Below are positions 1 to 64,000 of a DNA stretch of 64,000 nt, in pieces. The notes beneath the pieces are model-generated. The model saw nothing but the letters and a program-made list of their open reading frames with translations. It had not been told where the DNA came from and did no database searches. The stretch's first letter is position 1. Each line of letters begins with the position of its first letter. This stretch comes from Trebouxia sp. TZW2008 (Eukaryota; Chlorophyta; Trebouxiophyceae; Trebouxiales; Trebouxiaceae). The stretch lies in the NCBI GenBank assembly GCA_002118135.1, contig BDIU01000167.1, positions 62,536-126,535 on the forward strand. Reading direction: 5' to 3'. The position numbers were made by a program, and so were the translations under genes.

Positions 1-554
1 CTTGAGCAAAGTCTCTCCTGCTGTTAGCCAAATGTGCAATGGTTGCAAGGCGTTGTGCTCGCTGTTGTTCATGATCGATTCAAGGTCTGCTGCGTCAATG
101 TGGGCATGTGCTGCAGGCAAGCAGCCAGGACAGGCGCCAGTATCATACATACAGAATGCGTACAGGTCAGTATCAGATGCTGCACCCACTTTGTGTTTCA
201 TCTTAGATGCGATGAGTGCATGTGCACAGTATTGTGTGAGTTACAGCTGTGGGCTATGCTTGGTTTGATCTATGAGCTGCAGATGCTGAATGTCAGCAGG
301 CCAAAATTGACAGAGCATGTGTCTGTCTTCAATGCTGTGCTGCATCTGCAGACTGTGTTTTGCGTGGCAGCTTGCGTTCAGGCGCTCAGCCCATCAAGAT
401 GAGCAGTCCTCATGCCGCTGATGCAGCATGAGTTAGAATATACTAACAGCTTTCACTCAATGAGTTGCATTGCAAGCCAATTCAACAAGCACGACCCTCT
501 CCTGCTTTGAGCAGCAACGTTGAGCAGTGAGAGCTGACAAAGCAAACGGTGCAG
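1..554. other. No gene recognised at left edge
   Basis: I see no recognisable exon here. The aldo/keto reductase that starts to be readable at about 555 needs upstream exons for its catalytic Tyr/Lys and barrel strands. These must lie either here in unrecognised small exons or, more likely, beyond the left edge of the window. Confidence 0.4.
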
Positions 555-2135
555 TGCAGTTTGCTGTGTCGGACTTTTGACAGCGGATTGGCTGAAGTGT
601 GCCATGAAGAAGGTGTGGGCCTGGTGGCTTACAGCCCCCTGGCTATGGGCTTGCTCACGGTCAGAGCCAAATGTCTATTACAAACTGCATCTGTTGCATG
701 CCCTGCTGTCCTGCCTGTTTTGACATTTACATGGGCAAACCACCACAGGGCCCAGCGCATTGCAGCTGGGTTGGATTTGCTTGACTCATGCTGCTGTTCT
801 CAGCAGTATTTGCTTGACATCTCTTGGCAGTCTGTTGTCTATAGCCAATGCATGAATACAGCTATGCTAAGCGTAAGAGGCTGCTGACTGGTGCATGTGC
901 TGCGCGAGGCAAATTACCAAGCCTGATATGGAAGCACCAGCCACAGGCAGACGCTTGCGCCCATGTCAGAGACAATTGCTATCAGTAATGGACTGTCTTG
1001 TCACTCATGCTTCGAAGCACTCCTGCCTGGGCCAAATCAATGTGAAGGACTGCACTATTGCTTGTGCTTGGCAAGGCAACTGTCTTGCACCAGAATGCCC
1101 CCTTGCCCTCTCATATGAGTCAGATCAAGTGTTGACACGGACTGTACTGTTGCTCATGTGTTTCAGGGCAAGTACCTTGCCCCAGGGTGGCTGCAGCACC
1201 CCTTTTCAAGCAAGATCAATATGGATATGGGCTGTACCATTGCTCATGCTTTACAGGGGAAATATCTTGCCAAAGACGGTGGGCCAAAGGAAGCCAGGTT
1301 GAACAAGTACAAGGGCAGATATGCTGAGGCTGAGTCCAGATATGGCCTGAGGCCCAATGTGGCAGCAGCAACACGGGCCTATGCTGACTTGGCACAGCAA
1401 AGCGGCATGACTCCCGCAGCCCTTGCTCTAAGGTGAGGCAATACAAACCTATGCTGACTTGGCACAGCAAAGTGGCATGACATCCGAGGCCCTTGCTTTC
1501 AGGCGAGCCAGAGTGTATCTCCCACTACGGTCACTACTGTCATCACAATGCAAGGCTGCTTTAGCATCGGGAATCACAACGCAGTACTCTGGCTTGCATT
1601 TGTGGGCTGCTTCTACTCACAGAGACTCCCATTGTGACTCTAAATGGCGTGAATTTTCTGTTCTTTCCTACTTTGGTATGCATTGCTACATTGTCTTTGG
1701 CTAACAGCCTGTGTGAGCTGTGCATTTATTGGCCTTCTCATCTCATGCTCCATCCCTTTTGTGTCAAACAAAAGTTCAAGTCAGCAAGGGCTGCCTTCTG
1801 CTGTTCATCCTATGCGTCTCACACCTCCATTTCAGACCTTGGCATTCTGAAGACGCATGACACTTGATTTGCATTGCTTTGTGCTCAACCACACAAGGGA
1901 TGCATCAAAATGAGATGCAGATTTGCAGATATGTTTCTAGTAGCTGACATTAAATATGACTTTGCTGTGCAGGTTTGTGCTCTCACATCCTTTGATCGCT
2001 GCTGCTGTCATTGGGGCTATGGATGCAGAACAGCTGACAGAGCTTCTTGACATTGCTGAAGCGCCACCTCTATCAGAGGATGTCATGAATGCTGTTGATG
2101 CTGTCCATCAGCTATATCCAAATCCCTGTCCTTGA
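555..2135 (+). CDS. Aldo/keto reductase, C-terminal part (5' end missing)
   Basis: This is the C-terminal half of a NADPH-dependent aldo/keto reductase of the Tas-like/potassium-channel-beta-like type, a soluble TIM-barrel oxidoreductase. Three exons join in phase: 555 (or 560)-659, 1257-1432 and 1973-2135. The first carries the family block GLVAYSPLAMGLL, which must be followed by TGKY; the joined exons give T|GKYLAKDGG. The second ends in a helix rich in Ala/Leu (ADLAQQSGMTPAALALR), typical of the segment before the NADP-binding loop. The last reads FVLSHPLIAAAVIGAMD, the site that contacts the cofactor phosphate, and ends at a TGA. The N-terminal half with the catalytic tetrad is not visible. 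The substrate cannot be inferred. Two exon borders are duplicated inside the introns (see repeats). Confidence 0.82.
1030..1290 (+). repeat. Three ~90-bp tandem copies of an intron-exon acceptor in the AKR gene
   Basis: Three diverged copies begin near 1048, 1140 and 1230 (periods 92 and 90 bp). Each contains the polypyrimidine/acceptor stretch followed by the start of the GKYLA exon. Copy 3 (exon start 1257) continues into the full exon. Copy 2 also has a usable CAG acceptor and reads GKYLAPGW before diverging. Copy 1 has lost the AG and the reading frame. Seen directly in the sequence. Confidence 0.8.
1378..1505 (+). repeat. 70-bp tandem duplication of the end of AKR exon 2
   Basis: The segment coding AYADLAQQSGM at the exon end (1378-1437) is repeated at 1448-1507, about 85-90% identical. 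The first copy ends in a normal donor (AG|GTGAGG). In the second copy the donor GT has become GC (AGGCGAGC), so the copy is either silent or depends on a GC donor. Confidence 0.82.
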
Positions 2136-2699
2136 AAACAACTTGAGCTTGCAATTGCTCCCGATGAGGTGTCGATGGTTGTTTGCAAAGCCACAGCTAC
2201 TCTTCTTGACTCCGGAATTTGCTTATTTTGAAGGACAGATGATCGTCGTTGACTTACACGGTTTGTTGGGCAATCAATGTAAGAATTTTACGTGTATCAG
2301 GTTTTTTACATCAGAGCACACTGGCAAAGCATGTGGCCCTTTTTTGATGCAATGTGATACAATTCATGACATGCAGAGTGGCAAGCAATACGCCATCAGT
2401 CAGAGCATACCTGCCACTCCATGTGATCCTAGCTGCGCATTTTGAGTGATGATGCAGCATGACTGCCGAATAGCGCAAATGGGGTTCAGAAAAATGTTGT
2501 GAGGACCATACACAAAAGGTAGACCTTGGCAACTGTCAGCTCAGTAAGGCTGTGCAAGTTGTATTGCACTGTCTGTACGACTTCACTAGGACAACTGCAA
2601 AATGGCACCTAGGCCTGGACTGTCAAAAACAAACTGCATCTGTGTGTTTGACATACACACAAACATACAGCACACATCAAGGTCAGTACAGCACAAAGC
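2136..2699. other. Intergenic spacer, AKR 3' end to coiled-coil gene 3' end
   Basis: Convergent 3' ends flank this AT-moderate spacer. I see no coding signal or structured repeat in it. Confidence 0.5.
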
Positions 2700-5600
2700 T
2701 CATTCCCCAAGTGACTGCAGCTCAGCATACAGTTCCTGCAAGCGTTGCCGCCTCTTTATAGTCTGCTGCAGCAAATGTGGTCCATTGGCACTGGTGTCGT
2801 TCCTTCCTGTCGGGATTTTGATAGGGCTGGCAGCGCCTTTCTGCTTGAGACTGCCACCTGGCACCCACTTCGGCTTTGCAGCTTGCCCCTTGTCTGCAGC
2901 AGCAGTGAATGTTTGACCTGAAAGCAAAATCCTCAAAATGCGCTGAAGAGCAAATCATGGGCAAATGCCAAAGTCTTACAAGTGGTCGAAGTAAAATGAA
3001 TGTAGTGATAAAATGTCTGCAGAAGACATGCAGGGTGCAGGCCTTCTGCAGTGCTGATGCAGTCTGCCAAAATGGGATAGAGAACAGGCGAGACAAGAAA
3101 AGTCTACGCCTTTAGGCGTCAGGACAGGAGCCTCTATAAACAGAGGCTCCTGTCCTGACGCCTCTGTGGCCTCTCTGAGGCCTCTGGCCTCAGCTAGCCT
3201 CAGGCGTAGCTGTAGTATATATCTGTAAAGCAGTGCGTTACTTAGGTTTGTTTGGTATGCCTGGAATTCGAGCGTAACAACAGTTGCTGCAAGATCTTTG
3301 CTGCAAATGGTGGTGTGGTATGCACTGATGCTCGTCACCAGCAAACCCTGTAGCAAGCTGCAGATTGTGTACTAACCTTGCTCTTTTCGTGGTGACAACG
3401 TCGATGCTGTCTTGCGCATTGTTCGCTTCGGTGTTCCAGCTGCTGATGCAGGCTCTGGTGCACCTCTGGGTGATGGGTCTGCATCAGCACGTCTGGAAAA
3501 GGACAGGCTACCATCCTGCAGATGACCGCAAAGTATGACCAAAGAGACTAATAAAGAAGAGGGAAGGGAAGGGAAGGGAAGGGAAGGGAAGGGAAGGGAA
3601 GGGAAGGGAAGGGAAGGGAAGGCTGCTAGGCGTGTTTGGAAGGCCTGAGGAAAACCGTAGCATCCGTAGGAACACCATATGTACAATGACATGGTGTCAC
3701 AAAGCATCTATTACGTGTCAGACTTCAAGCCAGCCAGAGATCGTGGGTCGACTGGCAGCCTGAAACACTCAAAGAGTGCTACTTGGGCATGCTGGAAGTG
3801 TTGATTCTCATTACCACCCATCAAAATGCAGGACATGCTTTCACAGCGGCCATGATACACAAGCGTGCAGAGTGCTGCCACACCATTGTCACAGCATGCC
3901 ATGACACTTGCTGCTGCCGTACTAAAGGCTTGATGATGGTGAGCTGCATCATATCTTTGCAAGTGACAAAATTCCCAAAAAAAAGCCTTCTGATTGTGTA
4001 AAGAAAAGGTTTTGCTGTGTTGAGTACTTACCACAGGTGTACCATGGGTGACAGCCTCTGGCTCTGCCACCCATTCACACTGAACTTGCAGCAGTCAGCT
4101 TAGTGGTGAGTACCTTAGACTGCAGCTGCCTCTTAGGAGGGGGCTGCTGCTGGAAGGCAGCCTGTAGGGTGTGCAGGGAACGGCACACTTCCTGCAGGCT
4201 GCCCTGCATGCTCTGCATTTGCCCCTGCAACCCCTCACTCTGCTGCTGCAGGGCTTGTTCAGCCCTCTGTGTTACAGCCCTCAGGCTGCCCTGCCCTTTG
4301 TCTTGCCCTTGGCCCTGCCCCTGCTGAAGGCCATCAGCCCTTTGTGGGACAGCCCTCAGAATCCCCTGTCCCTGGTTGTGCTGCCCTTGGCCCTGTCCTT
4401 GACCCAGTCCCTGCTTCTGCTGTCTCTGCTGCTGCGGCTCTTTTGCTTGTGGAATGGAGTCAACTGTGTTGGGCTGGCGGGAAGAAGCAGCAGTGTGGGG
4501 TTGTCTAAAGCTTAGCTCAGCGGCAATGGTTGAGGCGGGCTGTTGGCTTTGGCGGCTGCTTTGTAGGCCTGACGCCAAAGTCTACATCCACAACATAGCA
4601 CTGTCAGCATGCTTGGAGTTTCAACCCAATGGCTGTTGAGATCAACAATCACAGAGTAGCTGTCCAGCTGAAGAGTCTCAAGCAGGCTTCGCAAAGTGAG
4701 TTGTTACAATGCAGTCCCTTCACTGCGCCTTGACGCAAATCGAGATTACGAAGCCCAGGAACAGATCATGCATTGCTTTGGGACAACTTTGCACAGCATG
4801 AAGCCAAAAGTCAGCAAAGAACAAATTTGCAAGTCAGAGCAGATGTTGCCCGTGCAAGATGTACTGTAATCAGATGTGGCTGCATGCAGCTTCAGCATAT
4901 TTAGCATACCTGAAGCTCAGTCCTAGCCTGTGTCAGGCAGTTCATGCCCTTCTTAATCTCCCCTTCAACTGTCTTCTGAATGCCCTCCAACATCTGCTGT
5001 GCCTGCAGACACACGTGGTATGCCTATGCACCTGAGTTCAAGGCAAAACTCCAGCAGACGAGCTTCCCAGGTCGCATTTTCACCAGCTGTGTAGCTGTCA
5101 AAGTCGACTGCCATGAAGGGCAAATTTGGCGCTGCAACCATACCAGGCAAGGAAAATTTCACAGCAGCAAGCAACATGCTGCACAGATGTAATGCCAGCG
5201 CATGGCTCAATGATGGGTGCTCAGTAAGGCGTCAGTGGGTGCAGACATCATAGAATGCATTGCAGGCGTGATGCAGGGTGCCTGCAGACTGAGTGGCCCA
5301 CCATTGCAGTGCATGCAGACATGATGGAGTGGTGTTGAAACAACACATAGCAAGCGGACTGCAGGGAGGGTGCTTACGGGTGCCTGATGAGGCCCAGCAG
5401 ACTGTGCAGCTGCCCATTTGGCATCATGCAGCAGGTCCTTGAAGCGGCTACGCTCTGCCTTGAGCCCCTGCAGCTGCTCACCCAGCACCCCCTGTACCTC
5501 CTGCAGTGCCTGCACCCACACACCATACCTCAGCTTTGCTAGCACCAGCAATGGCAGCCGCCGCCTTGATTTTGCAAGTCAAAGACATGAAGACTGAGAC

Positions 5601-8554
5601 TGCTCATCCAGCACCCCTTGCACCTCGTGCAATGCCTGCGCCAAAGCAAAACATTTTACCACTTTGGCACGATCTACAAAAAATGGCACAAGTCAAAAGA
5701 CACGAAGGCTGTGGCTGCTCACCCAGCACCCCCTGCACCTCCTGCAGCGCCTGCATACCCACGCCACACATGTACCATGATCCAGACTTGACAGGCTTTT
5801 CAGGCTGCGTTGCAAGCAATTGTTGTGCTGCTTCTGGCTACAGAGGCTCTTGCCATGAAGAGTAAGAGCGTACACCTTGTTCTGCCAAAGTTTGCCAGCA
5901 ATTGCAGGCAAATACAGCCTGCCATGAAGATAGTTTAGCCTAGCCCAGCTTGCTGAGAGCATTTTCATGTGCAACACAAGTGAATCCCAAAATGCAGTCC
6001 AGGGCTGGTTGCAGGCAGGTGATGAGCTGCTTCTATTCACGGAGGCTCCCTGTAAGAAGCCCAAAACCGCCGACTTTTCAATGTTTTTCTTTTGTTCTCT
6101 TTCCTTTATACTATTTTCTTCTTTCCCTTTGAAGGCAGTGGCAGGCAAATCACCTGGGAGCAGGAGTCGGCTCTTTGCAGATCAGCAGGCAGAGGCGCTC
6201 CTGAGAGCAGAAGGGTCACAGACTGCTCCATCTGGCAGAGTCTGTTGGCTAGGTCAGGCAGCTGCACAGATACGCCCTCAGGACCCACACCTGCAAAGTA
6301 ACAGTAATGATTTCAGTGACAGTCACTTTTGGCACTTTGCAGGTCAGTAGGCAGAGGCGCTTTTGACAGCAGAAGAGACACAGCCCGCTCCATCTGGTAG
6401 AGTTTGTTGGCTAGGTCAGGCAGCTGCACAGCCACCACCTCAGGGCCCACACCTGTACAGTCTCGGCAATACTGTCATTGACAGTGACAGGAACAGTAGA
6501 CTGTTTGCATGTCAGCAGGCAGGGGTGCTCCTGACAGCAGTAGAGAGACAGATTGCTCCATCTGACACAACCTATTGGCCAGGTCAGGAAGCTGCACAGC
6601 CACGCCCTCAGGACCCACACCTGAACAATAACAACTACACTGATAATGGTCGCAACGATGATGAACAACAGCAACAGCAACAGTAAATGTAACAAGAGGA
6701 CAAGCAGTCACGCTCACAGTGCCAGTAGCACTGACACTAGTTGCAGCAGCAACGGTCTCAATGACAACTTCAGTAACAGTAATCGTAGCAGCAACAGAAT
6801 AAGTAAGAGTGACGGTCATAGAGAGATTTATGGTGATGTCGACATTTCACAGAAGGTACCATTTGCCGTAATTTTGATGGTTGCGTTGTCCAGCATGAAT
6901 GCTAGGCGTGTGACATACTTCTGTACAGTGCAGAGACATTGTTTGAGAAGTGCCAGGAGCTGACTTTGGGACCCACTGCAAGCTTCATATGTGCAGCAAA
7001 ACCTGATACTGTTTGAGCTGCATGGCAGTTGAGGCCCTAGTGCCAGGGCATGACTGCTCAAGTGCTGCAGCAGTGACAGCTGCTGACTGTGGCTGCTCAA
7101 ACATTGCTGCAACTGTTGAGACGGCACTGCGGCTACGGATGCAGATTGGAACTGCTACCAGCATTGTCCTTGATTTAGACACTGTATGCAAGCCTTCATA
7201 TGCGAGAGCTTTGCTTTCAAGTCATGAGTGGTACAGGCTGGCGATCAATCTTTGCAACAATCTAAAGCAGCCAAGCTGTGCATGCAGCCAAATCGAGAGA
7301 AGCACTTGCCTAGCTGCTTCTCCAGGAACTTGGCCAAGGCTCTGTCCATCTTGCTGAGCATCCTTTGCTCCAGGGCCTCCAGCTGGGCCTGCATGCCACT
7401 TCAAAGCTAAACAGGCTGGAGGCAGCTATCCAAAATGTGCCACACAACCCACACCAAAACACCTGGTCCTGACTGTCTGAGCATGCACACATCGGCCTTG
7501 TCAGTTGCGCAGCAAGTGTGCTGATATTTCAAGTCAAGTCTGACCCAAGGCGTCAGGCCAGAAGGTCACTATTGCTTGCCAGGTTGTGGCTTCCATGCAA
7601 CAGTCTCAGCTATGATGAGCATTGAGCAGCATCTTTGCATATGCCCAAGGCATGAAGAGCAGCAGGCAGCGGCATCCGCAGCAGCAGGGGACCATTGTGC
7701 TTGTTTGATGCATCACATGAGTGGTGAAGAGTAGAATGGCAATTGCAGCGCATTGGCTTGCCTGCAAGTGGCTTTCTTGCGCTGCCTCTGACTTCTGACG
7801 CTGCTGCTCTGAAGTGGAGACAGCAGTCTCCAGCTGCTGCACTCGCCGTGTGAGCTCTGCCACAGCCTGCTTTTGGAGCCCCTCATTGTCCTCAGCATAT
7901 GATTGGCTGCATTTGAGCAGGCGGCCTGTGTTGAGTACCTGCACACATCGCTCTGCTGTGACCACCAGTGCCGATTTTCAGCTCTGTCACGCGTTTTGCA
8001 GATTGACCAGTTTCCATGTAAGGGCAAGAATATATGTCTCCTATTCTGCTCAAATGGCCAAGCTGGCTCAGGCAGCTGCATCTTCTTCTCGTTTTTGGGT
8101 GTGAGAGCTTTTCATTACACATGTATCAGCAAAAGACACATGCAATGACAGAATCAGAAGGGCAGTATACAGTTCATCTGAAGACAAGCAGCAGGCAAAC
8201 TAAACAACCTGCAAAACAGCAGGCAGCTGCATTTGCTGCACGAACAGCTTTAGGGCGCAATATTGAACTAGCGATGTTACCTTCTCTTCTAGCAGCCGCG
8301 CTGCACTTGTGACAGTCTCAAGCCGCTGATCAAATGACTGTACTGTCAGGCATGCATTTGTTACGCGCTCAAGCTGACTTTCAAGGTAACCAATGTAGGT
8401 TGATCTGTCTGTCAGCAGCTTGTCTGGGTGCACATTTTCAGAGTCCTGCAGAGAGTGCTGCTGTTCAGCTGCATGTCGAGCCTTCGACGTGCAGAACCAA
8501 AGTCACAGTCCACCTACCCGCAGCTGGGCCTGCAGCTTATCGTAGTTCTGCCGC
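2700..8554 (-). CDS. Large coiled-coil protein, multi-exon, function unknown
   Basis: Minus-strand exons that join in phase or have clear splice sites: 8518-8554, 8281-8468, 7762-7906, 7310-7388, 6154-6290, 5378-5509, 4910-5002, 4115-~4570, 4032-4084, 3377-3492 and 2700-2907 (stop at 2700). Most exons encode heptad-like helices: YLESQLERVTNACLTVQS, AELTRRVQQLETAVSTSE, LEALEQRMLSKMDRALAK and QEVQGVLGEQLQGLKAER. A Gln/Gly-rich segment (GQGQGQ repeats) lies near 4300-4420. The tail is basic and Ser/Pro-rich and ends in a helix with RRQRLQELYAELQ. The 5' end lies upstream of 8554 and was not found. Introns after 7762 and 7310 start with GC. It looks like a structural or centrosomal/cytoskeletal coiled-coil protein, but I do not recognise the family. 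Exon order between 6.3 and 7.3 kb is incomplete. Confidence 0.6.
3104..3209. mobile_element. Short palindromic element with 22-bp perfect hairpin
   Basis: Positions 3114-3135 and 3142-3163 are a perfect 22-bp inverted repeat around a 6-nt loop. Ends CTACGCCT (3104-3111) and AGGCGTAG (3202-3209) form an outer 8-bp inverted repeat. The GC-rich element lies in the intron between the last two exons of the coiled-coil gene. It looks like a foldback/MITE-type insertion. No target-site duplication is evident. Confidence 0.6.
3562..3621. repeat. (AGGGA)n microsatellite
   Basis: About twelve uninterrupted AGGGA/GGGAA pentamers in an intron of the coiled-coil gene. A simple repeat with no coding role. 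Confidence 0.95.
5575..5757 (-). repeat. Two extra tandem copies of the coiled-coil exon ALQEVQGVLGEQ
   Basis: The exon at 5378-5509 begins ALQEVQGVLGEQLQG. Diverged copies with the same start lie at about 5643-5575 (ALHEVQGVLDEQ) and 5757-5689 (ALQEVQGVLGEQ), 114 bp apart. Both copies share a different 3' end (S/PQSSC-like) from the parent exon, so they arose from each other. The parent has a clear donor (GTAAGC); the copies do not. Confidence 0.75.
6340..6620 (-). repeat. Tandem copies of exon VGPEG...LLLSGAPLPAD
   Basis: The exon starting at 6290 is repeated at 6452 and 6620 (periods 162 and 168 bp). All three copies have an AG acceptor before GTGTGGG and stay open in the same frame: QLPDLANRLCQMEQS, QLPDLANKLYQMERA and QLPDLANRLCQMEQS. 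Only the 6290 copy has an obvious GT donor (6154, CAG|GTGATT). The protein conservation of copy 3 is high enough that it may be a real cassette exon. Confidence 0.8.
6640..6825. repeat. AACAGTAACAG-type low-complexity tract
   Basis: Degenerate trinucleotide-rich DNA (CAR/AAC/AGT units) lies in the intron upstream of the third exon copy. It is open in several frames because of its composition. I do not treat it as coding. Confidence 0.7.
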
Positions 8555-9019
8555 CTGGCATGTGTGTTTTGGTAAGAATTTGGACGCGCAGTCAGCATTC
8601 AGGCTGAGCAACAGCCCTGATGCTGCCGTGCACTGTCGCAGACTTAGAATTTCACCCGGTCCCACTCCTTCTTTGGCCAAACACGTACAGAAAGCCAACA
8701 CGGGTGTTGTTGGGTTGGTAACCGCTGGCAGGCTGACGCTCTTACGAGCGGGAGCTATGCTTGCTGCGAAAGTTGTTGACTTCCTGAAACAGCAAAGCAG
8801 ACTCTCGCGCCTTGTTGCATTCCGCTACTGCACAATCTCTGCGGTGACCTCAACTCACAACAAGCTGAACTCTGAATTGAAGAAGAACGAGTGCAGAACG
8901 GAATGCCTCTGTTGCACACAATTCAATGTGACTGGCATGAATCTTCCTTTGGTATGCCAAGGGGATGTTGAACAAAGCAGCAAACAGCAGGAAATCATCA
9001 AGCAGTAGTTTCATCAGTG

Positions 9020-12000
9020 CTATCTATGCTCATTCTGAACTGGCACATCTGTTTGTGTTCGCGGCTGTTCATGAGGCTGAGTCTGCTGATTCATGCGCAA
9101 CCTGCGCCTTCTCTGCAAGACAAGCCATAAACCAGCTCCACAACCCACTAGCAGAAACAGCTCTGCTTGATCAGTGACAATGCTGGCCAGAGAGCCTATA
9201 CGTGCGACCACGTCCAAGATCACGTCTATTCCTCTATGCATTCCATGGAAAAAATGTTGCCACAGACTTATATCCCCACCAAACTCTTGTACTGTCCCTT
9301 GCTCTGCTTCATGCAGCTCGAACATTCGCTGCTTCAGGAAAATAAACCTGTCGGGCACATATGGTTTGACGGACAACCACCAGCTATGCAACCACAGGCC
9401 ACACAAGGCCAGGAAGATAGGCACAAAGGTATCTGGCTGGGCATCCATGGCTTTGTCATAGTATCTTTTGGCAAGATGTAGATCCTGTGGCAATCCAGCG
9501 CCGTACTCATGCATGAAACCCAAGTTGTAGCTGGCTTGCGCAATGCGGTGTCTGGAGGCTTCAGCATATCTCTGTGCAGCAAGAGACCAATCTCGGGGCA
9601 CACCCCGGCCGTAGTAATAGCTGTCACCAATCTGTAAAAGCGCCTCATGGTTTCCCTGTTGGGCTGCTCTTTCATACAGCTTGATGGCAAGCTGAGCGGC
9701 GGCCTCGCCTTGGTACCCGTAGTTGTGGGTCAGCATCCAAGCTGCATTGCTTTGGCCAATTTCACTGCCCATCTCTGCAGATTGCAGGTAGTGCAGCAAT
9801 GCTGCTTCATACTCCCCATCCATGAATGCTTCAAAGCCCTGTAACAACAAGATTGAACACGTGATGTCACAGCTTGCTTTGCCTGCAATGGTCTAGCACA
9901 TCAGGGTGGTCCTCGTACAGAAATGACAGCCCTGCATCAACATCATCATTTGCATGATGTTCTACTTTGCGCGCCTGCATTGTGATGACACAGCTGGTGA
10001 CTCCATTGGTTGGCAAAAGCAACCTGATGAGCTGACATTGCAAGCAGAAGCTGCTGAAGCACACAGCTATGGTAACAGACTAGGCTCTGTCCTAGTGAGC
10101 GTGTGCCTCAGCTCAAGCACATGCCCAAGTGAGATTGTGCGTAGCCGCCAATCAGTTCATCAGATAAGATCCAACACTTCTGGTGTGTCTATTATACGGC
10201 TTTCTCAGAACAGCACTCAAGCTCTGCTGTGCAAGCACCTCCACACGTTACAGCAACAGGCTGGTTTTGGCACATTGCTGAGGCCTTGCTCAAAATGGCA
10301 TTGACAATAGACACTTCCATACCAGATTGCAGCTAGTGAACTTCAACGTTCATAACAGCAGGCTCACTGCAACAGGCATGACTTTGAGCCTTCACAAGCA
10401 GCTCTTGAGCCAGTTTCAGCTCCATTGGACTGATGAAGTTAAATAACCCCTGCTGTATAGAGATGCCTCGCAGCTTTTTGCTGGGCTGTTTGATGTTGTT
10501 ACATTTGCATCTGCATCAAGCAGCCCAGAAGAAGCTGCAGGGCATCAGTGCACAGCAGACTTTCCCTGCTTTCACACACAACGCACGTTAGATGCAGCAA
10601 TGGGTTGTCAGGAATCACGCCACAAAACCCTCTTGGTATATGAACACCCAATACAAGGAACTTGCTAAAATGACACTATTGTGTGGACAAGGAGATTGGG
10701 AACCAACCACTGCATTCTGCCAACAGTGGTTACTTCTGACTGACATCAACTCAATTCAAGGACAGAGGTTGTTGGGTACAAGCCCTATTATGACATTTTA
10801 ATGAACACTGTGCTGGCTGAGATGCCCTCCCCAGCTGCCTTCTCAACAATCTTCCTCTAAAGGGCTAGGGCAGGTGGGCATTCAGCCAGGCACACATGAC
10901 AATCTTTCCACTAGGATCAGCCAAGCAGAAACAGGTTGTCAGCAATCACTGTACCTGCTGAACCAGCCCTCCCCAGCTGCCCTTCTCGGCAATCTTCTTC
11001 AGCACAGCTAGGGCAGGTGGGCAACCGGCGTTGGCACTTGCTGTGCCCAGACTTGCCCCATTGCTGAGGTGCATCATGGCCAGGTTGTACATGGCCAGCA
11101 GGTGACCCACTTGACCGGCAACAGTGAAGCAGTCTATGGCTTGGCGCTGGCTGGGCTTGACTCCCCAGCCATTCAGATACATGACTCCCATGTGGAACCA
11201 CGCTTCAGCAGAGCCCTGCAGCAATAGAATGAAGCTGCAGTAAGCTTTGATGGGAGTCATGGCTACATTGAAGCAATTGATGGCTCGCCGCTGGCTTGGC
11301 TTGACTCTCTAGCCATTCAGGTAAATGACTCCCATGTGGAACAGTGCCTCCGCAGAGCCCTGCAAGTAACACAAACAAGCTGCAATTGCTGAGTTGCATC
11401 ATGGCCAGGTTGTACATGGCCAGCAGGTGACCCGCTTGACCAGCTACTGTGAAGCAGTCTATGGCTTGACGCTGGCTGGGCTTGACTCCCCAGCCATTCA
11501 GATACATGACTCCCATGTGAAACCACGCTTCAGCAGAGCCCTGCAAAAACAGAATGAAGCTGCAGTAAGCTTTGATTGTATTGGCCGGCTACATTGAAGC
11601 AATCGATGGCTCGCCGCTGGCTTGGCCTGACTCTCTAGCCATTCAGGTACATGACTCCCATGTGAAACAGTGCCTCCGCAGAGCCCTGCAAGTAACACAA
11701 ACAAGCTGCAATTGCTGAGGTGCATCATGGCCAGGCTGTACATGGCCAGCAGGCGACCCACTTGACCAGCTACAGTGAAGCAGCCAATGGCTTGGCGCTG
11801 GCTGGGCTTGACACACATGATTCCCAGTACATGATTCACGTGTGAAACCACGCTTCAGCAGAGCCCTGCATTTGCAGTACCGAATCACAGCAAAGCCACA
11901 GAGCATGTGAACTTCAGAAGCAGGATCGTGCACCACTACCTAAATCTTCAGCAGTTTGTTGCTTCTGAGTGTGCTTTGCCAGCAGTGTCCAATCAATAAG

Positions 12001-15000
12001 CTGTTCTGCAAGATCTGGCTGATCTTAATTCCTAATGATCTGTCAGGGTGCATACTGAAGCAGGCAAGCAATGCACCAAAACAATGAGCTTGCAGCAGTT
12101 GACACCTTGGAGCCGTGGCAGCAATTGTCTTCAGACTTCAAGTATGATAGCTGCAGATGCAGTGTTGAGCTACATGTAGCTTCTGGCTGTCTTGATGCTC
12201 AGATCGCCTTGGCAAATGCAGCACTGTAAGCTCAGTGGAGATTGGAAACAGTCAACAAGAGGTGACGGTATCAGCACTAAGAGCTTATTGCACCAAGACA
12301 TGATGCAGGGTCAATGTGCTAGTGGACATGTGCCTTGTGAAGCTCAAGAAAATGACCCCATTGCTGAGAAATGTGGGGTTACAGACAACAGCAGGGCAAT
12401 ACATTAGTCTTGTGACACTCACAGCTTCTGAGGCGCGCTGAAAGAGCTTGAAAGCAGTCCTGTAGTCCTGCTCAGTGCCAATGCCATTCATGTGCATGTA
12501 GCCTAGGCCAAACTGCCCGTTGGGATTGCCAGCATCAGCTGCTGCCTGGAAATGCTGCCTGGCGGTCTCATTGCTCTGAGGCACGCCCTCTCCATTGGCA
12601 TACATGTGGCCCAGATGCGCCACAGCATCAGCATCACCACCATCAGCCGCTTGCCTATACAGGCAATAAGTCTGATGTTTCACGCTCTAGTCCAAGACAC
12701 AGCTGCTGCCTGGAAGTGCTGCCTGGCGGTCTCATTGCTCGAAGGCACGCCCTACATGTGGCCCAGATGCGCCACAGCATCAGCATCACCACCAGCAGCT
12801 GCTTGCCTGCACCCGCAACATGTGTCATACGTCACTAAAGTGCATGTAGCCTAGCCCAAACTGCCGGCTGGGATTGCCAGCATCAGCTGCTGCCTGGAAG
12901 TGCTGCCTGGCGGTCTCATTGCTATAAGGCATGCCCTCTCTGTTGGCATACATGTGGCCCAGATGCGCCACAGCATCTGCACTACCACCATCAGCTGCTT
13001 GCCTGCAGGCAAAACCAGAAGAGCCTACTGAAACCCGAAAATCCTTTGTTGGCTGTGCCTCTACTCCTGCTGGTGGAGTGCAGTTTCATGACCACTCACT
13101 GATACAGCATAAGCCTGTTGCTTCCGCAATGTCTTTGTCCTGCAGCAGCACAACACTGGCACATCATTGTGCAGTGCTGTCACAGCAATGACATGGTACT
13201 GATCAGTTGATTTTGCACACTGCTGCAAAGCTTGCTGCTGTGTCGCCCAACGTAATGCGAAGCTTGCTCAATGTTCTTGTGAGGGCCCCGGCTGGAGATC
13301 TGCCCCTCAGTTTGCTGAGCGTCCGTGCTGCCCTTGTCTCATGATCATGGAATGATGCTCTGAATTATGCATCTTTCAGACTGTTATGTAGATTGCTGGT
13401 CAGTCACCTGAAGTAGCGCAAAGCTTGCTCGGTGTTCTTGTGAGGGCCATGGCTGGAGATTTGCCCCACAGCCCTCTGAGCCTCCACGCTGCCCATGTCA
13501 GCAAACCACTGGTAATGCAACATCTCCTGATCCTTACTGGGCCGCCGCAGGTTGGCACTCTTGTAGTTCAGCCTCACACGCTCCACCTGCATGGCATCCA
13601 CGCCTGTCACGGCCCGTTTTGCAAGCTGACAAGCAATTTCTGCTTTCCTAATTGCGAGCCCCATGCAGCCAGGTCCAAAGTGAAAGCAACCTTTGCAAGG
13701 TTTAGGAGGTTTCATCGAAGGCAGTTCAATGCCAAGGCTTGCCACGTCTTGCCCAATTCATGTCGTTGAAGTCAAGACTGCAGTTATTGCTGATCAGCAT
13801 CACAGCCAACCACAAGATCAACAATTTGGCAAAATCTGCTGTGCAGGAAGCACCTGTGGGAGTTGATTAGGGTAGCGGGAAGCCTGAATCACTTGCTCTG
13901 CGACTGGGTTATAGTACAGCAGACCAGCCTGACAGCTCTGCGGCACGTCCACGCCGTACATGTGTCTGTAGCCCAGGGCCATCTGAGCAAAGGAGTCATT
14001 GCCAGCCGCCCCAAAGAAGTAGTTCAGGAGGCCCTCAGGCATGTTTGGTGCTTCCAAGTGGTACAGAGTGGTTTCGGAGCCGGTGCTGGGGTTTAGGCCC
14101 AAATTGTAGCGTACACCCATGTCTGCTTGTGCGTCTGGGTCGCCTAGCTCTGCTGCCCTTTTGAAGAGGTCATGCGCAATGGCTGTGTCTACAGTGACAC
14201 CCTCTCCTGTGCAAGGGGCAGGCTGTGAGCGCTAAAGCTTGATTAGGTGGAAAAAGAATGATAGAGTGGTTTTGGAGCCGGTGCTGGCCTGCAGGCCAAA
14301 GCTGTAGCATACACTCATGTCTCCTTGTGCGTCTGGGTCGCCTAGCTCTGCTGCTGTTGTGCAGAGATCATGCGCAATGGATGTGTCCACAGCAACACCC
14401 TCTCCTGTGCGAGGGGCAGGCTGTGAGGGCTACAGGAGCTTATTTGCTACCATATACACAGCAGAACATGAAACTTTTTGTGTGTAGTGTTGTGTCAAGC
14501 TGTCGACGTTTGCAAAGCGTCTGTCATGAGACCTGCAGCTCAGTGGTATCCTGACAGAAACACACATGCCAAAGCTCCCGCTAGACTGAACTTGGTTTTG
14601 AGACACACATGCAAGCTGAGTCATACTGCAAGGTGGTGTTGCTTGCAAGTGTTGCATACACAAGCACTTTCCAATAGCTCCCAAGCACATAGTTCAAAGC
14701 CATGCAGGCAGCGTGCAAGGGAGCATACCAGCTTCATACACCCGCGCAAGCTCTTTGAGAGCTGACACGTTTGGCTCATCCAAGAACTGCAAGCCTGAGG
14801 CATATGGACTGCCAGATGGGTCTGAGCTGCTGTTGACCGACTGTGCCGCTGTGACATTGAGCTCAGCAGGCAGCTTGACACTGGCAGCAGCAATCAGCAA
14901 GGCTGCAGCATGCCTGAGGTCTTTGGATGAGGGATTCTGCTTGGTCCTGAGCACAGTCAGACTTCATCACCAGTGCAGATGATCACAGTACAGATGATCT

Positions 15001-15262
15001 TCTTGAACTGTTCATGCTGTCATGCATGCATGGGCTTCTGATCTGTTGTGTGCATGGCATGCATTACAGGTCTTGCTCAAGCTTGAGCATACAACAGGAT
15101 TGCTGCTCAGCTCACCTGAGTGCGATTGCATTCTGGAACTGTCTATCTGCCAATGGTAGCTTGCTGCCTGCCTGCTGCTGGACAGGCTCGTCTTGTGCTG
15201 CACAAGTAGTTGTGCAACACAGTACAACGAGCAGTAGTGCAAAAGCCTGTAAAGCATGCAAC
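9020..15262 (-). CDS. HRD3: HRD3/SEL1L-like ER-associated degradation factor
   Basis: HRD3/SEL1L is an ER-membrane glycoprotein that recruits misfolded clients to the HRD1 ubiquitin ligase. Exons: ~15262-15116 (hydrophobic signal, FALLLVVLCCTTTCA), 14946-14729, 14206-13854, 13586-13408, 12654-12423, 11215-10955 and 9838-9020. From the second exon on, all junctions are phase-consistent (688 codons), about 735 residues in all, close to known HRD3/SEL1L lengths. Sel1 repeats are visible throughout (for example AVAHLGHMYANGEGVPQS, QASYNLGFMHEYGAGLPQD), with the family block MLHYQWFADMGSVEAQRA. The last exon ends in a membrane segment (LFLLVGCGAGLWLVL) and a short basic tail. The start codon lies in an unidentified first exon or just upstream; no in-frame ATG precedes the signal within the exon. 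Several exons have neighbouring tandem copies, listed separately. Confidence 0.9.
10650..10795 (+). repeat. Degenerate copy of the TA-flanked MITE family, inside HRD3 intron
   Basis: This stretch has the family's internal signature (GGACAA ... AACC..CACTGCATTCTG ... CAAGGACA) seen at 43.5 and 40.6 kb, but its ends are not clean. Probably an old, decayed copy. Confidence 0.45.
10810..10910 (-). repeat. Partial copy of HRD3 exon 3' end
   Basis: A diverged copy of the end of exon 11215-10955 (block resembling PALAVLKKIAEKGSWG), displaced by about 146 bp downstream in transcription. A stop-like change and no clear donor suggest a dead copy. Confidence 0.7.
11060..11868 (-). repeat. 326-bp tandem array duplicating a Sel1-repeat exon of HRD3
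   Basis: A unit of about 326 bp is repeated so that the exon start GSAEAWFHMGVMYLNGWG appears at 11215, 11541 and 11867. Within each unit is a second, older half-copy (near 11358 and 11684) whose reading frame has a stop right after MYLNG. The unit-to-unit identity is high. Copy 2 retains an open frame through AMYNLAMM, then diverges into intron. This implies at least two rounds of duplication: first an intra-unit copy, then the whole unit. Confidence 0.85.
12690..13010 (-). repeat. Two tandem copies of the HRD3 exon AADGGDADAVAHLGHMYAN
   Basis: Copies of exon 12654-12423 lie at about 12800-12690 and 13010-12843. The distal copy keeps an AG acceptor and the codons AADGG..ADAVAHLGHMYANREG; the middle copy has a deletion that removes the YANGEG part. 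Neither retains the whole exon with a donor. Confidence 0.8.
13226..13330 (-). repeat. Partial copy of HRD3 exon end (NTEQALRYF block)
   Basis: A diverged copy of the 3' end of exon 13586-13408, displaced by about 160 bp. It covers the codons for ISSHGPHKNTEQAL. The donor is not preserved. Confidence 0.7.
14264..14427 (-). repeat. ~199-bp tandem copy of the start of HRD3 exon 3
   Basis: Copy of 14062-14228: it includes an acceptor-like CACAG and the codons for GEGVAVDTSIAHDL, then drifts out of frame relative to the parent. It sits directly upstream of the true exon (start 14206). Confidence 0.78.
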
Positions 15263-15845
15263 TCCTGGGTCAGGCTGCAGTAAGGTGCTTGTCAGCAGAT
15301 TCTTGCGGGGCAATTGCTAAAGAACAAGCAAGATTTCTGTACAGGGCTGCTCTGCGTACGTTTGCGCGTATATGCTGCCCTCTGCACCGGTACATGCGGG
15401 AGACCCCTCAGACAACAGCGGATAGCATGGTGTAGATACCAAGACCTGGCAAGATCGTGCTGCCACAAAACAGCCTCCGAGAGGTGGCGGTTTCGCAAAC
15501 AATGCTGTAGTCAGGCGATTGCGCTGTGCGCGCACGTACTAACAGATGTGCAGGAGTATCGATCTTTCGACACGTACAGTCTGCATCCCGCTTGCTGGCT
15601 GCACAACAGATCGAGCACTTTGCTTTTGTCAGTCGATCGACAACACTGTGACGCAGCGATAGTGACGCGATCACCTGCATGCGCACAGTTGACGAGGAAC
15701 CTGACGAACGCTGATGTGGATGATTGAACATTTATTGCTTTTGGTCACAGACCGACAATGTGAGTTGCAATTGCCGCTGTGCTGACTTTGGCTCTGTGGC
15801 TTGTCGCGGGCGCAACAGAAGGTGTGGTTGCTGCCTTGAGCAGCC
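15263..15845. promoter_or_regulatory. Divergent promoter region between HRD3 and NME5-like genes
   Basis: A 580-bp region between two divergent genes, richer in CpG than the surrounding introns. It must hold both promoters and probably the missing first HRD3 exon. I see no convincing TATA box or known motif. Confidence 0.45.
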
Positions 15846-17416
15846 ATGGAAAGCCACTTTGAGAAGACTTTTGCTATGATCAAGCCGGACGCAGTCAAGG
15901 CAGGCAAAGCAGAGGAAATCTGTCAGCTTATCGAAGTTCACGGCTTCGTCATCATTGTCAAGTCAAAGCTTCAGGTAGTGGCCATGGTATCAATTCACGA
16001 CACTAACAGATCAGGTCGAAGCTGTGTTTGCGCACGTCAAGAGCCTTCAGCACCCATCCTAAGGCCCTGTTGCATCGCTTTTGCTTGCTGCTTGCGCTGA
16101 TGCTCTGCATCGAGGGTCGCCTTTGCTGTCTTCACTATTCGAGCTGACCCAACGCCTGCCTTTGCTGCAGCTCACCTTGCATCGCGCTCAGGACTTTTAT
16201 CAAGAGCACAAAGGGAAGCCTTTCTTTGACACGCTGATGGAGTTCATGACCAGTGGTCCCATATATGCCTTGGTCCTTGCCAAGCCAGATGCCATCAAGT
16301 CCTGGCGTGCGTTGATGGGACCAACCAACTCACACACAGCTCGACTAGAAAGCCCTAAGAGGTGCAGCTACAAGACTGCTGTGGATCCTGCATACGCAAG
16401 CTAGCGTTTTGACCTTGCTATGAGTGGCAGTTCCTGACAGACCTTGTCACAGCGCAGTTTGAGGGCGATGTATGGCACAGACGGCACCAGGAATGCTGCA
16501 CACGGCTCAGACATGCCCAAAAATGCTGCGCGGGAGATTCATTTCTTCTTCCCTCAGCTGCATCAGGTTTTGAGGCAAGTCCTGATCAAGAAGGTTAGTC
16601 TTCTGGCAGCACCTGGCGCCATAGAAAACATGCAGGAGAGGTAGCGGCAGCAAGTGGGCATGTTATGCAGTTAGAGTTGCCGACAAGCAGGGGCAGCGAT
16701 ATTAACAGCTCTCTGCGCCTGCTTGTTGCTGCTTTTTCTTGGCAACTTTGGTCCATGCACACCCTGACAATTCAAAGCAGTCATGACAAACGGCACAGCA
16801 TGTGGCAGATGCGGCTGTCATGGTAGCCGTCAAATGCTCATGCTGTTGCTCAGAAAGCCATTCAGACTGCAATGTTGCAGCCCTGTGTATATTCTATGCA
16901 CCAATCTGTCTCAAAGGAACAACAGCTTGTTGTCAGACATGAGTGCCACGCACAAGCAACATCATCAGAGCAGCAGCTTCTCAAACTGCTGACTTGCCAG
17001 ACGCTGTCAAGGGCAGCTTCAGCTCGTATGATGGGCAAGCTTGATGTTGGGATTTGGCACAGGAAGCTTTGGCTGATGTGGGACCGTCCATGGAGAGAGC
17101 GCTGATTCCAGTGCTTGTGCAAGCCCTGATTGTCAATTGAAAGTTGACAACATATCTTCATACGTTCTAGCACATGTGCTAGGTTTGCGTGGCACAATCC
17201 TGTTTTGCCAGGCCAGCTTGTTCATGACTGTCAATCTGATGTTAATTTGTTGCACAGGAAGCTCTTGCTAATGATGTGGGACCATTCATGGAGAGGGCGC
17301 TGAACCCAGTGCTTGTGCAAGCGCTGACTGTGCTGGCCAAGGAGAAGCCCTGTGCACAACCTGTGGAAGCCCTCACCTTCCTGGGTCAATGGCTGCTGGA
17401 CAACAACCCAAGCAAG
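15846..17416 (+). CDS. NME5/RSP23-like nucleoside diphosphate kinase with Dpy-30 tail
   Basis: NME5-type proteins are ciliary/flagellar NDK-domain proteins associated with radial spokes. Exons 15846-15974, 16171-16361, 16458-16566 and 17258-17416 join in phase (196 codons so far). The ATG at 15846 starts MESHFEKTFAMIKPDAV. NDK signatures follow in order: IKPDAV, MTSGPIYALVLAK, the motif YGTDGTRNAAHGSD with the catalytic His, and REIHFFFPQ. The last exon (VLVQALTVLAKEKP ... FLGQWLLDNNPSK) matches the Dpy-30-like helical tail that distinguishes NME5 from metabolic NDKs. The final few residues lie in a 3' exon I could not place. The catalytic His is kept. If the alga is non-motile, retention of this gene would be notable. 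Confidence 0.85.
17062..17145 (+). repeat. Dead tandem copy of the NME5 Dpy-30 exon
   Basis: About 196 bp upstream of the true exon (17258), a copy reads EALADVGPSMERALIPVLVQ and then stops (TGA). One codon is missing relative to the parent (ALANDVG). An acceptor AG (CACAG) is preserved, so mis-splicing to it would truncate the protein before the Dpy-30 helices are complete. Confidence 0.82.
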
Positions 17417-18646
17417 GTCAGGCATCTGCTGTCTGTAGTGTGCTATCTGCATTGTGCATGCAGGCAATGCATTGCGATGTCTGCTGTCTGCATTGTGCAT
17501 GCTTTTGCTGCATGGCCTGCTGCAGCCCAGCAGATGTTTTGTTCTTGCCAAGGAAGCACACTGGCAGGGAGACTGCAAGGATGTTGTCGTTTACCTGTTG
17601 AGAATAGCTGAACGAATAATGTCATAATGATTGCTGATGAGGTGTTGGTGGAGTCGACAGTGACTCAGGGTGCTGGCTGTATTGCTGTCATGCCCACATA
17701 CAGTGCTCACCAGCAGAAAATGCCTACGTCAACTGGAAATTCTCTGATGTCTCCATGCTTTTTGAACATGTGTGCAGCGTCTAGACATCATGCTCAAATC
17801 ACGTTGCCATCAATGTGTGCATAGAAAGTTGTTTTGGAGGCGCTGACATACTTTATTTGCAACTGCAGCCTCGTGTCATATTGCCGGCTGGTACCTGACG
17901 CCCAGAGGAGTGTGCATCTGCTACGGCATGCAAGTGTTTGTTGCTGCAGACAGTCCTGCCATTGAATGTGTATCGCACACATCAGCTGACCTGGATCCAT
18001 TAGCCAGCAAATTAGATTTGCCCTGTAACATCAGCTGATGATAGTCTCCTGTTGCAATAGCTTGTCACTCCGAAATCTAGAACCGCTTGTTTGTATGCAA
18101 CCACTCGCTATTAGTTCACAGTGTGCTGCTGACCAGGATGTCAAGCTGTAAAGGCATATGCATTGCAAGCAAGCCAACAGCATTCACTCAATTCTTGAGC
18201 AAGGCAGCACTGTATCAACGACAGAGAATTCTACATGCATCTGTGATTTCATGCTGCGAGTGTTCACCAGCATATGTGTATTTTCTGCTGTATGGAGCAG
18301 CTGACGTTCAAGACTGATTGTAGTGTCATGCTCACTCCAGTCATGGCAGGCAAGTCTACAGTTTGTTGCAAGCTGCTCTTACATCTGGACTAGCAATAGT
18401 AAGTGACTGTTTGGACGGTATCAGGTACCTACTTATTTCTGCGTGACCTACACGACAAATTCAAAGAATCAATGACAGCTTTTGCACTGCCCCTGGTAAA
18501 CATCATTGCTGCCTATTGTCAGCATCTCTGGAAAAGTCAGCATACATGATCAAATACGTTGGGGGAAGTCATTCGTTGTTCTGAATTTTGCATCAGGTAC
18601 AGCAAAGATGCTCTCCGTGCAAACAAAATGGCATTCCTTTTCCTTC
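17417..18646. other. Intergenic/3' region between NME5-like and AGPase genes
   Basis: Convergent 3' ends. The last small exon of the NME5-like gene may lie at 17.5-17.7 kb. Otherwise I see nothing coding or repetitive. Confidence 0.45.
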
Positions 18647-21600
18647 TCAGATGACAGTGCCGTCTGGAATGATGCTGTCCTTGATGATTACAACAATGCC
18701 GTCCTTGATGACAAAGCCCAGGTGCTCCATGTTGGATTCCTTGGTCGCATGCTGGTTAATGATCTTGACATTGCTGCCAATCCTAGCGTTCTTGTCAATG
18801 ATGGCCTTCCTTACTACTGAGTTAGCGCCTGCAGCAACAGCTCGAGGTCAGCTGGCAAACAAGCTCGCAGACAAGATGCCCTAATGTTTGTCACCAAGGC
18901 AGCGACAATGCCATGAAGCGGCCCCAGTAGCTTTTGAAGCCTCGTCTTCAGCTTGCATTGTTGCACTAGGTGGTCTCAGTCAGCAAAGATGCTGTGCATG
19001 CATGAACGCAGTTTGTGGATGATCCATAGGCTCAACCTATTGCACACTGCAGCAAGACCGCCAAAATGTTTGCATTGCTCCTTTACTCATGGAGCCTCAC
19101 GTGACGATGCTCAGTGGCACAGACTGTTCCTTTCGCTGCTCCCTTTCTTGCTTTCAGTATGCACACTATAGCGATGACAGCAAGACATGATGAGCGTGCA
19201 TGACAAGGCATGGCCAGTATTGATGATGAGGCATGCACAGTAGCAATACCAAGGCGTGGGAACCCTACCTAGGCCCATAGGCAGGCAGCCAGGGATCAGG
19301 GCACACTCCTCCAGGGTTTCATAGTAGTCAGAACCCATCATGAGGGTGTCCTCAATGGTGCAGTTTTCTTGGATGAGACTACGCAGCCCAATCACTGAGT
19401 GGTTGATCTTGCCGCCTGCTCTGATGACTGTGCCATCCCCTAGGATGCTGTTGTTGATCTGTGCATCTGTGACCTTGCTGGGGGGCAAGAACCGTGACAT
19501 GGTGTAGATGGGCGCATCGTAGTCATAGAAGCTGCAAACAATCACCACACCGTCAGTTGACTCTGAAAAGGCTAGAGGGACAAGTTGTGGAGGTTGAATA
19601 TGTCAATCTGATTCTCTAGCTCTGCTGACTGTGCCATCCCCCAGCATGCTGTTGTTGATCGGTCTGTCTGTGACCTTGCTTGGGGGCAAGAAGCGCAACA
19701 TGAAGTAGGTGGGCATATTGTAGTCACAGAAGCTGCAAAAGACCAAGGCATAGTCAATTGGCTCTGGTCATGTCAGGGTGGCAACTTGTCATGATAACGA
19801 AACATTGTGGTCTGGATATCCAGCACCCACAGGAACCCATGAGGTACAAAGAGGTATGTGTCTTGTTCTTGCAGAAGCGTTTGGATGTGGTCTGCGCTGA
19901 CAGTCGCCTTGTAAAGACTATTTAGGTTGCTGTGGCACCTCCAGGCCAAGGGAAAGTAACCCTAAACATGTTGGGACGCCTCACCTGACGAGCAGATTCG
20001 GGATTCGGGACCGGAGCCTGACGTGAGGCCTGACAGGGTTCGCGGGGAACCCTGGCGTTCACGTGGAACCCCTCAGCTAGCACGGCCCAAGGTGAGGCGT
20101 CCAAATACAGTCATGACACAAACAGGCAATGCGTATGGCACAACGCCCTCATCAGCCAAATAACCACACCAAACAACCAGTGACTGACTTCATTCATTAA
20201 AGCTGACACGCTCTGCTGCCAAGCAGTACTGTGAGTGTAGGACTGGATCAGCAAAAGGTAACAGCAAGGTGACAGACTGACCTGTAGTCAGGCTTGGGGT
20301 TTTTGGTGAGTGCCAGGTTGGCCTGGTAGAAGGCTTCAATGGTGCCAATGTCCTCCCAGTAGCCGTCATACAGGTAGGCTTGAACGTGCATGCCCAAGTC
20401 CTTGGCACCAGGGATGACTTCACTGCCGAAGTCATTGGCCTGTACCACAAGATGATTTGAAACTACAAATTTATGATAGCATCTGGGTATGGATCTTCAT
20501 ACAGGTGTCCACCCAGCTGTCAAGACAATGAATGCGGTCAAGAACATTGCTGCTGCTGCGTGGTGCATAGAAAATCATTAGACATTAGATAGGGGCCTGA
20601 AATCAGCACAAGTAGTCAACATCAACACACGGGAAGTTGCCACAGCTCTGTGACATTCATTCCATGGGTGTCAAAAGTACTGTTTACTGCTGACAGACTG
20701 CAGCTGGTGGATGCGTCTGCTGCTACCATGCAGGCAGCATGCTGGCTTTAATGCATGGGATGCAGGTCATGCATTTGCAGCAACAGCCTGCATCAGAAGC
20801 GCCCTTCTGTTCGGTCACTTTTCCCCCGGACTTGCAACAAGATCCTGTATCACATGTATCTGCAGCCCCTGCCAATTTTCCCTCCCGTACATCACAGATC
20901 ATGAAAGGTGTGGTGTAGCGCATACCTCTGGAAAGTGGTCAGTGAGGAGCTGCCTGATGGCAGAGGCTTTCAGCACGTAGATGCCCATGCTGGCAATGTA
21001 GGGCAGCTTCTTCGCCCTGCAGACCAGACATCCAAGATTGAGTCAGCTGCAGATCAACTCATGAATTCAACAGCTGAGGCATACAGTCACTTATTATCTG
21101 TGTCAGGGAGGTGCCATCAGAAATCTGTTTTCACTGCTGAATGGCATCAGTATAGAAAGTTGCTGCAGCAAGCGCTGTCAAGCTGCAGCAGGCACTGATG
21201 CTGAATGGTAGCTTCTGATACTACAGGTTGCTGATGATAACAGAATGTCAATGCCTTTGCAACAGCAGCCATGCTGCACAGCTCTCATTGCACAATCTCT
21301 ATATGTGAAGCCCATAGCATTTGAGCTGCTCTGAAACAATGCTATGCTGCAACCCATGGAGTGCAGGAGTGCCCTGGCAGAGCACTTGAGTGCCATTCAG
21401 GAGCACTACAGTGGCAACACAGCTGATGCTTATCAGCACTGCAGTCTAGTGAGTGACAGCTTGCCTTTCTGCGTCCAGTCCAAGGGCAGTGGTGTCCACT
21501 TGCATGGCTTTCAAGGCTTGGCCCTTAGGCTTCTCAGCAAAGTCCTGCACACCATCAGAGAAACCGTTGTTGAGTATTGCATTGGCTTTTGGGACATTGA

Positions 21601-23604
21601 CTGGTATCAGAGACATGCAGCAGTCTTGTGGCAGCAATACTTGCAGCCATTGTGTGACGTTTTGACTGCAGCTAAGCATACAGTTTGCCAGTCATTGTGT
21701 ATGCGCAGCCACATGTTGACAACGAATATGTGATTGACGGCCAAGTCTTTGCTGGCATGCTTTATTGATGCATGTCTACATGCGCCGCACTACCTGTGCT
21801 GCGTAAACATGCGTGTTGTGACTGTTGGCCACTCATAATTGCGCGACTGATAGCTGCCTTGAGAATTGCAGTCACAGTGTCCTTGCATTGTCTCTGCAGG
21901 AGGTGGCCGCAAAGCAACTTCTGCAGAGTGTGCTGACTAAGCTAAGCGTTTCAGGACAGAGCTCCCATCATGATGTCTAACGGCATAGACGCTTCTTTTT
22001 TCTTTTCCTTTTCTTTCAGGACTGCACCTGGATGCGGCCGGAGTCATCAATCTTCATCAGGCCAAAAGCTGTTGCCTGCTTCTCATCAGTGGGCAAGGCT
22101 GCAACTGTGATGTCAGCGCCTGTCTGACGGTGAGTGTGCACAAAGTCCTGGTAGTTCATCCTGTACAGGTGGTCACCTGCACATGCACCTCAGGCATCGA
22201 CCGCTTTCTCAGCAGAATGAGCTCTATATGCCCTGCTGATCTTGCCTGGACATGATCACCACAGGCCGAGCAATTGCAGGGTCCACAAAGGTTCTGCCTT
22301 GATGTTTTGCCAACAGCTGTTGAATACAGCAGCTGCTTGTGTGCGTGTTGAAATTGACTGCTTGACACCACGGGCACAATGGGGCTAGAGCACACTATGG
22401 CCCCAGTGGGCAGGATAGCACTGATGGCACAGTGGACTTTGGATTACCAACCTGACAGGATCAGGAAGTCCTCAACGCCGTTCCTTTCAGCGTCTTCAAA
22501 CAGCCAGAGGTACTGGCGCACGGCATCAGCAGTGCCTTGGAACCAACGAGAGCCAGTGGGGCTTTGGCTGGCTGCCAACACCTCTACAAAGCCCTTTGAG
22601 CTGTACCCGCCCACATTGGAGTTCTGCAGGATGATTGTTGTAACCAATATCACTAGTAAGTTGTGTTACTGATTACTACCAGTCTTACAACTATTGTGAT
22701 TGTTTGCATTGTTGTGCAACTCCTGCAGCACACAGTAGTGAGGCAGCATGCCACCATGTGGTTGACTTGCTGGACGTCAGCAGCAGTGCTGTGTGACCTC
22801 TACACGTCTGCTGAGATGCTTTGTGCAGCATGCTGAGACAGAATTAGTTGTGTGGCAGGGTGCTGCGATAATGGAGCAAAGCTTATAGGCTCTGCTAGCA
22901 GCTGTTATGAAGCATGTCAGGTGTGTATCTACGCCGTCTGCATGAGCTGGAAATGACTGCCTGTGCATACAGCCAACAGTGAATGCAGCAGCTGCAGCGT
23001 GCCTAAGCAACATGCATTGACATAGTGCTTGGTTGCTCATCCACACGACATCCTGGATGACAGAGTGCTCAGTTGCTTAGCCACAATCATGCTGGGAGCT
23101 GATGCCAATGCCAAGTGCAACTGGCAGCTAACAATACAGAAGCAATCAGTGAGAAGCAGCTCACGTAGGCTTGTGAAAGATGCCTGTTCAAGGAAGCTGA
23201 GTTGAACTGGGTCAGACAGTATATCTTGTTGACATTGCTGTTGATACAATTGCTGACAGGAATGTCTATCAGCCTGTAGTTGGCCCCCAGTGGCACAGCT
23301 GGCTTTGCCCTTTTCTTTGTCAAGGGATACAACCTGGACCCAGCTCCTCCTCCTAAAATGATGCCTAGTACTGTCTGCAAAACACAGTCGAGACATTCCA
23401 GACATGAGTTTTGAAATGTCAACAGCGCTATTTAGGCAATGCTCTACAGGGAAAGCATGAATACATGAATACCTTGGCCATGTCTGGCAAGGTGACCTCG
23501 AAGTCCAAGGGCTTTGCAGTTGGGATATCTTTGCTTTCATGCTGCTGAGCTTGCTCTCTCTCCACAGCAAGAGCTGCCCGAGTTTGCAAGCCCTGGAGGC
23601 ACAT
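18647..23604 (-). CDS. APS1: ADP-glucose pyrophosphorylase small (catalytic) subunit
   Basis: Catalyses glucose-1-phosphate + ATP to ADP-glucose, the committed step of starch synthesis in the plastid. Nine exons: 23604-23473, 23374-23165, 22623-22452, 22176-22028, 21544-21465, 21016-20926, 20439-20282, 19531-19269 and 18828-18647. They sum to 1437 nt (478 residues) in one frame. Signatures: [20 protein letters not shown] (nucleotide/pyrophosphorylase loop), [53 protein letters not shown], then the beta-helix domain (VVGLRS-like [26 protein letters not shown]) and the C-terminus IIPDGTVI. Small-subunit character follows from [12 protein letters not shown] and the [15 protein letters not shown] region. 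The intron after 21465 begins with GC. The start ATG (23604) gives a 44-residue leader; an extra upstream transit-peptide exon is possible. Confidence 0.93.
19614..19732 (-). repeat. 201-bp-displaced copy of AGPase exon 8
   Basis: An acceptor plus about 118 bp of exon 19531-19269 is copied with start at 19732. The copy reads [18 protein letters not shown], keeps the CAG acceptor and lacks the second half and donor of the exon. It sits in the preceding intron, so it could act as a poison exon or recursive decoy. Confidence 0.85.
19971..20105. mobile_element. 135-bp GC-rich element with 16-bp terminal inverted repeats
   Basis: Ends TTGGGACGCCTCACCT (19971-19986) and AGGTGAGGCGTCCAAA (20090-20105) are inverted repeats with one mismatch. 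The interior is much more GC-rich than the surrounding AGPase intron. I find no clear target duplication. Probably a non-autonomous TIR element. Confidence 0.6.
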
Positions 23605-23941
23605 TCAAACTTCATGCTGCTGACGACGAAGCGAACTGGTAAGTCGTAAACTGCACACCTGTCTGCACGCTTTGCGAGTTTGCTGGCGCGCTGGAGCGAG
23701 GCAGCGTGCGTTGCCAAACCCTCTGCTGGACCCCACATCTGCATCAGACCACTGCATTTTATTCATCTTGCGCGTGCGAAGAGTTCAGTCTATAACTCGC
23801 ATTGCGCTAAGGCCGCACGCAACGAAGCAGACAATCACGAGGTATCCAGGAGGCCTACTTTGGGCGGTTCCAGCGCAGCGCTGGTGCGCCGGGACTCGAC
23901 ACGTTTGGGACATTGTTTCCATTACCATTGCAGCTACGTAT

Positions 23942-24053
23942 TGAACCAGAGATACCAAGGTTCTTGACTTGTGCGCTGAAGCTCATCAAGTCAACGGGGA
24001 TCTGCCATTGAAGAAACTGAGTTTGGACCAATGAGCAAATTTAGATTTCTGGT
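23942..24053 (+). repeat. Direct repeat, copy A (~110 bp)
   Basis: Shares about 80% identity with copy B 2.08 kb away. It includes an 8-bp inverted repeat TTGACTTG ... CAAGTCAA around a 15-nt loop. Copy A preserves the stem perfectly. Confidence 0.8.
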
Positions 24054-26017
24054 CCAACTGGCTTCAATGCTGCCTCAGGTGATCAGCAAGCCTCTTGCGT
24101 CCGTACTGACTTGACTACGCCTGAGTCACGAAGTCGCAACAGCTCCACAGGACAGGATTGTGCGTGTGACGGTCAGTACATATGCCTCCCTTGCGAAGAG
24201 GTGTCCACAATGTTGCCCCCAAACAATTCAAAACACAGCTGGAGTGACTGACCTGCGTTTCAAGCAACGCCACCTTCAGATCTGACGTTCAGCGCTGTCA
24301 ATGCCGAGAGTTCATGCGGGATTGATTGCCGTGAAGTCAAAATTACAGAGTGCTTCAGTTGTGTCAGGGAACAGCGCCTGCAGATGGCTCAGCTAAGCCA
24401 AATAAGCCTCTCCATCCATCTCTCACATCGATCATATTCTTTTGCTAATCATCAGCCAGCAGCACTTTCCTGCATTTGATATAGCAATCATTCGGACTCT
24501 CTTTGCATTTTGCTCAGTGGTCAAACAGCTGTTGCAGCCGCAGCCAGTGGGAACACATTGACCGATTCCTGCAGTAGCCATGACAAAATGTGCATATGTC
24601 AAGCTAGAGCTGATGATGCACGTTGTGATGGCAAGCACTGTTGCAATGCGCTATACCTTGCACAGCAAGAACATATCCCTATCAGATTTCTGGCTCTCAC
24701 TGCCTTGCTCTGCTTCAAGCAAGGATGAGTATGGTCCCTGCATCCTGCGTGCTGTGTGTGCACAAGTACGACTGCTTTTCTCTGAAGATACGGCACCGGC
24801 ACTGACAAGAATGTTGTTTTTGTCGCCAAGCTTGCTACATGCTTGCGGAATTGCTCTTGCAGGTATGTGTGCAATGCTACTAGCCTTGTGAGATATAGTC
24901 AGTCTCTTCAGCAGTGCTGGGCATGCTCATGTGCATGCAAGTTTATATAGCTGCATCCAGCAATCATGCAGATAGCAACTTCTGCCGCTCAGCTGTTGGC
25001 AATGCTTTTTGCAAGTGGAGAAGTACATAGCAGCCAGTGCATGTCATTGAGCATAATGATGTCTTAGTCTGCCCTTTGTTGCAGGCATCAGTTTGGGTGG
25101 ATACTTTCCATGGGTTTGGTTCCTGCCTATAGAAATGCCATGACTCTGCTGGCTGTCTGGTCCAGGTTCCTGGCGCTGGTTCACCGTTACAATTGTCTGT
25201 TTTTGGTACTGGTGCTGCTTCATAGCAATAAACGAAGACACTAATCATCTATGCCCATTGCGCAAGCAAGGCACAGCAGCATGGCGTGCTGCCTTCAGAT
25301 TCAAAACAGGACCCTTGCCATTGACCTGGATACTCACACAGTCTGAGAGGCCCATCGCTTGTGAAATGTACTGGCATCCTGACCTGGCCAGTAGGGCATT
25401 TGTCCTGGGCAGTGGGGTATATGTTTTCCAAACCTGGTCTGAGACATGCGACAGGCGGCTGTTTGGTCTCTTACTGCGGTTAGGACAATGGTCGGGACGG
25501 GCTGCTCTTCGACTATGTCTGGAATGTATTGTGAACCCTTGGAAGAAAACACTTCAGCTGCTCGCGCGTGGGCTTTCCCCTGCGTGGTTGATCATCAGAC
25601 AAGGTGCCAGGTTCTGCAACTTTGTAATCTTTCTCATATGGCGGGTATTCAACTTAGCTTCCTGTATATATCAGGCTTTGGGTCATGTCATGCAAGTTTG
25701 CACAAAGTGTTTCAGTGTGATTTGGGGCTTTCTTTAAGCGTTAATATTACCGCAAACGTTTGCCCAGTCATTGCATTTTGGCATGGTATAGCAGGCTGGT
25801 CACAATCTTGATGTATGTCGCTTTGGTGTGAGCAAGTTCAGAGGGGTGCTTGCTTTTGTGAAGGGAGTTTGGCAAAGCAAGTGTTACATGGTGTGTAAAC
25901 GAGTCTGACTGCTCTTGCATTTGCAGAGCATGCAACTCATGACAGCATCAGAACAAACAATTCTATTTGCAAACAAAGAGAAAGTCAACACCGCGATATC
26001 TGTGGATTGTTGACAAC

Positions 26018-26127
26018 CAAGATGATACACCAAGCTTCTTGACTTGTGCCCTGAAGCTCATCCAGTCAACGGGGATTTCTGCTAAGAAATCAAGTGTGGA
26101 CACATGAGCAAATTCAGATTTCTTGTT
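26018..26127 (+). repeat. Direct repeat, copy B (~110 bp)
   Basis: Partner of the copy at 23942. One stem base is changed (CCAGTCAA). It ends about 500 bp before the start codon of the RTA1-like gene. Copies A and B could be solo ends of an old insertion, duplicated regulatory DNA, or copies of a small RNA. Confidence 0.8.
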
Positions 26128-26629
26128 AACAGGAAAAAGGATGTTGGCCAGCAGAGGGCGTTACAAACTACCGCTCAAAGGGCGTCAGGCGCGTTGACAG
26201 TGATTGCATCGCGAGAACCTTGTCGCGCAAGTGCGATCAGCTGTGGAGCGGTCTCTTTGCGGTCCCCTGAAACGTTCCTCCGACAGCCTAGAGCGTTTGC
26301 ACAAACCACTTACACAACTCCAGGCAAGGCGCCCTGGATTCGACAAGTCGCACGGGCTGTAATACATCATAGCTTGAACACATCCTTGGATGTTCGTTCA
26401 GCTGACGCGTGCATGTTGACTGCAGAACCTTGAGTGTTTCGACCTATGCGCTTGCTTTCATGCAAGTTGAACTCGTGTCGTCGCTCTCTCTCACAGTGCA
26501 ATCGGGTTGACGCTGTCAACTTGGACTCGCGACGTTAGCAGCTGCAAGGTTCATTTCCAGTTTCGAGGGGAACCCCGTACAAGGTAAGCCAAGTAAGCCC
26601 ATGCTGCTGCGCAGTGTTCAGATGTCTGT

Positions 26630-28289
26630 ATGGCTTGCGGCCCGTCGCCAGAAGAACAGGACAACGTGTCTACAGGTCAAATGTCAGTGGATTTCACAGG
26701 AGGCTACGCCGGCCTCCAAGCCGAGATTTATGAATGGTTTCACCAAATTCCCAAGGAGGCACCCGCTATTTTCGCCGTTGCTGCCTTTGCTACACTGGGA
26801 GTTGCCAATTTGGCAATCACCATCAGAACAAGAGCATGGTTCATGCTGACCATTGCTTTCACAGCTGGACTGGAGGTCGGCGGATACATCTGCAGAATCA
26901 TCATGTTGCACCAGCCAGGCTACAATTGCTATGTTGCAATGCAAGCGCTGCTGATAATCAGCCCTATCTTTTTGGCACTGGTTGATTACAGGCAAGACCA
27001 AACACATACACCTTTGTCTGCTTCACATCTGTACTGCACTGCTGCATCCCCAGGCAAGACCAGAATGCACATGCTCTTGTTTGCTTGACAGCTTCTTGGC
27101 ACTTGTGCATTTCAGGCAAGTCTCAAGTGTGTACACTCTTGTCTGCTTGAAGACGACCGAAGCTTGACAGCTGTTGACCTAAAGGCAGTGACTTGGCTGC
27201 GACTTTGCAGCAATTTGCATGGCAAATGAATGCTGTCTGGATTATAAACTGGCATTATTTTGTTGACCTCAGATGTAGTGTCATTGTGCTTCTACATATG
27301 TGATTTGCATTTGACCACATATGCTGCCCATCATGACTACACCATTTGCCTGAGTCTCAAATCACAGTCTATCTGTGCGTCCAGTTGTTCAGTGTCATGC
27401 AATGAGCGTGCATGTGTCATGTGCATGGTGTCAGACTGCAAGTGACACGTCGCACCTTGTGTCTTTTGGCTGATGGTTGCCTGATGCCAATCATTCATTC
27501 ATTCATTGTAAATGTGGGCTAGGCAGGCTCAGCAGGCCCATCCAGGTACGTACAGAAGCAATCAACTGTCTCCAATCAGTTTGATCATGTGTTAATCTAA
27601 ACCATTCATATTGGACATGGAGGGCGGTGAGGTCCTTGTACATCAATCATCGCGTGACACAATAAGAACTTCTGGTGCAACACAGTGCAACTGGGAAGCT
27701 GATGAAGATTGCGAACGGAGGAGGCAATTTGAGGCCTGCATTGGTCGCCAGAGGTTTCTTTGCAAGCGACATTTTGTGTTTGGCAATACAAGGCGCTGGG
27801 GCAGGCCTCTCCTCAAATCAAGATGCCCAGTCTCAGAACAGTGCAAAAGTGCTTCTGATTATTGGTTTGGCGCTGCAGCTGATGTTCTTCACCTGTTTCA
27901 CAAGCATCACCTTGTACCTGAACTTGAAGCCAAAGTACGGTTTGAGGAACATCAAGCAGTACAGGCCGGTCTTCTTCTGCTTGTACGGCACCATCACATT
28001 GATGTACATCCGGTCTATTTTCAGGGTGGTCGAGTTTTCTGGTGGCTGGTTTGGCTATGTTGCCACGCATGAGTCGTATTTCTACTGTTTTGACTTCCTC
28101 ATGATATTTTTCTGCTTTGTTGTGTTCACAGTGTTTCATTTTGGCATTCATCTGAAGAAGGCTGCCATTGCCACAGAACTGTCAATGAGTGCGTCTCAGA
28201 CCCAGCAGGCAACCACTGCAAACCCAGCTTTCACAACAGATAAGGAGGCTGCAACGCCTGCAGTTGCTATCCAGGCACAGGCTGCTTAG
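26630..28289 (+). CDS. RTA1-family seven-TM protein (lipid-translocating exporter-like)
   Basis: RTA1/LTE proteins are 7-TM membrane proteins, best known from fungi, linked to lipid movement and stress or drug tolerance. Two exons, 26630-26991 and 27686-28289, sum to 966 nt (321 residues). The frame closes only if the intron starts with GC (AG|GCAAGA) and joins as VDYSATGKLM. Features: a 50-residue N-terminal part, hydrophobic segments at AIFAVAAFATLGVANLAI, FMLTIAFTAGLEVGGYI and ALLIISPIFLAL, the conserved loop DILCLAIQGAGAGL, then RSIFRVVEFSGGWFGYVA with HESYFYCFD, the family's most diagnostic block, and a Thr/Ala/Gln-rich cytosolic tail. The start ATG at 26630 is the first in frame. Family is confident; substrate is unknown. 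Confidence 0.87.
26970..27160 (+). repeat. 62-bp tandem array of a GC splice donor
   Basis: The exon end plus GC donor of the RTA1-like gene is repeated: AG|GCAAG occurs with intron positions starting at 26992, 27054 and 27116, exactly 62 bp apart. The upstream exon word TTGGCACTGGTTGATTACAG recurs in diverged form before the third donor, and TTTGTCTGCTT follows each. Only the first donor is in frame with exon 2. Confidence 0.85.
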
Positions 28290-28945
28290 GCATGATCGTT
28301 TGCTATTCTGGCAGCAATTTTGAGTGTGACCAGAGCACAGTGATCTAGCAGCTGAGGCTGTGTGAGGACTGAGCACCGCGCTGTCTAGCTAGCAATTTCA
28401 TCTCAGACGTGTGTTGTAACACAATAGTCAAGCAGCATTCTCGGACCTTCAAAACTACAAAGATAAACAGTGAACTATCTACTGCAGACTGAATCTGCAG
28501 TTTGAATGCTTGTGATGTGCTTGTTGTTGACACGTATGGCTACTCAGTGACTGACTCGCAGTGCCAATACTGCACAAACAATCATTTGCTACAGGATCAT
28601 GTGTCCAACTCATGTCCAAGGCTTGATATGTCAAGCTGCATGAACGATGATGCATAGGAACGCTGCCTTACATGTCACAGTCAGTGTGATTGACTGCTTC
28701 CCAGAAAATCTTACGTTGGTCTCGCATTGACTTCTCTCACAGCATAATTGTTGTCAAAATTCAATCACTACACTGCAGTGCCTGCAATGGCGCATTCAAA
28801 TAGCTAGCCACAAGCTCAAAGCCTAAACTAACAAAGCGGTAAGTCAATCCTCTTTCAAAAAGTACACCACTCAAGCTCAGAATGCGCTGCTCCTCAAAGT
28901 CAAAAGTGGTAGCGCACTGTCAAAAATGGAATCTGCCAAAATGTT

Positions 28946-30103
28946 TTAAGCCTCTGAACAGTACAGCCGAGCAAAGCGCACAAACGTCAACATGTTGTGG
29001 GGAGCATACGCATGAAACAGAGGCAGCATCTTGCCATTGGCTTCGCATGCTGCCATCACTAGCCTTTCTTCTTGCTCATCTGAAATGGTCTCAAACAAGC
29101 TGGGCAATTGGAGCTTTTCACCCCAAGACTCAGCACTAACATTCGTACTTTCACACAGGCAACGCAGAACACGTTTATCATCCCAGTGCAACGGGTCATT
29201 CGAATCATTGTCATTTGACTGACTTTTTGGTTGATCCTTGTTCTGTCGGGGATTTGAACTGGGGTCCCCAGACTGACGTTTTGACTGATCCTTTTTCTGT
29301 AGGGCACCAGCAACTTCATCATCTCTAGACTCAAAAGGCTCACTGTGTACATCCCAAGACTGAGGTGATGATTTGTTGTTGTTGCTGCTGGGGTTGCGCT
29401 GGTGATTTGACTCTCCCCGTTCAGCTTCTTGCCCAGTGTCAATTGAGCTGCTTGACGCCTGCTGATCGTGAGCATGGTGACGCTGCCGCTGATCTTGAAC
29501 AGCATCTTCTGCTTGATGTGTTGACGGAATGCTATTTGACGCCTGCTGATGGGGAGCATTTTGGTGCTGATCGTGATTGTGATCAGCACCTGTTGCATGC
29601 TGTGTCGACCTGCTGCCCTGGGGTTTGCTGGTCTGTTGGTCTGACTTCTGCCTGCTGACCACAGTGCTAGCTGGCTGCTGTACGTTGGGGTGCGGCTGCT
29701 GACCACGTTGCTGCTGCTGGGGCCGTGCAGCGGTGTCTTTCCCATGTTCAAAGGATAGCTCTTCATTCTGCCTGGCAGGCTGCGCACTGCCATCGCCATT
29801 GCTAGTATGTCTGTTTGCATGTGCATGGTGAGTGCTGGCATGTGCATCAGCTGACTGCTGTGTGCCATTGCTGCTTTGCACGGCACCATTGTCAAAATGA
29901 CCCGTGCTGCTGCTACGGTTGCTGCTGCTATCGCTACTGGTGCTGCCAGTGCTGCTGCTCCTGCTGCTGTTGAGCTGGGCGACGGCTCTGTCAGCAGGTG
30001 ACAGCTGGCGCCTGCTGGCTGCAGCCACACCCGAGATGGCCTTCAGCATCACAGCTATTACCTGCACAATGCAAATTACGTCAGCACGCGAATTAGCTTT
30101 CAT
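28946..30103 (-). CDS. Ser/Gln/His/Asn-rich protein with conserved-looking C-terminal domain
   Basis: One long exon gives about 385 residues from the ATG at 30103, or about 367 from 30049 if the acceptor at 30061 is used. A short hydrophobic N-terminus (ICIVQVIAVMLKAISGVAAA) could be a signal. It is followed by some 250 residues of low complexity (SSSTGSTSSDSSSN, QQQQRGQQ, HHAHANRH). The last 90 residues have normal composition and look folded (LHWDDKRVLRCLCES, SLFETISDEQEERLVMAACE). I do not recognise the family. A 323-residue open frame on another minus-strand frame of the same DNA is a composition artefact. Confidence 0.6.
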   Translation of the reverse strand: MKANSRADVICIVQVIAVMLKAISGVAAASRRQLSPADRAVAQLNSSRSSSTGSTSSDSSSNRSSSTGHFDNGAVQSSNGTQQSADAHASTHHAHANRHTSNGDGSAQPARQNEELSFEHGKDTAARPQQQQRGQQPHPNVQQPASTVVSRQKSDQQTSKPQGSRSTQHATGADHNHDQHQNAPHQQASNSIPSTHQAEDAVQDQRQRHHAHDQQASSSSIDTGQEAERGESNHQRNPSSNNNKSSPQSWDVHSEPFESRDDEVAGALQKKDQSKRQSGDPSSNPRQNKDQPKSQSNDNDSNDPLHWDDKRVLRCLCESTNVSAESWGEKLQLPSLFETISDEQEERLVMAACEANGKMLPLFHAYAPHNMLTFVRFARLYCSEA

Positions 30104-30377
30104 CACTTGCGCAATGCATTGCTATCTCATCAGCATTGGAGCGGAATGGCGCAAACACAAACATACTTCACTAGCTCAATATGTTGACTGCTTCCGTCTG
30201 CAAAATGGTCTTGTGAGGCAGCCGCCAGACTTTGTAGGCGTGAGGTCCTAGATGCAAGGTTCTAAAGCCCAAAGCTTTGACAATTTGTCTGTCAGCATGA
30301 TGCATGAGGATAGTTGAGCTGCAGCCTGAGACTTGAGCAATGGAACAATGACTGATTGACAGTCATGTGCATCATGG

Positions 30378-30589
30378 TCAGGCCTCTACAGGGCCTCTGG
30401 AGATTGGGGGTTTGCCCACACTGAGTGTGCAGGTTTGCAGGGGTTGCAAACCTGCTAGGGCAGGTTGTGTGGGCTACACTAGTGATAAACTGATATTGAG
30501 GCAAATTTGTGTGGGGTGCCCGTGCACGGCCGAAGGTCGTGTTTTGGGTGCTCCCGCCCCCAGGGGAGGCGGGGGGTGTAGAGGCCTGA
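30378..30589. mobile_element. 212-bp MITE with 13-bp TIRs and 6-bp target duplication
   Basis: Perfect terminal inverted repeats TCAGGCCTCTACA (30378-30390) and TGTAGAGGCCTGA (30577-30589) are flanked on both sides by TCATGG (30372-30377 and 30590-30595). The interior is GC-rich and has further short palindromes. No coding capacity. A non-autonomous DNA transposon of unassigned superfamily. Confidence 0.85.
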
Positions 30590-31233
30590 TCATGGTGTAC
30601 CAGCATCATCAGAGGAGCCAGTCAGGTGAGTGTCTGTGTCATCAATGCAAGCTGACACTGTCATTGCTGCCGTGCTTCAGACACAAGCTGAACACAGGCA
30701 CAACACCTTGCATGTGTGTGACGAATGTCACGCCAGCAGCAAAGGTGTGCTTCAAAAATACAGATTGCCAGACAAAGGCATGCAGGAGTTGTGAACATTC
30801 CAGACCTGGTCTGTTGTAAGGCCATCAAGAGGGTGTTGACTGGCATTGTCAGCAGCCTGGGCTGCCTGGCTGCAGGTCGGCAGCTTATGGGGTCCAGAAG
30901 GGGGGTGCTTCGACCATACCTGCAATTCAAGTGAATCCCTATTCCTGTAGAGTAGTGGTGTACGCCGCGCGTTGTCACAGGCAAAAGTACACTCACAGAA
31001 CTCACATTTTACATGATCTGCAAGACGCCTACATACAGGATGTTACAGGTGATTCAGGTCAGAAGTAGCTGAGGATGCAAGGTGTTCAGCCACTTTGCAC
31101 CATGCAATGTAGAACAAGCAGGCGGCCTCACCACAAAGGCTGGATCTGGCAGCATCTTGAAAGTGGCAGCTGTGCGCATAGGCTCAAAGAAGTATGGCGT
31201 TGTGGTAGTCACCCAGTGTGACACCTGCCGTAC

Positions 31234-34200
31234 CTGCAGACCACAACAAGCGACTCTGAGCAGTTTCTTATCCCACGCAAACAGTGCAAGCTTGAATGTG
31301 GGGTTGTAGTGGTCAGCCAATGCAACACCTGCCTTGCTTGTTGACAAGTTTGATGCACCCTGGGCAGTGAGGTATTGCATTTCATGCAGGCACAAACTTC
31401 CCTTCTCCAGACAACAAGACAGCCACTATAGACCAGCAATAGAAGCACACCTCTCTGCAAATGCTTAGGCCATTATATGATCTTTAGCAATGGCAGTGCA
31501 GACGCTGACTGGTGTGAAGCCTCTGAGCTTCATACGCACCAGGTGTGTTGACTATGCAACAAGCCCATGGAAATACCGATGCAGCCACTACACAGCAGCA
31601 ACAGCCATGCAAATGCCAACGCAGGCCTCCAGGGCAGCACACCTTTCCTTTAATTGCTCACCTCTCTGTAGTTGCTCAGACCGTACTCTTTGGCAATGGC
31701 AATGCGGATGCCGTCTGGCGTGAGGGCTCTGAGCTTCATGGAAACCAGATCGCCTGTGGGTCCAGAGGGGCTTTCAGACACATCCCACTCCACCACCCTC
31801 ATGCCTCGCCCAATGATGTACCCTGCATGCAAGCAGCTCTCACATCAACATCTGGTGCAGCACTTTTATCAGCTCAAGGTAGGCTTGCACAGGTTGGTGT
31901 GCTCTAGCTATACAGACACAAGGCCTATGGGGCCCGGAGGGCTTTCAGACACATCCGCACCCCTTGCCCGATGTCGTACCCTGCATGTTAGCGCTGCGCG
32001 CATCAACATCTGGTGCAGGTCTAGGCTGGACATCAATTTCATCCATTGGGTTTATGCATTGGAGAGGTTCTGACCTTATTCCAGTCCACCACCCTCATGC
32101 CCCGCCCAATGATGTACCCTGCATGAGGGCACCTATCATGTTCAGGTCTAGAAGCTAAAAAAAACACGCCTTTGCAGCTTCTCCAGCTCTGCATTACTGC
32201 ACTTGAAGATCTGACAGGCTGATACACACAACATGCTGTGATCTGTAGTGTGACCTTGAGCCAGGTACAACATAAGCGGATGTATGGCAGCAGCGTTTTG
32301 GCTTGCAAGACAGCTCACAAAGCTCCAGATAGTTCAGCTGATGCAAAGTCAACTGACACAGTGCTGTAGGCTTGACCAGTTGTGTATGAGAGCATTGCAC
32401 GCATCCTGTGATCAGATGCAGACCATGTTGAGGGAGGCAGGCTGGTGTGTCGCTTGCCTGGTGTGCGCAGCACGCTTGACATGATGGTTGGTCCTCCAAG
32501 TGTGCGGAAGACAACAGCGCCAAGGCTGGCAACCAGCTGCCACTTGCCAAAGGTCAGAGCACTCACTCCAAAGATGCTGCCTGCAACCCAAAATCTAATG
32601 TAGGCAATAAGCGCTGCTGCAGCTGCACAGCTGTTTGAGCTTTAATGTGGCCGCTCAGTACAACTCATATATTGTGACACACAAAATTGGTAGTGCCTTG
32701 TATATTGAGTTGTGTGCACGCCAAAGTGGTACTGCTTGCAGCATTACCAACTCTTGAAGCTTGAAGCTTGATGTCAGTATTGATGTTGACCTTGTTGCAT
32801 GTGCATGTCTGCACAGTGCTGCTCAGCACAGACAGGCGGGTGCTGGTGAAGCAGGCTGCAGCAGCAGTAGCATAACACGCTGCAGATCTGTTTGCAACAC
32901 AGATAAATGACATGACAATACTGCAAACAGATAAAACATATATGCTGGCAAGCTTGTTTATGTTTCAACGTACAGCTGTAGTCTGTTACGATAGTAGAAC
33001 TGCATATCAATTTCAGGAGCATTCCGCAAGTTGGCAGGATTCACCAACAACTGCATGACGCACTTTGGGAGGCAGGAAGACGTCTGCATCAGCATGCTCA
33101 GTCATGATGCAGAAGACTGCTGCAGAGAGTGTCATAAGCACAAAGCAGGTGCAGTTCGCAAGCAATGCCCATGTTGGCAAAGTTCACCAACAACTGCTTG
33201 CATGACAGTCAACAGGTGACAAGAAAGACGTCTGTGTCAGCATGCTCAATCATTGCAACTGTTTGCATGCACACAGGCGGCTCTATAACTGGGCTGTAGG
33301 CGCCTACCTCCCACCAGAGCTTGGTCCCTGAACTTCTTGCGCTTTTCTTTTTCCTTCCTCTCCTTCTCCTTGCGCTCCTTTTCCTTCCTTTCAGCTTCTG
33401 TACACAGCAGAGCATTTCTCAGCACGACATTTCAGACTGCAAATTGACCTCATTGGAACTTGCAGTAACAGGCACAGAGGACTGCCTTACTCAAACAGTA
33501 CTGCTTCACATCAAGGGGGATGGCTTCATTTGCTGCCTGTCAGGCAATTGTTTGCACAAATGCTATGGCTTTGTAATGGTGCACAAGTAGCACTGCACAG
33601 CAACATGCATGTAATGCCGGCAATCAATGTCTGCATGTACTGCATCACTGAAAATGTAGCGCATGTACTGCAATGCATGCACTGCAATGTAAAGCAGGCA
33701 CTGCAATGCAGGCACGGGCAATACCCTGTTTTTCACGCTCCCGCTGTTTATTTTGAGCCTCCTTTTCCTGTTCCTTCTGCTTCATTCGCTGCTGCCTATC
33801 TTTCCTGCTCTGCTCAGTCTTTGCACCCCTCTTCTGTTGAGTCTCATCAAACTTCTGTTGGCGGTCAGCCTTTGCCTTGTCCTGAGCCTTTTGCCTGTCA
33901 TCACTGCCTTTTGCTGACCCCTCGAAAGGCAGGTTCAAGCTGCCGTTGGCCTTATTGGCTTGCTCTGAGAAAGGCAGATTGATCGCTCCCTTCTGCTTGT
34001 TGCCATCATCCTACAAGCGCCAGGGTAATGGATTTTCTTTGTGAACGATACACATTTCGCGATGCCATGGTGGCGTTACAGTTGTATTGTTGCTTCTCAG
34101 CAGTTGATGCACAGGAAACAGGGAGCAGCAATGTGAATAACATGTGCACGCAGGCTAAGATAGGCAGCATGGGCAACAACTGCTTTGCAGGACAATGCAG

Positions 34201-34709
34201 CGTTTGCATGCAGCAAAGCAGCTGACACTTCTGCACACCTTGGCTCCTTGCCATGCGGCGCCAAGATCAAACTGAGGAAGTGAAAACTGCTTGTTGTTTG
34301 AGGGTGCTTGTGGCAGTGCCCCTTGCAGCTTTTGGTATGCAAGGTCTGGTAGATCAGCTTTGCCAGAGAGCTGAATTGTCAGCACGGCAGACAAGGTTGC
34401 AGTGCCAAGGATGGCAGCAAAACTCTGAGCTTTGGCCCAGCCGGAGTCAGCGCCTGGGGCTGGGTCTGGTACGGGCAGATTAGCATCGCCTGGGCTTTGC
34501 TCGTCCCAGGAGCCCGTGCTTTCCGAGTCTGGCTTATTTTCGTCACTGTGACGAGGATTTGCTACCCGTGGTGTCGATCTTTGAGGCTGTCTCCTCAAGT
34601 TGCAACGCAGTGCATGGTGCTGAGGAAGACCGGGGCAGCCTTGACGAAACGCTGCCTGTCCTTGTCTATGATGGACATACGCTGAGCATGGCACACTCGA
34701 TGTCAGCAT
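31234..34709 (-). CDS. Unidentified, probably plastid-targeted membrane protein with KE-rich coil
   Basis: In-phase exons: 34709-34239, 34010-33725, 33397-33308, 32580-32458, 31822-31662 and 31332-31234. The 3' end is unresolved. The ATG at 34709 starts a basic, Ser/Pro-rich leader that resembles a transit peptide. Then come an acidic stretch, a hydrophobic segment (FAAILGTATLSAVLTIQL), a repeated INLPF/LNLPF motif, a long charged coil (KDRQQRMKQKEQEKEAQ, then KEKERKEKERKEKEKRKK), a second hydrophobic stretch (WQLVASLGAVVFRTLGG) and a soluble part with GYIIGRGMRVVEWDV. The intron after 32458 begins with GC. I do not recognise the family; the layout suggests a thylakoid or envelope protein with a stromal coil. 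Several exons have tandem copies nearby. Confidence 0.55.
31470..32135 (-). repeat. Partial copies around exon GYIIGRGMRVVEW
   Basis: The exon 31822-31662 is flanked by partial copies. The acceptor side recurs at about 31985 (GYDIGQGV, frameshifted) and 32127 (GYIIGRGMRVVDWNK, with AG acceptor). The donor-side half recurs at 31545-31480. So one exon's two ends were duplicated outward on both sides. Confidence 0.78.
33018..33260. repeat. ~136-bp intronic direct repeat
   Basis: Two diverged copies with the shared words TTCACCAACAACTGC, GAAGACGTCTG and CAGCATGCTCA, starting near 33020 and 33155. They lie in an intron of the plastid-like gene, close to its exon 33397-33308. No coding match seen. 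Confidence 0.7.
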
Positions 34710-35506
34710 GTGTGTGTAGCTATGGAGCGCAGTGCTGCGATGAGCCAGTCTGTGTTGCGCAGCATGACTCAGCACGTCGCAACTGTTGCCGTCGAATGCA
34801 GAGCTGAAAAGTATCGGCGACTATCGGCAACGCGCTGCTTATGCCCAGGCCACCCAGGCCGAGATGTAACGCCTGCTGCATGCTCCTGAACCACATGCTC
34901 TGCTCTGTTGCTGCATGTTACCTCTTTGCGTATGCTCGACTGCCATGTACGTAGATGAAACTATACATTTGCAACACTGACAACTGACCATCTGCTATTA
35001 CTAAGCATTTGCAGTGTTGTGTCGTGATTATTCAAGCAGAGATGTCTGTGAGTGTGTGCAAAACCTTGCTGAAAGCCTCATCAAATGCCAGGTCTTGACT
35101 GCAGGCAGGTCTCTGTCAAGCTTCAAACCCTACACAAACTACAGTCATGCAGTATTTTCCATTATTATGATTGTGGGAGAGTTTAGTATCAGATTACGCA
35201 ACTGTACAACTGTATTGGGTAAATCTGGGTTTGTAGATCCGCAGTTTTGTCAATTCCTTTAGTTCTGGGCCAGAAAGCAAAGATATATCTCTCCAGTGGT
35301 ACAGTGGGCTCCGCTAGTCACGCACTTTCATAGATAGCGAGTTTGCATCGGCACACTGTCGTTGAACAGGTAATGCTCAATACTTGAATGCTCAGCAGAT
35401 TCTGAGGCGGCAACACCGAACCATACTTTACAGATGGCAGACTCTGAATTGTAAACATTCTGTAGGCAAGGCTGTAGTGCAAGAGGCTGCAAAGTCAAGT
35501 TCTGGA
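34710..35506. other. Spacer, upstream of plastid-like gene
   Basis: Contains the promoter of the minus-strand gene starting at 34709 and the 3' end of the next minus-strand gene. Nothing else recognised. Confidence 0.45.
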
Positions 35507-38500
35507 CTACATGTGGACCTCTTGGGCATCATGATCAGGCACTGGACCCGATGCTGTTTCAGCAGGAGCCCTGACCTCAGTCAGCGCAAACTCGCCGTTG
35601 GATCTGGCTGCTTCGTTTGTTACTGTACTATCAGCTGCTGCCACTAGGCCAATTGCTGTGTCAGCTTCAGGAGGCTTTACAGCGAGTTGTCTAGTCTGGG
35701 CTGCAGCTGTTATTGCTCCTGGGGTCTTGCTGCGGCGATGCCTATGGTATGCAAATGCTGCAAGTGCGGCAGCAATCAACACAACGCCTGCTGCAGCAAT
35801 GCCGACAATTGCTCCAACTGCAGCACACAATTGCAATCTTCAGCCTCACTGAATGGTAATACACATAACTGTTGTGGGCACACTGATCAGTGCTCAACTG
35901 CGCCTGCGTTTACCTCGGCCTTGATTTGCAGGCCAGCGTGGTTTGCAACCTGGCTCAAATCTATCATACAGTCTACGTATCAAACTAGCAACGCAGCTGT
36001 GACGGCAGCAGTCTTACCTGGGAAGCTCTTCTTAGCAGACGTCGTGCTAGGAGCAGGGACAGCAGCAACAACAGGTGATGATGTGGTGATGATGGGCTGC
36101 TGTGTGTAAGCAATGCTGGACACAGACAATGAAGCCAGGCTCATTAACTGAGTCTGTAGCGTGCCATCATTGATAGCATTTGTGAACCCCTGTACAGCTT
36201 GAGAAGCTGCGCTGCTAGATGCAAAGCCGCTGGCTGCAACTCCAACTGCTAGGGCTGATGCCTGTGCCAACTTGCGCCTGCACAACATCAACAACCAACC
36301 CCTCAGGCCTTGAGCTTAGGTGTGAGTGGTGCTGCAAATACTCACATGCCCAAGTGACGGTTGAGTCTCAACCCCTCATGCCTTGGTAACATTGTGACTG
36401 TGCCACAAGCAGGCAGAGAAGGATTCAACCAACAGCTAGAAGCTGATTTGAGCTGGAGTTTGTGAAGTGAACATAAATGAAGTAGAGTTTTTAGGTATTT
36501 CTTAGGGAGGGCAGCGTCTCAGCTAGAAACACGCCTGGCTAATGCTATATGGCTATGCGGCTCAATCTGTGTTGCCATAGACAGACACATGGTACGGATC
36601 AGTCTGCTTTTGTGTATAGGATTGCAAGGCTAGACCATGCAGGATTGCTTACCTGCGGTTGTATGCAACTCCGTTGATGCTGCTGATCCTCAGTGAGGTC
36701 TGTGACACTCCCATTGCTTGGGTGGTGGCTAGCAGGAAAGCAGCCTGGCGCTGAGCATTGAAGTCAATCACACTCACGCCACCCAAACCTACTGTAAATG
36801 TTGCCTGCAAGGATACAGCAAACAAGGCCGTCTTGTGCAAGCCAGCAAAAAGGCCACGAAATGAATCCAAGCAAATGTAGGTTTTGCAATCTCTTTTACT
36901 GACTTCTGCATGCCACGAGTGCCAAACCTCAAGCAAACAGCAAAATGCATCGTATGTGTAATTCAACGACCACAAGCTATGCAAGAGGGTTTGGTCATCA
37001 TGACCAACCTGAACGCCACTGTTTGTTGAAGATGGTGGAGCTGTGACGATGGTGATGGGGGGAGTTGGAGGGGGTGGGGAGGGTGGTGGGGGGGAGGCGA
37101 GGGGGGGTGGAGGGGGGCTTTCTGGGCCCTGAATGATGCAATCTGTGCCGCCCACAGGACACAAGCAAGCCTGTGCCAGCTGCGTTGTTGGAAAGAGGAC
37201 ACCTGCAGCTTGACCTGGCTCGGTCAAAGGCCAAGGGCCCCATGTCTTCTGATACTGCAGAAAAGCATCAAAGTAACTTGTGTGTTGAAAGTCAAGCAAA
37301 GTGATGTTGGCGAGACCTAGCTAAAAACACATCAAGGTAGTTTCCAGAAGCAGGCGTAGTATTTAAAGATGTTTGAGACATGAGGAGTAGTACCGCACAA
37401 GCAAGCTTTGCACAATCTGACTTGAATCACTTCAAAGGCATGCTAGGTTGCAAGCTTTTTAAGCACTCAAATGCTGCACAGCCTGAGCATTGGCCACAGT
37501 CAGCAGAAATAGGCTTGCTTGCCAAAACAAGAGCGGCATGTTTAGCAAGTGATACGCTTCTTAGTGGACAGGGACTCCATCAGATGCGTCAAGCCTAATT
37601 AGCAGTTTTTGATGCAACGCATGCACATGCCCAGTGTTGAGTTGAGCATCATCAGTCAAGTCCCTGTCAAATCTTAGCAGGCGATGAGCTCAGGTAGACG
37701 AGGCACAGCAACTTACGCTCCAGCCAAAGAAGGGAATGCCAGTCAGCGCAGCAGCCAGACCAATTCCCATGTTGCTGCTGTCAACTCCAACGAACATGCC
37801 CACCGAGACTGCAGGTGGCGCAAGGCAGTCCCCAAATACCAAAGGTGCAGCAAGCGGCTGGGCAAGGGTAATGCCAGAAGGGTCAATGGCAATGTCAAGG
37901 TCGACATGAGCCAAGGTCTGAGCTGTGGCATAGACGTAGCCTACAGGCACAACACATGATCATAGAAGCAGCTCAGACCCTTTTCCCAGCAAGTCAACCA
38001 CCATTTCAGGCGGACTGAGTGCTGTGAGCTCTGCCACTACTTCACCATTCCATTCCATTCCATTCCATTCCATACGATTGCATGCGTATGACGCTCGGGA
38101 GTTATCAGGCAATGCAGAACAGGCCTGTATCTGGGGTGGATCTGAGTCAAAGATGAGGCCATAGCATCTGCTCGGTCAGCGTGTCAAGCTTGCAAGCATA
38201 TGACTTATGCCAAAACACCTTCCAAGATACTCCGCCGCTCTGGGGTCCCTTCAGCCCACGATGATTGTACAGTATTCTCTTGATATAGCGGCACTTGATT
38301 CAAGGTTGATCTTGATGTAATGTAAGGACAACGCAACTGGGAATGTTTCTTTGTAACCAATGCAGTCGTTATATTGAGAGGTTACTGTAGTCCGCAGTCA
38401 GCTTGCACCGGATGCTGCACTGTCAGATGATGTGGAGAAGCAGCTATGTTTTCTATTTTTCAGGTAGTCAATTCATACTTTTGAAGTGCTTGCTGCCTGC

Positions 38501-41500
38501 TTTCAGCGCTGGCGGTCAGCTCATTTTGACAGCACAGACGCTGCAGCTTCAGCGAAAGCAGCAGCCAGCCACAGATGCTATCAACCCTTGTTACCAATCG
38601 CTGCGGTCCTATCCATATGCATCGACTTCAGCGTTGGTCAATCGTTTTGGACACTCTTTTCCCCAAGATATAAAAGCAGTCTATGGCTGACCTGAAGCAA
38701 AGTTCCACAGCACACTTCCCTTTAGGCCAGCCCTCAAGGCAGGCTGCAGGCCAACACTGGCGCTAAGGCTGGATGATGTTCCTGATGGGATCTGAATGGT
38801 GGGTGTGTGTGCGTGTTGGCTGGTCTGTGATGTGGAATAAGGGGTTACACCATTCACCACATCATAGTCATATCCGTACTGCATTGCCACAGTCGAATCT
38901 GCACCTACAGAAGAGTCAAATGAACCTGTCATGCTGCAACACAGCCAAGCGTGCAGGGGATGGGGCAACTCCTGGGTGTTGTAACAGCTTACAAAAACAG
39001 CTTGTTGCATGACAGTGCATCCACAAAAGGTTATGATGGATGCTGAATGCTTGACCATGAGCTGATTTCCAGGCATGGTTGTCACAGCTCTTTGGCACCC
39101 ATTCATTAGCTGGACATGAGACAACTAAGGCATGCTTGTGTGTGTGAGTACTGCAACAAGCGGTACACGAGTGATGCAGACCAACTCCACGTGGGCTGTG
39201 GTCATCAAGCAGAGGTTGCTGAAGAAGTTTCTTGCAGCGTTCTCACCTGCGCTGATTGTCATAGTTCCAGAGCCTTTAAAGCTCAAAACAGCGGACACAT
39301 TTGCTTCAATTGTGGCTGTGAAGGCAATGCTAGCCACAGGGAAAGGCAAAGCGAACAGCGTGAGGTCAGTCAACAGCGGATCAACATAAGTGTCGTCCTC
39401 AGCCCCGTCAGAAGTGAGCGTCAGATCCAGGTTTGCCATCAGTGTTGCATCTGCCTCAATCTGGATCGTCTGAAAACCCACCCCGTCTGCAGCATTGTAG
39501 TCTACTGCCAGGTATAGCCCAGCTTGCATCAGTGCCAAGAAGCAGTCGGTGCAAGCCAAGTTCACGCCAGCTGCTTGGTATAGTGGCAAGCTCTGGACAG
39601 CTGATGCTGTCTGAGGGTTGTAGTTGAACAAGCTGCGAGGAGTTGCAGAGGTCAAGATGTCATTAGCAGGAACAGATTTGTCTATGGGGGTGATGGGTGT
39701 TCCAGCTAATCTGGCGCAACCCACACAGGTGAGTGAGAACTCCACATGCAGACCAGCCTGGTTTGTGACCACGGGTCGGATGATCACTGTTCCAGGGTTT
39801 GTGGAAGGGTTGCCACTGGAGAAATCAAATGGGTTGAGCACCCAGGCGTCGCCAAGGGATGCATCTGACCCAAAAATGCCTAAAAACCCACCTCCTGGTT
39901 TCCACAGCCCTGCATAGATGGATGCAATTTTCAGTTTAGAACTGCCATAAATGTTGCTGGACAGGTATGGCTTTGTCCTGGGTTGACATGCAGTTGCGGT
40001 GCTGGCCCTATTGTCTGCACACCTTTGTGTGATGAAAGCAGCATGCTTTATGTCCTACAGGAACAGGGTGAAGCATACCTGTTACCTACCTCGCCTTTGC
40101 GCAGGCACAGGTGGTAAAGCAATCAATGATTCAGTAGTGCTGGACAGAACCCCAGGGCCTAATCATTGTCAATAACCTCAGATTTGCTGCACGCGTGCAA
40201 TCAAGGCAAAGATAGCACATAGGGTCAGAGGGCAACACACCACTGCAAAGTGTGTGTGCTCATGGTCAGCTGCTGGGTGCCTTCAGTTCAAACGCAGCGC
40301 ATGCAAATGATCACCTTGCAGCGCCTTTGCAAGCATAGAGTCAAGTGTTTGATTTGCAGGAGTCGCAGCATGTCATACATAACATGTCATGACTCCGAGT
40401 ATGAGTCATACATCAAAGCATCTGTCATTCGCTCACAGAAGGAACTTGATCTTCAACCCAGTCAGCCTGACTCATCAAGAGGCTAGATGTAAGAAGGCAG
40501 GAGCTCAGCACCTTGCACAACACACTATGGATCTTGTCTTGCAAGATACAGTAAAATCACTGTGTAACGACTGCTTTGATCATCAAGAATTTGTCCTTGC
40601 ATCAAAGTGTCCTTACTCAGAGGGACCACTGCAGTCAGTGAAGTGATTTGTTACCAATGGCGCTGTCCTTACATCAAAATTGTCCACATATTGATTGTCC
40701 TCACAAAAGGAGTTTACTGTAGTTTGTTTTGCGCACACCTGCACTGATTGACTCTCCAAACCCAAGAGTGGCAATAGGATTGGCGATGACGTACTCAGCG
40801 CCAAGTGCAGTGACGCAGGGCAAAGCCAGGTTCTGCTGATTTGCAACAAACTGATTCTCCACCAGCTGACCTTGGCTGTGGCTGTAATGCGAGGATTTGA
40901 AATAGATGCCTGTTGGAACCGGCTCTGACCATCCCTACGCAACACAGTGCATTCCTCAGGCCCTTGGATGAGCAGTTAACAGTTGAGGTCTGACACCATG
41001 CACAGCAGTATGCAGTCGTGGCATGCAACATTGTGGGTAACACTACAGCAGCTTCTGCATCAGGGCTTGTGCTACAGCCGCAAATGTCTTTGCCATTGAC
41101 TGCAGCTGCTGCTCAAAGCAGGCTGCATGCTACTAATTTCCTGCCGCAAGATTGCCTAAGACAAACTGAAATGCACCCCAGCATTGTGTTGCGTGCACAC
41201 ATATAAGAATATATATGCCCTAGTAATGTGTATAATTATGCAGTTTGAGTGATAGTGCTTTATACATAGATGCGTAACAGCTGCAACAATGTACATGGGC
41301 ATGTCAATATGCTTGGCGCTTTACAAGCCCATCGCATTGAGGCATAAAAGATATTAACATATACCTGAGGGGCCAACAGCTTGACATAGTCCAGCGTCAC
41401 AAACGCCTCACCATTGCTTGCAAAACTTGGCGAGGGCTTTGGCTGAATGCACGCCAAGCACTGACCATCTGCAGAACAGGTCAGGCAGCTCAGAATGGCA

Positions 41501-44300
41501 TGCTCTTTACACTTAAGGGGTTCACTGTGAGTCCGCGCTTTTGAAACAAGTGAGTCTCAGTTCAGATCAGCATGCATACAACAGCAAGCAAATAAAACAA
41601 ACACCTTGTGCTATGCTTGCTGCCTGCAGCGACTCAGCCTATCTGTGGCTGGCTGTGACAGGTGTAAGATTGCTTGTGTGTGCTCTTGCTTGCTTGCAAA
41701 CTTTTTACAAGCAGTGCGGCAGGCATTCAAAGGTGATCATCTCAGTGGCATTCTTGCAACAAGACTTCAGCTGTATTTGACGGTGGGGGAAGGTTGGGAG
41801 TCGGTTCCAAGCCAGCCCTAGGGCAGCAGGGGCGACCCCAGGTCCAACAAAGGTGGGAAAGCGGGGGGGTGGATAAGGGCTTACTCTGAAGTATGTAGCC
41901 TGGGGCACAGCTCAAGCAGCTGCTTGACCCAGACCCACTGCAGGTGGCACATGAGGAGTCGCACAGGTAGCACACGTTATCAGGCAGGCCGCAATACGAG
42001 TTTGCCTGAGAGCAGTCTGCGTTAGTGTAGCAATTCTTGCAATAGTTGCCAGTGTAACCATCGTACAGCCACCAGCCTGAGTGACAGCTTGTGCAGGAGC
42101 CTCGGTCAGCCCCATCACAAGTTGCACACTGCGCATTGCATGCGCTGCAGATACTGTCACTATCGCAGAAGTTGGAGGATGCGCAGTCCGAGCCTGAGTT
42201 GCAGTCGTGGCAATAGCTGCCGCCAAACCAGTCGTGGTATAGCCACCAGCCAGGGTAGCAGGAGCTGCATTGTGATCGGTCCGAACCAGTGCAGGCCAGG
42301 CATGTTGCGTCACAGCCTGCAGTCAGAGCATCATGGTTATGATGATGGTTATGATGATGGTTATGATCATGGTTGTGATGATTGCCATGATCATGGTTAT
42401 GATCACGGTTATGGTCATGGTTATGATGATAGTTATGATGATTAATATGATGATGGTTATGATCATGGTCATGGTCATGGTCAGTCACTCCCTTGAACAT
42501 ACAATAGGCATGCGTCAGCTTCATCCCAGACTGACTGACGTTGTATTTAGTTGGGGACATGCAATGTGACCCACAACTGCAATTTTGGTGTGTTGCTGAC
42601 AAACTGCATGTGCAACACATGTACACATCTCATGACCATACAAGCTGCATGTCAGTGTGCTTGTGTGCCATGTTTGCAGACATGCATCAACGCTGTGCTT
42701 GTAATGCATTGCAGCTAGAAGTCACCATGCACCTGACAGCAGTTGCCTTCCATGACTTCCATTGGAAAATTGCAACGATGAAAGGCTGGCAGCCTGGGCA
42801 GATTGTTGTGCAGCCGTTTCTCCCTCAGCTGCAGGTGTGACTGCCTTCCCAGTCAGGAGACTCCAGGCCTTGTACGCAAAGCGTGCCGCATACTCGAGGC
42901 AAGCTTGGGCAGGCGCTGGGGCTTTGCCAGAAGCTGCATCACGCTGCAGGTGATCAGACTTGGATGCAGCTGCCATGGAAGCCGTAGCAGCTTTTGTGCT
43001 GGTGTTGGTCTTGGCTTTAGCTGCAGCCTGCAAACCTGGGGCTGATGCGCTGTCTGCTTTGGCTTGTGGCGCAGCATTGGGCCCTCGATACAACCTCAAG
43101 CTCAGCTTTGAGAAAGCTTCCAAGCTCTCTGCTATGCGGCCTTGAAGCCTGACAGAAGACTGAGGTTCTGCATCAGAGCTGCAGTTGCCATCTGGCAGCA
43201 GCTGCAAGAGCAGCTGTTTTGATGCATCATTAGCATTGGAGCAGCCTGCGTGATCCTCAATGACCACCATATGATCAGGTGAGTGAATCCATTGCTGAAA
43301 AGCTGAGCAGGGTTGGCGGCTGCTTGCTGTGACAACAATTGTGGTGCTGTTGCTAGACGCACCACCCAACCCAGCCTTTGGCATCGCTTGGCACTACAGT
43401 AGCAGACCACAGCACTCATGATCCTTTCAAGCTGTCAGCTTTATTTGTTGCAAGCGAAGTCCTGTACAGTCAGCTTCTCTTTGTAAGGACACTCGATGCA
43501 AGGACATTCTTGATGTAGGGACAATGCAATTGGTAACTAGTCACTGCATTCTGACTGCTGTGGCACCTCTGAGTAAGGACAATTTGATATAAGGACATTT
43601 TCCCTGCAAATGAAAGCAGTTGTTACAAAGAGAAGTCTCTGTACCTGTATTGCACTCCAGCCCTTCTCTGCACTCAGGAAAGTGATGTCTGGTCTCAATT
43701 CTGCCTGCACAGCAGTCAGTGACAATACACCGCGCACAAATGATCAGAGATAGACGATGCCTGGGGATGCCATACCTCGTAGGACAGATATGTGTTGTGT
43801 CCCATGGAGTCTGTGTGGTTGAACTCATGCCTTGCAATTGGGCCTGAAGCATCTGAACGCTTTGACCAGGCAGGCTCACCCTGCATATTTGTCTAGCATG
43901 ATCCATTGTGCAAGGGCAAGAGCACTTACAACAAGAAGGGTGGTGCGTGAAGGCCAACCTGAAGGCCAGCTTGCACAGCTTGCAGGTCTGCCTTGTGCAA
44001 GTCATGGTGAAGCCCTGTACACAAGGTCAGGACAGTTGCCTGGGCTTCAGGCGTTCATGACAACTGTGTGTGGAGATACTGCTTGCAGCACGTGCTGCGA
44101 TACAACACTTCGGGCTTTGCATGAATCTTTTGGACCTCACAGTCGCACAAGCTAGTCCTTACAACAGTTGTCAAGCCTGACGCGGGAAATCTTCAGTTAA
44201 CACGGCAGAAGAAGGGCGCGCCTGGAATGGTCAGCTCTGGCGCTGCTAAGGCGGCCGCAAAAAGCAGCGCAAGACCAAGGGCGAGGGGTAGAATACCCAT
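35507..44300 (-). CDS. Large type I membrane protein with furin-like Cys repeats and Pro-rich stalk
   Basis: A secreted or cell-surface receptor-like protein. Exons used: 44300-~44209 (signal peptide LPLALGLALLFAAALA), 43880-43776, 43704-43646, ~43395-42733, 42316-41885, 41468-41365, one or two near 40909-40740, 39909-39247, 38904-38692, 37940-37717, 37320-37009, 36804-36653, 36278-36018 and 35817-35507. The 432-nt exon holds furin-like cysteine repeats (CxxCDGADRGSCTSCHSGW pattern, three units). Beta-rich blocks resemble repeated extracellular modules. A hydroxyproline-type stalk (PPPPLASPPPPSPPPPTPP) precedes an alpha/beta module. The last exon has one transmembrane helix (IVGIAAAGVVLIAAALAAF) then HRHRRSK and a 75-residue cytosolic tail. 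Typical of chlorophyte cell-wall/adhesion or sensing proteins; the ligand is unknown. Exons between 44.2 and 43.9 kb and near 40.8 kb are uncertain. Confidence 0.65.
38046..38075. repeat. (CCATT)n microsatellite
   Basis: About six CCATT units in an intron of the membrane-protein gene. Confidence 0.9.
38270..38387. mobile_element. TA-flanked mariner-like MITE, copy 1 (118 bp)
   Basis: Starts CAGTATTCTCTTGATATAGCG and ends with a diverged inverted copy (18 of 23 positions match when the TA is included). TA dinucleotides flank both ends (38268-38269 and 38388-38389), as expected for Tc1/mariner-type insertion. Interior contains the family word TGTAAGGACAA. Confidence 0.72.
40549..40719. mobile_element. 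TA-flanked mariner-like MITE, copy 2 (171 bp, reverse orientation)
   Basis: Ends CAGTAAA ... TTTACTG with TA at 40547-40548 and 40720-40721. Interior, read on the minus strand, matches copy 3: GTAAGGACA, ATTGGTAAC, then CTCTGAGTAAGGACA. Located in an intron 20 nt from a splice donor of the membrane-protein gene. Confidence 0.75.
42328..42482 (-). repeat. ATGATGGTT-type tandem repeat (His/Asn/Asp codons on minus strand)
   Basis: A 155-bp array of ATGGTT/ATGATG/ATCATG units. On the minus strand it would read a run of about 50 His, Asp and Asn residues. A good acceptor (CTGCAG) at 42317 directly precedes the furin-like exon, so the array is most likely the 3' part of an intron. An exonic His-rich linker cannot be excluded. 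Confidence 0.8.
43467..43642. mobile_element. TA-flanked mariner-like MITE, copy 3 (176 bp), touching a splice donor
   Basis: The perfect inverted 13-mer CTTCTCTTTGTAA (43474-43486) / TTACAAAGAGAAG (43624-43636) lies just inside CAGT.. and ..TCTG ends, with TA at 43465-43466 and 43643-43644. On the minus strand the right TA is part of the donor GTACAG of the exon ending at 43646, so the insertion supplies the first bases of the intron. Confidence 0.85.
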
Positions 44301-44992
44301 TCTGAGAGCTTGTGAACAGCCGGCTAGCTGTTCCTTGACGCGTCGCACATCTGTCCTATCGTGCTCTCGACGTCTGCCTGAAGCCTTGCACTGCACTTTT
44401 GTTTGATCTTGGCAGAGCAAGGCCGCTTCGTGCGTTCTGACGCTTGTGCAAAGGCCATCTGCCAAGCGACATAGCAAGCGACTCTTCAGCAATCGATTGC
44501 ACCAAATTGCTTGATTAGTAAGGCTCGCAGAGCTGGCGTGCTGTGAGCTTTGCTGATGTTGCTTGTACCTCTTTGCTTATGCTTCATTGCCATGTACTTT
44601 TCCCTTTGGTTGTGATGACGCAGCAGCACACCACCTTTCACATTTATCGCGCATGGGCCAAAGAAAAGGTGTTGATGCAAGTTGCATGATGCAGCGACGC
44701 CCATTTGAAAGTGACATGCATTGTTGTGAACATTTACACTGATTTGAAGATGAGCAGCTGCCAAGATACTTGCTCACACAGAGAGTTCTCGCTCCAAAGG
44801 CAGCTGCACACCTGCAGGGCTTCATGCACCGGAGCAATCGCTGACGCTATCATTACGAAGTGGGCGGGCATGTGAGTAAATGCAAATACATGGTGAGCAT
44901 CGCAAAGCCGTGGTCGTTGAGCCTTAGGTCAAGCGCGCGCTGATCAAGGTCACATAGGCCTCACAAGCCGCTGCCAAGCCTTGACAGTCAAC
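44301..44992. promoter_or_regulatory. Divergent promoter region, membrane protein / P450
   Basis: 692 bp between two divergent start codons. It is locally CpG-enriched near both starts. No known element recognised. Confidence 0.4.
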
Positions 44993-47900
44993 ATGAGCCA
45001 GCTGGCCTCCGATACGCTGTCGCGCTGCTTGAATCAGAGCAACACTGTCGATGCCGCCACGGCATCGAGTGCTCAGCCGATTACATGGCCCATAGGCGTC
45101 GTCATTGTTGCCGTTTCTGTCCTCTTTCTGAAAAAAATGCACTTGTTTGGTACTTCGCAGCAATGGCGCGCCCCTTGAGGATGAAAGCTCTCCGCTTGCT
45201 TGCCGCAGTGCTTGTATATATACCCGTACGTACGGGTATGTATTTATACTCGTCTGAAAGCGTTTGCAAGCGTGACACTCTGCTGATGGCCGTCAGGAAC
45301 CCTCCTCTGCCTCCGCTTGCAAAAGGCATCCCTTTCATTGGTGATACCTCTGACTACTTGAAGTTAGGTGCCTACTACGGAACTTCACACCATAAGAAGC
45401 ATGGTGACATCTACCGGTAATATATATGCCTGCTCTGAAAACCTTGATGTCATATGTCATAACACATATGTCATATGTGTTGCATTTGACATAGAATTGC
45501 GCATGATGCCCCTGTTGGCATGCAGATCCTACCTGCTAGGTGAACAAGTCATTCATGTTGGAGACGCAGACAACTGCAAAAACCTGAGAACTTCAGAGCA
45601 TAAGCTTGTGGAAAGTATGTATTCAATTTGCAGAACATATGATTGCATAGTGTGCACTACCACCATATACTGATGATGCATCGTGTGTTAAGACATTGCT
45701 ACTTCGGCGATTGGCCATCTTATGATGACTCTAAAATTAGACATACAATGCACAGTACATTGAATTTGAAAAGCGCATCGTTGTCGCATCATGCTGCTTT
45801 CTCATCAGCTGCTTCTTCTGTCTCTTGCAGCGGAATGGCCACATACAATTGCAGTCCTGATGGGCCCGAAAACCATTGCCCTGATCACTCACAACCAACA
45901 TCTGGACGTGCGCAAGATGCTGTTACCCGCCTTCAGTCCAAAGACCATCTTGCAGTACATTCCTCGCAAGGCCGATATTGCTGAGCAGATGTGTGCTGAG
46001 TGGGCCCAGAGAGGGCAGTTGAAGGGAGAGCATGCCATGTAGGCTTTCACTGGAAAGGTCAGGCCCAGCAAGCTCAGTCCTGTAAAGACCGGAGTTCAAG
46101 ATTGGAAACAGATGAGGAATATGGTAGTGCATGCTTTGTCATCAAATCGTCTGAAAGGATCATACAACTTATTGTACTTTGACATGACGCAGACGGAAAA
46201 GAATGAGCAGCTGAAACAAGCAAGGAAACTTATCAGCTGTCCGCCATTCTTGTCTTGCAGCGCTCACCATGTTCCGCTGAGCATCTTCATGCACATGTAG
46301 TATGCATACACGTGCTTGACCATGCTGTGTACTGCAATCAGCTCGCTCAGTGCCTCTACACAAGCGCCATTAGTTTGCCGGCAAGCAAGGACTACTCCTA
46401 CAATCTCAAAGCCTTCTGCCTTGTCTGCATGCAGATTGTTTCTGAGCTGGTGTTGGGCTTTCCCAAAGACTTTGCCACTCCGCAGATGTTGGCTTGCCAG
46501 CAAATCCTCTTTGACACAGTGCACAAGGGCCTAGTGGCTCTGCCAATCGATCTGCCTGGCACAGGTCAGCAGCATGCACCGCCTTGAGCTTAGTGCCACA
46601 TCAGTCATGGCCTGGCTAAGTTGTGCTATGTGTTTGGTGTTGCAGCTGTGACGCAATGTCCTTTGACGTGTGCAAGGGAACTATGCTGTGCAGTGGCATG
46701 CAGCATCACGGAAACAAATTTCGCAGCCCCAGGAGCATGACGCATGCAGCCCTAGGGGCGTAATGGATACCTGTGCCCATGATTGCCTGACTGACGCTGT
46801 CAATTTGCTGTCAATCGTGCATTCGTACAGCCCTGCGTTAAACACTTGCATTGATTCTACCAACTGCCATGTACTAGTGGCACAGGTATGCAATAGTCCT
46901 GCCAAAAAGAAGCACTGGGCCCTGCTGTAGAAGGACTGAGGTTCGCTTGTGGGTCCTACCATGATGCCCTTTTCTGAGAGATCTTACATTGCTATATTGA
47001 TAGCTATCGATGTACAGTGATGTTTTTGGTGACAGCCATGAAATCACATGCTGAAGCGGAGAGTGCTGCTGCAGACTTCAGCAACGCAATCAAGGCCAGA
47101 AAAGAAGTGCTTGACATGTACAAGGCAAACATACAAAGGCTTCAGCAAGATGAGGACAGGTGAGCAATGCTACTGTTGCACAGAAACAATTGCACCTATA
47201 CTTGGAGCTGTGCAACACTGCTGTTGCATGTGGCTTTTGCACCATCAACTAGTGGTGGACAAAGATGTTGATGCACTAGAGCATTTGTGTCGTCGCTTAG
47301 AGTTGAGCAATACTGCTGTTGCACTGCAGCATCTGCACCATGATCTGAATTTGCACCTGTACTCAATTTGGGCAGGCTTGAGTGGGCTAAGATCTTGACT
47401 GCACACAGCATGCATACGCATAGGAGGACTGTTCCATGTGACGATCAACTGCACTGTCTGCTGTGCTTAGTGCTTGTTAGTAACTTGCTGGGCATTGCAG
47501 GCCATCAGAAGGGCGTATCGTGTCACCAATGGAGCTAATCATCAAAGGGGCTAGGGACTCGCCAGATGCGTTCTATGACATGCAATTCCTCCAGGTATGT
47601 CTTTATGCAGTGCTGCCTTGATGTTGCATCACACAATAGCCCTCATTGCTGTTCTGTGAGTCCAGGCATGCTATTGCATCTAGCTGGCCAGATGCTCTTT
47701 GCACAACAGGGGCATGTTTGTGCTGTGCAATGAATGCATTTCCACGCTGCAGGAATGAAAAAGCCTGCAGCAGATAGCAGCCATACTTGTAGACCATGAA
47801 CCATATGCTTGAGATAAAGCTGAACAGTGTATTTATGCTTATACAAAGGCCGGTCTGACTACTGCTACACTGCAATATATCATCAAACAAGATGATATGG

Positions 47901-50338
47901 TATGACACAAAACATCACCAGGATACAGTGAAAACACAACTAGTCATTATGATGCAGGAAACATGTTGGCATCTGGTGTTTGCTGGGCATGACGACAGCG
48001 CTTCCACTCTGAGCATGATGCTGCATTACCTCAGCCAGTGTACGTATTGAGCATCATGATGGAGTAACACTACACATACTGATGGTACGGGAAATCTGTC
48101 GGCACCCAGTGCTTCTTGGACATGACACCAGCGCCTCCACGGTGAGCAGTGAGCATGATGCATTGTCAAAATATGTCGTTTTGATGCAGGAAACGTGCTG
48201 GCACCTAGCATTTGCTGGGCATGACTTCAGCGCTTCCACCCTAAGCATGATGCTGCACTACCTCAAGAAAAAGCCCTGGGTGCTGGAGAAGCTGCATGCT
48301 GAACAAAGACAGGTGAATTGCTTGTGACTCCATTGTCAGTTCTGTTTGGCCAGGCAGCAACTGCTGTCTGTTCGGCAGCTGCACCACATGTGCCGGATGT
48401 GCTTGCTCCTGTTACGGGCAGACGCAATGTGACTTTTGCGACTTGCTCTTGTGCAAAGACATCAAGATTGAGGAGCTGACCATCCACTTGATACAGGCTG
48501 GCCTATGTGGCACAATTTGAGTGAGTATGCGCAGGTCTTAGGCCTTTATATCATGGAGTTGACAGCCCAGGATCGTTACAAGCTATGCTGATGTGACACT
48601 CAACATGAGCCCCTGTCGTTCTGTACGCATCCCAGCACAGACAACTAATAGGCATTTATAGCAAGTCCTTGAGCTTGTCAAATGTAGGTGCAAGACAAAC
48701 ATGGCAGGGATGCGACAATTGACTACCTGGCAGACATGAGCTCCGCTGAGACAGGTGCAAGGCAAAAATGGCAGGGCTTTGACAGTGGACCATCTGGCCA
48801 ACATGAGCTTGTCAAATGTAGGTGCAAGGCAAACATGGCAGGGACGTCACAGTTGAGTACCTGGCAGACATGAGCTACGCTGAGCTGGTGATCAAGGAAA
48901 CGCTGCGGCTGGCAGCCATCATCAGCACGCTGCCTAAAAGAGCGCTGATCACCTTTGAAATGGGTGGCTACACCATCCCAAAGGTCGGTACATGCTTGCA
49001 AGCAAGCTCACATTGTTACTGCATTTGGAGCATGTGCACAAGCTCTGCATACACAGCCTGACTGAAAGTGCTGAGCATCACTGTGATGGCAGACTGTACC
49101 GCATACCTCCCAAATCATTCTCACCTATAGCACACCTGGTTTTCTGTGATACATCAAAACTAGTTTGAGAGCATTTTTGTGTTGTGCAGGGCATGCAAGT
49201 GCAAGTGGAGCTATGGAGGGTATTGCAGAATGATGCCAGGTGGGCTGCCGCCCAGGGACCCGACCACCCCGCCACCCTGACAGGCAAGCACGCATACTTT
49301 TGTTCACAGTCAGCGTCACAGTCATAGCTTGCTTGCTGCATAGTGCATTTGCCAGAGAACCAGAGACCCAATCACCCTGCAGCATCAAATCCAAACAACG
49401 TGATCTGTTGCACACTGATGCCCAAAATAGGCTTAGTGAGATAAAACTTGAGCCACACAACACTGGCAGATACATTAGAACACGTAGGATCAATAGCTTG
49501 AGGTGGCGAGCAGGTGGCTAGGGGAGCACAGTAAGGAAGCTGGCAGCTCCAACCCCTTCAGCGCTGGGCCCCGCATGTGCCCCGGTCAAGGCTTTGCCTG
49601 GAATGAGATGAAGGCAAGTAACAGAAATCAACCCAGCAACCTCTGTGCATTGCTTGAACCCAACAAACAATTGCAGCCATAAATCTTTGTGCGCAGTATG
49701 TGGCACAGACAAGGCTTTGCTTGGAATCAAATCAAGTTCCAAAACATCAATCTGGCGTTGCATGGAGTGCATCAAAGGTTGCAGCCATCATTCTCCGTGC
49801 ATTGCACGGCCCCTGGCCAACGCTTTGCATGTATAGAAATTAAATTAAGAAGCCACCAGAGAATGTGCATGACCATGTTGAGCTGTTTTGCATGTAGATT
49901 TCTATCAGTTGCAGCTTGCTGTTCAGGAGCTGGTTCATCACCAGTCACATGCAGAAAATCTGCATCACCTTCCTTACAATGTTTGCTCACACACCATGCC
50001 GTCATGTATGCACAGCACTGTCTGAAATTGTACTGCAGCGCTGCAGACCCTTCACATCTTGAGTGCTCTGTAGCTGCTGTTACAGCCTTTCAAAACAGGA
50101 TGAGCGTTCTGATGATTCCCGACCTTGTGATGACGATCTGTCTTGTTCCATGTGACCCAGCTGCATCAGCATAAGTTGCACCGTCCAGAACAATGAAGGC
50201 CTTTCTGCTGTGCAGATCATGTTGGCTGTGTTGACCAGAGACTATGACTGGGACTTGGATTTGAATGAGCCAATCAAGACATTTCCAATGCCGGTTCCTT
50301 TGCATGGCGCTCCAATGACCTTCCGTCGCCCGGACTAA
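44993..50338 (+). CDS. Cytochrome P450, CYP85-clan-like
   Basis: An ER-type heme monooxygenase. Exons: a possible N-terminal anchor (ATG 44993, PIGVVIVAVSVLFLKK), an exon ending 45415 with PPLPPLAKGIPFIGDT, then 45526-45614, 45831-46038, 46435-46564, 47075-47159, 47501-47594, 48190-48312, 48822-48983, 49190-49283, ~49500-49613 and 50216-50338. Signatures: ELVLGFPKDF, LVALPIDLPGTDF (CYP85-clan style), I-helix AGHDFSAST, ExxR in IKETLRL, heme loop PFSAGPRMCPGQGFAW with the ligand Cys, and a tail ending FRRPD. The canonical I-helix Thr is replaced by Phe in the exon that joins in phase. Introns after 49283 and 49613 start with GC. N-terminus (alternative ATG 45164), the segment after 46038 and the start of the heme exon are unresolved. 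Substrate unknown; the clan includes sterol/isoprenoid hydroxylases. Confidence 0.83.
47958..48312 (+). repeat. Three copies of the P450 I-helix exon
   Basis: Copies begin at 47958, 48091 and 48190. They read ETCWHLVFAGHDDSAST, EICRHPVLLGHDTSAST and ETCWHLAFAGHDFSAST. Copies 1 and 3 have AG acceptors; copy 1 has a GTACGT donor and copy 2 a GTGAGC donor, while copy 3 runs to the full exon end (48312). Only copy 2 has the standard oxygen-activating Thr after GHD, but it lacks an AG acceptor. Confidence 0.88.
48688..48890 (+). repeat. 67-bp tandem triplication of the P450 ExxR-exon start
   Basis: Acceptor plus exon start VQxKHGRD recurs with exon starts at 48688, 48755 and 48822, exactly 67 bp apart. 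All three have a TAG or CAG acceptor. Only the third continues into the ETLR exon. 67 is not a multiple of three, so use of an upstream acceptor would shift the frame by one or two. Confidence 0.9.
49560..49860 (+). repeat. Three copies of the P450 heme-loop exon end
   Basis: The block RMCPGQGFAWNEMK (about 49571-49613) recurs diverged at about 49695-49736 (RMWHRQGFAWNQIK) and 49805-49848 (GQRFACIEIKL). The heme-ligand Cys is present only in the first; the other two lack the AG|GC donor of the functional exon. Confidence 0.82.
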
Positions 50339-51332
50339 ACCCCTGGTTGAGTTGAAGATGGTCACTATGTGCCAGTTGCCATACAATGAATCTGTAGATC
50401 AAGCTGTCATCAGTGTAGATGTTGTACACCATAGCAAAGATCCTGCAGACAGAGCTGTCATCGTTACCGAAGTCACACTGCTGTTGCAATACACAGCAGC
50501 TTCCTGACGTCTGACAAGCCTGGACTCCAGCCCACCTGGTCATTGGCAGGCCAAATTGACTCTGCCATCAGCAGAAGTATAGCAAGATGAAGAAGCAACT
50601 TACATACTGCCAGGCTGTAGGGCGCAGGTAGAAGCAGCCTTGAGCATGCTGCAGGATAGCAGAACTCAGCTACTGCTTATGCACTTTGTGTAGAGTCAAG
50701 TCTGCATTTGCTGACAGCTGAGACACTTTCAGGATTCTTTGCAGACTTAGCGATGCATTATAGATCGCAAATGCATTCAAGTTGCGACCTTGGCTCCATT
50801 GGATGTCGGACGAAAACTGTCTGTAACAGTTGATCTGGCATGTATACCTAGCCACAGCTTCTGCTGGATACTTACATCGCGTAAAACCTACAGGTTCTGT
50901 CAGCAGCCTGTGGGTTTTGCGTACTGACTTCACTGAGAGCATGGAAGGTATTCTATGCAATGAACAGTGGGTGTCTTGCTTTGCAAAGAGCCGTTGCCTC
51001 TTTTTGTTGCCGTGCTGATTTCTCTGCAGTGTTAATTTCTCGAGTCACTCATCTATATCGTTTTTGTAATTGCTCCAATTGCTGCCAGACCAAAACAGTG
51101 CATACAGCCTTTACCAACATACGCCTGAGCTCAAACCAGTGGGTCCCAAAAACAGAGACTGCTGAACTGTGACCCTACACCAGCCTGCAGTACGACTGCA
51201 TCTACGGCAAGTATGTGTCAGTCTGCTGAACACAGGTAAGGCATGCAGTTCAACTGAAAGGACCTGTGCTGCAAAAGTTGCAACTCTATGCCCACTGTCT
51301 AACAAGATGGACTGCGCACAGACAATTCAATT
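50339..51332. other. Spacer between P450 and adenosyltransferase 3' ends
   Basis: Convergent 3' ends. No gene or clear repeat seen; composition is like the introns. Confidence 0.45.
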
Positions 51333-51730
51333 TTAAGTTGGACTCTCAGGAGTCACACAGCTGTTGACACGTGCACAGCTAGAACTTAAGTTTTCTGACT
51401 CTGGGCTCCTTCTACTTGTAGCGGCTTTCAACAACCTCAGACTTCTCCTTCGAGCTTTCTGGTACACCGTCTCTAGCTGTCCCTCCAATCTGCTAGCTAC
51501 GTTATGAACAGTGAACAAGTAGTCACTGAGCCGATTGGGAAAGGCTGCCACTGCTGCTTTGCAACAGGCAAAGGCTTTTGCCTTTTCTTCAAGCTTTTTG
51601 GTACACAGTCTCAGACTGTCCTTCCATTCTGCTAGCTACCCTGGCCACAGTGAAGAGGTAACCGCTGAGCTTGTTGAGAAAGATCGCCACTGCTGCTTCA
51701 GTAGCCTTTTTCCTTTCTATTCCTGTATTT
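51333..51730 (-). repeat. Two extra copies of the MMAB C-terminal exon end
   Basis: Downstream of the functional stop (51731) are two copies of the last 33 codons. Copy 2 (51691-51589) reads IFLNKLSGYLFTVARVASR and ends in its own stop at the same position. Copy 3 (about 51549-51450) reads FPNRLSDYLFTVHNVASR and runs on to a stop at 51333. Offsets are about 142 and 139 bp. Confidence 0.88.
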
Positions 51731-52849
51731 TCAAGCTTTTTTGTAGACAGTCTCCGGCTGTCCATCTAGTCTGCTGGCTACTCTGGCAACGGTGAACAGG
51801 TAATCGCTGAGCCTGTTGAGAAAGATGGCCACTGATGCTTCACAAGCGCCTGTGGACACCAGGTGGGTGACACTGCGCTCTGCTCTCCGACAGACTGCCC
51901 GTGCCAAATGCAGAAACGATGCTGCGTGGCCTCCTGTGTCACAACAGTTCGTTTGGTAAGCTTGTTGGACAACAAAAGCTGCAGCTAAGATCTAAACATG
52001 CAGAAACTTCTGATGTCATCAGTGTCCATGTCAGACGGTGAAAGCTGCAGCTGATACCTGCAATTGCACTGAGCAGGCTCGCAACTTCACGAACTTTTGC
52101 ACACATACTGGGCAATGTACTTTGTAAATGAGTTGTAGAAGCTATCACCTGCCTGTACCCACCTCAAGAGGCAGTAGCATGTCGCACTGCAAAACTTTGC
52201 GCAAACACTGATACCCACACAAATGTGGAAGGTGCAAGCTGTGCATGCATGTCGCTTTGCGTGCGGCTGAAATTGCAAGTGACTGAGCCAGGAGCAGTGT
52301 CAGCAAGTTGCAGATTGCAAGGCCAAGCTTGCAGTGAGTTGAGACTGAGACAAGGCTTGCAGAATTCGGATGGCCAGGCTTGCACTGAATGAATGATCAG
52401 GCTTGCAATTGCTACCTGAGGGCAAAATGAAGTTGGTGAGGGGAGGCAGCTCTTCATCCATTGCATCAATCCACCGCTCTAAGTCAGCGGTGGCGCCTTC
52501 ATCAAACGACGTCCGCTGTAACTTGCCGTTGGATGAGTTCTCCAGAGGAGTAGCGACAGCCGAACCCACGTCCAGAAGTCTTGACTGTATAGTCTTCAAC
52601 TGCACAGCTGACATTGCAGCTGATGCGGCGAGTCAGAAGCGCGGTGGTGTGTAGGGGCCGACAGTCAAAAGTCACCTGCTCGGACCTTTCAGTTTCTAGC
52701 GTTCGCATGTACTCCCGTGCAACGCCGCAAAGAGAGTTGAGCTCGTCTACATCGCCGAGGGCCTGGAAGGCGCCGTCTGTTTTGTGTCTACGCTCTCCGT
52801 TGTACAGGCTCGAGGTGCCCTTGTCGCCCGTCTTTGTGTACACTTTCAT
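51731..52849 (-). CDS. MMAB: Cob(I)alamin adenosyltransferase (PduO-type)
   Basis: Transfers the adenosyl group of ATP to cob(I)alamin to make the methylmalonyl-CoA mutase cofactor; usually mitochondrial in eukaryotes. Three exons, 52849-52676, 52599-52416 and 51933-51731, sum to 561 nt (186 residues) in frame. Hallmarks: N-terminal YTKTGDKGTSSL (ATP loop), ALGDVDELNSLCGVA, the middle helix IQSRLLDVGSAVATP, FILPSGG, and the C-terminal ARAVCRRAER and FLNRLSDYLFTVARVASR blocks that form the cobalamin/ATP site at trimer interfaces. The first residue (ATG 52849) lies directly before the catalytic domain, so a mitochondrial presequence, if any, would need an upstream exon. It is divergent from, and 352 bp from, the methionine synthase reductase start. 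Confidence 0.94.
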
Positions 52850-53201
52850 GACAAGATGTGAATCGTTCCCAGGTCAAGAGAGAGGGCACGCACTTGTCGC
52901 AAGTGATCTGCAGCAGTGAGGGTCGACGGACTCAGATCAGCACCTCGAGATCTTCAAACATGCGCAGTGCTTTCCTACGTTTGCAGAGTGCTGCAACCAG
53001 GCGATTGGGTTGAAACGATGTCGTCCTTGCTTGCGAAAAAATTCACGCCCTCGCGCACGAGACCGCAAACTTTGATCATGTGTACTCCACGTGCGCAGCG
53101 ATTAGCGTGGCGAAGCGCTTCAAGTTTGCCTTGAAAGCCTTCGATGCAAACCGCCATTCTGTCAGCGCAACAGCCGTTGTTGCCGTGCCCATTTGCACAA
53201 C
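52850..53201. promoter_or_regulatory. Shared promoter region of MMAB and MTRR
   Basis: Only 352 bp separate the two divergent ATGs, so both promoters and 5' UTRs overlap or abut here. It is CpG-richer than the flanking introns. No TATA box or known B12-response element is recognised. Confidence 0.6.
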
Positions 53202-56200
53202 ATGACTTCATCAGATCAGGGGCAGCGCTCCTGGTTGCCAATTTTGTTAGCTAGCGGCTGCACCTTGTTCGCGCTGCCTGTTGTGCTACCTGTACTGCTT
53301 GCGATCTCTCCTGTATTGGTTGTGGCTGGTCTCGCATGGACCGCATGGAGGGTGCTCGAAGCTCGCACATCAGAAAGAGCAGTCGCGCCCGCTGCACCTC
53401 ATTTCTCGCCACAGCAAGTGAGAGAGCAGGTATGCTGGACAGTGCGGCAAGGCAGCGTGCTTGGGTCTCACTTGCGCATTTGGTGTTCGCGCTAACTCTG
53501 TAAGACGCTCAGACGTTTTGGTCCTACAGGCTGAAAAGGTCCGGGCTGCGGAGAGTGCAAGCACCTCGGGCAGCAGTCAGCCTAGTGCACACAGTAAGGA
53601 GAATGCAAGCAGGAGCACGGCCACTGACAAGGCAGAGGGTGTGTCCGTCAAGGCAGCTGCCTCAAACAGCAGTCATGCCACAGCAAATGGCGGCAGCAAA
53701 GCAGAGGATGCAGCCCGCAAGCCTGCTGGCCAGTCAGAGCGGCCTGCTAAGGCATCCTCCTCAGACAGCAAGTCGCCTTTGGCAAACAGCACCAACAAGG
53801 TGCAAGCTGCAGCCAAGCAGGCTGCAGGGAAGACACAGCAGCCTGCAGTGCCAGCCACTGGCAGCGCTGCGCTTCTGGCTCGCATTAGGTGTGTGCTGTG
53901 CTTCAGCTCATGAACAGCCTATCTCTGTTCAAACACGCAGCACCAACCTCAGGCAGTGAAAGGCATCATGCAAACAAGCTCATTTGCAGTTTGCTTTCAA
54001 GAAAGCAGCACCAAGCCCAACAAAGGCGCCATGCAGCAGAACTCATGTCAAGGCGGTTTGTCATGGCGGTGCCAGCATACCTGCCTGTCCTATCTCTGCA
54101 TCAGATCAATCCAAAGCATGCACAAGGGCAGCTCCCTCCGTCAATGGGGATGCACCTCAGCTTCATGCCAAAGGTGTATATGGCAATGCCAGAGCACTTC
54201 AGTAACTGACAACTCTTCTTACTCTTACACAGAAGTTGGCCTGATGAAACTGACTGTCTTGGCCGTGCAGGAATCAGCACGGCCAAGCAAGAACAAAGAC
54301 AACACTTTTTCTGCAGAATTCTACTTGTCATGATAGCGAGCGACATCTTATCTGCCTGTGTTGGCTTTGCAGGAATCAGCGCAAAGCAAGCACAAAGGCA
54401 GCTCCCTCAGCCAATGGGGCTGCACCCACCTCTCAGCAGGCCAAAGAGGTCATTGTGGCGTATGCATCCCAGACTGGCACAGCGCAGGAGATTGCTCGCA
54501 ACATCCAGGCAGAAAGCTTCAAGCATGGCATACAGTCTAAGGTATGCTGCTGAAGATGTTAAGTTCAGCTTCTTTTGATAACACTTGCACACAGCACAAG
54601 CTTCTACCCTGATGCAGATTCAGAAACACAATCAGTCGAATGGTTGCTTCTGAAGGCGTAGATGTCAAGATCAGCTTGTTTTGCCATCATCAGCACAGGC
54701 TCTAGGAGCATGTTTTGATGCAGGAGCAGAAACCAAATCAGTCTTGATTGCCTGGCTTTGATGTGCTTACGCAACACAGTGTCATGTATGCTGCTGCTGC
54801 TCTGATGAGCTGTTTGGCTTGAGGCGTCCACTGCACCAGCTCCTGAGCAGGCGTGAGATTTGCTGCAAGCAAATGTAGCAGTGCAGGTCTTATAGGCGTG
54901 AGTTGAGCTTTGTGAAGCACCAGTGGGTCTTGCCTATAGCAGCAAAGCGGAAGTTGCATGCAGGTGTTGTCTGTCAGTGTCTGTCAGTGAAAACGGGTAT
55001 GGACAGTGTGCTGAAGCTCAGACATCTCTTGCTCCAGACCATATACCTTTGATTGAAACTGCAAATAAGCAGGAATGTTGGGTGCAGGTATTGTCTTTCA
55101 ATGAGTTGGGCATGGACAGTGTGCTGAAGCCCAAGAAGCAGGTGGTGGTCATGGTGGTCTCTAGCACGGGCGAGGGCGATCCTCCTGACAACTCTGTCAG
55201 GTTCTATGGCCACAGCAAGTAAGCTGCGACCCTGCATCTTTGACAGATATTGCCATGCGTGAATCTTGCAGCTGCAGGGGTGACAGGCACTGCTCACTCT
55301 CCAATGCTTCTGCCTTTTGCCAGCTTGGATGACTTGCCACAGCAATACTTGACATCTCTGCTCCCACATTCATTGCCTGTGCATGTTGGTCAGCATCAAA
55401 GTCCCAGGTATGTTTGTGCACAGGCAGTCAGCTGTTGCAAGCAGTCTTGGCCTTTTTTGCCTTGATCTTTGGAGTGGCTGGAATGTCAGATGCAGGCATG
55501 TCCTTGAGAGTTCTGCCCATGCCAAGACATGTTGTCCTGATGCAAAACAGGTTGCCTCAAAGCAAGCTTGTCTGCAAATTTGCCCTGCACAAGCATCATC
55601 TGATGGTGCAGGCGGCGCAGTCTAGCACAGGATGCGCTACAGCATGTGGAGTTCAGCTGCTTGGGGCTGGGAGACTCAAACTACACACGCTACATGGGAG
55701 TGCCTAGGGCATTCAAGGTAAAACCACTACCTTACCTTTTCTCTTCTGCTCATACCATGCATTCAGTACATGTGCCAAAGTCATTGATCTGCAGACATGA
55801 GTTTGCTGTCCAAAAGGCATAGCACTCATCTGCAATTCAAAAAGCCTCTGCAAACAGAGGCGTTTTGCAAAGCTGGTGTCCCGGGAGTTCTGGACCCCAC
55901 ATCAGAAATCACCAAAGCAATATCGGACTGTGCAATTGCAAGTCAGACATTTCTTTCCCATGCTTTAGTTGTGCCCAGGATTCTGTACTGCAAATTTTTG
56001 TTCAGGAAATCCCTGATTCATCACCAAGACCTTGTGGATCATTTTCCAGACGTTTGATGACTTGCACACAGGGACGATTTGCTGAGCTGGGTGCCAGGGT
56101 TTTCTACCCGCACATGGAGGCTGATGAGGTAGACGGCCTGGAGGAGTTTGTGGACAAGTGGGTAGCGGGCCTCTGGGGGCCCCTCAAGGCAGCTGCTCTT

Positions 56201-59200
56201 GGAGCCAGCCAGGTACTATATTGTGTACTGTGATCGTCATCAGTCAGAATGACAACTCTTCCGCAACAGGGGCTCCCTGCTATGCCGTGCCAATTGACAC
56301 TGTCAATACTTGCCAAAGCTGACATGAAACCCAGTAATAGAACATAGCGGGCAGCAAAGAGATAAGCCAGAATCAAGATAGCTTAACATGTGTTCTTGGT
56401 TCTCAGAGCTGCCTCAACATCAGCACACTGCTTTAAACTTTTCACCGGGGCTTTCTCGGGAACTCAACACATCAATATCTGCGGTTTTGTCATCTGGCAA
56501 GCTTGCACTCATCTACCCACCCACGTTGCAAGGCTGACGATTGCTTCTCTATGCATGCAGTCTGAGGCATCAGCAGGTGCAGCCACAGATGAGGCAGCTA
56601 CACACGGCAATGCAGCCCTCTCACAGGCAGCTGGCACAGCCTCCCAGCCCCCTGATCTGCCCACTGCCAATGGTCAGGCCCCTTCAGCCAATGGGCTCAC
56701 CCCAGAGGCTCAAAGGGCAATCCCCAAAGGGCAGACTCTGCCTACTGAGCCAGGCTCTGCCCCTTTGAAAGGGGTCCCAGCCCTGCCACAATGCAGAGTC
56801 AAGATTGTGGTTGAGGAAGATGAAAAGGTGGCAAGCCAAATTAGGCAAGCTGAGTCCCGGCATCCGTCTCAGGCTGAGGCTGAGTACCGAGATCCTGAGG
56901 GGATGTACAGTCCTGAGCAACCGTTCTGGGGTATTGTGTCAGATGCTTATGCTCTGACCAGCCCTGAATCAGATAGACAGGTTAGCTCTCAGCAGCACTC
57001 CAGCATCATTCTCCACATGTGTTCCAGCAAGGATCTATGATCCAGCCAGATGCATATGCTTCAATAGCTTGCCTTCAATCATTGGCAGCATTTCAAACCG
57101 CAATCACTCACTGTCATTGGACGTCAGAAGTCTGAATGCTGTCCCAACCTATGCTCATGCATGGACAGCGTCATGCCCGTTTGCAAGCCATGCAGGTTGA
57201 TGACTCAAACTCTTGATCAGTGATGCTGTCTCCACACAAAATTTGTCTGATTGACTGAGGCAACAAGTCGGGGCAGAGGGAATGTGCAGCTGCGCAGCTG
57301 CTTGTCAGATTGTTCAAGCCTTGTTGCATAGTACTCGGCAAGCGATACTTGCTGGACAATTCACTCACCTGGTTGTGAGACTGCTCAAAAAGTGTTGCTT
57401 GCTGGATCTACGCAACAGCCTTGGACAGTTGACCAAGCAGCTAGGTTCACAAAATGCTGGGGATGCTGAGCATGACGCAACTCAATCTCTGAGGCTCCAT
57501 GGGCTGCAATTAAGGCCTGAAGTCAAAGCTCCAAGCACATCAAACTTGTCCAAAACTTGCACCGGGCTCTATCGCCTTGCTTGCACACTTTTGGCGGGTT
57601 CCATGTGTTCTGAGCTTTGACTACAGCATGAGAAGCAGCTTGAAAATTTACTGGACTAGGTGTTGCTGAGTACTCCTGAAGCATGCAACAACAATGTCAC
57701 TCAGTATCAAGACAATCGCATTGTCAGTACCATGCTAGTAGCGACTGATCACTGCATTCAGACTGCAGCAGTCTCTTTGAGTAAGGACCATTCAAGGACA
57801 ATTTCTCAACAACCAGTGTTGTCGCTTTCACACGAAATGACTGCAAATGCTGGTGCAGGTGTTGCATGTGGAGTTCCACATTAACAACAGTGGCATCCAG
57901 TACCAGCCAGGGGACTCAATAGGGCTGCTTCCCCACAACAGCCCTCAGCTGGTGCAGGGCATCTTGCAGCATCTTGATCAGGACGGCAGCCAGGTCATCA
58001 GCATAGCTTCCAGCACTGGTGATGATGCAAAGCTTTTGCAGCACCTGAGATGGCCCTGCAGTTTGGAGCGTGCGCTGACTGCTGGCTGCGACTTGACCTC
58101 TGTGCCCAGGTAGGCCCAGTAGCTGCCTTTGGACCTTTTCATTTTGCCTGTGCCTTCAGACACATCAGTTTGAGGCATCTCAACGTCTAATTGAGTGCTG
58201 ATCAATCTACATGCGTGGATGATGCCGACACTCAACCTGGTGGTATAATGGTATTGCTTGACGTGTAGCTGTTCCAAAAGGAGAAGGAATTTTTGCTCAG
58301 CAATCTAAGTGCTATATGCAGGAAGTCTCTGCTGAGGGTATTGGGAGAGCACTGTAGTGCTGCAGGAGACAAGCAGCGCCTGCTTCACCTCTGCTCAGCT
58401 GGCGGCAGACAGGACTATGCCACAGATATCAAGACAGCTCAGCCTTCCCTGCTGGACCTTCTGCACCAGTTCCCGTCTTGCCAGCCGCCCTTGGCTGCTC
58501 TGCTGGACAGTCTTCCTCCCCTGGCGCCTCGCATGTACTCCCTATCCTGCTCGCCGCTGGCGAGTCCGAACGCCGTCCAAGTGGCGTTCTCGGTTGTCAA
58601 CTTTCAAACTTCTGCTGGTGTCAAACACGGCGTGGCAACGAACTGGCTGCGGGACCTGTGTCGGCCGGTAATCAGCGGAAGCGTGACTGCTTCTCAGGCG
58701 AACATCAGGCTGCCGCTGTATCTGCGTCGAGGCGGCAGTTTCGGACCGCCTGTGCAGTCTGAGACAGGAAAGCCTGATTTGTCTGCACCCATGCTGATGA
58801 TTGGTCCTGGCACTGGTGTGGCTCCTTTCAGAGGCTTTCTTCAGCAGCGGCAGCACGACTTGAAGGCAGGGAGTGGTGCAGACGCTGCACCTGCATGGCT
58901 CTACTTTGGCTGCCGGCAGCAGCACGAGGACTTCCTGTATCAGGAAGACCTGCTGAGGTTCGAGACTGATGGAGTGTTGGACAAGCTGCGTGTAGCCTTC
59001 TCGCGAGCGCAGAGCAGCAAAGTGTATGTCCAAGACCTGCTGCAACAGGATGCACAGGAAGTGTGTCAGCTGCTGCAGCATCCAGGAGCGCATGTATACG
59101 TGTGTGGTGATGGGGCCAGCATGGCAAAGGATGTGCACAACACCTTGCTTGACATCCTTGAGTCACAGAGTAGTTTCAGCAAGAACCAGGCCACCTTATT

Positions 59201-59252
59201 TCTTGCTGACATGACCAAGCAGCAGCGCTATGTGCGTGACATTTGGTCCTGA
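53202..59252 (+). CDS. MTRR: Methionine synthase reductase with N-terminal membrane anchor
   Basis: A diflavin (FMN/FAD) enzyme that passes NADPH electrons to cob(II)alamin on methionine synthase. Exons: 53202-53429, 53530-53888, 54373-54541, 55088-55219, 55631-55717, 56072-56212, 56561-56980, 57859-58109 and 58322-59252 (about 905 residues). FMN part: [62 protein letters not shown] part: [75 protein letters not shown] and the end RDIWS. The FPSCQPPL block and DIWS end match MTRR rather than P450 reductase. Novel: exon 1 encodes two hydrophobic stretches ([32 protein letters not shown]) followed by a 120-residue Ala/Ser/Lys linker; phase links it to the FMN exon. A further exon near 55317-55410 is possible. 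Confidence 0.92.
53990..54310 (+). repeat. Multiple decayed copies of MTRR FMN-exon start
   Basis: Upstream of the real exon (54373) lie copies of its acceptor and first codons at about 54271 (CAG|GAATCAGCACGG, 102 bp away), 54105 and 53990. Words such as AAAGCAAGCACAAAGGCAGCTCC recur in diverged form. The copies do not extend to the flavin-binding motif intact. Confidence 0.72.
54963..55040 (+). repeat. 125-bp-displaced copy of MTRR exon 4 start
   Basis: Copy of the acceptor and first 60 bp of exon 55088-55219 (GTATTGTCTTTCAATGAG vs GTGTTGTCTGTCAGTGTC), including GGTATGGACAGTGTGCTGAAG. The CAG acceptor is preserved; the frame is lost by an indel. Confidence 0.8.
57690..57815 (+). repeat. 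Degenerate copy of the TA-flanked MITE family in MTRR intron
   Basis: Contains the family interior: ACTGATCACTGCATTCAGACTGC followed by TTTGAGTAAGGAC and AAGGACAATTT. Terminal repeats are not recognisable. Confidence 0.6.
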
Positions 59253-59967
59253 AGTCAAAAGGCTTCTTACAGTGACTGCTGATTTGTTGTTGATGCCTTG
59301 TCTTGACTCTCATGTTCAGCAAATGACACCAAGGACACAGTTGTTGCTGAATGACAATGCAGATGTTGAGCTAGATACTTGTGTTTTGCCATGCCTGCTT
59401 AGCTGTCTTGACTCTGTTGTTCATTGCTGTGAGTTGATTGTTTGCAGATTAGTAGACAATGTCATTGATGACGAATCTTCATGTTGCTTCAGGCTCTGCA
59501 GTTTACGAGTTCAGTAGTCACATTACCTTAGTCAGCAGTGCTTCAGAAAATGTAGCGCAATACAAAATGAGCGAACTCAAATGCAAATCTAACAATGAGG
59601 CTGTTCAATGTATTGCCCTTCCAGTTTGGGCTTATGGATGTACAGCTTGCAAGGCTGGACATCAAAAGTACGAACGGTACATACATGCCTGCAATTAAAT
59701 GCAGATACACTCAGGCAGGCAAAGCAGTTTTGACCTGTGCCGGACAACATGAAGTCAGCCTTTGGAATGTATGTGTGTAAGAATGAAATTGCTGTTCTCC
59801 TTCATGCTCTGGGAATTTGTTCTTACAGAAATCGACAGCCCTTCTCAACTGCCCTGAAAGGGTGCCAACAGTGTCTCTACACCTAAATGGAAAAATTGCT
59901 TGCATGCAAGAGGGGTCCGCAGCATACCCCCATACAGACTGCCATGCGGCCAGCACCATACATAACT
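59253..59967. other. Spacer between MTRR and Myb/winged-helix gene
   Basis: Convergent 3' ends; no gene or clear repeat recognised. Confidence 0.45.
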
Positions 59968-62900
59968 CTATTGTGCTAGCGCTTCCTCCATCACTGCATG
60001 CCTTTTCATTTCCAAGTGAGCCTTGAAGTCATCCAGCTCCCACACTACTTGCCTGCCCTGTTTTTGACCCGTCTTCCTGAAGATGCCAGACTTTCGAGCA
60101 GAAAGCGCGCAAGTCACTGCGTTCTGCCATCGCACCTTGCCAACCTGATTGACCTCCCTGCAGCAGAAATCCACTCCACGATTTTTCAACGCTACCAATG
60201 AGAGGCTGCAAGATGTGACTGCATGGCTGTTTACCCATTATTTGACAATCAGTAACAAGACTCACATCATGGGACTTAGACTTGCAACACAACCCATGGT
60301 TCACAAGCAATGACGCCGTGGGCTTGCTGCCATGACTGGCATTGTCTTCAAGGCGAAAGCAGTATGTATCTGCATGCATCAGCACAATGGGACAAGGCTG
60401 CTCTGTTGCAAACAAGCTAGGTCTATGTAACACTTAGACCTGCAAGAGTTGGCCAAGAGCAACATGTTGCAGGGCAATAGATGTGCAGCTACAAACCTGC
60501 ATCTAGCAACAAATAGGCTTGCATCACCACATCCAACAGCACAGACCTTCGTTTTCTACGCGACAGACAAGCTCACCAGTTGAGATGCTTTGCAAGTTCT
60601 GGACTAGCTGCAATTGAGTCCACAATTTGCTTGCCAGTGCCCTGTTTGCCAGGCAAGCCCTGCAAGCCCAGGATAGCAAGGGCACAGCCTGTGTACTGCT
60701 TTCGCTTGCCCCCGCTGCTGCTGCTGCCCTTTTTGGTTGCTGAGGCAGCTGCAGACTCTGGGGCAGGCCTGTCATGTGAAGCTTCATTACAACTGGGATC
60801 TGCCTGATTAGCAGCACGGTTGGCATCTGAAGTGACAGCACCAGTGACAGCAGCAGGGCTCTGGAAGGGTGATCTGAGAGGCTGTGGTATGCTTGCAACA
60901 CCTGCAATAGCATGCTGTCATGACTGCCAGCTTGTACAAATGCATATGCAAGGGAACTTGGCTATGAAGCAATGAAGGCAGCACAAAAGTACTGCGTGAA
61001 GCTAGCGTGCAAGCAATGAGCAAATCAAACTGCATTCACAAACAGCAACATGCCAGCTGTGAGAGTGCTCATGATCATCTTGATCAGCAAGCTGCTATCG
61101 CCACAGGTCAGCCTCCAAGCCATCAGCACTTCAGGGCACATGGTTCATGTAGTGACTTTTGGGTTGTACTGAGCAGTAGTTACATTACATTACTGTTTTA
61201 CTGTCTTACGGACCCAGCAAGGGGGTATACAGACAATGTCAAAACCAGGTACAATTGAGCCAAACAGGCTCTGAATGAAAGTCTGCTAGCAATGGCCCAG
61301 AATCAGGTGACCTGCATCTAGTGACGTACCAGGCGGAGCCTCTTTGACAGGAGGCTGAATGGCAGGCTGTGCAATAGGAGACTGGTTGGCATGCTGCCCC
61401 TTTAGTGCTTTGTACTTGAGCTTGAGAGCAGGAACTGCAGAAGTGCCAGAGCGGCCCAAGTAATGCGCTATCTTGCCCCAGCCACCTTTTGTCAGCCGGC
61501 TCACACCCACTACCTGCCAAGCACCAACTGAATCATGTTGAGGTCATAAGCAGCATATCTGGAGCAGCAAATGCAACTAAGGTCAACTCTTCTGAAGGGA
61601 ATGAGCAATGTTTTCAGTGGATCATCCTTGACTGGTTTCACGATGTGGTACAGACTGCAACACAAGATGCACACACTATACACAAATAAGACCAAACACA
61701 AATAAGACCAAAGTAACATGCAAATTTCACACCTGCTTCCTGTAGTCAGCCTGATCAACAAGCCTCACCAGCTGGTCTTCCTCACTGCTGGTCCAGAGTC
61801 TGCGCAGATTGCGCTTGCCGCTGTTGCGCCGCTTGAGGGCAGGCAGCAAACTCTGTGCACTGCCTTTGCCAGATGCTTCAGTGTCATTCAGCACCTGCTG
61901 ACGTGCAAGCACACCAGCTTAATGCTTTGCAAGGTCAGCCTGAGGAGCCTGCAATGGCTCAGCAGGCATACATTCTCAGCTGGATCTGCTGAACAGTGTT
62001 CTTTCTGTGTTGTTGGTGCGTGGAGAAGCAGCAGACTGGGCGCTACAGATTCCATGCATGAAGTGCTCAGCATCTTTGCGCTGAGGACAAATGTTCTGCA
62101 TTGAATATGCTTGCAAGCTGCTGGAAGCTGTGTGAGCGCTGATAGGCTGCACATGCTCCCTAAGTCTTGCTCCAACATCTACATCCAATTGTACGCGACG
62201 GCTTGTTTTGCGTGCGCAAAGGCAACAGAGTGGAACACTGACAAACAGGTGCCAATGATCAGTCAGCACCTGGAGGCAATGCTTGGAGAAGCATCCTCTC
62301 TTTTGTGGCCAGGCAAGGTCAGCTTGCCTTTTGCAAAGCTTCTGCTGCTTCCGGATCTATCTCATACTCAGCCAAAAGATCATCCAGCTCATCCAGCTCA
62401 TCAGATGAATTACCACTGCTGCTGCTGCTACTGCTACTGCTACTGCTGCTGTTGCTTGGCGATTGTGCTGGCAATGCTTGTGCTTGTGCTTGTTGTCTGC
62501 TGCTGTGCGCCATTGCTTCACAGCAAGAGGCAATAGCCACAGATGCGCAAAGGCCGCCTAGAATGGCTGCACAACTGACCCAGGACAGCAATTCTGACAT
62601 CAAGGGATCCTGATCGAAACTCAGATCGGATTGCCCATCAGGAAGCGCAGTTGATGATACCCAATTCTGTGGGAGGAATTTCTGTAGTGCAAGAGCAGTT
62701 GAGCAGTCAGGCCCTGATTGATGCCGTGATGCCTATAAAGCAGATGGAGCAATTAGCTGACAGATTGAGGAGAGCATGGGTTACTCAAAGACGTACATTG
62801 GCAATAATGAAGGGTGACAGGTAAATCACTCTTGAAGTGAGCAAGCAAGCAATGTACACCTTTTGCTGAGGCCTTGCAGCACCCTTGGCTGCTCCTGTAT

Positions 62901-63033
62901 CTGAGCTGCGCTTTCTTTTTTGCCCTGCTCTGGGTTGACTTGTTGGATTCTGCTGCACGGTGGCAGGCTGAGATTGTGCTGAATGAGCCTGGCGGAGCGC
63001 CGTTGCAATTTGATGCTCCGCTTGATCTCTCAT
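59968..63033 (-). CDS. Myb/SANT protein with C-terminal winged-helix-like domain
   Basis: A probable nuclear DNA-binding protein. Six exons, 63033-62860, 62732-62328, 61894-61733, 61513-61330, 60901-60577 and 60157-59968, sum to 1440 nt (479 residues) in frame; the second intron starts with GC. N-terminus: Gln/Ala-rich with a basic AGQKRKRSS signal. Next, a Ser run and an acidic segment (DELDELDDLLAEYEID), then a single Myb repeat split by an intron (RRLWTSSEEDQLVRLVDQA ... GGWGKIAHYLGRSG), with Trp at the first and second conserved positions. After a linker with GKRKQYT, the C-terminus (ALAILGLQGLPGKQGTGKQI ... KVRWQNAVTCALSARKSGIF ... VVWEL) resembles a fork-head-type winged helix (RWQNSIRxSLS ... 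FWxL) by eye. This combination is not one I know. The Myb call is firm; the winged-helix call is moderate. Confidence 0.8.
62425..62460. repeat. (CTGCTA)n / poly-Ser codon tract
   Basis: Short CTG/CTA triplet run on the plus strand, coding a stretch of about 12 Ser residues on the minus strand in the Myb protein. Likely length-variable. Confidence 0.8.
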
Positions 63034-63320
63034 TGGCGCGTGTGCTGGAGTTCACAAAGCTGCATGCTTAAGCAGCACTGTTGCTGAGTCAGCTGGGGTG
63101 CTGGCAACTTGCTGAACAAACATGCTGTTGTTGTTTGAGTTTAGCAGTCGTGCCGCAAGGCTGCAATCTGGACATTGCATGTGGCCCCCGACGCTTAGTG
63201 CGCGGGCGATTGCTACTGGAAAGCAGTCTAAAAAACTGTTAGTTGCATGCGAGCGTTTCACCATGCCCCGTCGACGTGCAGTATTCGTTGCATGCTAGTC
63301 TGCATGAACTTGTTCAGGTC
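63034..63320. promoter_or_regulatory. Divergent promoter region, Myb protein / SPCS1
   Basis: 287 bp between the divergent ATGs at 63033 (-) and 63321 (+). Both promoters must lie here, unless SPCS1 has an upstream non-coding exon ending at the CAG just before 63318. Confidence 0.5.
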
Positions 63321-63578
63321 ATGGACTATGCTGGCCAGAAATTAGCTGAGCAGATCAACTTTTATATATTGACCCTGTTTGCCATCTTAGCCTTCGGTGC
63401 AGGCTATGCTGCAGGCAGCTTCGCTTTGTTGGTGAAGATCTACACTTCAGGCTTGCTACTAGATGCAGCTCTTGTAGTACCGGATTGGCCGTGGCTCAAT
63501 AAACAACCGCTGGAATGGTTGCCCCCCTTCGAAGATCAAAGCACGAAAATTGGGGAGGTGAAGGGCAAAGCAAGCTGA
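63321..63578 (+). CDS. SPCS1: Signal peptidase complex subunit 1 (SPC12 family)
   Basis: A small, non-catalytic ER membrane subunit of the signal peptidase complex that helps discriminate signal peptides from membrane anchors. A single exon of 85 residues from ATG 63321 to TGA 63578. The family pattern is clear: MDYAGQKLAEQ at the N-terminus, two membrane helices (LTLFAILAFGAGYAAGSF and LLVKIYTSGLLLDAALV) with both ends cytosolic, then VPDWPWLNKQPLEWLPP, the SPC12 signature WPxxNxxPLxWL. Length matches the family (about 80-105). A CAG directly upstream (63317) could be the acceptor of a leader exon. Confidence 0.92.
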   Translation: MDYAGQKLAEQINFYILTLFAILAFGAGYAAGSFALLVKIYTSGLLLDAALVVPDWPWLNKQPLEWLPPFEDQSTKIGEVKGKAS

Positions 63579-64000
63579 AGCTTTTGACACAGACAATAAT
63601 CTGATGCAGAGGACGCTGCTCCAAGATGTGCAGCTTGTAACATCTTGCACTGAAACTGCTTCAATCGACAATGGACAGTGCTTCACCTACGCTATTGACC
63701 CAGGGTACAAGCCAAGTATACTTCGCTGAGTTTGCTGCTATGACAATCTATGAGGCGCCTCAGGCCTGCGCTGCTGATGTATTTACATTGAATCATGAAC
63801 CTAGAGCACATTACGCCTTCGTATACCGTCATTGCGGATACTGCCAGGCTTGACAGTAATGTCAGTGTTGGGCACAGACGTAAACATGCGGATGCTATTT
63901 GAAATACCTGCACAGCACAGCATCCAATTATGAATGTAGTCTGGATCAAGGTACAATGGCAAGTACGTGCAAGTTGTAAATTAGCATGTTTCAGACCAAT
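63579..64000. other. Right edge, no gene recognised
   Basis: Short open frames exist on both strands, but none has a family match, clear splice sites or codon bias I can support. Confidence 0.4.

Follow-up and report, generated by a model that had tools for sequence, protein, structure and literature searches.

Why should the predicted genes along one stretch of algal DNA carry, time after time, short copies of their own exon edges? The stretch, 64,000 nucleotides from Trebouxia sp. TZW2008 (here called the window), had been described in a first-pass annotation as holding same-strand tandem duplications of this kind in almost every gene. We analysed it together with 250 kb from three other contigs of the same genome (68.5 Mb, 527 contigs, G+C near 50%), namely 100 kb of C273, 100 kb of C100 and 50 kb of C55, giving a sample of 314 kb. 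In the window, pairs with a score of at least 60 lying within 2 kb were collected by self-comparison and set against three local dinucleotide shuffles and an inverted-repeat control. For the 314 kb, pairs and clusters with a score of at least 50 were taken, and the search for copies was limited to 1 kb. Splice sites were predicted ab initio by a simple gene finder trained on the sample itself, not from RNA; the final run gave 64 genes with 505 exons (median exon 138, median intron 309) and the predicted consensus sequences CAG/GTRAG at donors and TGCAG/G at acceptors. A Pfam family was matched by all 8 models scanned of the 17 in the window (AKR, Sel1, two AGPase parts, P450, cobalamin adenosyltransferase, the flavodoxin, FAD and NAD domains of MTRR, and RTA1). 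A stricter set was formed by the 255 exons with a score of at least 15, and circular shifts of the annotation served as the null for the link to exon edges.

Self-comparison of the window yielded 28 direct pairs and 0 inverted ones, with 0 in each of the three shuffles, and these controls rule out chance or base composition as the source of the repeats. At a score of at least 50 the window holds 20 clusters. Across the 314 kb, we found 226 local direct pairs versus 6 inverted pairs, and 110 clusters that together span 42 kb, about 13% of the sampled sequence. Cluster density is 0.31-0.34 per kb in the window, C273 and C100, 23 clusters lie in the 50 kb of C55, and self-comparison of the other contigs gave results like those of the window. 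The repeats are real, widespread and far above chance. The copies had also been called same-strand and diverged, and both descriptions were borne out: only 1 of the 110 best pairs is at least 95% identical, where a constant-rate simulation expects 17-19%, and the best pairs, diverged and 70% identical or more, were found on all four contigs. A dispersed element was ruled out where tested, in the window, C273 and C100: dispersed repeats cover 1.0-4.2% of these regions, and 4 of their 87 clusters are covered by them to more than 30%. The array at 12480-13020 in the HRD3/Sel1 gene matched nothing but itself genome-wide. Repeat-induced mutation was rejected as well, as the transition share of 0.55-0.63 is not a one-sided spectrum.

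Within the window, clusters occur in 10 of the 17 predicted models, so "almost every gene" was an overstatement. Copies at or above the threshold are present, as claimed, in the AKR, coiled-coil, HRD3/Sel1, AGPase, P450, MMAB and MTRR genes; the RTA1-like gene, also on the original list, has a pair only below it. The loci are as follows.

1378..1510, + strand: AKR gene (Pfam Aldo_ket_red), the end of an exon and its donor recur downstream at period 70 with 86% identity; the donor of the copy is GC
4259-4401: coiled-coil gene, coding-only cluster
5473..5769, - strand: coiled-coil gene, direct pairs that overlap, with spacings of 114, 126 and 241 bp, from self-comparison (cluster 5575-5754)
6165..6633, - strand: coiled-coil gene, array with a period of 162 and roughly 2.8 units, a predicted acceptor inside (cluster 6169-6627)
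10824..11870, - strand: HRD3/Sel1 gene (Pfam Sel1), direct pairs and arrays with spacings of 142, 144, 181 and 325 bp, exon and intron included
12492..13012, - strand: HRD3/Sel1 gene, copies 164 and 348 bp apart (self-comparison and genome search)
13229..13499, - strand: HRD3/Sel1 gene, donor edge copied, period 161, 77%
14065..14435, - strand: HRD3/Sel1 gene, upstream copy of an acceptor edge, 173-bp block at period 198, 87%, with a 25-bp spacer
17020..17331, + strand: gene at 16.5-17.9 kb, copy of an acceptor edge at period 194, 79%
19418..19766, - strand: AGPase, an acceptor edge (34 bp of intron and 114 bp of exon) recurs in the upstream intron at period 201, 81%, with a 53-bp spacer
26968-27150: RTA1-like gene, sub-threshold pair only, score 40
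31445..31739, - strand: models at 28.9-33.1 kb, donor edge copied, period 211, 74%
31782..32138, - strand: models at 28.9-33.1 kb, direct pair 296 bp apart, 87%
33018..33253, - strand: direct pair at the edge of a predicted gene, spacing 143 bp, 73%
47943..48265, + strand: P450, start of the I-helix exon, two strong copies with a spacing of 232 bp that flank a weaker one (score 37)
48670..48900, + strand: P450, acceptor edge copied, spacings of 67 and 134 bp, 88%
51448..51842, - strand: MMAB gene (Pfam Cob_adeno_trans), 3' end, nearly three units, period 139, 75%
54058..54426, + strand: MTRR gene (Pfam FAD_binding_1, Flavodoxin_1, NAD_binding_1), acceptor edge copied upstream, 267 bp away, 76%; the copied AG is lost

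The copies had been said to include a splice site. This applies to 17 of the 20 window clusters (null 10.3), and 3 of the 20 are wholly coding. When all 110 clusters and all exons were considered, 80 overlapped a splice site (81 with a slightly different marking of the sites) compared to 65.1 +- 4.8 under the null; 8 were wholly intronic (null 15.3), 4 wholly intergenic (about 14.2-14.4 expected) and 13 wholly coding (null 8.3). Much of this all-exon signal comes from the window itself. Outside it, the excess with all 505 exons is modest (64 of 90 versus 54.9, P 0.029): it is seen in C100 (27 of 33 versus 20.5, P 0.022), is little in C55 (15 of 23 versus 12.7) and is missing from C273 (21 of 34 versus 22.0). 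With exons of score at least 15, splice-site overlap outside the window rises to 57 of 90 versus 35.3 +- 4.4, and 20 of the 90 clusters are without any coding base versus 44.7 under the null. Wholly intergenic clusters in the same regions number 4 of 90 (10.9 expected), and pairs without any coding base are depleted (7 of 59, 18.0 expected). Since splice-site overlap is enriched in the outside regions, the exon-edge link holds beyond the discovery window, and it is stronger for better-supported exons. The first-pass annotation had named equal abundance in deep intergenic DNA, or mere chance overlap with splice sites, as fatal to the link; we found wholly intergenic clusters to be depleted and overlap to be enriched. 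In a forward simulation with random exact tandem duplications, a frame filter, neutral decay and the same detection, 47-59 of 110 clusters contained a splice site, compared to the 80 observed, and 23-32 of 110 were wholly intronic, compared to 8. As the simulated spans are shorter than the real arrays, the annotation-shift test provides the fairer figure.

The form of the copies agrees only in part with the tandem duplications, often in threes, that had been reported. Among the 110 best pairs, 35 overlap themselves and thus contain more than two units, while 75 are non-overlapping two-copy pairs with a median block of 91 bp (range 28-193 bp), a median spacer of 53 bp and a median distance of 168 bp (range 70-565 bp). 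The ratio of length to period is 0.9-1.1 in 7 of the 110 and below 0.9 in 68; a period equal to the unit length, as in head-to-tail tandems, is lacking in most two-copy pairs and characterises the 35 arrays. A head-to-tail duplication leaves no spacer, or a spacer that resembles the outer flank. We therefore compared matched with mismatched flanks in the 64 of 75 two-copy pairs with a spacer of at least 20 bp. Beyond the blocks, acceptor-type flanks scored 0.567 per nt versus 0.533 for mismatched ones (z 1.4, n=20) and donor-type flanks 0.510 versus 0.509 (n=14), with 30 other pairs likewise null; on this scale 20% divergence would give 1.34 and 50% would give 0.61. On the intron side, single pairs exceeded the 95th percentile in 2 of 20 acceptor-type and 2 of 14 donor-type cases. 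As groups, the flanks beyond the blocks thus show no sign of common origin. An earlier per-pair test, with spacers of 15-260 bp, gave residual homology with z>3 in 7 of 64. Copying of the spacers from elsewhere was rejected, as the three tested, out of 58 spacers of 30-260 bp, are single copy and have no other source in the genome. Furthermore, other matches within the 314 kb showed no excess for spacers (14 of 58) over control intron pieces (47 of 174).

Forty-two two-copy pairs consist of one mainly coding and one non-coding copy, the latter being upstream in 22 and downstream in 20. Of the 22 with an upstream non-coding copy, 21 have a block start at -50..+20 relative to the acceptor (null share 0.40); outside the window the figures are 16 of 16 and, with stricter exons, 20 of 20. 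When the non-coding copy lies downstream, the block ends within -20..+50 of the donor in 13 of 20 (null share 0.40) and in 9 of 16 outside the window; donor edges are thus more weakly anchored than acceptor edges. Blocks that straddle an acceptor have their partner upstream in 18 cases and downstream in 0, and blocks that straddle a donor have it downstream in 16 and upstream in 0; of the remaining 8 of the 42 pairs, 7 are inside an exon and 1 covers an exon. That the partner is always on the side that can be bypassed is demanded by splicing tolerance, because the splice sites that stay in use are those that leave the two original exon ends intact. The tight edge position at the splice sites goes beyond what this tolerance demands. 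Given the real block lengths, no acceptor-type block extends more than 50 nt into the intron versus 2.6 expected (P 0.064, which is only suggestive), and none starts more than 20 nt inside the exon versus 4.7 expected (P 0.005, which is firmer). Among donor-type blocks, 3 of 20 reach more than 50 nt into the intron. In clusters that are more than 90% coding, the period is divisible by three in 14 of 15, which indicates selection on the inserted length and fits insertion of a whole period there.

The best account, to which we assign a probability of about 0.48, is local copying of a repair type, with survival set by splicing and reading frame and with longer visibility beside coding sequence. 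A general mutational process, similar to repair-mediated (template-copying) duplication, would place same-orientation copies of about 30-190 bp at sites mostly 70-350 bp off, and some of these events would be, or would turn into, head-to-tail arrays. Copies across an exon edge would survive because the original exon ends are still spliced together and the copy, presumably inert and neutral to splicing, is lost with the intron; those within coding sequence would survive only in frame. Pairs with one coding partner would remain recognisable for longer, adding to the apparent preference for exon edges. This account is supported by the density and same-strand bias of the copies, their unimodal spacing, the unlike flanks, the single-copy spacers tested, the geometry around splice sites, the triplet periods of coding clusters and the greater likeness of coding-intron than of intron-intron columns given below. 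In addition, exon- and intron-derived parts of the non-coding copies have diverged alike (0.808 versus 0.785 in 29 hits, P 0.24; 20 loci, P 0.43), in a comparison that only alignable pairs enter, and the spliced AGPase product aligns with six homologues that lack the copy, with no extra peptide at the junction with the duplicated acceptor. Several observations go against it: survivorship as simulated falls short of the splice-site preference observed, random copying gives no grounds for the anchoring of acceptor edges (21 of 22), the few stops and slightly over-kept AG described below hint at some constraint, the indel test of inertness discriminates poorly, and the scarcity of young copies (1 of 110 at 95% identity or more) is unlike a steady process. 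If survivorship alone explains the clusters, this genome would still serve as a gauge of the kinds of internal duplication that splicing tolerates.

A somewhat unlikely alternative, in our view, is that ordinary head-to-tail tandem duplications arose at any genomic position and that their intron parts have decayed past recognition, so that the blocks merely seem to end at splice sites. If introns diverge 2-3 times faster, the simulated share of blocks with an overhang of more than 50 nt is 0.08-0.32 and the length-to-period ratio is below 0.9 in 0.53-0.87 of detected cases. Of four paralogous blocks found, two have a third-position divergence of 0.31-0.34 and are 83-97% coding, with introns that no longer align. 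The 7 of 64 spacers with residual homology, the merely suggestive lack of acceptor-type blocks running deep into introns and the triplet periods of mainly coding clusters, as if a whole period had been inserted, all point the same way. With equal rates, however, 64% of blocks should extend more than 50 nt into the intron, compared to 0 of 22 acceptor-type and 3 of 20 donor-type blocks observed. The similar divergence of exon- and intron-derived parts also argues against this alternative, although the comparison is biased towards alignable pairs, and the flanks score like unrelated introns, as can also be seen by eye beside several blocks of 85-90% identity.

The first-pass annotation had proposed either a mechanism that duplicates exon borders or selection that keeps such duplications. 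The geometry fits selection that retains tolerated duplications; a copying process directed at splice sites or exon ends (for instance coupled to transcription, RNA or exon chromatin) that writes edge blocks into the adjacent intron is a rival that we regard as distinctly improbable. The splice-site edges and the shortage of intron-only and intergenic pairs make a targeted process possible, with the anchoring of acceptors, and to a lesser extent of donors, in and outside the window and the depletion of pairs without a coding base (7 of 59) as its support. On the other hand, intron-only, intergenic and wholly coding pairs share the same copy-spacer-copy form, ascertainment towards coding partners partly remains, the splice sites come from a self-trained gene finder, and any such mechanism would be hypothetical. 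The more specific proposal that exon ends are preferred templates, their last or first 40-150 bp being written repeatedly, with the splice site and at most about 50 bp of intron, into the neighbouring intron, locally and on the same strand, so that introns are partly built from their own exon borders, seems doubtful to us. If copying were biased to exon ends, the 314 kb would hold over a hundred fossils of it, and the clusters would mark a direct route for intron growth, decoy splice sites and new exons or introns.

That the copies are functional, as alternative or mutually exclusive exons or as decoy splice sites under selection, we consider very unlikely. Differences by codon position between coding and intronic copies (0.130, 0.110, 0.209) resemble those between two coding copies (0.139, 0.127, 0.212), but such a pattern can arise with one constrained and one drifting partner and is no proof. 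Similarly, coding-intron columns are more alike than intron-intron columns within a hit (0.857 versus 0.808, n=41), as expected if one side is held. No in-frame stop is present in 53 of 63 aligned copies. In total, 12 stops were counted in 1681 codons, below two simple neutral counts of 17.4 (mismatches in place, P 0.067) and 25.2 (random, P 0.001), both of which should be lower since some of the differences arose on the coding side. The AG of copied acceptors is kept in 50 of 56, slightly above the 77% of control AGs (P 0.034); an AG preceded by C in coding-intron columns is kept in 83% (417 of 504), and the GT of copied donors in 28 of 42 versus 63% of controls. Copied acceptors score 5.4 compared to 7.6 for the real ones (18 pairs), and copied donors are degraded, with 1.1 compared to 5.8 (14 pairs). 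Non-triplet indels make up 34 of 39 in coding-intron pairs and 108 of 121 in introns, which weighs little against function because coding-coding pairs also have 26 of 33, so that labels or alignments blur a test that separates poorly. None of 21 copied acceptors starts a frame that continues open, and in phase, into the real exon, a result partly built into the test because open read-throughs would be labelled coding. A donor score of at least 4 was found in 7 of 21 acceptor-type copies, a level reached by 25% of random intron windows. Only 2 of the 21 combine such a donor with an open frame, as mutually exclusive tandem exons would, where every copy carries an acceptor, a donor and its own open frame. 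The outcomes suggested earlier, namely decoy acceptors, mutually exclusive exons and new exons, thus found no support in tests that are weak. We tentatively read the intronic copies as fossils with some hints of constraint; they look more like leftovers of local DNA copying than like spare exons.

An artefact of assembly or gene finding is scarcely credible: the scarcity of near-identical copies is what an assembly that collapses young repeats would produce, and the annotation is ab initio, but detection of the repeats needed no annotation, they are same-strand and diverged on four contigs, all 8 scanned models match a Pfam family, and the link is stronger with stricter exons.

Our search of the literature on Trebouxia-like algae, on duplication, intron gain and repair, on exon duplication and on close direct repeats, in which subscription journals were thinly covered, did not turn up this pattern. 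Vaughn and Bennetzen reportedly described patch-mediated repair in rice in 2014, with small tandem duplications at staggered breaks, and Gao and Lynch are said to have treated intragenic duplication of intron-exon structure in 2009, the topic for which they are cited. In a case from potato, as far as the accessible account goes, a gene likewise gained an internal second copy of an intron-exon structure that included the branch site and the 3' splice site, but there the copy became a new intron and exon, whereas here it seems to be discarded with the old intron. Introner elements place similar sequence in many introns, unlike the copies here, which are local, the tested array and three spacers having a single match genome-wide. 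Fill-in by CST/Pol alpha at staggered breaks leads to small tandem duplications according to the available part of PMC8355091; direct orientation, short units and a proposed origin in break repair are shared with this route and with the rice case, but the copies in those accounts are adjacent, whereas most two-copy pairs here have a spacer. Tandem exon duplication with mutually exclusive splicing, as presented in the accessible sections of PMC9013439, also gives exon-like copies side by side in one gene; ours mostly comprise only part of an exon, and a good donor together with an open frame is rare among them.

Among known systems, the copies most closely resemble the repair-mediated proximal duplications of vertebrates (PMC2671141, 2009), a likeness drawn from same-strand, short, local and spaced copies. 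In the portions of that paper available to us, these have a median of 147 bp and a mean of 162, with a donor within 5 kb, and a transposon-based search of the human genome recovered 824. Exon sequence is present in few of the donors, some of them partial exon and intron, and exon copies with splice sites are expected in adjacent introns. By this partial account, the blocks of 28-193 bp at 70-565 bp seen here are of the same short and local kind, and they are likewise not retrotransposed or dispersed (4 of 87 clusters more than 30% covered). Compared with the vertebrate duplications as there described, ours are far denser (about one third of a cluster per kb), nearly all direct, mostly 70-350 bp away and anchored at splice sites.

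The distance between copies is unimodal, with 78 of the 110 best pairs at 100-220 bp and a mode of 160-180 bp (22 of 110), a period that only resembles nucleosome size.

Copy-to-copy distances among the 110 clusters of local direct repeats in the sampled regions (314 kb) peaked at 160-180 bp (22/110). The median distance was 167 bp for clusters of mixed exon and intron sequence (n=80) and 101 bp for mostly intronic clusters (n=11). Nucleosome repeat lengths span a range that covers 160-180 bp.

Near-identical copies were almost missing from these regions, as the best pair reached at least 95% identity in only one of the 110 clusters. This scarcity suggests an old wave of duplication, loss of young repeats or assembly collapse.

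A dispersed repeat of ~180 bp was also observed, in both orientations, in the window and on the contigs C273 and C100 of the same genome, with 80-84% identity from contig to contig. Its copies are located as follows:

Window 40547-40721, repeat copy
Window 43462-43645, repeat copy
C273:167764-168293 (L015), stretch with the repeat
C100 about 146649-146794 (L023), repeat copy

In addition, window 27488-27579 (92 bp) has an inverted match on C273 with 91% identity. The same contig harbours two paralogous genes side by side (L010, 116155-118107; L011, 120864-123959), the exons of which align as separate blocks with 72-86% identity. At window 18647-23604, the gene finder broke one AGPase gene into two models, both containing AGPase-type domains in the Pfam scan.

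Within coding sequence, a tandem repeat with 12/60-bp units (window 42330-42481) encodes a histidine- and aspartate-rich segment of a cysteine-rich protein. Finally, we found a perfect AGGGA pentanucleotide array of 12.6 units at window 3560-3622.
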